Assembly: GCF_008831285.2 (NCBI RefSeq)
Contig: NC_045145.1
Span: 12,152,802 to 12,216,801 of the forward strand
DNA length: 64,000 nucleotides
Reading direction: 5' to 3'
Origin: Nymphaea colorata
Lineage: Eukaryota; Streptophyta; Magnoliopsida; Nymphaeales; Nymphaeaceae
The position numbers and the translations under genes are program-made. Shown here piece after piece: positions 1 to 64,000 of this stretch. The notes under the pieces are model-generated. The model saw only the letters and a list, made by a program, of their open reading frames with translations, had not been told where the DNA came from and did not search any database. The stretch's first letter is position 1. Each line of letters begins with the position of its first letter.

Positions 1-946
1 CAAAGATGCTTTACATGTTTAATGTGCACTAAGAAAAATATGTTGTTTATGTTGCCAAACTTACACATGATAATCACCATTTTTTTGACTTTTGTCCTCA
101 CAAATTTATGGTTTAGGTCATTAGAAATGAAAAGTTTTAGTACAAGGCAACAACGAGAAAAATTTATACAACCAAAGTGCTTCGATGTTTGTGCACAAAC
201 AGTTCAAACAAGAAAGCCTTTATGAAAATTTTGCCTGCACTTCGGCCCTTCATTTTTTTCTATTTGAGAATTATTAGATTTAAAGTCAAACCATGTGGTT
301 TTATATTGAATATGAACTTTATAAAGGATATATATGTTATGGCTCCTCACTCTTTCAATACATGCATTTCTCAACATACTGTTTTCTATGAAGAAAACCG
401 TTTGCAGTTTTTAAATGTTATTCATTAATTAAAAAACTAATTGTAATTGAAGCTAAACCAAATAATCCAAGCCCCATTTCCAATGCAATTAAAGAGACAT
501 TCAAAATATATCTTGCCCAAAATGAAACTTTGTCTATCTTCATCAACCCATAGCTTGGTCAAGAATATATCATGAATCACCTATATGTACATGAAGACCC
601 ATGTCCCATCAACCAACCAAGAGAAGAAGAAAGGAAAGGAAATCATGAAGTGGAACTGGACTTTAGACCCATCTAGTGAAAGACGTACAATAATAGAACT
701 AATTAATTTGAACTCACCATACGATTAACCAATCTATGGACGAAACAAGAGCATTAAGTGTTTATTTTCCATCCAAATATAGTCTTCCTTTGTGTCTCCT
801 TAGTGAAGTCAATACAAGTTAAGTTGAACTCAGAGTTCATCTTAGCAAAATGTAATCCTAAAAGTGCTCAAGCTACGGAAGAAGAGTTGGGGTCTTTTTA
901 TACAAATCAATTGTGGGCTCGTCCCAGCCAACAGCTCACATAATAA
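1..946. other. AT-rich intergenic sequence, no gene recognised
   Basis: Only short open frames without recognisable motifs occur here. The composition is AT-rich with no coding bias. A copia reverse-transcriptase remnant begins at the right end. Confidence 0.5.
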
Positions 947-1437
947 TGTTAGATGTGGATGGATATTTAGATTAATAGGGAGGAATTCTGATGGCTCAAT
1001 TGCTTAGTACAAGTCTCCCCACTTTGCAGAAGGTATAATCCACAAGAAGGGACTTACTAATTTGAAACTTATAGTCCTACTGTTAACCAAACTACAAAAC
1101 CATTGATCTCAACCATGCCTATCTCGAAGGGTAGATCTTTACATGAATTAGGTGTCAATACTTTCTCACAACAGATACTAAAGTAAAAGGTGGTTCATGA
1201 TGCAACCAACATGGTTTTAAGATTAATGGGTTCCAATCATGTTTATCGCCTCAATAAAGCATTGTCCAAGTCAAAAAAAGGCTAACAAGGCATGTCCTTG
1301 CTCATCACACTTGGGGTTCATGAGTCACAATTAGATATGTCCATAAAATCCTCATTGATGATTTGTGTAGATGACATCATAGTCGCTAGAAGTTACATGG
1401 TTGAGGTAGAAAAAAATCGTAGTCACTAAAAGCAACA
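947..1437 (+). pseudogene. Ty1/copia reverse transcriptase remnant
   Basis: Conceptual translation across several frames gives, in the order expected for copia reverse transcriptase: W-I-F-R-L-I-G-R-N-S-D-G-S-I-A (family consensus W-V-F-K..D-G-S-I), then F-E-T-Y-S-P-T-V (consensus F-E-T-F-S-P-V-V), then L-N-K-A-L-S-K-S-K (consensus L-x-K-A-L-Y-G-L-K-Q), and finally C-V-D-D-I-I-V-A-R-S near 1363-1395. The last is the Y-V-D-D catalytic motif with Y replaced by C. Stops and frame changes separate the pieces, so it is dead. It is far more decayed than the copia fragment at 4215-4622 and is probably from a different element. Confidence 0.75.
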
Positions 1438-1503
1438 AACTAATTGTGGCAAGTTCCCTGTAAAATATATAAGATGACAGACAACTTATTGCCAATCAAA
1501 TAC

Positions 1504-1515
1504 TATATATGTATG

Positions 1516-1550
<35 letters not shown>

Positions 1551-1551
1551 A
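1504..1551. repeat. (AT)n/(GT)n microsatellite
   Basis: An uninterrupted run of alternating TA changes into alternating TG at about 1538. Confidence 0.9.
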
Positions 1552-2930
1552 TAGTGAATGGGCTCTTATAGGTAGCATAGCTGGTCCGACTGGCAGTATA
1601 GCAATGGGCCAATTGTCAACTCAATTCTCATGAGTGCTATTCACTTGAACTACAAATGGTGGGTGTGTGTTGCTTAGTTGATGGGTGTCTTGCTTTGAAC
1701 TAAAGTCACAAAGAAGCCCCAAACTGTGGGGCAGGAGGAAAGAGGGAGGGGCTTCCAGCTACAACCCCACAAAACAAAAGCAAAACAACAAATCTTAAAC
1801 ATTAAAAACTAGCAAATTAATAACACAATTATCATTTTTTTCAAATTGTTGTGTCCTCCCTACCCAGGTACCCAAACCTATGCTTGAACCCATGCCAGCA
1901 CTAGTGCGACTTGGGCTTGGGGAAATGTTGGGAACACATTTGAAAGGGATGTCAACTGTTTGTAATATGATAAAGCAAGATGCTCGGATGTAGATCCAAA
2001 TGAGGAAGGAGATTCTGTCAATGATTGGATCGAATACAGGAGCCAAGAAAATTGTCATGAAAATCTGTTGTATTGAAATAATTCCATATCTGATCCTATA
2101 AATCAAGATATTGATAATTTGTATGAAAGTTTTCTCTCTTATAAAATGGCCAAATCCGATTCATGTAAGAAGTAAACTGTTCATAAGTGCTTTATATACA
2201 AAGGGAGGGTTTCTTGCCCTTGCTGGTCTGCTGTCAATCAACCCTTTAGTTCAAACAACTTTAGAAAAAAAAGTGGATTTTAACATCAAATGAGCTACCA
2301 TGGTTGCAAAACCAAAAAAGGTCTGAGTTAACATCTTTAACTTCTCTGCTATATATCAATAACCAAAAGTTTCTACTAGAAATTCCTTGAGCATATGATA
2401 TTCATGCGCTCGGATACTTTGGGAAAGATAAATCAAACTACAAATTCTCTCTCAAACTACTAATGTGGTTGAGAGTTGTGTTCTTGAACCTACTAATGTG
2501 GTGATATCTTAGGCCCCCTTTCTCTCTCTAACTCTTTTTCCCTCTATTATGACAAAATTTTTGTAATAATATTTCTCTCTCTCTCTCTAAGAATAGGAGC
2601 AAACTTTTGTAATATTTGCTCTCTCAAGGTGTTGATCAGATAATCAAAAGGCTGTTCCAATAATCAAAAGCCCATGATGGAGGAGTCAGTGGAGGCATGG
2701 GGGAGGTAGATGAAGGAAATACCAACCTCACTCTTCTCAGTCTTGGACCATTCAGTCCCATCCTCCCTTTCTCTTTTCTCTGTCTCAAAAAGGACTAGTT
2801 GTTGGGACTTGGGACCGACGCAAGGCAAGAAGTCAGATAAGATAGAGAGAGAGAGAGGAAGGGAGAGGAGAGTGATGATCAAGTGAGGGGAGGCATCAGG
2901 GGGGCAACGGTCACCGTCTGCAACAGCAGT
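1552..2930. other. Intergenic sequence with CT-rich tracts
   Basis: No supported gene. CT-rich tracts lie at about 2518-2590 and GA-rich tracts at about 2840-2870, just upstream of the ARM-like pseudogene. The pyrimidine-rich stretches could be remains of its promoter or 5' UTR, but nothing decisive is visible. Confidence 0.4.
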
Positions 2931-2933
2931 ACC

Positions 2934-4205
<1,272 letters not shown>

Positions 4206-4219
4206 AACTCCCCCTCAAG
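4206..4219 (-). other. Copia polypurine tract
   Basis: The minus strand reads ttgagggggagtt immediately upstream of the LTR start. This is the expected primer site for plus-strand DNA synthesis. Confidence 0.7.
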
Positions 4220-4622
4220 TTGGTAGGCAGACATCAGTCTGCCCCAACTTGTTCGTAATAATCCTTTGTCTTTCTTTCCCAAGACTTTTTGTCAAGATGT
4301 CGGTGAGCTGGTTTTCGCTTCTAACATGAGAAGTTGCAATGATGCCATCTTGAATTTTTTCTCGAACGAAATGACAGTCGACTTCGACATGTTTTGTTCC
4401 TTCATGAAATTTGGGATTCGCACCAATATGAATAGCAGCCATGTTGTCACACTTAAGTTCCATTGGGGAGTGAGTTTCGACCCTCATATCCTTAAGGAGG
4501 GATTTAAACCAAATCAATTCACACATACATATGGCCATGGCTTGGTATTCAGCCTCTGCACTGGATCGGGCTACTATGGCTTGTTTTTTACTTCGCCAAG
4601 TGATCAAATTTCTTCCAACAAA
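4215..4622 (-). pseudogene. Ty1/copia RNase H C-terminal fragment
   Basis: An open frame of about 130 codons encodes the end of a copia polyprotein: L-I-T-W-R-S-K-K-Q, S-S-A-E-A-E-Y-Q-A-M-A, C-D-N-M-A-A-I-H-I, T-K-H-V-E-V-D-C-H-F-V-R-E-K-I and L-T-D-I-L-T-K-S-L-G. All are standard copia RNase H signatures, including the acidic residues of the active site. The frame is intact from the break to its natural stop, suggesting recent insertion. It is truncated at its 5' side where palindrome sequence begins at 4639; the last clear copia codons are near 4615-4622. Confidence 0.85.
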
Positions 4623-5111
4623 CTGGGATTGGTCAGTATTTGATTTGGGTCTGGTAAATTGAAGTGGTGTTCAACCGAACTGGCGTACCTTTTATGCATC
4701 AACAGAGTCTCGTCTAGCTGTTTTAACTTACTCAAAATGTAGACCATCTCTCTCATTTGATTCTTTTTTGTAATTGAAAACAAATATCAATTATGTGAAT
4801 ACCAGAAAGTACGATGTATAAATGATAAATGTGGTGCTATTTGGCTCAAACAGAAGGCAATGTTTTTTGGCTTGAATCGGTACAGATACTAAAAATTGGG
4901 ATTGGTCAGTATTTGAGCGACCTTCAAAGTTTTGTTTTTTCATATTTAGACCATTAATATGCATTTAATCATCTTCACAAATTTAAAACACATACCCACA
5001 ATCTGAAAAATGTGCCTACATTCTTAAATCAAGAAGATGCATTAGCTAGCACTATACACATTTCTTCAAAATTATATGAGATGTTTGAAAAAAATATGTG
5101 GAAACTGCATT

Positions 5112-6500
5112 TTATAGTGTGTACGGGGCTTGCTGCATGATCAGGTCTTGTTCTGGGATGGTTCTATTTGGGTCTTCCTCATCAAAGTAGAAGGGCTTCA
5201 GGTTACAGACATAAAACACTGAATGCATCTTAAAGTCCGGCGGCAAGTCTAGCTTGTAGGCTAGCTTCCCGATCCTCTTCAGCATTGTAAAGGGTACTTC
5301 ATACTTCCGAATCAAGGACTTGTGTCGGCCACAGAAGATGCCCGTCCGGTCTGGATAAAGTTTCATGAGGACTTGATCGCCCACTCTAAATTCCATCGGC
5401 CTTCAACTCCGATCTACAAATTTCTTCATCTTCTTGGTGGCCTTGTGTAAGAACGCCATAGCCAACTCCATCTGTTCTTGCCAAGGTAGTTCTTTCTTTT
5501 GAGCTGCAAGGGTATGAGGCATCAACGGCTACTGTTCAGTGTCTATCTTGAACGGACTATGTCTAGAAGACTCGCTCTTCTACAAATTGTAACAAAATTG
5601 GGCTACATCAAGTAATTTCTCCCAATTCTTCTGATTTGCACTGACATAGTGGCGAAGGTATGTTTCTAGTCATCCGTTGATCCATTCAGCTTGGTTGTCA
5701 GTCTATGGGTGGAAACTCGTTGAGAATAATAAATCTGAACCCAACAAACTAAACACCTCGTGCCAAAACTTCCCTGTGAAGCAGGCGTTAGATCACTGAC
5801 AATGTTTTTCGGCATGCCCAGTGCTTTACTATATGTTTCACAAACAGCAATCCCCATCTTCTCCACGGGACATTCCTTAGAGGCTGGGATGAAGGTCACA
5901 TACTTTGAAAATCTGTCCACAACCAAAAGCATGGAGCTGAAGCCGTCAACTTTGGGTAAGTTGAAGATAAAGTTCATAGAGAGGCACTCCCATGGACGCT
6001 CTCGAATAGGAAGAGGCTCCGAGAAACTGGCAGTCTTCTGATTCGTCCCCTTGTCCTGCTAGCAGATCAAGCAAGTCTTCACATAAGCCTAGACAATGTC
6101 TCGCATTTGTGGCCAATAATAGCCACATTCAAGGAGCGCCACGTCAGCTCATGGTCAGGATGGTCTGCCAACAATGAGTCATGACACTCCTTCAGCAGCT
6201 CTTGCCGAAGGTTTCCCCATCTAGGCACAAACGCATGTCCGCCCTTCGAAATCAAAAGTCCATCAAGTAATCAGAATCGTCGTGTCTTTCCCACCTCAAC
6301 TGCCTCAACCAAGTGCTTGGCCACAGGGTCCTGTGTCATGCCTTCTCGAATCTGCTCCAGAAGAGCACTCTCCAGCTGTGCTTCGGATGATGTCATCTAA
6401 GTACCTGCCAGCTCTGCCTTCCGACTTAATGCCTCTGCTACGATGTTAGTCTTTCCTGCCTTATACTCTAAGGCAAAATCAAATTCCGCAAGGGTTTCCC
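5112..6500 (-). pseudogene. Ty3/gypsy RNase H end and integrase, left arm
   Basis: Reading the minus strand from 6500: the RNase H end E-F-D-F-A-L-E-Y-K-A-G-K-T-N-I-V-A-E-A-L-S-R-K, then a degraded zinc-binding region (R-W-G-N-L-R-Q-E-L-L-K-E-C-H-D-S), then the integrase core V-D-G-F-S-S-M-L-L-V-V-D-R-F-S-K-Y with F-I-P-A-S. The C-terminal segment at 5396-5112 is open: F-R-V-G-D-Q-V-L-M-K-L, L-P-P-D-F-K-M-H-S-V-F-Y-V. Stops and shifts between segments make it non-functional. Reverse transcriptase is absent. The orientation is opposite to gag and protease at 7061-8724, so the element is rearranged or composite. Confidence 0.85.
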
Positions 6501-6539
6501 TGTTCCCCTATGTCTAGAGTCTGTACAGTCCTTTTTTTT

Positions 6540-6905
6540 TGCAATGTACTTCTTTTGCTTGCGTTGAGTCTTTTGCGTAAGCATGTTCACTTGTGAGCGA
6601 GTACCCTCCCACCGGTCTAAGTGTCAAGTTTGTTTGGGGATTCTATGTTTTGGATGGTCGGCAAAGGAATCCTTGTAAATTGCTTTGGCCATCCTGTAAG
6701 TAAGTTGAGATCTTTCTCCTATCTTACTTTCCTCGTGATGTACTAAGTTTTCCAAGTGAAATACATTGCCAGAGTTCTTTATTAAAACTGTTTTCTTCAT
6801 ACATTTGTCTTCGAAATGCTCTTTGCGCCCCTTCCAATGGTTTGAAGGCTGACGACAATTAGGTTCTTGTCGTGCCACACAGATTGAAGAAGTGAGCCTG
6901 TGACA
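6540..6905 (+). mobile_element. Putative gypsy LTR, left arm
   Basis: Sequence immediately left of the primer binding site ends in tgtgaca, as an LTR end should (..CA). The left limit is not determined because no second LTR copy is visible; 6540 is only where the integrase-side similarity stops. Confidence 0.35.
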
Positions 6906-6907
6906 AC

Positions 6908-6920
6908 TGGTATCAGAGCC
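6908..6920 (+). other. Primer binding site (initiator Met tRNA), left arm
   Basis: tggtatcagagcc is the plant retrotransposon primer site complementary to the 3' end of initiator methionine tRNA. It lies two bases after the presumed LTR end and ~140 bp before gag, and sets the plus-strand orientation of the gag/protease part. Confidence 0.85.
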
Positions 6921-7060
6921 ACGTTCGGCTCAATCTAAAGAAGCAGTTGGATAGTCAGTGTAGAGGAACACGCTGACGAGCATTGGTCGAAAAAGACGTC
7001 GTGGCAGCTCAATACAACCTGCGTAGCACTAAAGGCAAGGGAATAGCCTAGTCCGTCGAG

Positions 7061-8037
7061 ATGAGTGCGTCCCACAGTCAGGAAGACCTGACTGAAGTGG
7101 CGAACAAGCTGGTTGTCGGCGTAACTACTCAAGAGGATGTGTTGTGCAATGCAATAGAGTCCTTCGAGGAAATGTGGGACGAAATGAAGACCATAAGGGA
7201 ACAGATGACCGACTTTATGGCAATGAACAAGTCACTTATTGATACAGTGGCCGCACTGCAAGCTAAAGTTAATGAACTTCAAGCAAAAAACCACACGCTA
7301 CAGTGACAAGTTTCTGTAGGTAGGGGTGAAGATCGACTACCAAGGGTTGACGTCCAGAGGCCAGTGAAATATAATGAAAATCGAGATAGTTGAGTCATCG
7401 ACAACTTCTTGTTCCAGGTGGAATATTACTTGGATCTTCAAGGGATTGTGGGAGATGACCTTCACGTCAAGACTACAGCCATGCTATTTGAGGGCAATGT
7501 TGTTGCCTGTTGGAGATGAAAATGCCTTGACATTCAAAAGGGGATCTACAGAATAGATACTTTTGATGATTTTCAGCGAGAGTTGAAGAACTACTTCATG
7601 CCCCCAAATGCAAGACGCCAAGCTTCTTCGACAGCTTGAAGTCCCAAAATAGACTAGTCCAATTTGTCTTGTTTCAACATATCAGGTACTAGATACATCG
7701 TCAACTTTGGGCACAATCCAAAGTGGAAAGAGGCAATCCCGAGACCTTGGAGGATGGTTATGTGATTGCAAAGCGCTTGGCAGATACTCAACGCAAGAGT
7801 TACACTAACACCTTCAAGCTGTCGAAGAAGCTTGACCATGGAGGAAAGAATGAGGAACGACGAGACCCCAAAGTTGAATCATCGACCCAGCACCAAGGCA
7901 AAAAGAAACCTTTCTTTTGCCAAAACAACAATTACCAAAATAAAGTAGTAACTTGTTGGTTTTGTGAAGGGAGGCACATGGCGAGGCAATGTCCAAAGTG
8001 TTTGTCAAATGAAAATCAAGCAAGTACCTCAAGGTAG
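7061..8037 (+). pseudogene. Ty3/gypsy gag, left arm
   Basis: An N-terminal segment (7061-7306) has a helical, probably coiled-coil stretch (M-N-K-S-L-I-D-T-V-A-A-L-Q-A-K-V-N-E-L). After a TGA and frame changes comes the gag core, with V-E-Y-Y-L-D-L-Q and F-D-D-F-Q-R-E-L-K-N-Y-F-M-P-P-N. The end (7723-8037) carries a zinc knuckle, C-W-F-C-E-G-R-H-M-A-R-Q-C, near 7955-7993. Its spacing is C-x2-C-x3-H-x4-C, one residue shorter than the usual CCHC knuckle. At least two frame breaks make it a pseudogene. Confidence 0.8.
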
Positions 8038-8079
8038 TCTGATAATGCGGTGCAAGGTGAAGAAGGGGAATGACCAAAG

Positions 8080-8724
8080 ATGGGTGAACTTCAACTTTTG
8101 AACACGTTAAAAAGGAAAGAAAAAGCTAAGGTGACAGCGACACCTTTCAATGGACTCATGTACCTAAAAGTTATGGTAAATGGAAAGCCTACCATGGCTA
8201 TGGTAGATACGGGTGTCACTAACAACTTTGTCTCAGATGAGGAGGCAAGGAAATTGGGCCTCACCCCTAAGAAGGAAGAGTTACGCATGAAGGCGGTCAA
8301 CTCAGAAGCAAAACCCATCAACGGAGTGGCCCAGGATGCGGTTGTGAAGATTGAGAGTTGGTCAAAGAAATCCAACTTCTCGGTGGTCCCGATGGATGAT
8401 TTCCAGATGATTCTAGGCATGGGGCTCTTTAGTGCAGCGAAGATGGTCCCGATGCCACATTTGCCCAGTATCAGCATTACGGATGAGATGTCTCTTTGCA
8501 TGGTGCCAATAGTAAAAGTAAAGAAACACAAGGGCAAGGCTGCAACGATATCTGCTCTTCAATTGAAGAGAGGTCTGAAGCACGGTGAAGACACGTACTT
8601 GGTGGCAATCAGGGAAGTGCCTATAGACTCTCCTCGTTTGGTCCCAGAGGTGCTTGCACCTATCGTAGGGGAATTCACAAGGACAATGCCTGCGGAGCTC
8701 CCTAGATGGCTGCCACCGACGTGA
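8080..8724 (+). pseudogene. Ty3/gypsy aspartic protease region, left arm
   Basis: The 214-codon open frame contains G-L-M-Y-L-K-V-M-V-N-G-K-P and the catalytic D-T-G-V-T-N-N-F-V-S at 8205-8234 (family form D-S/T-G-A-T-H-N-F). This is a retropepsin-like domain following gag. It should run into reverse transcriptase, but the frame stops at 8724 and no reverse transcriptase follows, so the element is cut here. The right-arm copy lacks ~33 bp near the start of this frame. Confidence 0.8.
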
Positions 8725-9084
8725 AGTGGATCATGCAATAGAACTGATTCCTGGTGCCAATGCACTTAATAGAAGATGAATGATCATTTGTTTAGCCCTT
8801 CAAAAAACAAAATGGCAAACACCAAAGATCACCACTCTTACAGCCTGCTCGTTCTTCAGGATTAGTCTTGATGCTCACCTGAAACACATGCCCAGAACAA
8901 CCATATAAAATCTTCTTTCATTCAACATAGAGTAAAATAAAAAACCATGTAATCTGAATGTATACAGGCATCCTAGCAGTGCCATTAATGAGAACTCCAA
9001 ATTAGGTGACCATCTGCAAGTTTATCGTGTGCAACAATGGGGAAAACACAACTCATGCACTATCGGTGAAACACAAAATCTACC
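8725..9084. other. Non-coding sequence after the gypsy fragment, left arm
   Basis: AT-rich with no gene or clear repeat ends; mirrored at 42923-43282. Confidence 0.4.
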
Positions 9085-9960
9085 GACCTGGGTCGGCCCA
9101 GCCCGGCCTGAAAAAAATGCGAAAGCTAAGCCCGTTAAGGCTATCGAGCCAGCTCGAAACCCAGGCCGATAAAGTATCGGGCTTTGGGCTTGAGATTATG
9201 CCCAAGGCCCAGCATGGCTCGATTTCTGCTGCCGTGAAGGGTCTCGCTGAGTCCCAACCCCCTTTTACTGCTGTCTTGAAGGTCTCTCTCTCCCCCTCTG
9301 ACTTTCAAGCTTTTCCCTGCTTCAGTAAAGGGTCGCTAAGCCCCATTTTGCTGCTGCCGTGAAGGGTCTCTCCCTTCCCCTCAGTGTTGCTTTCCTTTTC
9401 TTTGTTCTTTCTCCCTTTTCTTGGTTGCTAGAATTATGAGAAATAAAAGGAGGAGAAAGTCAGATGAAGAAGCTGTGAGCACTCTTCATCATCGAAGGAC
9501 CCACCGCACCACCAGAGGAAACAGTAGGAGGGATTGTGGTTTAATCCACTAAACCGCAAGTTTCGAAAACCCTAATCCTAACCCCGCCGTCCACTTCCCA
9601 CCACCAACCTCTGCCGCCTTTGCCCAAAGCCTCCTCCTCTAGGACTGCGAGTCTGTGAGCCCCTTCCTCACCGGTGCGGCCGCTCTCCGCCCCCCCTTCC
9701 TGCAAGTTGGCAACCTCGAAGACTCACTTCGGTCCTTGGCAAAACAGCGAAAAGAAGAGAAGAAAACTCCCCAAGCCCGTTTATTTTTGGAAAAAAATAA
9801 ATAAATTTATTGTCAGGTTTTTTCGGGCACCTGACCAGTTAATTACCGGGCCGGGCTGAGCCCAAAAAAAAAAGCCCGAAACTCAAATCTTCAGGGCCCG
9901 GGCCCGAGTCGGGCTGGGTACCGGGTACCAGGCGGCAGCCCAGCCCGAGGCTTACCCCCA
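9085..9960. mobile_element. GC-rich CCCGGG-type element with a gene-like insert, left arm
   Basis: Both ends carry dense GCCCG/CGGGC sequence in roughly opposite orientation (9085-9112 and about 9890-9955), the style of non-autonomous hAT-like plant elements. Between them lies CT-rich sequence, a telo-box AAACCCTAA at 9567-9575, and a GC-rich coding-like stretch (9586-9700). This could be a captured 5' UTR and first exon of a host gene. Left and right copies differ by ~71 bp just downstream of the telo-box. Confidence 0.4.
9567..9575 (+). promoter_or_regulatory. Telo-box-like motif AAACCCTAA, left arm
   Basis: An exact match to the telo-box element found near the start of many plant translation-related genes, followed by another cctaa unit. 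The right arm has a longer ttaggg-rich version at about 42405-42440. Confidence 0.4.
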
Positions 9961-12370
9961 GCCTTTCCTCCTTCCAAATACATCAACTTTATGATCCGCT
10001 ACATTAATTTTATAGATTGTGTACATAAAAATGACCAAACTACCCTCAATAACAACTTTTACAAAATTGTAAAAGAATCCCTTAGCTAACCACTTGGCAT
10101 AAAAAAGAAAAATTAAAACAAAAAAAAAGAAAAAATAAGCCAACATTGTCTCTACAAACATCCTTTGGAAGTTCTTCTCTCTCTCTCTCAATCCCAGAAT
10201 CCTTTCACCAAGATCTACCATATATTTCAGAACCAAAGTTGGACTCTACCACCATTCTCTGTAAAATGCCAGTCAAAGTTTGTCTATTTCCTCAAGGCCG
10301 ACCATTGCAAGCTGCTCCATAGTGTACATCAGTTCGCACCCAAGCCATGCTTGCTCACCAGCGCACAAAGCCAGTACCAGTAGCCTGGTCTTCAAAGGAA
10401 GACCTTCAGAGGAAGACCTTCTGCTAGAACCCATATCATGACAACTTGGTAGTCTGACACAACACCAACATTGGCCCTATGCTTACCAGCCATTACTTCT
10501 CCCCCCTCCTCCCTCTCTCTCTCTCTCTCCCTAGACCCTCCCTTTAGGACCCTGCTTTAGCTGCCACCAGGCCTAACAACCATCAGTCATGGCTAAGGAC
10601 ATCTACTGGCAGCCACCTGCGGCCAGCAACTTGCCACACTACCACCCGTCCCTTGCTGGTAGGCTCAGGCCTCGGCCAAGAGGCTGTCTTGTCCAAGACT
10701 CTGACATCCAGCCATCCACGGCCAGGCTCTGGTTGGCATTTGATCAATGCCTGGGCTTAAGCCTAAGCCCTGCACAGTTCAATTTTAGTGAACAAAAGTT
10801 AAAATATCTATATTACATATATAAAAGTAAAACTTATTTTAAAAATTGGTAATTAATATTTTATTACAGTGAGGCAGGCCAGGCCTGTTTCATTGCTGCT
10901 GCTTCGGCCTTCTCACCATCTAGCAGCGTCAGCCTCAGCCTGGTCGAGAAAGCTACTCTCTTGTTCACGACTAGCCCTAGACCATTGGACATCGACTACA
11001 AAAGCCTATCTTCGCCTTGGCTGCCTTGCTACCCACTCTTCAAGGTACCCCTCTGTGGTTGACGGCCCTCAACAGAGCCATGTGCTCCAAGCCCAAGCCG
11101 GCACATTCATGCAAGGCTACGCAGGTTCTACGTCTAAGCCTGGGTATCGACCCAGCCTGGCTCGATAAGGAGTCGGACTCCGGCCGGTCCAACACCTAAA
11201 ATCCAAGCCTGATCCATGCCCGATTAAATTAAAAAATAAATATATTTTTTAATATATAATAATATATAAAATATAATTAATCATAATAAAATATTATAAT
11301 TGTATATAAAACTCCTATCTGTTTACATTTCAATCATATATGACTTTCTTTGTGTATATCAACCTCCGAGTGATGCTTTATGTCATATTTATATTTAATT
11401 TATTGGGACTTAACATGACCGGGTAATAAGCTGGGAGACTCTTGATCTTTAGAACCAAATGTGTTGGCATAGTGGGATTTATGTGACTGTCATAATTCTG
11501 TTTACATGTGCTGCTTTTTTCTGCCTAATCTGAACCTGTAAACTTAAAAGCCAGAGGTCTTTAAGCCATCCAAAGAATCTATCCTCTCAAGAGGGTTCAG
11601 GTCTGGTTTTCCTTCAACTTGCTGGAAGGGGAAAAACAAACTGCGTTGCATATTTGTTCAACCCTTAATAGTCAAGAAAAGAATTATTTTAAATCCTTTT
11701 CCCCTCTACTTTTACCTTTCTTCTTTCTTTTTCTTTTGTTGTTTCCCTCTTTCCTTCTTGTTCTTCTTTCCTCTTGTCTTTCTTTCTTTCATTTACTGTT
11801 TCTTCCTTGTCTAGGCCCTGCTTAGGTGCTCATCTAAGACCCATCAGGTGTCTCTGAATGTTTATCGCCGAGGCCTACCTACCACTTTTGGCTTCTAAGC
11901 TTCAATCTCGAGGAGTCATTTCACCACATAGCAATAAGAAATACTCATAGTTATATAACTGAGAGACGGCAGATTCAACTCCAAAACAACTATTAGTTTG
12001 AAAATGATTAAAGTCTAACATTTATCTTCTATCCAATCCTTTAGATTAATTCTTTTTAGCTAATGAGAAAAGAAACCCTTTCATTGGACTCCGCATCACT
12101 GTCTTCAATGAGTAAAATCTTTGAAGCATTCTCACCTGATAAGCGTACTCTTGAGTTCTGAATAGATGGCAAGAATCACATAACTGTTGGCTTCAGAACT
12201 CTTCTTGCCCATTCTTGTTGGTTTAGGGAATTTGAAGAGCCTAAAACTAGCAGAATTGTGAAAGAACTCTGCCTAATAAATGGCATTTTATTTTAAGCAT
12301 TTTCAAATTTGCTTCTTTGGCAGACCTTTGGTTCAGTGATGCATACAATGTCGATTGACAAGGATGTCTC
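9961..12370. other. Arm sequence without recognised genes, left arm
   Basis: A GC-richer tract (10580-11200) with short unconvincing open frames is interrupted by AT-rich DNA at 10795-10870 and followed by very AT-rich DNA at 11221-11310. A pyrimidine-rich run lies at 11690-11810. None of the predicted peptides shows a motif I recognise. Mirrored at about 39567-41975. Confidence 0.45.
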
Positions 12371-12374
12371 TCAA

Positions 12375-12713
12375 AAGTGTTTGAAAGCCTTGAATTTTGA
12401 TTTTATAAACAAAATTCCACCTCAAAAACAGAATTACAACGAAAATTCCTGTTCTACCTTTCCTTTGTGCTAGCCTGAAATTTTGATTTCAGAATTGAAA
12501 ATGATGCATTTGATAAAACATGAACTAAAACCATCATGATGTATTGTAAAGGGAGACGAAAGAAATTCTAAAATCATAATTCTACACCTCAGATAAGATT
12601 CACGATTCTAGAATTTTTTATTCAAGAATGAGCTTACAAAAAAAGAATCAAAATTCTTTGTTAGAGAATCTTAATGTTAGAATTCCACAATTCATCCTTC
12701 ATCGAACACCCCC
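12375..12713. mobile_element. Possible MITE, left arm
   Basis: The right end reads, reversed, gggggtgttcgatgaagga, a typical MITE-style terminus, and the left end has a related gtgtttgaaagccttgaatt. The interior is AT-rich with internal inverted similarity. No clean target duplication was identified. Mirrored at about 39224-39562. Confidence 0.35.
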
Positions 12714-13973
12714 TCCATTAGTGGCTTCACAATTTTTGAAGAAAAGAAATTTATACCATGGAAATATCATATCATTCTTTTGAAGAAGAGAATGATGAGT
12801 TTTTTCATTCTGTAGATGAATTAGCGGCTAATTTTCAAATTTGTTTCTGGGCGGGAATTCAAGCAGGCAGCGTGAATAGGTCTGATCTGGTTCAAGGCTT
12901 TTGTCATCTTCTAATGTATTTAACTGTTCGCGACTTGTCTCTGTTTGCAACCATAAATCTCAAGGATATGATCAGAGACTGCGGCCGGCCAACTGCGAAA
13001 GCGTGGGCGCATGGCTTGAATGAGGTCCCTGGTCATTGTCTGAAGTGGGTCCTATCCGATTGTGTTTGATCTCAGGAGTCCCCACCATGGCATGTGATCC
13101 AGAGGCAATATAGTCCCGAGGGACATAGCATTTCCGGTTAGGCTCGCAAGCCGATGAGCAGGGGTGGAGCTATAACAACTCAAGTGTAATTTTTTTTTAA
13201 TCATTTATCCTATACAAATTTGTGAAAAATCATATTTCGACCGTGTTAAAATTTTTAAACTATAATTTGGCCTTTCTCATGAAAAATTTGTGTTTCCACT
13301 CCCTGTCGATGAGAACGTGCTCATTAGTTTGATTCCTATGGGTGTTATCTTTTTGGGTTAATGAGGTAGGAGCTGTACTAAGTTGAAGGTATTAAATCCA
13401 ATGGGCATAACATAACTGCCAATGAAAGTACTGGCAAGTTTGATGGTTAGTTGGATTTAATTCTGAGTCATGCTCCTGAGTCAAGGAGATGAGATGTGGA
13501 ATGAAGTTGAAGGTATATTGTCCGCACTCCCTAACACCATGGTTGGCAAACTCGGTGATCCAACTCAGAAATCGCTTGAGTCATCTTGAATTGCTAGGAA
13601 GTGAGTCATGGTTCCAGGTTTGATCGGTACACATCTGATTTTCAAAAGAATCATGTCTGAATCACCCGGGTTGCTTGGAATAGCTGAGTCGGCTCTGAAT
13701 CACCCGAGTTTGGTTGGATACAAAAAAAAAGAAAAAACAGCGAATCTGTCACTCATACCCATTTTTTTACAACACTCATTTGCAATGATTCAAGCTCTGT
13801 TGTTAGTCAGAACTCGAAAGGAAGCTCATAGGCAAGGGTTTCGTTTGGCTGTTCATTCATCTTTTTTCTCTTGTGATCAGATAACAACACTTATAGTGAT
13901 CCAATGGGAAGCGTTAATAGTCATCCGACAGAAATCATCCAGCATCCTGGCCTCTCGAGAAGCCATCAAGCAG

Positions 13974-13975
<2 letters not shown>
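12714..13975. other. No gene recognised, left arm
   Basis: Short open frames (for example 12758-13069 and 13608-14021) have no recognised domain, and equivalent frames in the other arm are shortened. Treated as non-coding. Confidence 0.4.

Positions 13976-14013
<38 letters not shown>
13976..14013. repeat. (GA)n microsatellite, left arm
   Basis: A nearly pure GA run; the right-arm partner at 37921-37965 has a different length and interruptions, as expected for a microsatellite after duplication. Confidence 0.9.
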
Positions 14014-14017
<4 letters not shown>

Positions 14018-14491
14018 GTGAGAAGGACAGTAACTAAAAACGAAAATGAGACCAAACCCGAATAAGAGGAAAAAAGAGGGCGAGAAGGATGAGAGATGCA
14101 TGAGAAACTCATATCCTCCAATGAAAATAGAACCCATAATAATGGTTTCCTATGATGTTTTTCGTATTACTATTTAGAAACATTTTTTTCGTTTTTTATT
14201 TTTTTCATTTTAGTGACCACCAAAAGAACATAATTTTTCAAATTTCAATCTTTGAACACCACAAAAACAACAGTAAAAGCATTTTATTATAACTTTAGCT
14301 TTTGAGACCCGACTTGGACAAGTCACTGAGGCAATTCGGTAACCCAGTTGGCATCCAAACGCACGGGTTGACACAAACTTCGATCTTGTTGGTAGATTCA
14401 GCTCTCGCTAGGCCACTGACATATTCCTCTCACTCAGCAAAAGGCTTTCTAAAAAATGTACCACTGCATGGTACTTTCACATTTTTGTCAT

Positions 14492-14934
14492 TGTAAGGAC
14501 TCGACCCACTATCGGGCTCGGACTCCTAGTCCAGCGAATGCAAACCTACTCCTTAACAATTTTGGTTTCAGGCTGAAAAAAGTTAGAAACTAAGACAACC
14601 AACCATTTAACATCTCCCTTTATAAGCCCTTGAAATTATCTCACAATCGAGACTAAACTTTACTATAATACACCCCCTTTAAGGCACATGCATCTGTCTA
14701 TGTGGAACCCTAAGTCTGAATGTTGAACCGTGCTCTGATACCACCATAACGACCCAACCCACTCCTATGCTTGGGTTTATAGTCTTGTAGATCACAACCC
14801 ACCTCCTAGCAATTTCGATTTGAGCTTGAAAAAAGCTACGAACCAGGACAACAAATCATTTAACAACTCCCTTTAGGAGCATTTTAAGGTTTCTCACAAT
14901 CTTCCATATGAGACTAAACTTTTGAATTGTTACA
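14492..14934 (-). mobile_element. Compact TRIM element, left arm
   Basis: Two diverged direct repeats, 14744-14934 and 14492-14672, behave as LTRs on the minus strand. The first starts tgtaacaattc and the second tgtattatagt; the second ends gtccttaca. The inter-LTR region is only ~71 bp. It opens with a primer binding site (tggtatcagagc, minus strand 14743-14732) directly against the first LTR. Sequence beyond 14934 resembles the internal segment again (14935-15000), suggesting the remains of a tandem LTR array. No coding capacity, as expected for a TRIM. No target duplication was confirmed. Confidence 0.7.
14732..14743 (-). other. TRIM primer binding site, left arm
   Basis: gctctgatacca on the plus strand, i.e. 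tggtatcagagc on the minus strand, complementary to initiator Met tRNA. In the right arm the same site carries substitutions (ggcaccagagc). Confidence 0.8.
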
Positions 14935-15304
14935 ATCCACCCTTCTTAAACCACATGCATCCATGCATGTGGGATCCTAAGTCTGAGTGCACGAAGGTGT
15001 GGTAGAAGCAATTGGGCTATAAGCTCTGAGTACTCAAAGGGAGCAGCCAGAATTAGTTTCCCATGTAGAGGAAGGGATGGGTTGCAGGTTGGAGCTGCAG
15101 GACATAATGGGAGGTTTGGATTCTATGGTAGTTATGATGAGAAACCTTAATGCATTGAGGGAGAGAGAAAACAAAACTGCGAGGGCCCCAGATAGGGTCT
15201 TTCGTGAGTCTTTTAATTCATTTATCAGCAACTGTTGGCTGAAGAAAGTGATTTGGAATAAGGAAAGAGCAGAGATAGTATTTACCTCGTACCCTTTCAC
15301 TAGT

Positions 15305-16690
15305 AGGGATGTACACGAGCCGAGTTGAGGTCACTCGACTCCACTCATATCTTATTCAGTCCATGCTCAAGTTGAGCTGTACCAGGTTAGCTTGAGATCA
15401 ACCCGAGTAGACTGAGTCCCGATTTGAGCTAGACTCGTTTTAGTTCCTTTACCAACTGCCCATTTGACTTTACCACTTTTTTGCATTTTAATTTAAAAAA
15501 ATACATAAATAAAATGATAACCTAGATCAAACAAACTTACTTGAACAAATGAACTTACTTGAACTTAGCGATGTCAATATACTGGATTTGAATTGAATAT
15601 CTAATCAAACCGATCCAAAAAAATTGGATGTGAAAAAAATTTTAATATCTGATTAAGAAATCAAATCATATTTAAAAAATGACATCCAACAAGATTCAGA
15701 TTCGGACATGCATAAATACCTGATTGGATTCGGGTCAGATTTTTTTTTTATACAAATTTCCTATATCTAATTCATTTACATTTTGAAAATTGGAAAAATT
15801 CGGTTCAAAATTCAGATTCGGATCTCAATAAAAGAATCAGATTGGGAATGTGAAATCAGATTTTGAATTCAAATTCATATCTGTTTTTTCTTTATTCATA
15901 TTCAAATTCGAACTCGAATATGAATATGTGAATATCCAAAAAAATGGATATAATTAAGGGTATGAGGTAAAATATGAGAATTCGTTTTCATTTTTCACTT
16001 TTTAATGTCTTACCGACATTAATAAAAATTCAAAAAAGTTATTAAAAAGATAAAATAAACCAAAACAAACTAAAATATGATTATATTTTTTAGAAAGTAT
16101 TGCAAAAAAAGGAGAAAATGCAATGATTTTGATCTTTCCAAAATATCATGACAATAATTTCACTTTTTCTCATTTCTTTTTTTTTTCTTTTTTTAACACA
16201 AACAGGCCAATAATCAGACTACTGTATATATCTATATAGATCCTCCTGGTAAGTAAATATGTCAATATATCCTCAATTAATGTGAATTAACGGCTAGGAA
16301 TGTTCCTCTAGTCGAGCCAACTCGGGTACGACTCGAAGTTGCCCAGTTAAGCTTGACTTGAACTTGGCTTGTAAGTTAAACGAGTCGAGTTGGAGCCTAA
16401 ATGATAACTCAAATTTGTAAATGAGTCGAGTTCGAGTTGGAAGAACCCAACTCAGTTAAAATCATTCAACACTAATACTTATTTTTATAATTTCAAAAAC
16501 ATAAAATGGCTTAAATAAAAATATAGAAAGTTTAAGCACAAAATATATATTACGAAACATGAGCTTAAACATGCAAAGCTCGAGCTTGGACTCAGTTAAG
16601 TGAGTCGAGCTGAAGTCAAACTATATATGAGTTTAGTCGAGTTCGAGCGGGCCCAGCTCGAGCTCGGCTTGCTTTTTGTACATTCTTATT
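15305..16690. mobile_element. CGAG-rich hAT-like element with nested repeat, left arm
   Basis: It begins agggatgtacacgagccgag (about 15307) and ends with agctcggcttgctttttgta followed by cattctt. Reversed, that end resembles the start, so terminal inverted repeats are likely. Both ends are rich in gagtcgag/ctcgactc blocks. A separate GGAT/AATC-rich repeat is nested at 15563-15962. The family recurs at 57591, 59057-59272 and 61619-62326. Mirrored at about 35232-36617. Confidence 0.55.
15563..15962 (+). repeat. Dispersed gatgtcaat...attaagggtat repeat, copy 1
   Basis: Starts gatgtcaatatactggattt and ends attaagggtatgaggt, with tracts of ggat/attcgaat/cagattc between. Related copies lie at 35960-36359, 56938-57345, 58172-58640 and 59890-60325. 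It encodes no protein. I do not recognise the superfamily. Confidence 0.6.
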
Positions 16691-18432
16691 AACCGCTTTT
16701 GAGAAATTTTGTTCCCAGGATTTCATCTAAAAGGTACATTGGAACTTCATCTGGTTTGAAATGCTACTAAGAGGTTCACCATAAATCATAAATTGTTGAA
16801 GAAAAGCAATGTATCAGCAACTAGTCTTCTTGCTTTAATTTTCTACAGCTGCCAGATGATTACGGATTGGCAATGAGATTCAGATTTGGTTAATCGGGTT
16901 TCACACTCTTTTTGGGCTAATGGCTGGTTGCTGCTTCAAGTGTGCCAGAGGAAATGGGCCAATGGTTGGTTGCTGGTTCGAGTGGCATGGGTGACGCGCC
17001 CGGAAGAAAAGCAATGTATTAGCACGTTCTAATGCAAGTACCAACTTAGCCAAGCGATCAAAAATAGAAATTTAATTAATCAGGCATTGCTAAAAGAAGA
17101 CGAAGAAACATTCTAGCTAAGAACTTCACACCCTTAATTTCTTTGGTAGTTCTATGGATTTCAAGGGCTTCCTCTTGCACTGTCAGGTGGTAGTTTGTTT
17201 AGGTTCGGTTTGATTTTACAATCTAAATTTCACAAGATATTTGAGGTATAGCAATACCCTGATCATGATATATGAACTCATATATAAGGACTCTAGGGAT
17301 TCAAACGAGTTGGATTTCTAACTTGAAGTTGGTTTACTTTAATTGAATCCAGATTCTGATGTGGGTACCAAAAAAAAAAAAAAGTGCCAAATCACTAGTT
17401 AAATCATATGTATGTATGCTATAATATTTAGACCATATTCACAACTGTTTCTGCATTTTAAACTATGGTCTTTTACAGGGAGCTTGAAAATATCGTAACA
17501 TTTCAAAAAAATTAAAATCTTTAGAATTTATGAAAAAGCCGAATAAGTACGAAACTAATAAGACAACATAAAAATAATAAAAACTATTAGAAATAAAAAT
17601 AAAAAATGGAAACGATCAGTTTGTTATTAGAAAAAGTCAAAAAACACTTAAAAACATGCAAAACGCCATTTGCTTTTTCTTGCTTCATGTTTTCTCAAAG
17701 AAACAATCTTTTTGCCATTTTATGTTAGGCTGATCGAGACCAAAACCCAAATTCATATCCAGAACTCAAATTCATATTCGTTCGATTAAAATAAAAAACA
17801 TATTATTTTTTAAATGTAAAATAATTTTTTTAATATAAAATATATTTTTAATAATAAATTATTTATTATTATTCAAATAAAAATTATATTAAATAACATA
17901 CCAAACCGAGCCGAACCCCATCAAATCGACTCAGACCGACCTGTTAGGTTATCAGATAAACTGGTTTTTTGGGACCAAATTGGAAGCCAATCAGATTCAG
18001 TACGGAGTTCCATCGAGTACTCGACCCAGCCATAAGACACTGATATATTTGTCACGCTTTTAACACGTTTTTTTTTTTTTAAAATTATGTTTGTTTTGAT
18101 TAGACCATATGGACTTTCCATTGGATTCAAAGGTGCACAACCACACCTAGTTATAAATTCAGTAACTATATATGTTTATATAATTTTTATAAGTCATGCT
18201 TTCTACGTTAATTCTCAAATAATATTAGCCAGAACCCGAATTCTGAAGCAAGGGTCAGCACAGGGAGGGTTGCTCGAGTTGTCAGCATCTCCATTTTCCT
18301 CTGCCTATTTCAGAGATCAGAAATTGAATGGTTCCTCATTTTCAGTTTGATCTTTATTTGGCGTCCTTCCCTCCCATTGGGTAAGAATTGCTTCTCTTTC
18401 TCTGCTCTTCCATCTGCTAAGAAACGGATGAG
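16691..18432. other. AT-rich sequence upstream of the NLR pseudogene, left arm
   Basis: No gene. Very AT-rich near 17500-17900; a T-run lies at 18069-18080. Could hold decayed regulatory sequence of the NLR; nothing specific is visible. Confidence 0.4.
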
Positions 18433-20215
18433 ATGGCAAAAGTAATCAATGCACTTGCAGAAACAGCTACTTCTCATTTGTTGGGGGCTGTAACCATTTT
18501 GTTGGAAGAGAAGGTGAAGGTCATTTTGAATGCAAAAGATGATCTCAGGAAGCTGGAATGCTTTCAAAAGGCGATCGAGGAGGTAGACAGCAAGCCCCTT
18601 TTCAGCAATGACCGCGACAAAGATCGAGAGTGAGCTCAAGGATGCCTTTTACGATGCCCAGGACATTGGGCTTAGCAAAAGGGAGAAGGATTCGGCATTA
18701 AATAGAAAGGTACGAAAGCCTTGGAATACTCTATACTCATGCTTTAAAGAACATGTTTCTTTTCCCTACCACCTTGGTAATGAAATCAAGAAAATCAACC
18801 AAAGGCTTGATGAAATAAATAATGATAGTAAATGGTGGATTTAGGTACGATCAAAACAACACCAAAAGTGAGTGGTGAAGGTCCTGTTAGTGGTGTACAA
18901 CCACCCATAGGCAGGGAGGGTGATAAGAATGCCATAATCGAAAAGCTCTTGTTTGATGGAGCTACGCTGAGTAGTGCGCTGGATAGACATGTAGGTATTT
19001 CTATTATCTCCATGACAGGTCAAGGCGGGATTGGCAAGACAACTCCTGAAAAAAGTTATTGAAAAGAAGGTAGTCAAGAAGTATGGAAAAAGAGGATTGG
19101 GAGGTCAATGCAGATAGTGGGATTTTGGAATGGAACATGTCTGCCTCATCATCATCCTTTGGATGTGGTGACATTGTTCCTGGTCTCATATTGAGCTACG
19201 ATAACTTGCCACATTATTTGAGGAATTGTGTTGTATATTGCAGCATTTATCCAAAGGATTATGTGATAGGAAAGGATGAACTGGTCATCAATGGTTGGCT
19301 CAAGGATTAATTGAGGAAAACGAAGGGATTGATGCCAAACTGACTGCAAATCAATGTATTAATGATTTGATAAAGCGATGTTTATTGAAGAAACTGAAAA
19401 AAAGAAGCAACTGAAACTACATGATATTTTGCATGATCTTGCCTTACATATAGGTCGAGAGGAATATAGTCATGCTTCTGCTACTGAGCACACTCGACAT
19501 CTATCTCTGCTCAGCATAGACTATCCAGAACTGCTCATGCATGGTGCCTCAGGAGCAGCAAATAAGTTGCGGACATTATTGGCTGATTGGCATTTGGTTA
19601 ATATTGCATGCATTATCAATGTAAAGTGGCTGAGGGTGTAGTCATTGAAGGGCTGTGGGATCCATGACTTCCAAATTCCATTGGAGAACTTGCACTTTTA
19701 AAGTATCTGGACTTAAGCTATTCTAGAGTTAGACGGTTCCCTAGTTCAATTGGCAAACTTTGTAACTTGGAGATGTTGAGTTTGAATAATAGTAATATTA
19801 TTGAGTGACCAAGGAAATGTTTGAACACTGGAACTTAATGTATCTCAGGCTTGAAAGTACTTGGTGTTTGAGTTTTATAGCTGCAGGCTTGGGCAAGCTT
19901 AGCAATTTATGGACCTTAAAAGAGTTTCTTGTATGTGATGTAGCACAAACACAAGGGGATGCAATATTAGAGAACTACGAGGCTTGAATAAACTAAAAGA
20001 GAAGTTGTCAATAGAAGGTTTGGGGGCAACATTAAAAGCAACCGATGCAGAAAAAGCACAATTGCTTAAGGAGAAACTTGGTCTAATCAGTTTGGAATTA
20101 CACTTTCAGGCACAAAGGTGATGACAAAGTCACTAGTGCTTCGGAACAAAGTGGTGTTTTGGAGGCTTTGCAACTTCCAGATGACCTTGAGAAGTTGAAG
20201 ATTTGTCATTACAAA
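18433..20215 (+). pseudogene. CNL (CC-NBS-LRR) resistance pseudogene, left arm
   Basis: The ATG at 18433 opens a coiled-coil domain (M-A-K-V-I-N-A-L-A-E-T). The frame shifts near 18625-18632, just before E-L-K-D-A-F-Y-D-A-Q-D-I, the EDVID-like stretch. The P-loop G-Q-G-G-I-G-K-T-T lies near 19020-19045 and is followed by P-E-K-S-Y. The rest of the NB-ARC (kinase 2, RNBS-B/C, GLPL) is deleted, and the sequence resumes at W-E-V-N-A-D-S-G-I-L-E-W with Y-C-S-I-Y-P-K-D-Y. L-H-D-I-L-H-D-L-A then stands where M-H-D is usual, followed by a short LRR with stops. The LRR runs into the CACTA-type segment at ~20216. NLRs are cytosolic immune receptors; this copy cannot act as one. Confidence 0.9.
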
Positions 20216-21509
20216 GGGCATAGTGACAGATGCAGGTCAAGCGGGGACGACATCAACCCACTCCCTTTAAAATGGTACTTGTTCTCAAGGCCCAATGAGT
20301 GGGCCTCTCACCATCCAAGTCCCAAGTATCGTGCTATCCAGGACCTAACGGTGCACGTCTTCTTGCATAATCCACTGAAGAAGGCCTGCCAATATCATGA
20401 GGTTGCGAATAACATCTTCATGCTAGTCGGCAACTAGTGATTGCCTTGGTGAGGACCATAGATGAGTGCAGACTGTTAAGCTTGTTGTAGGCAATGAAGA
20501 AGGGTCATTGGACTATAAAGGGTTCCCACATAGCCAAAAGATGATGAATGTCCCGAGATCACTTTGCAAGTGTTCTTGTTTAAATTTTGCCCATGCTGGA
20601 TCATGGAGAGGTTCTCCATGATTGTCACAGCAAGCCAGGGAGGTTTCACTGTACCGGTTAAGTGCACAATTAAGCCAAGTTGCGGGCGATTGAGAGATGC
20701 TTGTTGGAAAGGACTGCTTTGGCATGGATCTGGCAAGCAGCCAATGGAAGCAACACAATTTGCGTTGTTTGTACAGCTGCAGAAAACACATAGTAGTGCA
20801 CTCTTGGAATGGCTTAATTGTCGGGCTGTGAGGCTTCTTTCGCTTGAGTTGGCCTAGGATGTTAGCGAATGTGAAATTTTGGAAGAATGTTTGTTGACCT
20901 TAGTACCTTCAATTTGATAATTAATTGTATAAAATGTCTACACAATTACAAAACCCTAAAGTTTACTCTAATTTTTGTTATTGCTGGATTACAGCGCATT
21001 GTTGCCTGATTTTTGCCTCAAATTTAGACCACGTCTAATTCAAGTTCACATATAATTATTCGTAGAATATTATTTTCATAGGTTGTCATTTGAATGCTTT
21101 TTTGGATGTTAGAATGTTTTTCATCACCTGCCTAGAATGTTTTCCGTCACCTGCCTTTTTAGCCACCCACCAAGCGTTTTTGTCGAATTGTTTAAATGAG
21201 TGGAAAGTTATATTTTACCGATGGACAGTCTTGCTGTCGATAGAATTTTACCCAAGGCCACTAGCATCTTGGAAATAATAGATTATTCCCGACGTGACAG
21301 GATGTTGGTAATAACCAATATTTACCTTTGTTTAGTTCATGCTGGTGATACCTTACACTAGACTCTTCTATCCAGTGTGTCGACGAGGATGTTTACCGAC
21401 ACTCCCTTTATCAACAAAAGAATGAAATGTTGGTAAAACCATTGCTGACATGCATTCTATTTTCACTGACATTCGGTGGCTGTCAGTAATGCTTAGGTTT
21501 TTTGTAGTG
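20216..21509 (-). mobile_element. CACTA-type segment in the NLR LRR region, left arm
   Basis: The terminus at 21509 reads, on the minus strand, cactacaaaaaacctaagca, a CACTA-type end. It is followed by subterminal repeats of (g/c)tgac/gtcagt type (21390-21490). The segment continues through short unconvincing open frames to the NLR boundary near 20216, where LRR codons stop (c-h-Y-K-G). A second CACTA end was not found, so the extent on this side is defined by similarity to the diverged copy at 52335-55150. Confidence 0.55.
21482..21509 (-). mobile_element. CACTA terminal inverted repeat end, left arm
   Basis: gtagtg at 21504-21509 preceded by a T-run; reverse of the termini at 30461 and 52961. 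The flank differs from TIR to TIR only beyond this point by short GC-rich sequence. Confidence 0.65.
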
Positions 21510-24500
21510 CTAGCTGAGCTGTTGCCCAAGGCATCCCCAGCTCCAGGCAGGCCCCTGCCCAAGGCGACCCCTGCCCAAGATGTCCCCTGCCCAAAGCATC
21601 ATTTGCTTGGCGTCCACCTACTCCCCACCTTCAAGTCAAGCCCAGCCTGGCCTCCCCTATTCTGCCCCGTTCTAGGCACAATGCCAACCCATTCTAGCCT
21701 CAATCCTCCCATCGACACATGGTTAGATTTCAACCTACCTTGCATATGATTTCAATAGATTTAATTGGGCGGCTCATTGTATTCAACGAAAAATAAACAA
21801 TGGGTTTTAACGAGCAGCCATTAAGGGGCTGGCTGCAGGGGACGATCAACCCACTTTCACCATGGCCAGTGACTCATAGCAGCCATGGTGGGGCGATCAT
21901 CATCCTCTATCAAGCCAAAGTCAAACACTCAATTACTATTTTGCAATAATCAGCTAGATCGGCCACTTGCATGCCAAATTTCTAGTCGCTTGACACTACA
22001 AATCAGACCCTAAGCAGCCCGATTTAAAAGCTGTCCATTGGGTCACCACGAAAAAAAATATACATATTAAAAGCATATGTGCATCACGATTCTCACAACT
22101 AATCCAAACTAAATTTTCTATTTTTGAAAGTTGGAAATAGTGTATTCAAACATAGGAATGAGAATAACACTGGCTTGGAAGAAAATGTTGTTCATTCGTC
22201 TATGTGATTGAATGTTTTAATGATGTATGCAAAGAAAAAAAAGACGAATGAAGCCTGAATGGTTTCCTTACTGGTTGGATGAGCAACAAATCAGACTTCA
22301 TTATCTCATCAAATCATTTCCCCAAAGAATCTGATCCACTCAGTTTATGAGTGCGGTCTATATTGTAACTGGAATATACCAATTGCAATGAGCCCGTTTT
22401 AACCTTTTCGTTTGTGAAATTTTCAGAAATGCTCGTGATTTTGAAAATCAGCAATTAATAAAAATATATAATCTTGTTGGGTTTCAAAAGGAAATCCTCA
22501 GACTTTGATCAAGATCAAAACCTCAAAAGAAATTCAATGTTTTACAAAACCCATTTGGGAATACTTATTACCAAAAATCCAATCATCTCCAAAAATAATG
22601 CTATTTTCAGAAATCAAAATTCAAGAATCATTTTTTCAAAACGTTTCTTCCTAAGGGAATTCACAAAAGTGATATTGCTACCCAAAGAGAAAATTTGTCA
22701 AAGCCCAAATTCTCCAAATTTTCAAACAAATTAATTCCTTTTGCCTACCATCTAGTAAAAAATGAGTTGAAATCAGCCTATCAAATGAATTTTTGCCTAC
22801 CATCTAGTAAAAACCTAAGCTTATGTCCCCCTCCACATCAAGGATGTGCTTGGGGAACAGTCTTATGTTTTCCACCTCCAAGATGGACTTGTGCCTATGT
22901 GGGATTAAATTTAATTATGCATGGAGAGAAATAGAGCGAAGCATGAATATACACATTTCATGCATACATGCACTCACAACATGAATGCACCTACTCAAAT
23001 TCACCAAAATCTAAGTGAATCAAGTTGGAGTAGCTTTCATGATTATGTCATATTGCCACACAAACTTGAGCACCTCACTTATTTTGACACAAAAGCACCA
23101 AATTTTCAACATGGTTATAAAACCCAAACTTTCATAATCAATTTCAAAACGATTCCATTGGATTTTTCTCAAAATCAAACTAATTTTCAAATCCAAAAAT
23201 CTCAAGCAAATTTTCATAAGCTTGACTAAAATTCCAAAAAAATAAAATTAAAAATTTCAAATTTTTCAATAAAGAAAATTCTCCCAAAACTGGACTTGGA
23301 CTGCCAATTTCCAATTTTTTAATCTCATTTCATGATCAAAACCAACCAAATAAAATCAAATTTCTCAAAATACCAAAACTAGATTCAAATATCAAAATCT
23401 TAAACCCAAAAATGATTTCAAAAATTCTGAATTGATCAGTTCCAACCATTCCAAACCCAATTGGGTTCATAAGAAATTGTTTCTCCAATAGGTTATTTGG
23501 ATTACAAGTCGGGGTAAGGAGGTCAAGTATTTCAGTAAATTTATTCAATAATATTGTCATTTCTCCTTAAAGAAATAAAAAAGAGGAGGTCCTTGGGTTC
23601 CATCACTCGGCAACAATAAAAAATAAATTCCCATCCACTGATTGCATTCCTCTGGCTGCCACTGTCTCTAGCTCACATTCATCAAAATAAGAAGGAAACA
23701 TCCGAGAGAAGGTGAGATGCGCCGATACCATTTGGGAGCCAAGGGTCCAAACTTAAGAAAAACATAAGTAGACCGTTCGAGTTCTTTTCTGAAAAGGATG
23801 TGATCATAAAGGAAGGTAACACCATGTTAAAAATAATACATCTTGAGTATAGATTCTAAAGGATAGAGATCAAATTAGTGGGAAAGATTGACAAAGTTAA
23901 TAAGTACAATATGAGATAAAGGCATATAATTTGGTCATAAATCACCAAATAAGGCTTTGTGCACATCCAACACTTAAAAAAAGAGGTATATTGAGATAAC
24001 TTTGCATCATGATAATGCAATATCAAGTTATGTTTATATACTTTATCTAAATGACTTATTATTAGTATAGATTCTTCCTTAGGCCAACTAACGGTAAAGT
24101 TTTTCTACTTTTCTTTGTTCATCCATCAGTATACCACAAATTACCACTCATAGTACTAAAGAGAGGGTTTTTCTGCCCAAGGTGTGGTCTAATTATAAGA
24201 CTTAGTCTTATGCTACTAACTAAGACCAAGCTCAGTAACATGATGACCAAGACAAATAAATATATGAAGTTTTAAAATATGAACAAACATGCAAGATTGG
24301 TTGTCCCTAATGCAATGTTGCCTAAGACAGTGATTAAAATAAGGTAGAAGAACAAACACTGTTTTCAATCAAACCTTAAATTGAAGAGGGTTATATTTGA
24401 TCCTAGATCTAGGTGAACATGATTGATCCTCCTTAATTAGTTATATGCAAAAGAGCAAATACAATCATCAAACAATGTAATGTAATGTCAATGGAGTCAA

Positions 24501-24740
24501 GTTCAAAGAAAGAGAAATGCTTTAACATAGGCAATATAGATGATGTTCAAATTAGTGGAAATGCATCAATGATAATCATAGTTAGACAATGACGGGTCCC
24601 ATCATGGTCGTCGTCTGTTTGTATTCTAAAATTTATTTTAGTTTTTTGAGTCCTTCAGAAAAATACAGTTTTATTTTAGAAATGAGAAAGAAAGGAACTC
24701 GCCTATTGGTACAGGGATTAGCCATTCCCGGTGACTTTAC
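21510..24740. other. Inner part of the left arm, no gene recognised
   Basis: Includes a GCCC/CAAGG-rich block (21520-21700) and a long AT-rich region (22050-24740). Low-complexity open frames (22474-22934, 22921-23229) resemble decayed retrotransposon leader or 3' UTR sequence. The innermost ~150 bp (24589-24740) has LTR-end style sequence (gggattagccattcccggtg). Confidence 0.4.
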
Positions 24741-24801
24741 AGGGCAAAATTGTCTTATGTTACAAATCGGGCCTGTTTGTAACATAAGACAATTTTGCCC
24801 T
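24741..24801. repeat. Perfect 26-bp fold-back at inner junction
   Basis: 24741-24766 (agggcaaaattgtcttatgt onward) is the exact reverse complement of 24776-24801, with a 9-base loop. The first base of the stem is the first base after the end of the left palindrome arm. Confidence 0.95.
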
Positions 24802-25930
24802 TTAAACTATGAGTTTTCAAAAATGACCTATATTTTTTATGTGTGGAACCCCTTTGGAAGCGAGGGAGGCCAAAGCCATCCGTTATTGGTCTAAAACAAG
24901 CCAATAAGGAGGCATTTCGCCCTCTCTTCCACATGCCCTGCACACTGCCAGACGTTCTGAACGAGCAGAGCATAGCCAGATCATGCACTCAAGCTAGAGA
25001 ACACGGCCACGCCAGGCACTCTCACTTGGCCACACGTGAGCAGCCCATCATGGCTGCATGGGCCTGGGCCGTAATGAGGCTGGGACTGCAGCCTCTGGAG
25101 GCCCTGTTTTGACTAAAAGAAGGTGGTTTTTAGTCTGTTGTGTGGGCACTAGTCCTGCCCACACCCCCCAAAGGGATCTTTTCAGGGGTAAGGGCCAACC
25201 TCACTTGGTCAAAACCTATCTTGAAAAAATAATAATAATAATTCAAAAATACTTAGAATTTGCATGATAATGTTGAAATTACAAAAATTAAAATTTTTAG
25301 CTTTGGATCCAAAACTCTCTATAAATACCTTTAAAATCTTCTCTCTTGGCATGAGCTAACCCTTATGAAACCTCTAGTACTTTCTCAATTGAAGACTTAA
25401 AGTTTTTTTCCTAACTCTCCCTCCCAATTTCTCTCATCTTATCTTCTTATTCTTCTCCAACCTTGGAAGCAAGCTTCTCCAACTTTCACTCTTCAAGAGA
25501 GTACAATGAGACCTTTCGAAGAGAAATGCTCAACACCTTGGAACTTCACTCGATGAAGCTTTAGGATCAACTGGAGAAGAAGACTCATTTCCTAAAACCA
25601 TTTTCATTAGAAGTATGTAGTCATCCTATCATTTTCTTTCTTTTCATTTTCCTTCGCCATCTTCCTGTAGTCATGCAAGAGAGCTCTGAGGGTCTCCTAT
25701 CAACAGTCAAGAGCTACTCTTGACTGCACTGGGAGTATAATCAAAACAAAATAAATTACATTTCTCCATTTATTTTTGAAATATGATTCTTCATTTCTTT
25801 GCTCATTGAATGTGTGCATCGTTCATGTTTGAGATGATGTTCATGCATGGTAGACTGATTTTTTTCTTAAATATGCGAATGAACGGTAAAAATGAGTGCT
25901 TGAATTGGGATTTCTTTGTTATTATCTAGA
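24778..25930 (+). mobile_element. Putative LTR or promoter block in the spacer
   Basis: A plant LTR-like start (tgtaacataag) at 24778 is followed about 540 bp later by a TATA-like ctataaatac at 25319 and then CT-rich leader-like sequence. No matching second LTR is visible in the window, so this is a guess from layout only. Confidence 0.3.
25319..25328 (+). promoter_or_regulatory. TATA-box-like motif
   Basis: ctataaatac sits in a CT-rich context and is followed by a leader-like region. A single motif match in AT-rich DNA is weak evidence, but it is the best candidate promoter inside the palindrome loop. Confidence 0.3.
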
Positions 25931-26600
25931 TTTTTGAGCTTGGGATTTGTCCACCTCGGAAAAACCCCTTACGAATATGTACATGTTAAAATACTTCTTC
26001 CTGATATTTTTACATTTAACATTTCTCTTGGTTTTAATTCATATATATATGCATATATACATGTTACATGTTATATACGTATACGTGTACACAAATATCT
26101 CTCTTTATCCTTCTTTCTCTTTGATTTACTATATTCTTTTATAAATTTTCATATACATATACATATAAATAAATATACATGTGTAATCCACTTTCTCTCC
26201 CTCTCTCTGTCTTTTCGAGCTAATATTTTCTTTTTACTAACTTTCATATATATATATATATATATATTATTTATTTATTTCTCTATCTCTCTCTCTCTAA
26301 AATCTTCTTCTTCTATCTCTCTTTCTCTTAAATTTAAAGTCTTTCTTTTATAAATTTTCATACACGCATGTGTGCACACGCACACACACACACACACATA
26401 TATATATTTATACACACACGCACACATCCTTCTTTCTCTCTTTAAAATTTTTCTTTCTTTCTTTTTAAAATCTCTTTTTCTTTCTCTTTCTCCCTCTTTC
26501 TCTTGGCTTAAAATCTTTTTGTTTTTTTCTTTCATTCACTTGAATAACTCTTTCTTAATATCTAAGATTTTAATTTTCATTTATCGACTTCACTAAAACC
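25916..26600. repeat. Microsatellite-rich block (AT, CA, CT)
   Basis: Successive runs: alternating AT near 26041-26060 and 26247-26270, CT-rich tracts at 26190-26320 and 26425-26520, and a CA run near 26380-26398. Open frames through it are low-complexity and not genes. Confidence 0.85.
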
Positions 26601-27210
26601 AAAACTCAAGTAAGGACCCAATATTAGAATCATGCTTGATTGTCTACAACTCCATTTTACTTTCAATCTTTTTTTCTCTTTATAAGAATACTTAAAATAA
26701 ATATGTTAATAAATCTACATGTATGTGATGGTAGGGATGTCCTTAAATGAATGATATGATAGGAATTAATAATTTATTTTTAATCATTTAGAATCGATTC
26801 ATTAATACATTCACATTCACTAGTGGAATTCACGAATGAGCACAAGTATTTCTCTTAGAAAACTTAAACAAGATGAGATGGATTTAGAGAAAAATCTTAA
26901 ACCTACTTAAGTTCTTAAAGGAACACTAAATCGATTTCGACAAGAAATTTTTAAAATACCCATATTATCTTTGAAAGATTTTTAAATGATATTTGCAAAG
27001 ATTTCTTCATTCAAAAATATTTCAAATCATAATGCTTTATTTTCTCAAATGATGCTTTAATTTTTTTTATCTAAAGTATTTGTAATATCAATTCTTCAAC
27101 CTTTTTTCCAAGCACCACATTGCATTTAAAATGTAAAATATCATTAACTAAAAATAAAATACATCAAAAATAAGCATAGCCCTTAGATTAGTTACCCCAG
27201 TAAAGTCACC

Positions 27211-30200
27211 GGGAATGGCTAATCCCTGTACCAATGGGCGAGTTCCTTTCTTTCTCATTTCTAAAATAAAACTGTATTTTTCTGAAGGACTCAAAAAACT
27301 AAAATAAATTTTAGAATACAAACAGACGACGACCATGATGGGACCCGTCATTGTCTGACTATGATTATCATTGATGCATTTCCACTAATTTGAACATCAT
27401 TTATATTGCCTATGTTAAAGCATTTCTCTTTCTTTGAACTTGACTCCATTGACATTACATTACATTGTTTGATGATTGTATTTGCTCTTTTGCATATAAC
27501 TAATTAAGGAGGATCAATCATGTTCACCTAGATCTAGGATCAAATATAACCCTCTTCAATTTAAGGTTTGATTGAAAACAGTGTTTGTTCTTCTACCTTA
27601 TTTTAATCACTGTCTTAGGCAACATTGCATTAGGGACAACCAATCTTGCATGTTTGTTCATATTTTAAAACTTCATATATTTATTTGTCTTGGTCATCAT
27701 GTTACTGAGCTTGGTCTTAGTTAGTAGCACAAGACTAAGTCTTATAATTAGACCACACCTTGGGCAGAAAAACCCTCTCTTTAGTACTATGAGTGGTAAT
27801 TTGTGGTATACTGATGGATGAACAAAGAAAAGTAGAAAAACTTTACCGTTAGTTGGCCTAAGGAAGAATCTATACTAATACTAAGTCATTTAGATAAAGT
27901 ATATAAACATAACTTGATATTGCATTATCATGATGCAAAGTTATCTCAATATACCTCTTTTTTTAAGTGTTGGATGTGCACAAAGCCTTATTTGGTGATT
28001 TATGACCAAATTATATGCCTTTATCTCATATTGTACTTATTAACTTTGTCAATCTTTCCCACTAATTTGATCTCTATCCTTTAGAATCTATACTCAAGAT
28101 GTATTATTTTTAACATGGTGTTACCTTCCTTTATGATCACATCCTTTTCAGAAAAGAACTCGAACGGTCTACTTATGTTTTTCTTAAGTTTGGACCCTTG
28201 GCTCCCAAATGGTATCGGTGCATCTCACCTTCTCTCGGATGTTTCCTTCTTATTTTGATGAATGTGAGCTAGAGACAGTGGCAGCCAGAGGAATGCAATC
28301 AGTGGATGGGAATTTATTTTTTATTGTTGCCGAGTGATGGAACCCAAGGACCTCCTCTTTTTTATTTCTTTAAGGAGAAATGACAATATTATTGAATAAA
28401 TTTACTGAAATACTTGACCTCCTTACCCCGACTTGTAATCCAAATAACCTATTGGAGAAACAATTTCTTATGAACCCAATTTGGGTTTGGAATGGTTGGA
28501 ACTCGATCAATTCAGAATTTTTGAAAGCATTTTTGGGTTTAAGATTTTGATATTTGAATCTAGTTTTGGTATTTTGAGAAATTTGATTTTATTTGGTTGG
28601 TTTTGATCATGAAATGAGATTAAAAAATTGGAAATTGGCAGTCCAAGTCCAGTTTTGGGAGAATTTTCTTTATTGAAAAATTTGGAATTTTTAATTTTAT
28701 TTTTTTGGAATTTTAGTCAAGCTTATGAAAATTTGCTTGAGATTTTTGGATTTGAAAATTAGTTTGATTTTGAGAAAAATCCAATGGAATCGTTTTGAAA
28801 TTAATTATGAAAGTTTGGGTTTTATAACCATGTTGAAAATTTGGTGCTTTTGTGTCAAAATAAGTGAGGTGCTCAAGTTTGTGTGGCAATATGACATAAT
28901 CATGAAAGCTACTCCAACTTGATTCACTTAGATTTTGGTGAATTTGAGTAGGTGCATTCATGTTGTGAGTGCATGTATGCATGAAATGTGTATATTCATG
29001 CTTCGCTCTATTTCTCTCCATGCATAATTAAATTTAATCCCACATAGGCACAAGTCCATCTTGGAGGTGGAAAACATAAGACTGTTCCCCAAGCACATCC
29101 TTGATGTGGAGGGGGACATAAGCTTAGGTTTTTACTAGATGGTAGGCAAAAATTCATTTGATAGGCTGATTTCAACTCATTTTTTACTAGATGGTAGGCA
29201 AAAGGAATTAATTTGTTTGAAAATTTGGAGAATTTGGGCTTTGACAAATTTTCTCTTTGGGTAGCAATATCACTTTTGTGAATTCCCTTAGGAAGAAACG
29301 TTTTGAAAAAATGATTCTTGAATTTTGATTTTGGAAATAGCTTAATATATATTGATTTCTGAAAATAGCATTATTTTTGGAGATGATTGGATTTTTGGAA
29401 ATAAGTATTCCCAAATGGGTTTTGTAAAACATTGAATTTCTTTTGAGGTTTTGATCTTGATCAAAGTCTGAGGATTTCCTTTTGAAACCCAACAAGATTA
29501 TATATTTTTATTAATTGCTGATTTTCAAAATCACGAGCATTTCTGAAAATTTCACAAACGAAAAGGTTAAAACGGGCTCATTGCAATTGGTATATTCCAG
29601 TTACAATATAGACCGCACTCATAAACTGAGTGGATCAGATTCTTTGGGGAAATGATTTGATGAGATAATGAAGTCTGATTTGTTGCTCATCCAACCAGTA
29701 AGGAAACCATTCAGGCTTCATTCGTCTTTTTTTTCTTTGCATACATCATTAAAACATTCAATCACATAGACGAATGAACAACATTTTCTTCCAAGCCAGT
29801 GTTATTCTCATTCCTATGTTTGAATACACTATTTCCGAACTTTCAAAAATAGAAAATTTAGTTTGGATTAGTTGTGAGAATCGTGATGCACATATGCTTT
29901 TAATATGTATATTTTTTTTCGTGGTGACCCAACGGACAGCTTTTAAATCAGGCTGCTTAGGGTCTGATTTGTAGTGTCAAGCGACTAGAAATTTGGCATG
30001 CAAGTGGCCGATCTAGCTGATTATTGCAAAATAGTAATTGAGTGTTTGACTTTGGCTTGATAGAGGATGATGATCGCCCCACCATGGCTGCTATGAGTCA
30101 CTGGCCATGGTGAAAGTGGGTTGATCATCCCCTGCAGCCAGCCCCTTAATGGCTGCTCGTTAAAACCCATTGTTTATTTTTCGTTGAATACAATGAGCCG

Positions 30201-30460
30201 CCCAATTAAATCTATTGAAATCATATGCATGGTAGGTTGAAATCTAACCATGTGTCGATGGGAGGATTGAGGCTAGAACGGGTTGGCATTGTGCCTAGAA
30301 CGGGGCAGAATAGGGGAGGCCAGGCTGGGCTTGACTTGAAGGTGGGGAGTAGGTGGACGCCAAGCAAATGATGCTTTGGGCAGGGGACATCTTGGGCAGG
30401 GGTCGCCTTGGGCAGGGGCCTGCCTGGAGCTGGGGATGCCTTGGGCAACAGCTCAGCTAG
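27211..30460. other. Inner part of the right arm, no gene recognised
   Basis: Mirror of 21510-24730, with a ~27-bp insertion near 29335-29362 relative to the left arm. Sequence crossing the inner boundary runs on smoothly into the AT-rich spacer here, unlike the left side where the fold-back begins. Confidence 0.4.
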
Positions 30461-31754
30461 CACTACAAAAAACCTAAGCATTACTGACAGCCACCGAATG
30501 TCAGTGAAAATAGAATGGATGTCAGCAATGGTTTTACCAACATTTCATTCTTTTGTTGATAAAGGGAGTGTCGGTAAACATCCTCGTCGACACACTGGAT
30601 AGAAGAGTCTAGTGTAAGGTATCACCAGCATGAACTAAACAAAGGTAAATATTGGTTATTACCAACATCCTGTCACGTCGGGAATAATCTATTATTTCCA
30701 AGATGCTAGTGGCCTTGGGTAAAATTCTATCGACAGCAAGACTGTCCATCGGTAAAATATAACTTTCCACTCATTTAAACAATTCGACAAAAACGCTTGG
30801 TGGGTGGCTAAAAAGGCAGGTGACGGAAAACATTCTAGGCAGGTGATGAAAAACATTCTAACATCCAAAAAAGCATTCAAATGACAACCTATGAAAATAA
30901 TATTCTACGAATAATTATATGTGAACTTGAATTAGACGTGGTCTAAATTTGAGGCAAAAATCAGGCAACAATGCGCTGTAATCCAGCAATAACAAAAATT
31001 AGAGTAAACTTTAGGGTTTTGTAATTGTGTAGACATTTTATACAATTAATTATCAAATTGAAGGTACTAAGGTCAACAAACATTCTTCCAAAATTTCACA
31101 TTCGCTAACATCCTAGGCCAACTCAAGCGAAAGAAGCCTCACAGCCCGACAATTAAGCCATTCCAAGAGTGCACTACTATGTGTTTTCTGCAGCTGTACA
31201 AACAACGCAAATTGTGTTGCTTCCATTGGCTGCTTGCCAGATCCATGCCAAAGCAGTCCTTTCCAACAAGCATCTCTCAATCGCCCGCAACTTGGCTTAA
31301 TTGTGCACTTAACCGGTACAGTGAAACCTCCCTGGCTTGCTGTGACAATCATGGAGAACCTCTCCATGATCCAGCATGGGCAAAATTTAAACAAGAACAC
31401 TTGCAAAGTGATCTCGGGACATTCATCATCTTTTGGCTATGTGGGAACCCTTTATAGTCCAATGACCCTTCTTCATTGCCTACAACAAGCTTAACAGTCT
31501 GCACTCATCTATGGTCCTCACCAAGGCAATCACTAGTTGCCGACTAGCATGAAGATGTTATTCGCAACCTCATGATATTGGCAGGCCTTCTTCAGTGGAT
31601 TATGCAAGAAGACGTGCACCGTTAGGTCCTGGATAGCACGATACTTGGGACTTGGATGGTGAGAGGCCCACTCATTGGGCCTTGAGAACAAGTACCATTT
31701 TAAAGGGAGTGGGTTGATGTCGTCCCCGCTTGACCTGCATCTGTCACTATGCCC
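30461..31754 (+). mobile_element. CACTA-type segment, right arm
   Basis: Starts cactacaaaaaacctaagca at 30461 with subterminal gtca/tgac repeats to about 30600. It continues to the NLR LRR boundary near 31755. Mirror of 20216-21509. Confidence 0.55.
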
Positions 31755-33495
31755 TTTGTAATGACAAATCTTCAACTTCTCAAGGTCATCTGGAAGTTGC
31801 AAAGCCTCCAAAACACCACTTTGTTCCGAAGCACTAGTGACTTTGTCATCACCTTTGTGCCTGAAAGTGTAATTCCAAACTGATTAGACCAAGTTTCTCC
31901 TTAAGCAATTGTGCTTTTTCTGCATCGGTTGCTTTTAATGTTGCCCCCAAACCTTCTATTGACAACTTCTCTTTTAGTTTATTCAAGCCTCGTAGTTCTC
32001 TAATATTGCATCCCCTTGTGTTTGTGCTACATCACATACAAGAAACTCTTTTAAGGTCCATAAATTGCTAAGCTTGCCCAAGCCTGCAGCTATAAAACTC
32101 AAACACCAAGTACTTTCAAGCCTGAGATACATTAAGTTCCAGTGTTCAAACATTTCCTTGGTCACTCAATAATATTACTATTATTCAAACTCAACATCTC
32201 CAAGTTACAAAGTTTGCCAATTGAACTAGGGAACCGTCTAACTCTAGAATAGCTTAAGTCCAGATACTTTAAAAGTGCAAGTTCTCCAATGGAATTTGGA
32301 AGTCATGGATCCCACAGCCCTTCAATGACTACACCCTCAGCCACTTTACATTGATAATGCATGCAATATTAACCAAATGCCAATCAGCCAATAATGTCCG
32401 CAACTTATTTGCTGCTCCTGAGGCACCATGCATGAGCAGTTCTGGATAGTCTATGCTGAGCAGAGATAGATGTCGAGTGTGCTCAGTAGCAGAAGCATGA
32501 CTATATTCCTCTCGACCTATATGTAAGGCAAGATCATGCAAAATATCATGTAGTTTCAGTTGCTTCTTTTTTTCAGTTTCTTCAATAAACATCGCTTTAT
32601 CAAATCATTAATACATTGATTTGCAGTCAGTTTGGCATCAATCCCTTCGTTTTCCTCAATTAATCCTTGAGCCGACCATTGATGACCAGTTCATCCTTTC
32701 CTATCACATAATCCTTTGGATAAATGCTGCAATATACAACACAATTCCTCAAATAATGTGGCAAGTTATCGTAGCTCAATATGAGACCAGGAACAATGTC
32801 ACCACATCCAAAGGATGATGATGAGGCAGACATGTTCCATTCCAAAATCCCACTATCTGCATTGACCTCCCAATCCTCTTTTTCCATACTTCTTGACTAC
32901 CTTCTTTTCAATAACTTTTTTCAGGAGTTGTCTTGCCAATCCCGCCTTGACCTGTCATGGAGATAATAGAAATACCTACATGTCTATCCAGCGCACTACT
33001 CAGCGTAGCTCCATCAAACAAGAGCTTTTCGATTATGGCATTCTTATCACCCTCCCTGCCTATGGGTGGTTGTACACCACTAACAGGACCTTCACCACTC
33101 ACTTTTGGTGTTGTTTTGATCGTACCTAAATCCACCATTTCCCTATCATTATTTATTTCATCAAGCCTTTGGTTGATTTTCTTGATTTCATTACCAAGGT
33201 GGTAGGGAAAAGAAACATGTTCTTTAAAGCATGAGTATAGAGTATTCCAAGGCTTTCGTACCTTTCTGTTTAATGCCGAATCCTTCTCCCTTTTGCTAAG
33301 CCCAATGTCCTGGGCATCGTAAAAGGCATCCTTGAGCTCACTCTCGATCTTTGTCGCCTTCTGAAAGCGTTCCAGCTTCCTGAGATCATCTTTTGCATTC
33401 AAAATGACCTTCACCTTCTCTTCCAACAAAATGGTTACAGCCCCCAACAAATGAGAAGTAGCTGTTTCTGCAAGTGCATTGATTACTTTTGCCAT
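31755..33495 (-). pseudogene. CNL resistance pseudogene, right arm
   Basis: Mirror of the left-arm NLR. It has a 43-bp deletion between two gcga tetranucleotides in the coiled coil, plus one extra base near 33140. Together these join the coiled coil, linker and P-loop into one 195-codon open frame (33495-32908). After G-G-I-G-K-T-T comes P-E-K-S-Y and a stop, with the same large NB-ARC deletion as the left copy. The lower part encodes W-E-V-N-A-D-S-G-I-L-E-W, L-H-D-I-L-H-D-L-A and LRR fragments. It could still yield a truncated CC-plus-P-loop peptide, but not a working receptor. Confidence 0.9.
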
Positions 33496-35231
33496 CTCAT
33501 CCGTTTCTTAGCAGATGGAAGAGCAGAGAAAGAGAAGCAATTCTTACCCAATGGGAGGGAAGGACGCCAAATAAAGATCAAACTGAAAATGAGGAACCAT
33601 TCAATTTCTGATCTCTGAAATAGGCAGAGGAAAATGGAGATGCTGACAACTCGAGCAACCCTCCCTGTGCTGACCCTTGCTTCAGAATTCGGGTTCTGGC
33701 TAATATTATTTGAGAATTAACGTAGAAAGCATGACTTATAAAAATTATATAAACATATATAGTTACTGAATTTATAACTAGGTGTGGTTGTGCACCTTTG
33801 AATCCAATGGAAAGTCCATATGGTCTAATCACAACAAACATAATTTAAAAAAAAAAAAAACGTGTTAAAAGCGTGACAAATATATCAGTGTCTTATGGCT
33901 GGGCCGAGTACTCGACGGAACTCCGTACTGAATCTGATTGGCTTCCAATTTGGTCCCAAAAAACCAGTTTATCTGATAACCTAACAGGTCGGTCTGAGTC
34001 GATTTGATGGGGTTCGGCTCGGTTTGGTATGTTATTTAATATAATTTTTATTTGAATAATAATAAATAATTTATTATTAAAAATATATTTTATATTAAAA
34101 AAATTATTTTACATTTAAAAAATAATATGTTTTTTATTTTAATCGAACGAATATGAATTTGAGTTCTGGATATGAATTTGGGTTTTGGTCTCGATCAGCC
34201 TAACATAAAATGGCAAAAAGATTGTTTCTTTGAGAAAACATGAAGCAAGAAAAAGCAAATGGCGTTTTGCATGTTTTTAAGTGTTTTTTGACTTTTTCTA
34301 ATAACAAACTGATCGTTTCCATTTTTTATTTTTATTTCTAATAGTTTTTATTATTTTTATGTTGTCTTATTAGTTTCGTACTTATTCGGCTTTTTCATAA
34401 ATTCTAAAGATTTTAATTTTTTTGAAATGTTACGATATTTTCAAGCTCCCTGTAAAAAACCATAGTTTAAAATGCAGAAACAGTTGTGAATATGGTCTAA
34501 ATATTATAGCATACATACATATGATTTAACTAGTGATTTGGCACTTTTTTTTTTTGGTAGCCAGATCAGAATCTGGATTCAATTAAAGTAAACCAACTTC
34601 AAGTTAGAAATCCAACTCGTTTGAATCCCTAGAGTCCTTATATATGAGTTCATATATCATGATCAGGGTATTGCTATACCTCAAATATCTTGTGAAATTT
34701 AGATTGTAAAATCAAACCGAACCTAAACAAACTACCACCTGACAGTGCAAGAGGAAGCCCTTGAAATCCATAGAACTACCAAAGAAATTAAGGGTGTGAA
34801 GTTCTTAGCTAGAATGTTTCTTCGTCTTCTTTTTGCAATGCCTGATTAATTAAATTTCTATTTTTGATTGCTTGGCTAAGTTGGTACTTGCATTAGAACG
34901 TGCTAATACATTGCTTTTCTTCCGGGCATGTCACCCATGCCACTCGAACCAGCAACCAACCATTGGCCCATTTCCTCTGGCACACTTGAAGCAGCAACCA
35001 GCCATTAGCCCAAAAAGAGTGTGAAACCCGATTAACCAAATCTGAATCTCATTGCCAATCCGCAATCATCTGGCAGCTGTAGAAAATTAAAGCAAGAAGA
35101 CTAGTTGCTGATACATTGCTTTTCTTCAACAATTTATGATTTATGGTGAACCTCTTAGTAGCATTTCAAACCAGATGAAGTTCCAATGTACCTTTTAGAT
35201 GAAATCCTGGGAACAAAATTTCTCAAAAGCG
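33496..35231. other. AT-rich sequence upstream of the right-arm NLR pseudogene
   Basis: Mirror of 16691-18432; no gene seen. Confidence 0.4.
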
Positions 35232-36617
35232 GTTAATAAGAATGTACAAAAAGCAAGCCGAGCTCGAGCTGGGCCCGCTCGAACTCGACTAAACTCATAT
35301 ATAGTTTGACTTCAGCTCGACTCACTTAACTGAGTCCAAGCTCGAGCTTCGCATGTTTAAGCTCATGTTTCGTAATATATATTTTGTGCTTAAACTTTCT
35401 ATATTTTTATTTAAGCCATTTTATGTTTTTGAAATTATAAAAATAAGTATTAGTGTTGAATGATTTTAACTGAGTTGGGTTCTTCCAACTCGAACTCGAC
35501 TCATTTACAAATTTGAGTTATCATTTAGGCTCCAACTCGACTCGTTTAACTTACAAGCCAAGTTCAAGTCAAGCTTAACTGGGCAACTTCGAGTCGTGCC
35601 CGAGTTGGCTCGACTAGAGGAACATTCCTAGCCGTTAATTCAAATAAATCTGGATATATTGACATATTTACTTACCAGGAGGATCTATATAGATATGTAC
35701 AGTAGTCTGATTATTGGCCTGGTTGTGTTAAAAAAAGAAAAAAAAAGAAATGAGAAAAAGTGAAATTATTGTCATGATATTTTGGAAAGATCAAAATCAT
35801 TGCATTTTCTCCTTTTTTTGCAATACTTTCTAAAAAATATAATCATATTTTAGTTTGTTTTGGTTTATTTTATCTTTTTAATAACTTTTTTGAATTTTTA
35901 TTAATGTCGGTAAGACATTAAAAAGTGAAAAATGAAAACGAATTCTCATATTTTACCTCATACCCTTAATTATATCCATTTTTTTGGATATTCACATATT
36001 CATATTCGAATTCGAATTTGAATATGAATAAAGAAAAAACAGATATGAATTTGAATTCAAAATCTGATTTCACATTCCCAATCTGATTCTTTTATTGAGA
36101 TCCGAATCTGAATTTTGAACCGAATTTTTCCAATTTTCAAAATGTAAAAGAATTAGATATAGGAAATTTGTATAAAAAAAAAATCTGACCCGAATCCAAT
36201 CAGGTATTTATGCATATCCGAATCTGAATCTTGTTGGATGTCATTTTTTAAATATGATTTGATTTCTTAATCAGATATTAAAATTTTTTTCACATCCAAT
36301 TTTTTGGATCGGTTTGATTAGATATTCAATTCAAATCCAGTATATTGACATCGCTAAGTTCAAGTAAGTTCATTTGTTCAAGTAAGTTTGTTTGATCTAG
36401 GTTATCATTTTATTTATGTATTTTTTTAAATTAAAATGCAAAAAAGTGGTAAAGTCAAATGGGCAGTTGGTAAAGGAACTAAAACGAGTCTAGCTCAAAT
36501 CGGGACTCAGTCTACTCGGGTTGATCTCAAGCTAACCTGGTACAACTCAACTTGAGCATGGACTGAATAAGATATGAGTGGAGTCGAGTGACCTCAACTC
36601 GGCTCGTGTACATCCTT
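35232..36617. mobile_element. CGAG-rich hAT-like element with nested repeat, right arm
   Basis: Mirror of 15305-16690, including the nested dispersed repeat at about 35960-36359 (minus strand). Confidence 0.55.
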
Positions 36618-36987
36618 ACTAGTGAAAGGGTACGAGGTAAATACTATCTCTGCTCTTTCCTTATTCCAAATCACTTTCTTCAGCCAACAGTTGCTGATAA
36701 ATGAATTAAAAGACTCACGAAAGACCCTATCTGGGGCCCTCGCAGTTTTGTTTTCTCTCTCCCTCAATGCATTAAGGTTTCTCATCATAACTACCATAGA
36801 ATCCAAACCTCCCATTATGTCCTGCAGCTCCAACCTGCAACCCATCCCTTCCTCTACATGGGAAACTAATTCTGGCTGCTCCCTTTGAGTACTCAGAGCT
36901 TATAGCCCAATTGCTTCTACCACACCTTCGTGCACTCAGACTTAGGATCCCACATGCATGGATGCATGTGGTTTAAGAAGGGTGGAT

Positions 36988-37429
36988 TGTAACAATTCAA
37001 AAGTTTAGTCTCATATGGAAGATTGTGAGAAACCTTAAAATGCTCCTAAAGGGAGTTGTTAAATGATTTGTTGTCCTGGTTCGTAGCTTTTTTCAAGCTC
37101 AAATCGAAATTTCTAGGAGGTGGGTTGTGATCTACAAGACTATAAACCCAAGCATAGGAGTGGGTTGGGTCGTTAAGGTGGCACCAGAGCACGGTTCAAC
37201 ATTCAGACTTAGGTTCCACATAGACAGATGCATGTGCCTTAAAGGGGGTGTATTATAGTAAAGTTTAGTCTCGATTGTGAGATGATTTCAAGGGCTTATA
37301 AAGGGAGATGTTAAACGGTTGGTTGTCTTAGTTTCTAACTTTTTTCAGCCTGAAACCAAAATTGTTAAGGAGTAGGTTTGCATTCGCTGGACTAGGAGTC
37401 CGAGCCCGATAGTGGGTCGAGTCCTTACA
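36988..37429 (+). mobile_element. Compact TRIM element, right arm
   Basis: Mirror of the left TRIM: LTR-like repeats at about 36988-37177 and 37249-37429, with the primer-site position at 37178-37189. The primer site is mutated (ggcaccagagc), so this copy could not be primed normally. Confidence 0.7.
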
Positions 37430-37917
37430 ATGACAAAAATGTGAAAGTACCATGCAGTGGTACATTTTTTAGAAAGCCTTTTGCTGAGTGAGAGGAATAT
37501 GTCAGTGGCCTAGCGAGAGCTGAATCTACCAACAAGATCGAAGTTTGTGTCAAGCGTAGTTGGCAACCCATGCGTTCGGATGCCAACTGGGTTACCGAAT
37601 TGCCTCAGTGACTTGTCCAAGTCGGGTCTCAAAAGCTAAAGTTATAATAAAATGCTTTTACTGTTGTTTTTGTGGTGTTCAAAGATTGAAATTTGAAAAA
37701 TTATGTTCTTTTGGTGGTCACTAAAATGAAAAAAATAAAAAACGAAAAAAATGTTTCTAAATAGTAATACGAAAAACATCATAGGAAACCATTATTATGG
37801 GTTCTATTTTCATTGGAGGATATAGAGTTTCTCATGCATCTCTCATCCTTCTCGCCCTCTTTTTTCCTCTTATTCGGGTTTGGTCTCATTTTCGTTTTTA
37901 GTTACTGTCCTTCTCAC

Positions 37918-37920
<3 letters not shown>

Positions 37921-37954
<34 letters not shown>

Positions 37955-37965
37955 TCTCTCTCGCT
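37921..37965. repeat. (CT)n microsatellite, right arm
   Basis: Partner of the GA run at 13976-14013, with one interruption (tccctc). Confidence 0.9.
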
Positions 37966-40900
37966 CTGCTTGATGGCTTCTCGAGAGGCCAGGATGCTGG
38001 ATGATTTCTGTCGGATGACTATTAATGCTTCCCATTGGATCACTATAAGTGTTGTTATCTGATCACAAGAGAAAAAAGATGAATGAACAGCCAAACGAAA
38101 CCCTTGCCTATGAGCTTCCTTTCGAGTTCTGACTAACAACAGAGCTTGAATCATTGCAAATGAGTGTTGTAAAAAAATGGGTATGAGTGACAGATTCGCT
38201 GTTTTTTTTTTTTTGTATCCAACCAAACTCGGGTGATTCAGAGCCGACTCAGCTATTCCAAGCAACCCGGGTGATTCAGACATGATTCTTTTGAAAATCA
38301 GATGTGTACCGATCAAACCTGGAACCATGACTCACTTCCTAGCGATTCAAGATGACTCAAGCGATTTCTGAGTTGGATCACCGAGTTTGCCAACCATGGT
38401 GTTAGGGAGTGCGGACAATATACCTTCAACTTCATTCCACATCTCATCTCCTTGACTCAGGAGCATGACTCAGAATTAAATCCAACTAACCATCAAACTT
38501 GCCAGTACTTTCATTGGCAGTTATGTTATGCCCATTGGATTTAATACCTTCAACTTAGTACAGCTCCTACCTCATTAACCCAAAAAGATAACACCCATAG
38601 GAATCAAACTAATGAGCACGTTCTCATCGACAGGGAGTGGAAACACAAATTTTTCATGAGAAAGGCCAAATTATAGTTTCAAAATTTTAACACGGTCGAA
38701 ATATGATTTTTCACAAATTTGTATAGGATAAATGATTAAAAAAAAATTACACTTGAGTTGTTATAGCTCCACCCCTGCTCATCGGCTTGCGAGCCTAACC
38801 GGAAATGCTATGTCCCTCGGGACTATATTGCCTCTGGATCACATGCCATGGTGGGGACTCCTGAGATCAAACACAATCGGATAGGACCCACTTCAGACAA
38901 TGACCAGGGACCTCATTCAAGCCATGTGCCCACGCTTTCGCAGTTGGCCGGCCGCAGTCTATGATCTTATCCTTGAGATTTATGGTTGCAAACAGAGACA
39001 AGTCGCGAACAGTTAAATACATTAGAAGATGACAAAAGCCTTGAACCAGATCAGACCTATTCACGCTGCCTGCTTGAATTCCCGCCGCAGAAACAAATTT
39101 GAAAATTAGCCGCTAATTCATCTACAGAATGAAAAAACTCATCATTCTCTTCTTCAAAAGAATGATATGATATTTCCATGGTATAAATTTCTTTTTTTCA
39201 AAAATTGTGAAGCCACTAATGGAGGGGGTGTTCGATGAAGGATGAATTGTGGAATTCTAACATTAAGATTCTCTAACAAAGAATTTTGATTCTTTTTTTG
39301 TAAGCTCATTCTTGAATAAAAAATTCTAGAATCGTGAATCTTATCTGAGGTGTAGAATTATGATTTTAGAATTTCTTTCGTCTCCCTTTACAATACATCA
39401 TGATGGTTTTAGTTCATGTTTTATCAAATGCATCATTTTCAATTCTGAAATCAAAATTTCAGGCTAGCACAAAGGAAAGGTAGAACAGGAATTTTCGTTG
39501 TAATTCTGTTTTTGAGGTGGAATTTTGTTTATAAAATCAAAATTCAAGGCTTTCAAACACTTTTGAGAGACATCCTTGTCAATCGACATTGTATGCATCA
39601 CTGAACCAAAGGTCTGCCAAAGAAGCAAATTTGAAAATGCTTAAAATAAAATGCCATTTATTAGGCAGAGTTCTTTCACAATTCTGCTAGTTTTAGGCTC
39701 TTCAAATTCCCTAAACCAACAAGAATGGGCAAGAAGAGTTCTGAAGCCAACAGTTATGTGATTCTTGCCATCTATTCAGAACTCAAGAGTACGCTTATCA
39801 GGTGAGAATGCTTCAAAGATTTTACTCATTGAAGACAGTGATGCGGAGTCCAATGAAAGGGTTTCTTTTCTCATTAGCTAAAAAGAATTAATCTAAAGGA
39901 TTGGATAGAAGATAAATGTTAGACTTTAATCATTTTCAAACTAATAGTTGTTTTGGAGTTGAATCTGCCGTCTCTCAGTTATATAACTATGAGTATTTCT
40001 TATTGCTATGTGGTGAAATGACTCCTCGAGATTGAAGCTTAGAAGCCAAAAGTGGTAGGTAGGCCTCGGCGATAAACATTCAGAGACACCTGATGGGTCT
40101 TAGATGAGCACCTAAGCAGGGCCTAGACAAGGAAGAAACAGTAAATGAAAGAAAGAAAGACAAGAGGAAAGAAGAACAAGAAGGAAAGAGGGAAACAACA
40201 AAAGAAAAAGAAAGAAGAAAGGTAAAAGTAGAGGGGAAAAGGATTTAAAATAATTCTTTTCTTGACTATTAAGGGTTGAACAAATATGCAACGCAGTTTG
40301 TTTTTCCCCTTCCAGCAAGTTGAAGGAAAACCAGACCTGAACCCTCTTGAGAGGATAGATTCTTTGGATGGCTTAAAGACCTCTGGCTTTTAAGTTTACA
40401 GGTTCAGATTAGGCAGAAAAAAGCAGCACATGTAAACAGAATTATGACAGTCACACAAATCCCACTATGCCAACACATTTGGTTCTAAAGATCAAGAGTC
40501 TCCCAGCTTATTACCCGGTCATGTTAAGTCCCAATAAATTAAATATAAATATGACATAAAGCATCACTCGGAGGTTGATATACACAAAGAAAGTCATATA
40601 TGATTGAAATGTAAACAGATAGGAGTTTTATATACAATTATAATATTTTATTATGATTAATTATATTTTATATATTATTATATATTAAAAAATATATTTA
40701 TTTTTTAATTTAATCGGGCATGGATCAGGCTTGGATTTTAGGTGTTGGACCGGCCGGAGTCCGACTCCTTATCGAGCCAGGCTGGGTCGATGCCCAGGCT
40801 TAGATGTAGAACCTGCGTAGCCTTGCATGAATGTGCCGGCTTGGGCTTGGAGCACATGGCTCTGTTGAGGGCCGTCAACCACAGAGGGGTACCTTGAAGA

Positions 40901-41975
40901 GTGGGTAGCAAGGCAGCCAAGGCGAAGATAGGCTTTTGTAGTCGATGTCCAATGGTCTAGGGCTAGTCGTGAACAAGAGAGTAGCTTTCTCGACCAGGCT
41001 GAGGCTGACGCTGCTAGATGGTGAGAAGGCCGAAGCAGCGGCAATGAAACAGGCCTGGCCTGCCTCAGTGTAATAAAATATTAATTACCAATTTTTAAAA
41101 TAAGTTTTACTTTTATATATGTAATATAGATATTTTAACTTTTGTTCACTAAAATTGAACTGTGCAGGGCTTAGGCTTAAGCCCAGGCTTTGATCAAATG
41201 CCAACCAGAGCCTGGCCGTGGATGGCTGGATGTCAGAGTCTTGGACAAGACAGCCTCTTGGCCGAGGCCTGAGCCTACCAGCAAGGGACGGGTGGTAGTG
41301 TGGCAAGTTGCTGGCCGCAGGTGGCTGCCAGTAGATGTCCTTAGCCATGACTGATGGTTGTTAGGCCTGGTGGCAGCTAAAGCAGGGTCCTAAAGGGAGG
41401 GTCTAGGGAGAGAGAGAGAGAGAGGGAGGAGGGGGAGAAGTAGTGGCTGGTAAGCATAGGGCCAATGTTGGTGTTGTGTCAGACTACCAAGTTGTCATGA
41501 TATGGGTTCTAGCAGAAGGTCTTCCTCTGAAGGTCTTCCTTTGAAGACCAGGCTACTGGTACTGGCTTTGTGCGCTGGTGAGCAAGCATGGCTTGGGTGC
41601 GAACTGATGTACACTATGGAGCAGCTTGCAATGGTCGGCCTTGAGGAAATAGACAAACTTTGACTGGCATTTTACAGAGAATGGTGGTAGAGTCCAACTT
41701 TGGTTCTGAAATATATGGTAGATCTTGGTGAAAGGATTCTGGGATAGAGAGAGAGAGAGAAGAACTTCCAAAGGATGTTTGTAGAGCCAATGTTGGCTTA
41801 TTTTTTCTTTTTTTTTTGTTTTAATTTTTCTTTTTTATGCCAAGTGGTTAGCTAAGGGATTCTTTTACAATTTTGTAAAAGTTGTTATTGAGGGTAGTTT
41901 GGTCATTTTTATGTACACAATCTATAAAATTAATGTAGCGGATCATAAAGTTGATGTATTTGGAAGGAGGAAAGG
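37966..41975. other. Arm sequence without recognised genes, right arm
   Basis: Mirror of about 9961-13975. It includes the possible MITE at 39224-39562, purine-rich sequence at 40130-40250 and AT-rich DNA near 40620-40710. No protein motif recognised. Confidence 0.4.
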
Positions 41976-42922
41976 CTGGGGGTAAGCCTCGGGCTGGGCT
42001 GCCGCCTGGTACCCGGTACCCAGCCCGACTCGGGCCCGGGCCCTGAAGATTTGAGTTTCGGGCTTTTTTTTTTTTGGGCTCAGCCCGGCCCGGTAATTAA
42101 CTGGTCAGGGGCCCGAAAAAACCTGACAATAAATTTATTTATTTTTTTCCAAAAATAAACGGGCTTGGGAGTTTTCTTCTCTTCTTTTCGCTGTTTTGCC
42201 GAGGACCGAAGTGAGTCTTCGAGGTTGCCAACTTGCAGGAAGGGGGGGCGGAGAGCGGCCGCACCGGTGAGGAAGGGGCTCACAGACTCGCAGTCCTGGA
42301 GGAGGAGGCTTTGGGCAAAGGCGGCAGAGGTTCGTGGTGGGAAGTGGACGGCGGCGGCTGGCTTCCATTGCCCAGTTCCATATCTAACTTTCTTCTGATC
42401 GGATTGGGGTTAGGGTTGGGAAGGGTTAGGGTTAGGGTTTTCGAAACTTGCGGTTTAGTGGATTAAACCACAATCCCTCCTACTGTTTCCTCTGGTGGTG
42501 CGGTGGGTCCTTCGATGATGAAGAGTGCTCACAGCTTCTTCATCTGACTTTCTCTTCCTTTTATTTCTCATAATTCTAGCAACCAAGAAAAGGGAGAAAG
42601 AACAAAGAAAAGGAAAGCAACACTGAGGGGAAGGGAGAGACCCTTCACGGCAGCAGCAAAATGGGGCTTAGCGACCCTTTACTGAAGCAGGGAAAAGCTT
42701 GAAAGTCAGAGGGGGAGAGAGAGACCTTCAAGACAGCAGTAAAAGGGGGCTGGGACTCAGCGAGACCCTTCAAGGCAGCAGAAATCGAGCCAGGCTGGGC
42801 CTTGGGCATAATCTCAAGCCCAAAACCCGATACTTTATCGGCCTGGGTTTCGAGCTGGCCCGATAGCCTTAACGGGCTTACCTTTTGCATTTTTTTCAGG
42901 CCGGGCTGGGCCGACCCAGGTC
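41976..42922. mobile_element. GC-rich CCCGGG-type element with gene-like insert, right arm
   Basis: Mirror of 9085-9960 but with ~71 bp more. The extra part contains several ttaggg units (about 42405-42440) next to the telo-box, and a longer GC-rich coding-like stretch. This arm therefore probably keeps the older form of the element. Confidence 0.4.
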
Positions 42923-43282
42923 GGTAGATTTTGTGTTTCACCGATAGTGCATGAGTTGTGTTTTCCCCATTGTTGCACACGATAAACTTGCAGATGGTCA
43001 CCTAATTTGGAGTTCTCATTAATGGCACTGCTAGGATGCCTGTATACAATCAGATTACATGGTTTTTTATTTTACTCTATGTTGAATGAAAGAAGATTTT
43101 ATATGGTTGTTCTGGGCATGTGTTTTAGGTGAGCATCAAGACTAATCCTGAAGAACGAGCAGGCTGTAAGAGTGGTGATCTTTGGTGTTTGCCATTTTGT
43201 TTTTTGAAGGGCTAAACAAATGATCATTCATCTTCTATTAAGTGCATTGGCACCAGGAATCAGTTCTATTGCATGATCCACT

Positions 43283-43894
43283 TCACGTCGGTGGCAGCCA
43301 TCTAGGGAGCTCCGCAGGCATTGTCCCTGTGAATTCCCCTACGATAGGTGCAAGCACCTCTGGGACCAAACGAGGAGAGTCTATAGGCACTTCCCTGATT
43401 GCCACCAAGTACGTGTCTTCACCGTGCTTCAGACCTCTCTTCAATTGAAGAGCAGATATCGTTGCAGCCTTGCCCTTGTGTTTCTTTACTTTTACTATTG
43501 GCACCATGCAAAGAGACATCTCATCCGTAATGCTGATACTGGGCAAATGTGGCATTGGGACCATCTTCGCTGCACTAAAGAGCCCCATGCCTAGAATCAT
43601 CTGGAAATCATCCATCGGGACCACCGAGAAGTTGGATTTCTTTGACCAACTCTCAATCTTCACAACCGCATCCTGGGCCACTCCGTTGATGGGTTTTGCT
43701 TCTGAGTTGACCGCCTTCATGCGTAACTCTTCCTTCTTAGGGGTGAGGCCCAATTTCCTTGCCTCCTCATCTGAGACAAAGTTGTTAGTGACACCCGTAT
43801 CTACCATAGCTATGGTAGGCTTTCCATTTACCATAACTTTTAGGTACATGAGTCCATTGAAAGGTGTCGCTGTCACCTTAGCTTTTTCACCCAT
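43283..43894 (-). pseudogene. Ty3/gypsy aspartic protease region, right arm
   Basis: Mirror of 8080-8724, with the D-T-G-V-T-N-N-F motif retained. About 33 bp near the frame start are absent, so the open frame begins directly with the G-E-K-A-K-V-T-A-T segment. No reverse transcriptase follows. Confidence 0.8.
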
Positions 43895-43936
43895 CTTTGG
43901 TCATTCCCCTTCTTCACCTTGCACCGCATTATCAGA

Positions 43937-44913
43937 CTACCTTGAGGTACTTGCTTGATTTTCATTTGACAAACACTTTGGACATTGCCTCGCCATGTGC
44001 CTCCCTTCACAAAACCAACAAGTTACTACTTTATTTTGGTAATTGTTGTTTTGGCAAAAGAAAGGTTTCTTTTTGCCTTGGTGCTGGGTCGATGATTCAA
44101 CTTTGGAGTCTCGTCGTTCCTCATTCTTTCCTCCATGGTCAAGCTTCTTCGACAGCTTGAAGGTGTTAGTGTAACTCTTGCGTTGAGTATCTGCCAAGCG
44201 CTTTGCAATCACATAATCATCCTCCAAGGTCTCGGGATTGCCTCTTTCCACTTCGGATTGTGCCCAAAGTTGACGATGTATCTAGTACCTGATATGTTGA
44301 AACAAGACAAATTGGACTAGTCTATTTTGGGACTTCAAGCTGTCGAAGAAGCTTGGCGTCTTGCATTTGGGGGCATGAAGTAGTTCTTCAACTCTCGCTG
44401 AAAATCATCAAAAGTATCTATTCTGTAGATCCCCTTTTGAATGTCAAGGCATTTTCATCTCCAACAGGCAACAACATTGCCCTCAAATAGCATGGCTGTA
44501 GTCTTGACGTGAAGGTCATCTCCCACAATCCCTTGAAGATCCAAGTAATATTCCACCTGGAACAAGAAGTTGTCGATGACTCAACTATCTCGATTTTCAT
44601 TATATTTCACTGGCCTCTGGACGTCAACCCTTGGTAGTCGATCTTCACCCCTACCTACAGAAACTTGTCACTGTAGCGTGTGGTTTTTTGCTTGAAGTTC
44701 ATTAACTTTAGCTTGCAGTGCGGCCACTGTATCAATAAGTGACTTGTTCATTGCTATAAAGTCGGTCATCTGTTCCCTTATGGTCTTCATTTCGTCCCTC
44801 ATTTCCTCAAAGGACTCTATTGCATTGCCCAACACATCATCTTGAGTAGCTACGCCGACAACCAGCTTGTTCGCCACTTCAGTCAGGTCTTCCTGACCGT
44901 GGGATGCACTCAT
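43937..44913 (-). pseudogene. Ty3/gypsy gag, right arm
   Basis: Mirror of 7061-8037. It has the coiled-coil-like N-terminal segment, the broken core and the C-W-F-C-E-G-R-H-M-A-R-Q-C knuckle. A few amino-acid differences from the left copy (for example V-A-T-Q-D-D-V-L-G for V-T-T-Q-E-D-V-L-C) show independent point changes. Confidence 0.8.
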
Positions 44914-45053
44914 CTCGACGGACTAGGCTATTCCCTTGCCTTTAGTGCTACGCAGATTGTATTGAGCTGCCACGACGTCTTTTTCGACCAATGCTCGTCA
45001 GCGTGTTCCTCTACACTGACTATCCAACTGCTTCTTTAGATTGAGCCGAACGT

Positions 45054-45066
45054 GGCTCTGATACCA
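45054..45066 (-). other. Primer binding site (initiator Met tRNA), right arm
   Basis: ggctctgatacca on the plus strand, mirror of the left-arm primer site and intact. Confidence 0.85.
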
Positions 45067-45473
45067 GTTGTCACAGGCTCACTTCTTCAATCTGTGTGGC
45101 ACGACAAGAACCTAATTGTCGTCAGCCTTCAAACCATTGGAAGGGGCGCAAAGAGCATTTCGAAGACAAATGTATGAAGAAAACAGTTTGAATAAAGAAC
45201 TCTTGCAATGTATTTCACTTGGAAAACTTAGTACATCACGAGGAAAGTAAGATAGGAGAAAGATCTCAACTTACTTACAGGATGGCCAAAGCAATTTACA
45301 AGGATTCCTTTGCCGACCATCCAAAACATAGAATCCCCAAACAAACTTGACACTTAGACCGGTGGGAGGGTACTCGCTCACAAGTGAACATGCTTACGCA
45401 AAAGACTCAACGCAAGCAAAAGAAGTACATTGCAAAAAAAAAGGACTGTACAGACTCTAGACATAGGGGAACA

Positions 45474-46862
45474 GGGAATCCCTTGCGGAATTTGATTTTG
45501 CCTTAGAGTATAAGGCAGGAAAGACTAACATTGTAGCAAAGGCATTAAGTCGGAAGGCAGAGCTGGCAGCTACTTAGACGACATCATCCGAAGCACAGCT
45601 GGAGAGTGCTCTTCTGGAGCGGATTCGAGAAGGCATGACGCAGGACCCTGTGGCCAAGCACTTGGTTGAGGCAATTGAGGTGGGAAAGACACGACGATTC
45701 TGATTACTTGATGGACTTTTGATTTCGAAGGGCGGACATGCGTTTGTGCCTAGATGGGGAAACCTTCGGCAAGAGCTGCTGAAGGAGTGTCATGACTCAT
45801 TGTTGGCAGACCATCCTGACCATGAGCTGACGTGGCGCTCCTTGAATGTGGCTATTATTGGCCACAAATGCGAGACATTGTCTAGGCTTATGTGAAGACT
45901 TGCTTGATCTGCTAGCAAGACAAGGGGACGAATCAGAAGACTGCCAGTTTCTCGGAGCCTCTTCCTATTCGAGAGCGTCCATGGGAGTGCCTCTCTATGA
46001 ACTTTATCTTCAACTTACCCAAAGTTGACGGCTTCAGCTCCATGCTTTTGGTTGTGGACAGATTTTCAAAGTATGTGACCTTCATCCCAGCCTCTAAGGA
46101 TTGTCCCGTGGAGAAGATGGGGATTGCTGTTTGTGAAACATATAGTAAAGCACTGGGCATGCCGAAAAACATTGTCAGTGATCTAACGCCTGCTTCACAG
46201 GGAAGTTTTGGCACGAGGTGTTTAGTTTGTTGGGTTCAGATTTATTATTCTCAACGAGTTTCCACCCATAGACTGACAACCAAGCTGAATGGATCAACGG
46301 ATGACTAGAAACATACCTTCGCCACTATGTCAGTGCAAATCAGAAGAATTGGGAGAAATTACTTGATGTAGCCCAATTTTGTTACAATTTGTAAAAAAGC
46401 GAGTCTTCTAGACATAGTCCGTTCAAGATAGACACTGAACAGTAGCCGTTGATGCCTCATACCCTTGCAGCTCAAAAGAAAGAACTACCTTGGCAAGAAC
46501 AGATGGAGTTGGCTATGGCGTTCTTACACAAGGCCACCAAGAAGATGAAGAAATTTGTAGATCGGAGTTGAAGGCCGTTGGAATTCAGAGTGGGCGATCA
46601 AGTCCTCATGAAACTTTATCCAGACCGGACAGGCATCTTCTGTGGCCGACACAAGTCCTTGATTCGGAAGTATGAAGTACCCTTTACAATGCTGAAGAGG
46701 ATCGGGAAGCTAGCCTACAAGCCAGACTTGCCGCCGGACTTTAAGATGCATTCAGTGTTTTATGTCTGTAACCTGAAGCCCTTCTACTTTGATGAGGAAG
46801 ACCCAAATAGAAGCATCCCAGAACGAGACCTGATCATGCAGCAAGCCCCGTACACACTATAA
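45474..46862 (+). pseudogene. Ty3/gypsy RNase H end and integrase, right arm
   Basis: Mirror of 5112-6500. The integrase core segment V-D-G-F-S-S-M-L-L-V-V-D-R-F-S-K-Y lies near 46020-46075. The open C-terminal segment is at 46578-46862 (F-R-V-G-D-Q-V-L-M-K-L). Stops separate the pieces. Confidence 0.85.
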
Positions 46863-47336
46863 AATGCAGTTTCCACATATTTTTTTCAAACATCTCATAT
46901 AATTTTGAAGAAATGTGTATAGTGCTAGCTAATGCATCTTCTTGATTTAAGAATGTAGGCACATTTTTCAGATTGTGGGTATGTGTTTTAAATTTGTGAA
47001 GATGATTAAATGCATATTAATGGTCTAAATATGAAAAAACAAAACTTTGAAGGTCGCTCAAATACTGACCAATCCCAATTTTTAGTATCTGTACCGATTC
47101 AAGCCAAAAAAACATTGCCTTCTGTTTGAGCCAAATAGCACCACATTTATCATTTATACATCGTACTTTCTGGTATTCACATAATTGATATTTGTTTTCA
47201 ATTACAAAAAAGAATCAAATGAGAGAGATGGTCTACATTTTGTGTAAGTTAAAACAGCTAGACGAGACTCTGTTGATGCATAAAAGGTACGCCAGTTCGG
47301 TTGAACACCACTTCAATTTACCAGACCCAAATCAAA

Positions 47337-47653
47337 CAAGAGGGAGAGGGAGAGAGAGAAAGAGAGGAAAAAGACGCAATGAAATGGAAACACATTTAAC
47401 CGAAATAATTAATTACAACTTTTCATCGATTTTCAGTAACATTATCTATATATGTGTAATCTTTCCCCCAAGATGGTTGCTCAACTTCTGTGGCAGATGG
47501 AGTGCTGGACATGAGTCAATCCACAACGATTGAAGGTTAAGTAAAATTAGTAACAATTTATCCAAAAAAAATTGTTACAATTTCATGCAATTTAAAATGA
47601 ACAGAAAAGGTTCACCTATCATTTAACCTTCCCCCAAGATGGTCCCTTAACTC
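47337..47653. other. Right flank junction region with duplicated NLR 3' end
   Basis: A GA-rich tract (47338-47372) starts at the first base outside the palindrome. 47461-47508 is a diverged copy of 47631-47678. On the minus strand both encode C-P-A-L-H-L-P near the end of the NLR, so the last LRR segment has been duplicated. In the outer copy the frame continues (Q-K-L-S-N-H-L-G-G-K-I) to a stop. Confidence 0.6.
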
Positions 47654-50475
47654 CTACGGCAGATGAAGTGCTGGACATCCAGAAGTAGCTAAATGTTCAA
47701 GCTTCGAGAGGCAGGCAATCTGTTGCTTTGCATCAGTAGGACATGTTGTTTCATTTTGTTGGGGAGTAATATTATTCACGTCCACTACAGATTTCAGATT
47801 GAGGAAGTCATAAATCCTTAGCCATCTCAGCTTCGGGAGGCATTGCCAGAGGCCTCCCAAGCTGATATCCTCGGTGAAACCAACTAGGTGCAATAGCTCC
47901 AGTTGGGAGAGACCCCACACCCACTGAGGCACTCTTCCCCATTTGACCTCCTCATCCACATTGTTGTCTCCCAAATATAGATGTTTAAGGGAGGGTAGAA
48001 ATGTCGAGACCTGTGATGACAGTAGCACTGCTGATTCTGGATCCAAATGCAAGTCAATGAGGTTCGGCAGTTGCTCAAGCAATTTCCATCCCAATCTTGC
48101 ACATTTGCGCTTTAACACTGACAGCCTTTGGAGCTAAGTCGCTTGACCCTCATGCCCCACCCGCTCCGATAGAGCATAAATCAAGACTTCTGTCTGCATC
48201 TTTGGACAATTGTTAAAAAACGCCCTTCTTAAGCATGGCATAGAAGTAAATGTTGATTCCCAGTTGGGCAAATGATTCACGTGCAGTTCAAGTGAAGGAA
48301 GGTGAGTAGGGAGCTGCTTCAAAATGTTCAGGTCAGACAACCACAACCCCTTTAAAGCTGGCATGTGATCATCAGCTACTTGCTCTACCCTACCACATCC
48401 CTTCACCTCCAACGACTCCAACACAGGCATGTTAGCGAGAGTCTTCAGCCTTTCACATTCATCCACTGTCAACCACTTAAGGGCAGACCAATCACGAATA
48501 GTCTTGAGCCCATCACACTTCCTAATATTCAAGGGCTTCAATGAAGGCATGTTAGCAAGAGTCTTCAGCTTTTTACATCTGTTCACATCCAACGACTCCA
48601 ATGCCGGCAAGTCACCAATCGTGTGAAGCCCATCACACTCCCAAATCTTCAAGGACTTCAGCAAAGGCATGCTCGGCAATTCATACAATGTTGGGCAGTA
48701 CTTGACCTTCAATTCTTCCAATGATTTAATTCCTATCACTGTTGCCCATGATGGGCAACATTCTAGGCGTAGCATCGACAGCTCCACATAGTTGGTGTCC
48801 AAATACCACGCAGGCCCATCTCCTTTATAACCACAAATTCCCAACCTCTCTATGCAATGTGGAGGTTCCAAAGCCTCCAGCAAGCCCCTCTCTTCAGAAG
48901 CACTATCCACTGTGTCATTGTCTCCCACCTTGAAGTCCAATTCCACACCAATTAGCTCATGCCTCTCCTTAAGATGTACATTCTTTGCATCGATCACTTT
49001 CACCCTTTCTCCCCGCAAACCTTCAGTTTGTTCAACTATTTCAGTTCATTAATATTGCAACCACTTGTCTTCCCTTTGTCATCGCATACCATAAACCTAT
49101 GCAAGGTCCGTAAATTAGTAAGCTTCCCTAGTCCTTCGGCTACAAATTCCAATTTCGCTGTATCTTTCAGGCCAAGATGCCTCAAGTTGCACAGTTTGCC
49201 CATTTCCTTGTGCAACTCTTCGATTTGACTGTAACATAAATCCAACGTTAGCAAGTTACAGAGTCTGCCGATTGAACTAGGCAACCATCTCACATTAGAC
49301 CAGCTTAGATTGAGATATTTTAGAAGTGAAAAGTCTTCAATGGACTTTGGCAGCTCATCCATTAAACATGGCAATGACAACACCCTCAACCATTTGAAAT
49401 TGCCGTTAATATGGATCAACGGCAATTATGCATGGTCCAACAATGTGCGCAACTTATTTGCTGCTTCCGAGGCATTACGCTTGTGCACTTCTGCATCGTT
49501 GACACCAAATAATGACAGATGGCGGGTGTGCTCAGAGGCATGGCTATATTCCTTGCCACCAATATATAAGGCAAGGTAATGCAAAATGTCATGCAACTTC
49601 AGACAAGTGCCCTCAAAAAATCTACTATGGGTTTCTTCAATCAAGCATCGGTTATCAGATCTTTAATATATTGGTTTGCTGTCACTTCCACATCTATGCT
49701 GTCCTTTTCCTCAATCAATCCATGCGCCACCCACTGCCTTATCAATGTCTCCCTTTCAATTTCATAATCCTTTGGATAAATGCAGCAATAAACAAAACAA
49801 CTCTTCAAATAATGCGACAAGTCATCATAGCTCAGCATGAGACCTGGAAGAATTTTGCCCCCAATTTCAGCAGCAGGCATCTTCCATTCCCATATCTTAC
49901 TACCCTCGATGAATTTCCAATCTTCAGTATGCATTTTCTTGGTATGCATCATTGACCCTACCGTCTTAATCACAAGCGGCAACCCACCACACTTCCTTAC
50001 TATTCTCTTTCCAACATGTCTGATCTTGTGCATCACCAAATCTTCTTCTGTTTGGCCTTCTCTTAATGTCTCCTTTAGAAACAACTCCCAGCTTTGGTCA
50101 AAACTAAATTCTCGTAATTCATGCATATAAAAAGCACGCATCCCATAGGATACATTTTTGTTTCTACTGGTCATCAAAATATTGCTCCCCATTACACCCA
50201 TCATCAATGTTCCCTCTACCTCTTCCTCCGACCATTTCAGTTCCAACACATCATCTAGGACCAACAAAAATTTTCCCTTTGAAGGCTCGTTCCGTAATTG
50301 TGTGCACAACTCACTCAAGGAACAATCAGGGTTTTCTCCAGATCCCTTGCATACTTCCCTTAGTATCTGCCGCACCAAATCTTTACGGTTTGGCCTTTCT
50401 GAAACACAAACCCACCATCTATGTTTCCCAAAATGTTCTTCAAATTCTTTAAAGACCATTTTCGCAAGAGTTGTT

Positions 50476-50497
50476 TTGCCGATTCCACCCTTTCCTA
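50476..50497 (-). promoter_or_regulatory. Possible miR482/2118 target site in P-loop codons
   Basis: The plus-strand 22 nt begin ttgccgattccacccttt. As I remember the miR2118 sequence, 21 of 22 positions match, with one difference at position 16. The NLR is on the minus strand, so its transcript would be complementary to the miRNA. The miR482/2118 family is known to cut NLR transcripts at exactly these P-loop codons and trigger phased siRNAs. Whether this plant has a matching miRNA is unknown. Confidence 0.5.
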
Positions 50498-50581
50498 CAA
50501 TAGAAATAATAGAAACACCACGCTTTTGTGTCTTACTTCTCTCTATGGAGTCATTCAGCAAAAGCTTTTCTACTATCACAT

Positions 50582-50607
50582 TTTTATCATCCTCCCTGCC
50601 TGTGGGT
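50582..50607. repeat. 26-bp direct repeat in the NLR, source copy
   Basis: Identical to 50721-50746 (ttttatcatcctccctgcct and six more bases). Here it encodes the normal Q-P-P-T-G-R-E-D-D-K linker before the P-loop domain. Confidence 0.9.
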
Positions 50608-50720
50608 GGTTGTACACCCATGTGATGGGTTATCTCTGGGGGGTTGTCATGTTCACCATGAACAAGACCCTCACCACCAATATCTCTTCCAAACACATCT
50701 ACCATCATCTTATTATTTTC

Positions 50721-50746
50721 TTTTATCATCCTCCCTGCCTGTGGGT
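50721..50746. repeat. 26-bp direct repeat in the NLR, inserted copy
   Basis: Second copy of 50582-50607. It sits where the relatives encode Y-Q-L-G-N-E-I-K-x-I-N-Q-R-L, and coincides with the coiled-coil/NB-ARC frameshift. Confidence 0.9.
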
Positions 50747-51126
50747 TTGTTGGAAGCAGATACATGTTCCTTAAACCAAGAACACAGAGTGGTCCAGGGC
50801 TTCCTTACCTTGTTCCATGAAGTTATAGAATGCTTTTCCCTTTTGCAAAGTGCGATTGTGGTTTGGTATCCTTCGTTGATGTCCTGGGCATCATAGGAAA
50901 CATCCTTCAGCTCTCCCTCCAGATCTCTACTGCGCTCATTGCTGAAAAAGGGCTTCTGATCTACGACTTTTAGGGCCTTCTGAAAGCATCTCAACTTCTC
51001 TTTGAGAACCTCGAGATCATCTTTGGCATTCAAGATGTGGTCCACCTTTTCTTTCAACATGCTGGTTACATCCTCCAACAGAATAGAAATAGGTGTTTGT
51101 ACAAGGGTGTCGATTACTGATGTCAT

Positions 51127-51530
51127 CTCCTTCTCTGTTTTTATCTTGGTAGAAGAAAGAGCTAGCAGAGGAAGAGAACTGGAAATCTGAAAATGGATGG
51201 AGAGGAAGACCAATGAAGGCCAAACAAATTTAGGTCCACCACTTCTTAAATCTTGAAAGGAGAAGGAAAACGAAGGAAGTGCTCTACAGGCTGGAAAGGT
51301 CCATGATTGGTGCTAAATAAATCCCGAAAAATTCCCGAACCACAAACTTCTACATCACCTACAGTTCCTGTTTCTCACGTTTGTCGGACTTCTCTTTGGA
51401 TGCATGATTTTTTTTTTCAACATCCAAAATTTTATTTAGCCCATCCAAGTTTTGTGACCTGACCATTGAGTAGAAGTACAATTTGTTTGTGCCGCGAGGG
51501 AATGCCATCAACCTTGCAGAAGTGGCGGTG
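51127..51530. other. NLR upstream region shared with the third NLR
   Basis: Matches the upstream sequence of the 60.3-61.4 kb NLR. For example 51355-51530 corresponds to 62333-62510, the partner being interrupted by a 708-bp hAT-like insertion. It probably includes the promoter and 5' UTR of the duplicated gene. Confidence 0.6.
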
Positions 51531-52334
51531 CTGTCGCATGTCACCCGCTCTGGGTGGGGGGACTTTGACTGCCAACTTTTGCTTTGGTGAAGAAAAGCAA
51601 GTGGGTGACACTCAACCAACCATACGGAGCGTGCTCTACTAGTCAATGGCTTCAATTTTGGCATCTTTAGGTTTTGATGGGCAAGAAAATTTTTCAAATC
51701 TTTAAATTTTATTTACATGGCTACAAGAAATATTTCCTGCCCATCAAACTGGCCCTGATGGAAACCAGGTCATAGAATCCTGCTTTCCACTTAGGCCTCG
51801 AAGCAGCGCTTACGGCCAAAGGAAAATAGTGTGAGAGTTTTGACCTTTTATCTAATTGGCAAGTTATGGAATTGCTTAATCACAAACAAGAAGTCAGAAT
51901 TTTCGAAATGGCTGGTGTCGGAGTTCCTCAATTTTGGAGGTTCAAAACCTACCATGCTCCAACCTGTCCTGTAAAATAACAAACCATTTTCTGTCAATTA
52001 ACTAAGCCAAAAAAAAAAGCCTAGCTCGAATTGGGCATCAATGAGGTAGGCAGTCCTTGAGTGGTGGACACTTAGAATATTTAAGTGGTAGAGTTAGTAC
52101 AATGGGGCCTTCTAGTTTCATAGCCAAAATGATTTGGATTCAATGTTGTTGATGGGTGCACTCAAAAACTTCCACTCACTCTATAAATGACAATCTGTTC
52201 ATCATGGAGTGAAACCAACCCATTTGAAAATGGAGAATCCAATCTACCTATCCATTAAAGAAAGGAGAAAAGAAAACGAAGAAAAGGACACCATGCACAT
52301 GGTTGCCTTTCTGCCTCTTTTTTTTTAAAGGTCA
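51531..52334. other. Intergenic sequence, no gene recognised
   Basis: No coding motif; moderately AT-rich, with no clear repeat ends. Confidence 0.4.
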
Positions 52335-52960
52335 CAAACAAATGGGTTAAAACGGGCTCATTGCAATTGATATATTCCATTTACAATATAAACCACACTC
52401 ATAAATTGAGTGGATCAGATTCTTGGTGGAATCGATCTGATGAGATAATGAAGTCTGATTTGTTGCTCGTCCAAGGAGTAAGGAAACCATTCAGGCTTCA
52501 CTCGTCTTTTTTTTTTTCTTTGCATATATCATTAAAATATTCAATCACATAGACAATGAACAACATTTTCTTCCACGCCATAGTGGTCTTCTCTTTCCAA
52601 TTTTGCACAGGTAGGAGGGCTCTTTGAAAATTAGATTTTTTTTTTATGGAATAAACTCAGCTTGAATACTCTATTTCCCAATTTTTAAAAATAGAAAATT
52701 TAGTTTGGATTAGTTGTGACAATCATGATGCACATATGCTTTTAATATGAATATTATCGTGGTGACCCATCGGACTGCTTTTAAATTGTGCAGGGTGAAC
52801 AGGGGAGAACAGGGGAGGCCAGGCTGGGCTTGACTTGAAGGTAGGGAGTAGGTGGATGCCAAGCAAAATGATGCCTTGGGCATGGGTTGCTTTGAGCGGG
52901 GGTTTCCTTCGGCAGGGGACTGCCTTGAGCTGAGGACTCCTTGGGCAAGAGTGCAACTAT

Positions 52961-52988
52961 CACTACAAAAAACCTAAGTATTACTGGC
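52961..52988 (+). mobile_element. CACTA-type terminus
   Basis: cactacaaaaaacctaagta followed by ttactggc and, inside, subterminal gtcggt/gtcagt repeats to about 53130. Confidence 0.65.
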
Positions 52989-54618
52989 AGCCACAAAATG
53001 TCGGTGAAAATAGAATGCATGTCAGTAATGGTTTAACCGACATTTCATTCTTTTGTTGGTAAAGGGAATGTCGGTAAAAGTCATCATCGATACGTTGGAC
53101 AAAGCATCAGTGTATGGTATCACCAGCGCGACCTAAACATAGGTAAACATTGACTACTAATGACGTCCTCTCGCACCGATAATAATATATTATTTTCAAC
53201 ATGTTAGTGACCTTCGGTAAAAACACTACCAGCAGCGAGACAGTCCATTGATAAAATATAACTTTTCACTCATTTAAACAATTTGGTAAAAACAATGATG
53301 GGTGGCGAAAAAGGCTAAGGACGGGAAACATTCAAACATCCAAAATAACATTCATTTGACAACTAATCAAAATAATATTCTATGAATAAATATATGTGTA
53401 CCTGAATTTGACATGGTCTAAATTTGATGCCAAAATTCAGCCACAATGCTCTGGAATCCGGTGATGACAAAAATTAGGCTAAAATTGAGGGTTTTGTAGA
53501 CATTTTATGTAATTAATATATCAAATTGAAGGTACTAAGATCAACAAACATTTTTCTAAAATTTCACGTTGGCTTACATCCTAAGCCGACTCAAGCAAAG
53601 GAAGCCTACACAGCCTGACGATTAAGCCATTCCAAGAGCACTACTATGTGTTTACGGCAGCTGGACAAAAAACTCAAATTGTGTTGCTTCCATTGTCTGG
53701 TTGCCACATCCATGCCAAAGCAGTCCTTTGCAACAAGCATCTCTCAGCAGCCCGTACCTTGGCTTAACAGTGACCTTAACCGGTACATTTATAGACATGC
53801 CACCCATGAAACCTCAGCGTGGCTTGCAGTGACAATCATGGAGAGCCATTCCATGATCCACCATGGCCGAAGTATAAACAAGAACACTTGCAAAGTTATC
53901 TATGGACACAGTCATCATCTCTTGGCTATGAGGGAACCTTTTATAGGCGAATGACAAGCTCAGCAGTCTGCTCTCAGCTAGAAGGGGCAGAGGGGCCCTA
54001 GACCGCACTCAAAAAAAAAAAAATTAGTTGTAAATTTTAGAAAATTTCACTTGTCCTATATAAAAATTTTAAAAAATGATATTTCGGTCTCTGTCAAAAT
54101 TTAGAAACTTTAATTCAGCTCTCCTCATGAACGTTACTTTTACAACATAAAGATTCCTCATACAATCATGTCAAGAGCTGAGGAATGCGGCATCTGGAGT
54201 TCAAAAGCCAACATTTTTGTTGCCGCAGAAACTTGTTTAAATTTTTTTAAAAAAATTGAAAAATCTGAACAGTTTTAATCGAATATGAAGATATCGCCAA
54301 AAGTTGCTGGTAGAAGTGAATTTGGCTTTCTTAAGAATCTTCATTGTTTCTAGTTTGTTGACACAAAGTAACTAGCTCATATATATAATAAAATCATTGG
54401 CTGGCGGGTTTGAAGGTATCTTTGTATGTATGTTATCTCTTTTGCGATGGTATCTGGCGAGTATGGGAAGAGAGATACTGACAAGGATTTAGCTGAGAAT
54501 GGTAAGCCTCAGGCCGAACCTCCCGTAGCGCTGTTTCTAAAATTGAAAGCCGTGAAGTTTTGGAATGAAGTGGACAAGTTTTTGTCAGCTTCCTATGGAA
54601 TAACCAAAGCTCAAGGTT

Positions 54619-54649
<31 letters not shown>

Positions 54650-54664
54650 CATATATATATATAA
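54619..54664. repeat. (AT)n microsatellite
   Basis: An alternating TA run with a short break near 54642. Confidence 0.9.
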
Positions 54665-55150
54665 TTAATGACTCCACCATCTAACCAAGGTAATTCTTTG
54701 AAAATAGATAAAAATTGAGAGAAAAACAAAAAGAAAAATGTGTTAACTAAAAAATGCTCATCTTTTTTTTTCTTTGTTTTTCTTTTAATTGTCTGTGATG
54801 TTAGATTCAATAGTTTTACTTAAGTGGCTGGGTGACTCTGAAAGCCAGAGTCACCGTGACCTTACATGTTGGCAGCTTCAACCACCACTAGCAAGCATAT
54901 GAGATTGAAGCAATGGTCAAAGCCCCGTCTGAGCATCCTTCATGTGTCTTCACGCCTCCCTCTAGTCAAGGCAATCACTACTTTCCGACTGGCATAATAT
55001 TCAGCAACCTCATGATATTGGCAGGCCTTCTACAATGGATTATGCAAGAAGACGTGCACCAGTAGGTTGCCCACTCGTTGGGCTTGAGAAGAAGGCCCAT
55101 TTTAAGGGGAATGGGTTGATGTCATCCCGGCTTCACCTGCATCTATTATC

Positions 55151-56339
55151 TACCCTTGAACCGGCTGCAACCTGCCACACTTGACAAGAGCCATCATGGG
55201 CGTTTTCAAGGAGGCTGTCTCATGGTCCAGACCTCAGTATGGGCCTACGCCCTTCTCAAACCTTGCCTGCATCCACTTATTCTAGCATGTCCGTCCGCCT
55301 CACGTCTGCCTCACGAAGAAGTTAACCCAGCAGCTCTAGCAGCCAAGAATGAACCGGCCATGCCAGCCCAATGCCCAACTCTAGCAACAAGGCTTGGAGA
55401 GTAAAGCAGGGAAGGACATTTTGGTAATTTATTAAAAAGAAATGTCTTCTATAGTCTTTTAAATTTTTTCTATTTTCAAATTTGTCTTTACAAAAAGTTT
55501 TCTTTTTCTATGTGAATTAAGGGTATTTTAGTCCTTAATCATACTGATGCACGAAAATTCATGCACCAGTATGGTGCATATAACCAGATTCGCAAGGCAT
55601 GCAATAGGTAGCATCGAAGGCTCGGTTGAAATGTTTTTGTTGTTTTCTAGATTTAATGACTAGATCATTTGCCTATGACCGCTAAATATAAGGATAGAAG
55701 GGAATGTCCAAACAAAGCATAAGATAGCTGGACGAATATAGTGGTTAAGGTCTTGCCACCCAGTGGGTTCTTCAGCCTTCTCTTTTAAGCCATGTTTAGA
55801 TGGAGGGAAACTTAAGGAAATGTTTAGTGGATGGAAGGAACAAGGAAAGGAATTGAAAGAAAATTGGTATGGAAAGGAAAGAAAATGAGAAGAAAAGTAA
55901 AAAAGATTATTATAAAAGCTTGTTTGCATATAAAAGAAAGGAAAAGAGATATATTTTATATTAATATGCATCCCCTTTCCTATAACATATTTTACTTCTT
56001 CTATGCAGGTTTGCTGACACCTCCTGATTTCTGCCATTGATACATATAGAGGAAATTTGAAGTCCAGAGTATTGGACTTGGTCTCATGTTTTGAATATCA
56101 TGTATAAATACAATTGGAATATCAAAGATGGACTTTGTGTATCAAACACCTTGTTAGACTTATTCATACCTATATACTTGTTATTAAAGATAATATCATT
56201 CATTTGTATGTTGATCAATAATATGTTCTGTATAATACATTGATTGCATCTTTGTTCTGTTATTGATATCGGGCAAGGCTTTTTTGTATTCCTATTTTTC
56301 AGGTTGTACATAATATAGTATAATATGAAACATATTATA
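55151..56339. other. Intergenic sequence with purine-rich MITE-like stretch
   Basis: No gene. 55790-55960 is purine-rich with a MITE-like start (gccatgtttagatggaggga). No second end or target duplication was found. Confidence 0.35.
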
Positions 56340-56745
56340 AATTTTTACTGACAGGTATCTCACATCAGTAAAATGCAATTTAGCGTCCATAAAATAGCTA
56401 TTACTGACAGGAAGTGATCATCAATATTAAATATAAATTCTTCTGACGGGTATTTCCTTTAGTGAAAAGTGCATTGACGGTAGCCAGTTGTTAGTATATC
56501 TGGTGGACTTTAATAATGGCTGTGGGTGTGTGTCAGTAAATCCTCAGCAATACATGATGTTCACGATTGTCAGAATAAGTGTACAACTTACTGACAGATG
56601 TAAGCAAGTGTCATTAAACGCAATGCAATACACTAACAGCAACAGCCGTTAGTATTCAACGACACAATCTACACTGATGGATGTGCATCCATCAATAAAA
56701 ATATTCATGGTGGTTTTGACAATTTTAATTGACGTTTTTTGTCAT
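56340..56745 (-). mobile_element. CACTA subterminal repeat region, possible second end
   Basis: Dense copies of actgaca/tgtcagt-type motifs (ttactgacagg at several places) mark a CACTA subterminal region. Near 56731-56745 gacgttttttgtcat resembles a decayed ...ttttttgtagtg end. Together with 52961 it may delimit an old ~3.8 kb CACTA element. Confidence 0.45.
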
Positions 56746-56937
56746 CTCAATAATGCTTTTGTTTTTTTTTTGTGATCTAAGCCTTTGGATGCCAACAAAT
56801 TGGATTTGAACCACATGCATCGTCTCATAATGTCCAATTTCCAATGAAAACTGACCAGCAGTAGGCTCCCACCTTTTATTAAGAACCGAAAAAATTTGGA
56901 AACCATACACAAATTATAAATATCCGGTTTATTGGAT

Positions 56938-57345
56938 ATGGCCCACGTACTTGAATTCGAATTCAAATGTAGAAACATTTCAATCTAACTTTTATATTCA
57001 TAAACTGAATTTTATATGAATTTGACTTTTTAATTAGTATCTATATTCAAATCCGACTTCTAAATAAACAACTAATCATTCGAACCACAGTAATTGACAT
57101 TTTAAGAATCGACTTCCAGAATAAATGGATATCGGATAGACATTTATTAAAATTCAATCTAAATTTAAATCAAATAGAATATTTCTCTAAAACTGAATCT
57201 GAATCTCAATACAATCAGATCAAGTCATTTGTTCAATCCAAAGCCAATGAGATTTTTATTCGGATGACTTTTTTCTTCTAGATCCAACTTTTTGAAGTAG
57301 TTGGGTCGCATTCTAGTTGAAATCCAATCCATTGACATCCCTAGA
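56938..57345 (-). repeat. Dispersed gatgtcaat...attaagggtat repeat, copy 3
   Basis: Ends gacatccctaga on the plus strand, the reverse of the family start; interior of attcgaat/aatccga tracts. Confidence 0.5.
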
Positions 57346-57590
57346 TCTCTATATGCTCTTCATTTAAGTCGAAGCACTAAATTAATGGCAATTTAGGTCC
57401 CAATCTATGGGTTTAGGTGAAGGATCAGACTCGTATGATTCAATGGGGATCGTCCATTATAGGTAGCGCTTGAACTTGTAGTCACGTTAAATCAACTGTG
57501 GAGATTCAGTAGCCAACAAGTGTTCTTAGAGACGGCCAAGAGTAGCCGAGATAGAAAGTAGTGACGGCAGCCAATAACTTGTTAGTTGGT

Positions 57591-57900
57591 AGGGCTGCAC
57601 ACGAGTCGTGTCGAGTTCGAGTTGGGCCGGTTTGAGATTGACTCGAGTCAGAAAACTAAAAGCTTGAGCTTGAACTTAACTCATTTAGCTTGCTTATGCT
57701 AAACATGTCCGGTTTTTTTAACTCATTTAGTCAGTACTTGTTCAACTTTCTCTAATTATAATCCAACATTCATTATGTAGTCTAACAGAATCAAGTTTAA
57801 ACGATCGAGTTCTTACATACATGTATTAATTTTAATTAACTTATATAAATTTATAAGCTTTATTTGCTTTTTCAAAAATAACTCTTTAATATTTTTTACT
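57591..57900 (+). mobile_element. Partial CGAG-rich hAT-like element
   Basis: Starts tagggctgcacacgagtcgt and continues with gttcgagttgg/gactcgagtc blocks. No matching second terminus is visible, so the element is truncated or its limit is unclear. Confidence 0.45.
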
Positions 57901-58171
57901 AATTTGGCTGAAACGCTAAATCGACCGATTCAGTACTCCATAATAGGTGGCTCGGCTGATTTGGTTCCAAAAGCAATCGTGATAACATTGGGTTAAACAG
58001 TTTCAGATACATTTATGATGCTCCAAATTGTTTCTTATATTGTACATGTATTACTAAAATGTCATTAATCATTTTTTGACTTTAACCAAACAATGTTTTT
58101 TCGAATGCTGCTTATAACATTATCATGAAAACTTTGATAAAAATAACTGGAATTGAAACATGATTCATATT

Positions 58172-58640
58172 TAGGGATGCCATTATGTTCAATTTGGATT
58201 AGATATCCTACCGAATCGTTTCCAAGAAAAAATTAATATCCGATTAAGTAATCGGATCGGATTCAGATTTAAGAAATGATATCTGATCGGATTTGGATAT
58301 GGATTCAGTTCAACAAATATCGAACCGTTTCCAAAACAAAATTAATATCCGATTAAGTAATCGGATCGGATTCAGATTTAAGAAATGACATCCGATCGGA
58401 TTCGGATATGGATTCAGTTCAACAAATATCTTATATCCAATGCTTTTACATTTTGAAAGTCGGTTAAATTCGGTTCAGAATTTGGACTAGGATTCGAATT
58501 CAGATATGAATTTTAAAGTGGGATGCAGATAGTGAAATTGGATTTTGGATTTGGATTCGGATATGACTTTTCCTTGTTTGTGTTTGAATCTGAATATTTG
58601 GATATCTGATAAATGGATAAGTTAAGAGTATATCCAATTT
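58172..58640 (+). repeat. Dispersed gatgtcaat...attaagggtat repeat, copy 4
   Basis: Starts tagggatgccattatgttca and ends gttaagagtatatcc. Contains an internal tandem duplication of ~109 bp. Confidence 0.55.
58212..58429. repeat. Two ~109-bp tandem units
   Basis: cgaatcgtttcca at 58212 and cgaaccgtttcca at 58321 begin two nearly identical units, both containing aatatccgattaagtaatcg. Confidence 0.85.
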
Positions 58641-59048
58641 GAATATGATTCGTTGACATCATTATTCATATTAGTTTGACGCTTACTAAATATTAGGATG
58701 TTCAAATATTGTTTAAAATATTTTTTTGTAAACACACATTGTGATACTAGCCATGTTAGAAATTGGTTCAAGTTTTCCTTCGTGGCAATGGTTGTTTCAC
58801 TTACACCATCCACATTTCAGAGCAAATTCTTTTATATATTCCGTCACTTAAATGATGCTCCTTTGCCCCACAAGAAAAAAAGTTGAAAAGTTTGAAAGTA
58901 ACCCAATGAACAGGCAATGTAATATTCACTTAAATGCACAAAAAGAGGAAAGAGAGAGAATAACAGATAGGTAAACAAGTGAAGGGCGCAGATGTGATAT
59001 AAACCTGAAAAGAGGGGCAGCTGTCGATCACTGGACTTTTTTTCTTCA
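58641..59048. other. Intergenic sequence, no gene recognised
   Basis: Short open frames only; no motif seen. Confidence 0.4.
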
Positions 59049-59056
59049 TAGCAAGT

Positions 59057-59272
59057 AGGGCTCCACAACGAGTCAAGCCAGCTTGAGCTCGACTCGAACA
59101 CGCTCGTCAAAACACAGACTCAAACTCTGCATGTTTATAAATGACTCGATTGAGTTAAATAAATTAAAAGAAACGAGTCATACTTAGGATAACCGAGCTC
59201 AATGAGTCGAGGTGGACCTCAAGCTTGAGTTTTCTGAGTGGAGCCAATTCAAGCTGGGCTCGTGTGCAGTGC
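59057..59272. mobile_element. 216-bp hAT-like MITE with 8-bp target duplication
   Basis: Flanked by identical tagcaagt at 59049-59056 and 59273-59280. The ends are imperfect terminal inverted repeats (agggctccacaacgag against gcactgcacacgag). The interior is rich in gagctcgactcga-type blocks. An 8-bp duplication fits the hAT superfamily. The ends overlap the duplication by TA, so limits could shift by one or two bases. Confidence 0.75.
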
Positions 59273-59379
59273 TAGCAAGTCATTGATTCTGGTCACTACA
59301 TTCCATCAGTGGAAAAAGGGTGTTGAGATAGACAAAAAGAGAGAGATCTCCCTTTATTCCTTGTAGCATGCCTTCTGCC

Positions 59380-59536
59380 TCTCTCTCTCTCTCAAAAATT
59401 TTCTCCTCCCATTTTCTCTCTCTCCCCCTGTCTGTCTGTCTGTCTGTCTCTCTCTCTGTCTTTACACACGAAAATGGAAAAAAAAGAATGGGAGGAAAAA
59501 AAATTTCGCAAATCTAGAGAGAGAGAGAGAGAGAGA
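59380..59536. repeat. CT, CTGT and GA microsatellites
   Basis: CT tracts at 59380-59425, (CTGT)n at about 59428-59448, and a GA run at 59516-59537. Confidence 0.85.
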
Positions 59537-59889
59537 GTTCCTTTCTGTTGACGATAATTCATGCATAAGGAATTAATTAGGTTGGATATATCTGATTATC
59601 AACCTGATTTTGAATCCATTTAACTGGATCTAGTTAAAAAATGATTCCTTTGTAGCCAAATTCGATCTACTAAAGATTCAACCCGGTTATGTTTAATTTT
59701 GGGATCTTATGCTATCAGATCCAAATTCAGCTTTAAAAGATAAAGCCCAAATTCAAATCCAAATAGACACAATCCTTTTAGCTCAAATACAAAAGAATTG
59801 AATCCAATGCTCCAAACCATTGATGATCGAGTACAAGAAATATGATTTTGAATAAAATTGAAGCAATGCTGTGATGGGATGCCGACGGG

Positions 59890-60325
59890 TTGGATTCGAA
59901 TGAGATATACCCTTAATCATACCTACTTTTTCGGATATTAACATATTCTGATTCGAATCTGGAATCAGATTTTAATATGAATGAAGAAAAGTCATATCCC
60001 AATCTGAATCCAAAATTCGATCTCACAATCTGAATCCAATTTTTATAGTAATATCTGAATCCGAATTTTGAACTGAATTTTGCCAATTTTCAAAATATAA
60101 GAGCATTAGCTATGGAATATTTATTCAAAACTAAATCCAACCTGAATCAGTTTCCAAATCCAATTAGATATTTATGTACATCCAAGTCCGCATCAGAAAT
60201 TTATCAGATGTCATTTCCTAAATCCAAATCCGATCTGATTTCTTTGTCGGATATTAAATTTTTTTCCATATTCAATTTGTTTCGAATCATTTTAGTTAGA
60301 TAGCCGATCCAAATCAAATGTATTC
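59890..60325 (-). repeat. Dispersed gatgtcaat...attaagggtat repeat, copy 5, at the NLR break
   Basis: The minus strand starts near 60325 (gtgaatacatttgatttgga) and ends near 59908 (gattaagggtatatctc). Its start lies at the point where coding similarity of the third NLR stops. Confidence 0.55.
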
Positions 60326-61369
60326 ACACCACACGCAGAAACAAGCTCCAACTTTCATCGAAACACATTTGTGGCAATTTATGAATTTTAGCACCACTCG
60401 CTTGGGAGACTTCTACCTTTCTATTAGTGATCAAAATCTTGCTTTCCTTTGCACCTCCCAACAGGATGCCTGCTGAGTCTCCCCACCAACCATCCAATTC
60501 CCATACATCATCTAAGACCAATAAGAACTTGCTCTTTGACAGCTCATTCTGTAAGAATGTGCACAAATCACTCAAGGAAGTGGCACCCCTAAGTTCTCTG
60601 GCCGATCCCTTCCATACTTCCTTTAGTATCTTTTTCAGCAAACCCATGCGATTTGGCTTCTATGAAACACAAACCCACCAGCTGCGGTTCCCAAACTGTT
60701 CTTTGACTTCATTAAAAACCATTTTTGCAAGAGTTGTTTTCCCAATCGCACCTTGACCTACAACAGATACAATAGAAACACTATCTTTTCCAAGCGCACT
60801 ACTCTCTTTAAAGCCATCAAACAAGAGTTCTTTTACTTTCTCTTTATCATCTGCCCTACGCATGGGTGGTTGTGCAATACTATGAGATGGTTGTCTCTCG
60901 AGAATTGTCATGTTCACCACCATAGGAACGTCACTCCTAAATTTTGGTGTTGTGTTGAGCAAATCCACCAATTCCTTATGTTGTTCCATTTCATTAAGCC
61001 TTTGGTTGATGTTTTTAATTTCATTCCCAAGTTGGTAACATGCAGATACATGTTCTTTAAAGCAAGAGAACAAAGTGGTCCAGGGCTTGCTTACCTTGTC
61101 CCTTTTGCAAAGTGCAGTTGTGGTTTGGTAGCATCATATAAAACATCCTTCAGCTGTCCCTCCAGATCTCTGTTGTGCTCATTGCTGAAAAAGGGCTTGT
61201 GATCTGTGACTTTGAGTGCCTTTTGGAAGCATCTCACCTTCTCCTGGAGCTCCTCGAGATCGTCATCTGCATTCAAGATTAGATCCACCTTTTCTTCCAA
61301 CAATCTGGCTACAACCTCCAACAGAATAGAAATAGGTGTTTGGACAATGGTGTTGATTACTGTTGTCAT
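60324..61369 (-). pseudogene. Truncated third CNL resistance pseudogene
   Basis: The ATG at 61369 opens a coiled coil (M-T-T-V-I-N-T-I-V-Q) highly similar to the 51126 copy. A small deletion removes the end of the EDVID-like stretch (L-Y-D-A-T-K) and shifts the frame. A second segment (61073-60660) gives the coiled-coil end and P-loop G-Q-G-A-I-G-K-T-T, with alanine for the usual glycine. An in-frame TAG replaces the glutamate codon in C-V-S-E. The frame continues with kinase 2 L-L-V-L-D-D-V-W, whose tryptophan marks the non-TIR class, and ends at S-W-S-L-F-L. G-L-P-L, M-H-D and LRR are missing. Confidence 0.88.
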
Positions 61370-61618
61370 CTCCTCCTCTGTTTTTTTTTTCTTTTCTTCA
61401 TAGAAGAAAGAGCTAGCAAAGGAAGAGAACTAGAAATCCAAAAATGGAACGAGAAGAAGAGGAAGTAAGGCCAAATAAACTTAGGTCCACCATTGCTTAA
61501 ATCTCAAAATGAAAGAGAAGGAAGACAAAGGAAGTGCTCTACAGGCTGGCAAGGTCTATGATTGGTGTTAAATAAATCTGGAAAAATTCGCAAACTACAA
61601 ACTTCTACATCTCCTGCA

Positions 61619-62326
61619 TAGGGTCGCACATGAGCCAAGTCGAGCTCGAGCTCAGCCGGCTCGGGCTCGGATCGACTCATGTTTAGTCAGCTTGAGCTCG
61701 ACACGAGCTTCACAACTTCAGCTCGAGCTCGACTCGAGTGACTGCCATTCAGCTTGAGCTCAACTTGAGCCGCTCTTTAAACTTGTTTCCACGCTGCTTT
61801 GACAAGTTCGCCCTCAAGGTGTTTTCCTTTTTCACTGCTGACGATGTGGGGAGGAGGAAAGATGGTGTGTTGAGAATAGAGAGAAAAAGGATGAAAAATG
61901 AACGTGAGCGTGGTGAGGAAAGAGAAAAAGGGGGAAAATGAAAAAGTGATTGATTGATTGAAAATTGTAATAATGAAAGTGGGGTACAATAATGAGGTTT
62001 GAAAGAAACGTGGCTGCCTGGGTGAATAAAGGGAAAAAAAAGAGGGAAAATTAAAAAACATAAAAAGAAAATGAGATTAAGCTGCATGGGTGGAAGGAAA
62101 AAAAGAGGGAAAATTAAAAACGAAAACTAAAAAATGAGATTAAAGTCTAGCTGAGTTGAGTTTAATCGAGTCGAGTTCGACTAATTCGAACTTGACTCAT
62201 TAATATACTCAAGTTTATATTTAGGCTCGAGCTTGACCTTTATAAAGAACGAGTCGAGCTCGAGTCGAGTTTACTCGAGCGAGTTTGAGTCGAGCCCGAG
62301 TTGGCTCGACTCGTTGTGCAGCCCTA
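61619..62326. mobile_element. 708-bp hAT-like element upstream of the third NLR
   Basis: Starts tagggtcgcacatgagcc and ends ttgtgcagcccta, i.e. terminal inverted repeats. The flanking 8-mers ctcctgca (61611-61618) and cacctaca (62327-62334) differ at two positions. The paralogous region at ~51355 reads acatcacctacagttcc without the element, so it represents the empty site. The interior has gagctcgag tracts and AT-rich filler with no transposase. Confidence 0.8.
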
Positions 62327-62334
62327 CACCTACA

Positions 62335-62510
62335 CTTCCTCTTTCTCACATTTGTCGGATTCCTCATTGTATTATGTAAAAAGTTTGGATGCATGAACTT
62401 TTTTTTTTTAAATCCAAAATTTTATTTATCCCATCCAAGTTTTGTGATCTGACCATTGACTAGAAGTACAACTTGTTCCTGCTGCGAGGGAATGCCATCA
62501 ACCTTGCCAA
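62335..62510. other. NLR upstream region, continuation past the hAT insertion
   Basis: Aligns with 51365-51530, confirming that the two NLR loci share their 5' flank. Confidence 0.65.
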
Positions 62511-63585
62511 ACTCATGGTGACGTCCCCATGATCATTACAGTGTGTTTCATATTTAGACTCAGGATCAGGATGTCTTTCAACAAACTCTGTTTAACAGAA
62601 CTATGAGCTCAGAATGGGATGTGAAAGGTCTAACAATAGCAATAGAGCATGATCAAGTGGCACTAGCCACACAAGGTTGGGTCAGACCAATTACATAGCC
62701 AGGGCTAGGTGTTGCTACTAGTCTTTTCAGCTATTTCCTTTCAAGTGGGCTTTCTTGATTTCATGCACAGAAGGCTGCAGTTGAGGTTTAGAACAAGTGA
62801 TGCAAGAAGCACTCATGAAGACAAAGTCAATTTTTTTCTTTTTATTTTGTTGTACCTTTGCCCACTTGCTTGTGGTTCAGCCTACGACCTTTAGATGGCT
62901 CGTATTTTCTTTTCCTCTTAAAATCCCAATCAAGTTATCAAGAACAAATTGATAGTGGCCCCTTCTTTTTTATCCAGACAGTCATTAATTTTTTAAGAAA
63001 TTATTTGTTTAAAATTTTTAAGGTTGTCTCAACATTAATTATTTTTCTCACTTTAAAACGTTAAAAAAATAAAATGCCAATAATTTAAAAAATATGTGAT
63101 AGTGTTATCCAAGAAATTATGGCTGTGGTGAGAATATAATGTACGTGATGGGTATTATATGAGAATGTAAATCAAATTGTTGAAAGATCGGTGAGTCCTT
63201 CTGGTCTTTTATTCGTCTAATATGTAGTTCATAGTTAGAATATTTCTTCTTTTTCTTCTTTCAACAGAACCAGATTTGTTAAATTTAAATTTGATTCCAC
63301 AAAGTCAAGTAGTTAAATTGCATTTGATGTCCGTTTGTAATAATCTTATACAAAATTGACCATTTGCAATTCATTATGTCCCCACATATAGAGAAAGCCC
63401 TAAGCGGTGTAGCGTAGTTGGTCGGATTGACGGGCCAATGAAAGTTCACAGTTACTTCATTATTATGGGTGCCATTTTTGAGGACTGCAAAAGATAGATG
63501 CATGATACTTTAGTTGACATATGTACTGCTCTCCACTGAGGATCGGGTTAGAGGAAAAAAAAGAAGGGACTTCAGCCTTTTCAAG
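62511..63585. other. Intergenic sequence, no gene recognised
   Basis: AT-rich. A tRNA-like gtagcgtagttggtcgg lies near 63408-63425, but a B box was not found, so it is not called as a SINE. Confidence 0.4.
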
Positions 63586-63935
63586 GTATTCATATAAACT
63601 AAAGCAAAAAGCACAGTTGTGAAATGAATTTAATCCAAACCATCCATTAGTTAAGAAAACACGGTGACAGGAGCATCATTTTCTTACGATAAACCAAGTG
63701 TATTTGTATAAACTAAAGCAAAGGAAAAAGTCAGTTGTAATATGAATTTAATCCATAATATCCACCAGTAAAAGAGACAAAATGACGAGAACATCGTTTT
63801 TTTTTATGATAGACAAAGGGTATTCATAACTAAAGCAAAAAAAAGACAATTACGAAATGAATTTAATCCAAAGCAGCCAGCAGTAAAAAAACAGTGATAA
63901 GAGAATAATTTTATTTACATCGACCAAACATTATT
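63586..63935. repeat. Three diverged ~114-120-bp tandem units
   Basis: Units start gtattcatataaac (63586), gtatttgtataaac (63700) and gtattcataac (63820). Each contains actaaagcaaa and atgaatttaatcca. Confidence 0.8.
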
Positions 63936-64000
63936 AATTACATATTTTCAGGTTTATTCCCCTTTTAAGAATTATTCTCATTTTCTAGGGAAACTTTCCA

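Follow-up and report, generated by a model that had tools for sequence, protein, structure and literature searches.

A 20-kb block of Nymphaea colorata with a probable inverted copy next to it

Introduction

How large palindromes arise is, as a rule, difficult to reconstruct once the copies are old. The closest described counterpart of the locus reported here is W.P1, a sex-linked palindrome of the Salix purpurea W chromosome, which measures about 42.7 kb and has roughly 20-kb arms, a 2.6-kb spacer and an arm identity above 99%. Its arms carry NB-ARC genes together with SMR, RR and HCT genes, and gene conversion has been reported (PMC7023750). In yeast, short fold-back templated inversions, mostly of 5-34 bp, arise at double-strand breaks and are primed by short inverted microhomology near the break (PMC11724301). 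In Arabidopsis, polymerase-theta end joining leaves filler copied from the break flanks, with a microhomology of a few bases (PMC10923293). Breakage-fusion-bridge in plants yields inverted duplication after a break (PMC10615209), and the VIM4-VIM2 inverted repeat of Arabidopsis Cvi-0, a polymorphic locus, has siRNA production among its features (PMC13213937).

The Nymphaea palindrome lies at about 12.15 Mb of sequence C8 and was analysed in a window of 64,000 nucleotides, by which we mean the whole stretch of DNA studied (C8, C11, C12, C40, C105, C229 and C779 are numbered genome sequences). It resembles W.P1 in size, spacer, arm length, identity and NB-ARC content. No SMR, RR or HCT families were found among the scanned ORF pieces of its arms, and the match in size looks like a coincidence. 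The initial annotation called such arms rare among described plant nuclear sequences, a statement to be qualified, as the willow palindrome has almost equal dimensions (PMC7023750).

The palindrome thus belongs to a known kind, of which willow provides a published example, and its origin is unusually legible. Unlike W.P1, it has an original copy that can be identified, and there is templated filler at its new junctions. The filler resembles the products of Arabidopsis polymerase-theta joining in its derivation from the break flanks and in its few-base microhomology, although the Nymphaea event is natural and old, and the enzyme putative. The inner filler, of 23 nt, can be compared with the yeast inversions, but the hairpin product was here joined to a further, 20-kb inverted copy. 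An inverted duplication after a break is likewise what plant breakage-fusion-bridge produces, the Nymphaea copy being 20 kb long, and VIM4-VIM2 is likewise a plant inverted-repeat locus. In the open-licence literature no report of a Nymphaea colorata inverted duplication was found, and a search for Nymphaea palindromes with NLR genes gave one unrelated paper. As the original, the inverted copy, the scars at both new joins and the pre-event relatives are all readable, the birth mechanism and the age of a 20-kb plant palindrome become directly testable.

Organization of the palindrome

A self-BLAST of the window matches 4639-24744 to 47336-27196 in four inverted collinear pieces of 99.0-99.2% identity. 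Full alignment gives an arm A of 20,102 bp, an arm B of 20,136 bp and a spacer of 2,460 bp, 42,698 bp in total, and the alignment between the arms collapses outside 4639 and 47336. The palindrome is real sequence, and an inverted match of 20 kb cannot have arisen by chance. These measurements bear out the near-perfect palindrome of 42.7 kb with 20.1-kb arms first noticed in the sequence, and agree with the arm ends given then (4639, 24740, 27201 and 47336). The point changes and several indels also noticed amount to 121 mismatches in 20,014 aligned positions (0.605%) and 23 indel events, with 123 bases missing in arm A and 88 in arm B. Counted over aligned bases the identity is 99.4% and thus exceeds 99%, as in gene-converting palindromes of the human Y or willow W type; with gapped bases included it is 98.4%. 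The exact breakpoints could be refined: outside arm A, position 4623 is followed by filler and then by 4639, and inside arm A, position 24740 is followed by filler and then by 24764.

The features of the window are as follows.

1..4623, unstranded: left flank, member of a dispersed family, cut at 4623 (comparison with other copies)
4218-4670, minus: copia RNase-H-like ORF of the left flank (labelled by eye from the ORF; no Pfam match)
4624..4638, plus: 15-nt filler at the outer junction of arm A (exact match to arm interior)
4639..24740, minus: arm A, derived inverted copy, 20,102 bp (alignment; both junctions found once in the genome)
5115..9359, minus for SH3/Tf2-1 and integrase pieces, plus for gag-protease: degraded Ty3/gypsy pieces in arm A (Pfam)
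5669-6058: integrase-like ORF in arm A (by eye; no Pfam match)
18313..20434, plus: degenerate CC-NBS-LRR fragments in arm A, with a mirror image in arm B at about 31.5-33.6 kb (tblastn)
19297..21451, unstranded: mismatch-free stretch between the arms, 2155 bp (candidate gene-conversion tract)
24741..24763, minus: inner junction filler of arm A, 23 nt (inverted copy of nearby spacer)
24764..27200, plus: spacer, ancestral continuation of arm B, within a repeated element (other spacer loci)
27201..47336, plus: arm B, original copy, 20,136 bp (both junctions recur elsewhere)
47337..64000, unstranded: right flank, belonging to the original block (recurs on C779, C40, C105, C229, C12, C11 and C8)
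about 47657-51312, minus: CC-NBS-LRR gene of the right flank in several ORFs, through introns or breaks (Rx_N, NB-ARC, WH_DRP, LRR)
about 60327-61567, minus: second NLR of the right flank, apparently broken by stops (domain matches and tblastn)

The Ty3/gypsy pieces match PF13975 (1.5e-12), PF24626 (1.8e-15) and, below its cut-off, PF17921 (5.9e-4). The NLR fragments of arm A are 46-64% identical, in pieces and some with stops, to the NLR ORFs of the right flank by tblastn. They have no middle part of NB-ARC, and their PF25019 match (2.1e-4) is below its cut-off. Within the window no known RNA family reached the gathering score, and the spacer has no match in a plasmid collection.

Identification of the original arm

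The arms are members of a dispersed repeat family, and many copies of this NLR/transposon block were found when the genome (407.8 Mb in 783 sequences) was searched. All seven other spacer loci compared (L002-L008) leave the window sequence at 24764-24765, and all seven continue across the junction of the spacer with arm B at 27200. The junction of arm B with the right flank at 47336 is spanned by an unbroken C779 copy covering 46600-50000, and is also crossed in C40, C105, C229, C12 (14.17 Mb), C11 (22.98 Mb) and C8 (0.14 Mb). The order in the other copies is X, spacer, arm B, right flank, where X is the former left neighbour of the spacer. X is attached to the spacer there, and at the window the inverted arm copy occupies its place; none of the 45 matches of X listed, with 40 candidates scored, lies near 12.15 Mb of C8. 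The junction patterns of arm A, outer and inner, each occur once in the genome with up to 3 mismatches allowed. The comparison thus finds both an uninterrupted ancestral copy and an inverted copy with new junctions. Judged from the other copies, arm B is the original, since its junctions with the spacer and right flank recur elsewhere, and arm A the derived inverted copy, since each of its two junctions was found a single time in the genome and has templated filler.

The left flank also belongs to a dispersed family. Among the matches listed, with 40 candidates scored, all 26 other copies that reach the breakpoint end at 4622 or 4623, and 10 more end before 4622; three relatives (L028-L030) have unlike sequence beyond 4623. 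As a separate observation, made from positions only, a left-flank copy at 1.4 Mb of C8 lies about 57 kb from a spacer in the same relative orientation.

Templated filler at the junctions of arm A

A templated insertion is present at both new junctions. The outer filler is an exact copy of sequence 258 bp inside the arm. With its TTTG overlap it extends to 19 nt (4624-4642), the source being arm position 4897-4915, and it is missing at the arm end in C779 and in the C8 copy at 0.14 Mb. As a control, none of 20,564 15-mers of the window matches the first 600 bases of the arm. The inner filler is a 23-nt inverted copy of spacer positions 24779-24801, or 26 nt with an AAA overlap, and leaves a 9-nt loop; the resulting stem (24736-24766 with 24776-24806) is 97% matched. 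This is the sole locus of the window with an exact stem of at least 24 and a loop of 3-15. The microhomology is 4 bases (TTTG) at the outer join and 3 (AAA/TTT) at the fold-back, and the jump from the inner filler into the arm has no exact microhomology, which counts against a fold-back duplication. Both seams of arm A are, by their structure, apparent scars of break repair with template switching and not of an assembler or a transposon.

Divergence of the arms

The 121 substitutions divide into 60 private to arm A, 51 private to arm B and 10 ambiguous; at the 60 sites the arm A state is absent from all related copies compared. Private substitutions are enriched at CG and CHG, a methylated-cytosine signature: with the context taken from arm A, derived C>T changes are found at 18 of 814 CG, 12 of 1198 CHG and 19 of 5942 CHH sites. 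At each of the five larger indels the relatives match the longer allele, which makes the deletions private to one arm: arm B has lost two stretches, of 33 bp and 43 bp (supported by 2 of 2 and 6 of 6 relatives, respectively), and arm A three, of 69 bp (3 of 3), 27 bp (3 of 3) and 13 bp (7 of 7, with small margins).

With C779 as the outgroup, arms A and B share 20 derived sites in comparison with the C8 copy at 1.37 Mb and 23 in comparison with that at 24.6 Mb; the alternative groupings have 1 and 0 in either case. In the outer 5 kb, the two arms and the C8 copy at 0.14 Mb form a near trichotomy, with derived sites shared in the ratio 2:1:0 and differences of 48 (A-B), 43 (A with the C8 copy) and 43 (B with the C8 copy). 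The outer part of arm A may therefore have a separate source, a point against a single inverted copying. Between 14639 and 17138 arm A is no nearer to arm B (0.88%) than to the C8 copy at 1.37 Mb (0.81%), the excess changes being on the B side; this too was counted against such a copying.

A gradient of gene conversion towards the centre was considered and rejected. The arms differ at 48 of 4,970 positions in the outer 5 kb, above the interior, and outgroup C779 has the same outer excess (3.6-3.8% outer against 1.8-2.8% inner); the arm gradient is thus mostly rate variation. A rate-weighted test left a single stretch, 19297-21451, whose 2155-bp mismatch-free gap was equalled in 6 of 5000 rate-weighted shuffles. 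C779 divergence is also low there (1.67% against 2.34%), which weakens the reading as gene conversion, and the stretch hints at one candidate conversion tract between the arms.

Substitution rates of 7e-9 and 1.3e-8 per site per year place the divergence of the arms at 434 and 233 thousand years, respectively. The backward copy of the arm seems to be a few hundred thousand years old.

Probable mechanism of the duplication

The palindrome is very probably a genuine fold-back inverted duplication produced by break repair with template switching. X would have been lost to a break at 24764, and the 3' end left by it would have folded back on itself through the 3-nt AAA/TTT match, leaving the 9-nt loop, and copied 23 nt. 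The folded end would then either have been joined to the 20-kb segment at its inner boundary or have switched template to it, adding the 20.1-kb inverted copy that is arm A. On the opposite side, the left flank, ending at 4623, would have taken 15 nt from a site 258 bp within the arm before coming to rest on the 4-nt TTTG match. The process would be polymerase-theta-type end joining that included template switching. The 20 kb could stem from break-induced synthesis; or else, in a breakage-fusion-bridge step, two sister chromatids with breaks 2.4 kb apart could have fused. Afterwards the arms would have diverged independently as methylated DNA, perhaps with one conversion tract.

The initial annotation had offered two options, an ageing inverted duplication or two haplotypes misjoined in assembly. 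The former is supported by the near-equal arm-private substitutions with their methylated-cytosine signature, the private deletions and the scars at both arm A junctions, set against arm B junctions that recur in other copies; the latter is disfavoured. The membership of the arms in a dispersed repeat family, the status of arm B as the original and the presence on C8 of two further such duplications of the block go beyond that annotation.

Alternative explanations

It is quite possible, though short of probable, that broken sister chromatids fused through the spacer, that the bridge broke a second time where position 47336 had been copied, this end then being patched to the left flank, and that the same or a related episode seeded the other inverted copies on C8. 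This is a version of fold-back duplication differing in details and does not contradict it. It is consistent with the asymmetric spacer, the templated scars at both joins, the lost neighbour X, the near trichotomy with the C8 block at 0.14 Mb, and the two other inverted duplications on C8, of which that at 1.5 Mb (99.1%) is as diverged as the palindrome (99.0-99.2%) by the same BLAST measure. A plant case in which Cas9 breaks led to breakage-fusion-bridge and an inverted duplication (PMC10615209) also accords with it. However, the 99.8% arms of the inverted repeat at 0.14 Mb make that repeat younger and not part of one event, and local template-switch synthesis would give the same scars without a dicentric chromosome.

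An assembly artefact, in which two haplotypes or paralogous copies were joined head to head, is unlikely. The 0.6% arm difference is a plausible allelic distance, the genome holds many copies of the block, one of them with a 100-N gap, and the N. colorata data, 49.8 Gb in 5.5 million reads, have a mean read length of about 9 kb, less than an arm. However, there is no N in the window or in 11 of 12 stretches examined, one of these being the 10 kb that precede the window; with a width of 2.46 kb, the fold-back centre (arm-spacer-arm) would fit one average read; and arm A has 60 sites with states absent from the related copies compared. Both junctions of arm A carry filler from within about 300 bp, which assemblers do not make, so that both its ends would have to be false joins mimicking repair scars.

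A transposon origin, in which arm A or the full palindrome would itself be mobile or have travelled with a mobile element, is very improbable and was rejected: repeated sequence makes up the arms, the spacer and the left flank, and the arms contain degraded retroelement pieces, but no target-site duplication was seen by eye at 4639/47336, the arm ends are not family ends, as other copies run through both, and both arm A joins are found once in the genome. A missed-adapter or fold-back read is palindromic and expected to have near-identical arms with no unique spacer; such a read built into the contig can practically be discounted, as the arms have diverged independently through context-dependent substitutions and deletions.

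Possible recurrence on C8

Fold-back duplication of this kind suggests that NLR-rich blocks are moved by inverted duplication through break repair, and not by unequal crossing-over alone. A bolder proposal, which we consider doubtful, is that the block on C8 repeatedly yields germ-line fold-back palindromes, fold-back repair being a recurrent engine of resistance-gene block expansion in this early-branching flowering plant. If this were true, each of the three inverted duplications of the block on C8 would be readable at base resolution; they lie at 12.16, 0.14 and 1.5/24.8 Mb, and their arms are all at least about 99% alike.

Anatomy of the palindrome

Self-comparison and full alignment place an inverted repeat in the window, with parts ordered as follows:

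up to 4623, left flank
4624-4638, short templated insert (outer filler)
4639-24740, arm A, the inverted copy
between the arms, spacer of 2460 bp
27201-47336, arm B
from 47337, right flank

The initial annotation of a near-perfect palindrome is confirmed by arm-to-arm alignment, which gives 121 mismatches in 20,014 aligned positions together with 23 indel events. Identity is 99.4% on aligned bases and 98.4% when every gapped base is counted, and the alignment is lost beyond the outer arm ends. The genome searched holds 407,766,735 bases in 783 numbered sequences, the window being C8:12152802-12216801. Fourteen of these sequences appear to be large, since C1 to C14 all have matches at multi-megabase positions.

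A plant palindrome of such dimensions is already known, and this is another of that kind. The willow palindrome W.P1 spans about 42.7 kb, of which 2.6 kb is spacer, and has arms of roughly 20 kb and NB-ARC genes (PMC7023750). The likeness in size is striking, but the features seen in the window give no sign of one and the same locus. The worth of the present palindrome lies in its readable record of origin and in its possible recurrence on one chromosome.

The repeated block and the older arm

Arm, spacer and right-flank sequence is repeated on at least C4, C6, C8, C11, C12 and C13 and on several unplaced contigs, the listed copies being about 88-99% identical to the window. The right flank carries NLR (CC-NBS-LRR) genes, the arms contain degenerate NLR fragments, and degraded gypsy pieces lie within the block. 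No intact gene was found inside the arms among the subset of ORF pieces scanned. In each arm (window 5115-9359) integrase-side gypsy pieces on the minus strand oppose gag-protease pieces on the plus strand, the remains of an older retroelement insertion, nested or inverted.

At all seven other spacer loci compared (L002-L008) the spacer continues over 27200 into arm sequence, the arrangement seen at arm B. On the opposite side all seven diverge from the window at 24764-24765. There the other copies of the block have a different sequence, X, adjoining the spacer; among the matches listed, none to X is close to the window's own position. On C779 arm B passes unbroken at its outer end into the right flank, and 47336 is also crossed on C40, C105, C229, C12:14.17M, C11:22.98M and C8:0.14M. 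A genome search that allowed up to 3 mismatches found each arm A junction pattern once. Left-flank relatives that reach the break point, at least 26, all stop at 4622 or 4623, and at least 10 others end sooner. Because the junctions at 27200 and 47336 recur elsewhere and the other spacer loci depart from the window at 24764-24765, sequence comparison indicates that arm B, spacer and right flank are the old arrangement and arm A the newly made copy.

The inner end of the arm and the spacer (window 23461-27200) seem to belong, together with the lost X, to a single repeated element, which has many copies genome-wide at about 73-81% among the matches listed.

Junction scars and proposed mechanism

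The inner end of arm A joins the spacer through a 23-nt inverted copy of spacer positions 24779-24801, with a 9-nt loop between; the filler reaches 26 nt when an AAA overlap is included. Exact stems of at least 24 nt with loops of 3-15 nt occur at one locus in the window, this inner junction (three listed matches, same locus). In alignments of the relatives the ancestral sequence has TTT at the break, able to pair with AAA and prime a fold-back. At the jump from the 23-nt copy into the arm there is no exact microhomology. The outer filler is 15 nt long, or 19 nt with the TTTG common to the arm end, and matches arm positions 4897-4915 exactly; as a control, 20,564 15-mers from across the window were compared with the arm's first 600 b, and 0 matched. 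Compared at both junctions, the relatives shown lack the fillers.

Templated fillers are the mark left by end joining in which the template is switched. Such fillers have been described in yeast fold-backs (PMC11724301), and end joining by polymerase theta with template switching and templated filler has been described in Arabidopsis (PMC10923293).

Most likely, a break occurred at the spacer/X boundary and the end folded back. The folded end would have copied 23 nt and then gained a 20.1-kb inverted copy of the adjoining segment, the far end of which would have been joined to the left flank after the 15-nt templated step. Two sources of the 20 kb fit the sequence equally: synthesis induced by the break, or the fusion of two sister chromatids.

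It is unlikely that the assembler made the palindrome by misjoining two haplotypes or paralogs: this must yield two false junctions both resembling templated repair, and neither scar is expected of an assembler. The published Nymphaea colorata assembly (PacBio RSII, Canu; 409 Mb, 804 scaffolds, 14 pseudo-chromosomes) had an average read of about 9 kb (PMC7015852). If the window was built from these reads, an average one would be longer than the 2.46-kb fold-back centre but shorter than a 20-kb arm, so that reads could still revise how far the arms extend and whether arm A's two junctions belong together.

Divergence and age of the arms

Polarised by related copies, 60 of the 121 mismatches arose in A and 51 in B, leaving 10 ambiguous. 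Derived C>T changes affect 18 of 814 CG, 12 of 1198 CHG and 19 of 5942 CHH cytosines, as expected of methylated plant DNA. Five larger indels, judged against relatives, look like deletions private to one arm: B lacks 33 and 43 bp, and A lacks 69, 27 and 13 bp (the last by small margins).

Against the copy at C8:1.37M, 20 shared derived sites unite A with B, and the alternatives have 1 and 0. Counting against this pairing, C8:0.14M is almost equally close to A and B in the outer 5 kb (shared derived sites 2:1:0), and at 14639-17138 arm A differs by 0.81% from C8:1.37M and by 0.88% from arm B, owing to more change in B there. Assumed substitution rates give the duplication an age of about 230-430 thousand years.

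A stretch of 2155 bp (19297-21451) is free of arm mismatches, which was equalled in 6 of 5000 rate-weighted shuffles; it is thus a candidate tract for one gene-conversion event between the arms, likely if unproven. The divergence of C779 is also somewhat lower across this stretch.

Other inverted duplications of the block

Further inverted duplications came to light through sequence shared with the window rather than from a genome-wide survey. The second, at C8:134001-149500 (L031/L032), has arms that are 99.8% alike and no shorter than 3.8 kb, the right-flank NLR region on both sides and a 1.4-kb arm piece inserted nearby, at the right-flank/arm boundary; its fold-back join has a 3-nt filler. 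The third, at C8:1497501-1514500 (L039/L040), has a 7.7-kb spacer between arms that are 99.1% alike and no shorter than 4.4 kb, and matches at C8:24.78-24.80M are laid out in the same inverted order. No templated filler was established at the fold-back joins read in the 0.14-Mb and 1.5-Mb duplications.

In the right flank of the window, a 109-bp unit occurs as two tandem copies at 58212-58430 (94% alike). Near both ends of C8, at 1.37-1.51 Mb and 24.64-24.80 Mb, matching block copies lie at similar spacing, which suggests either that a larger tract was duplicated or that haplotigs were misplaced. One block copy adjoins a 100-N scaffold gap at C8:1372235-1372334 (L024:2235-2334), the arm match beginning directly after the gap.
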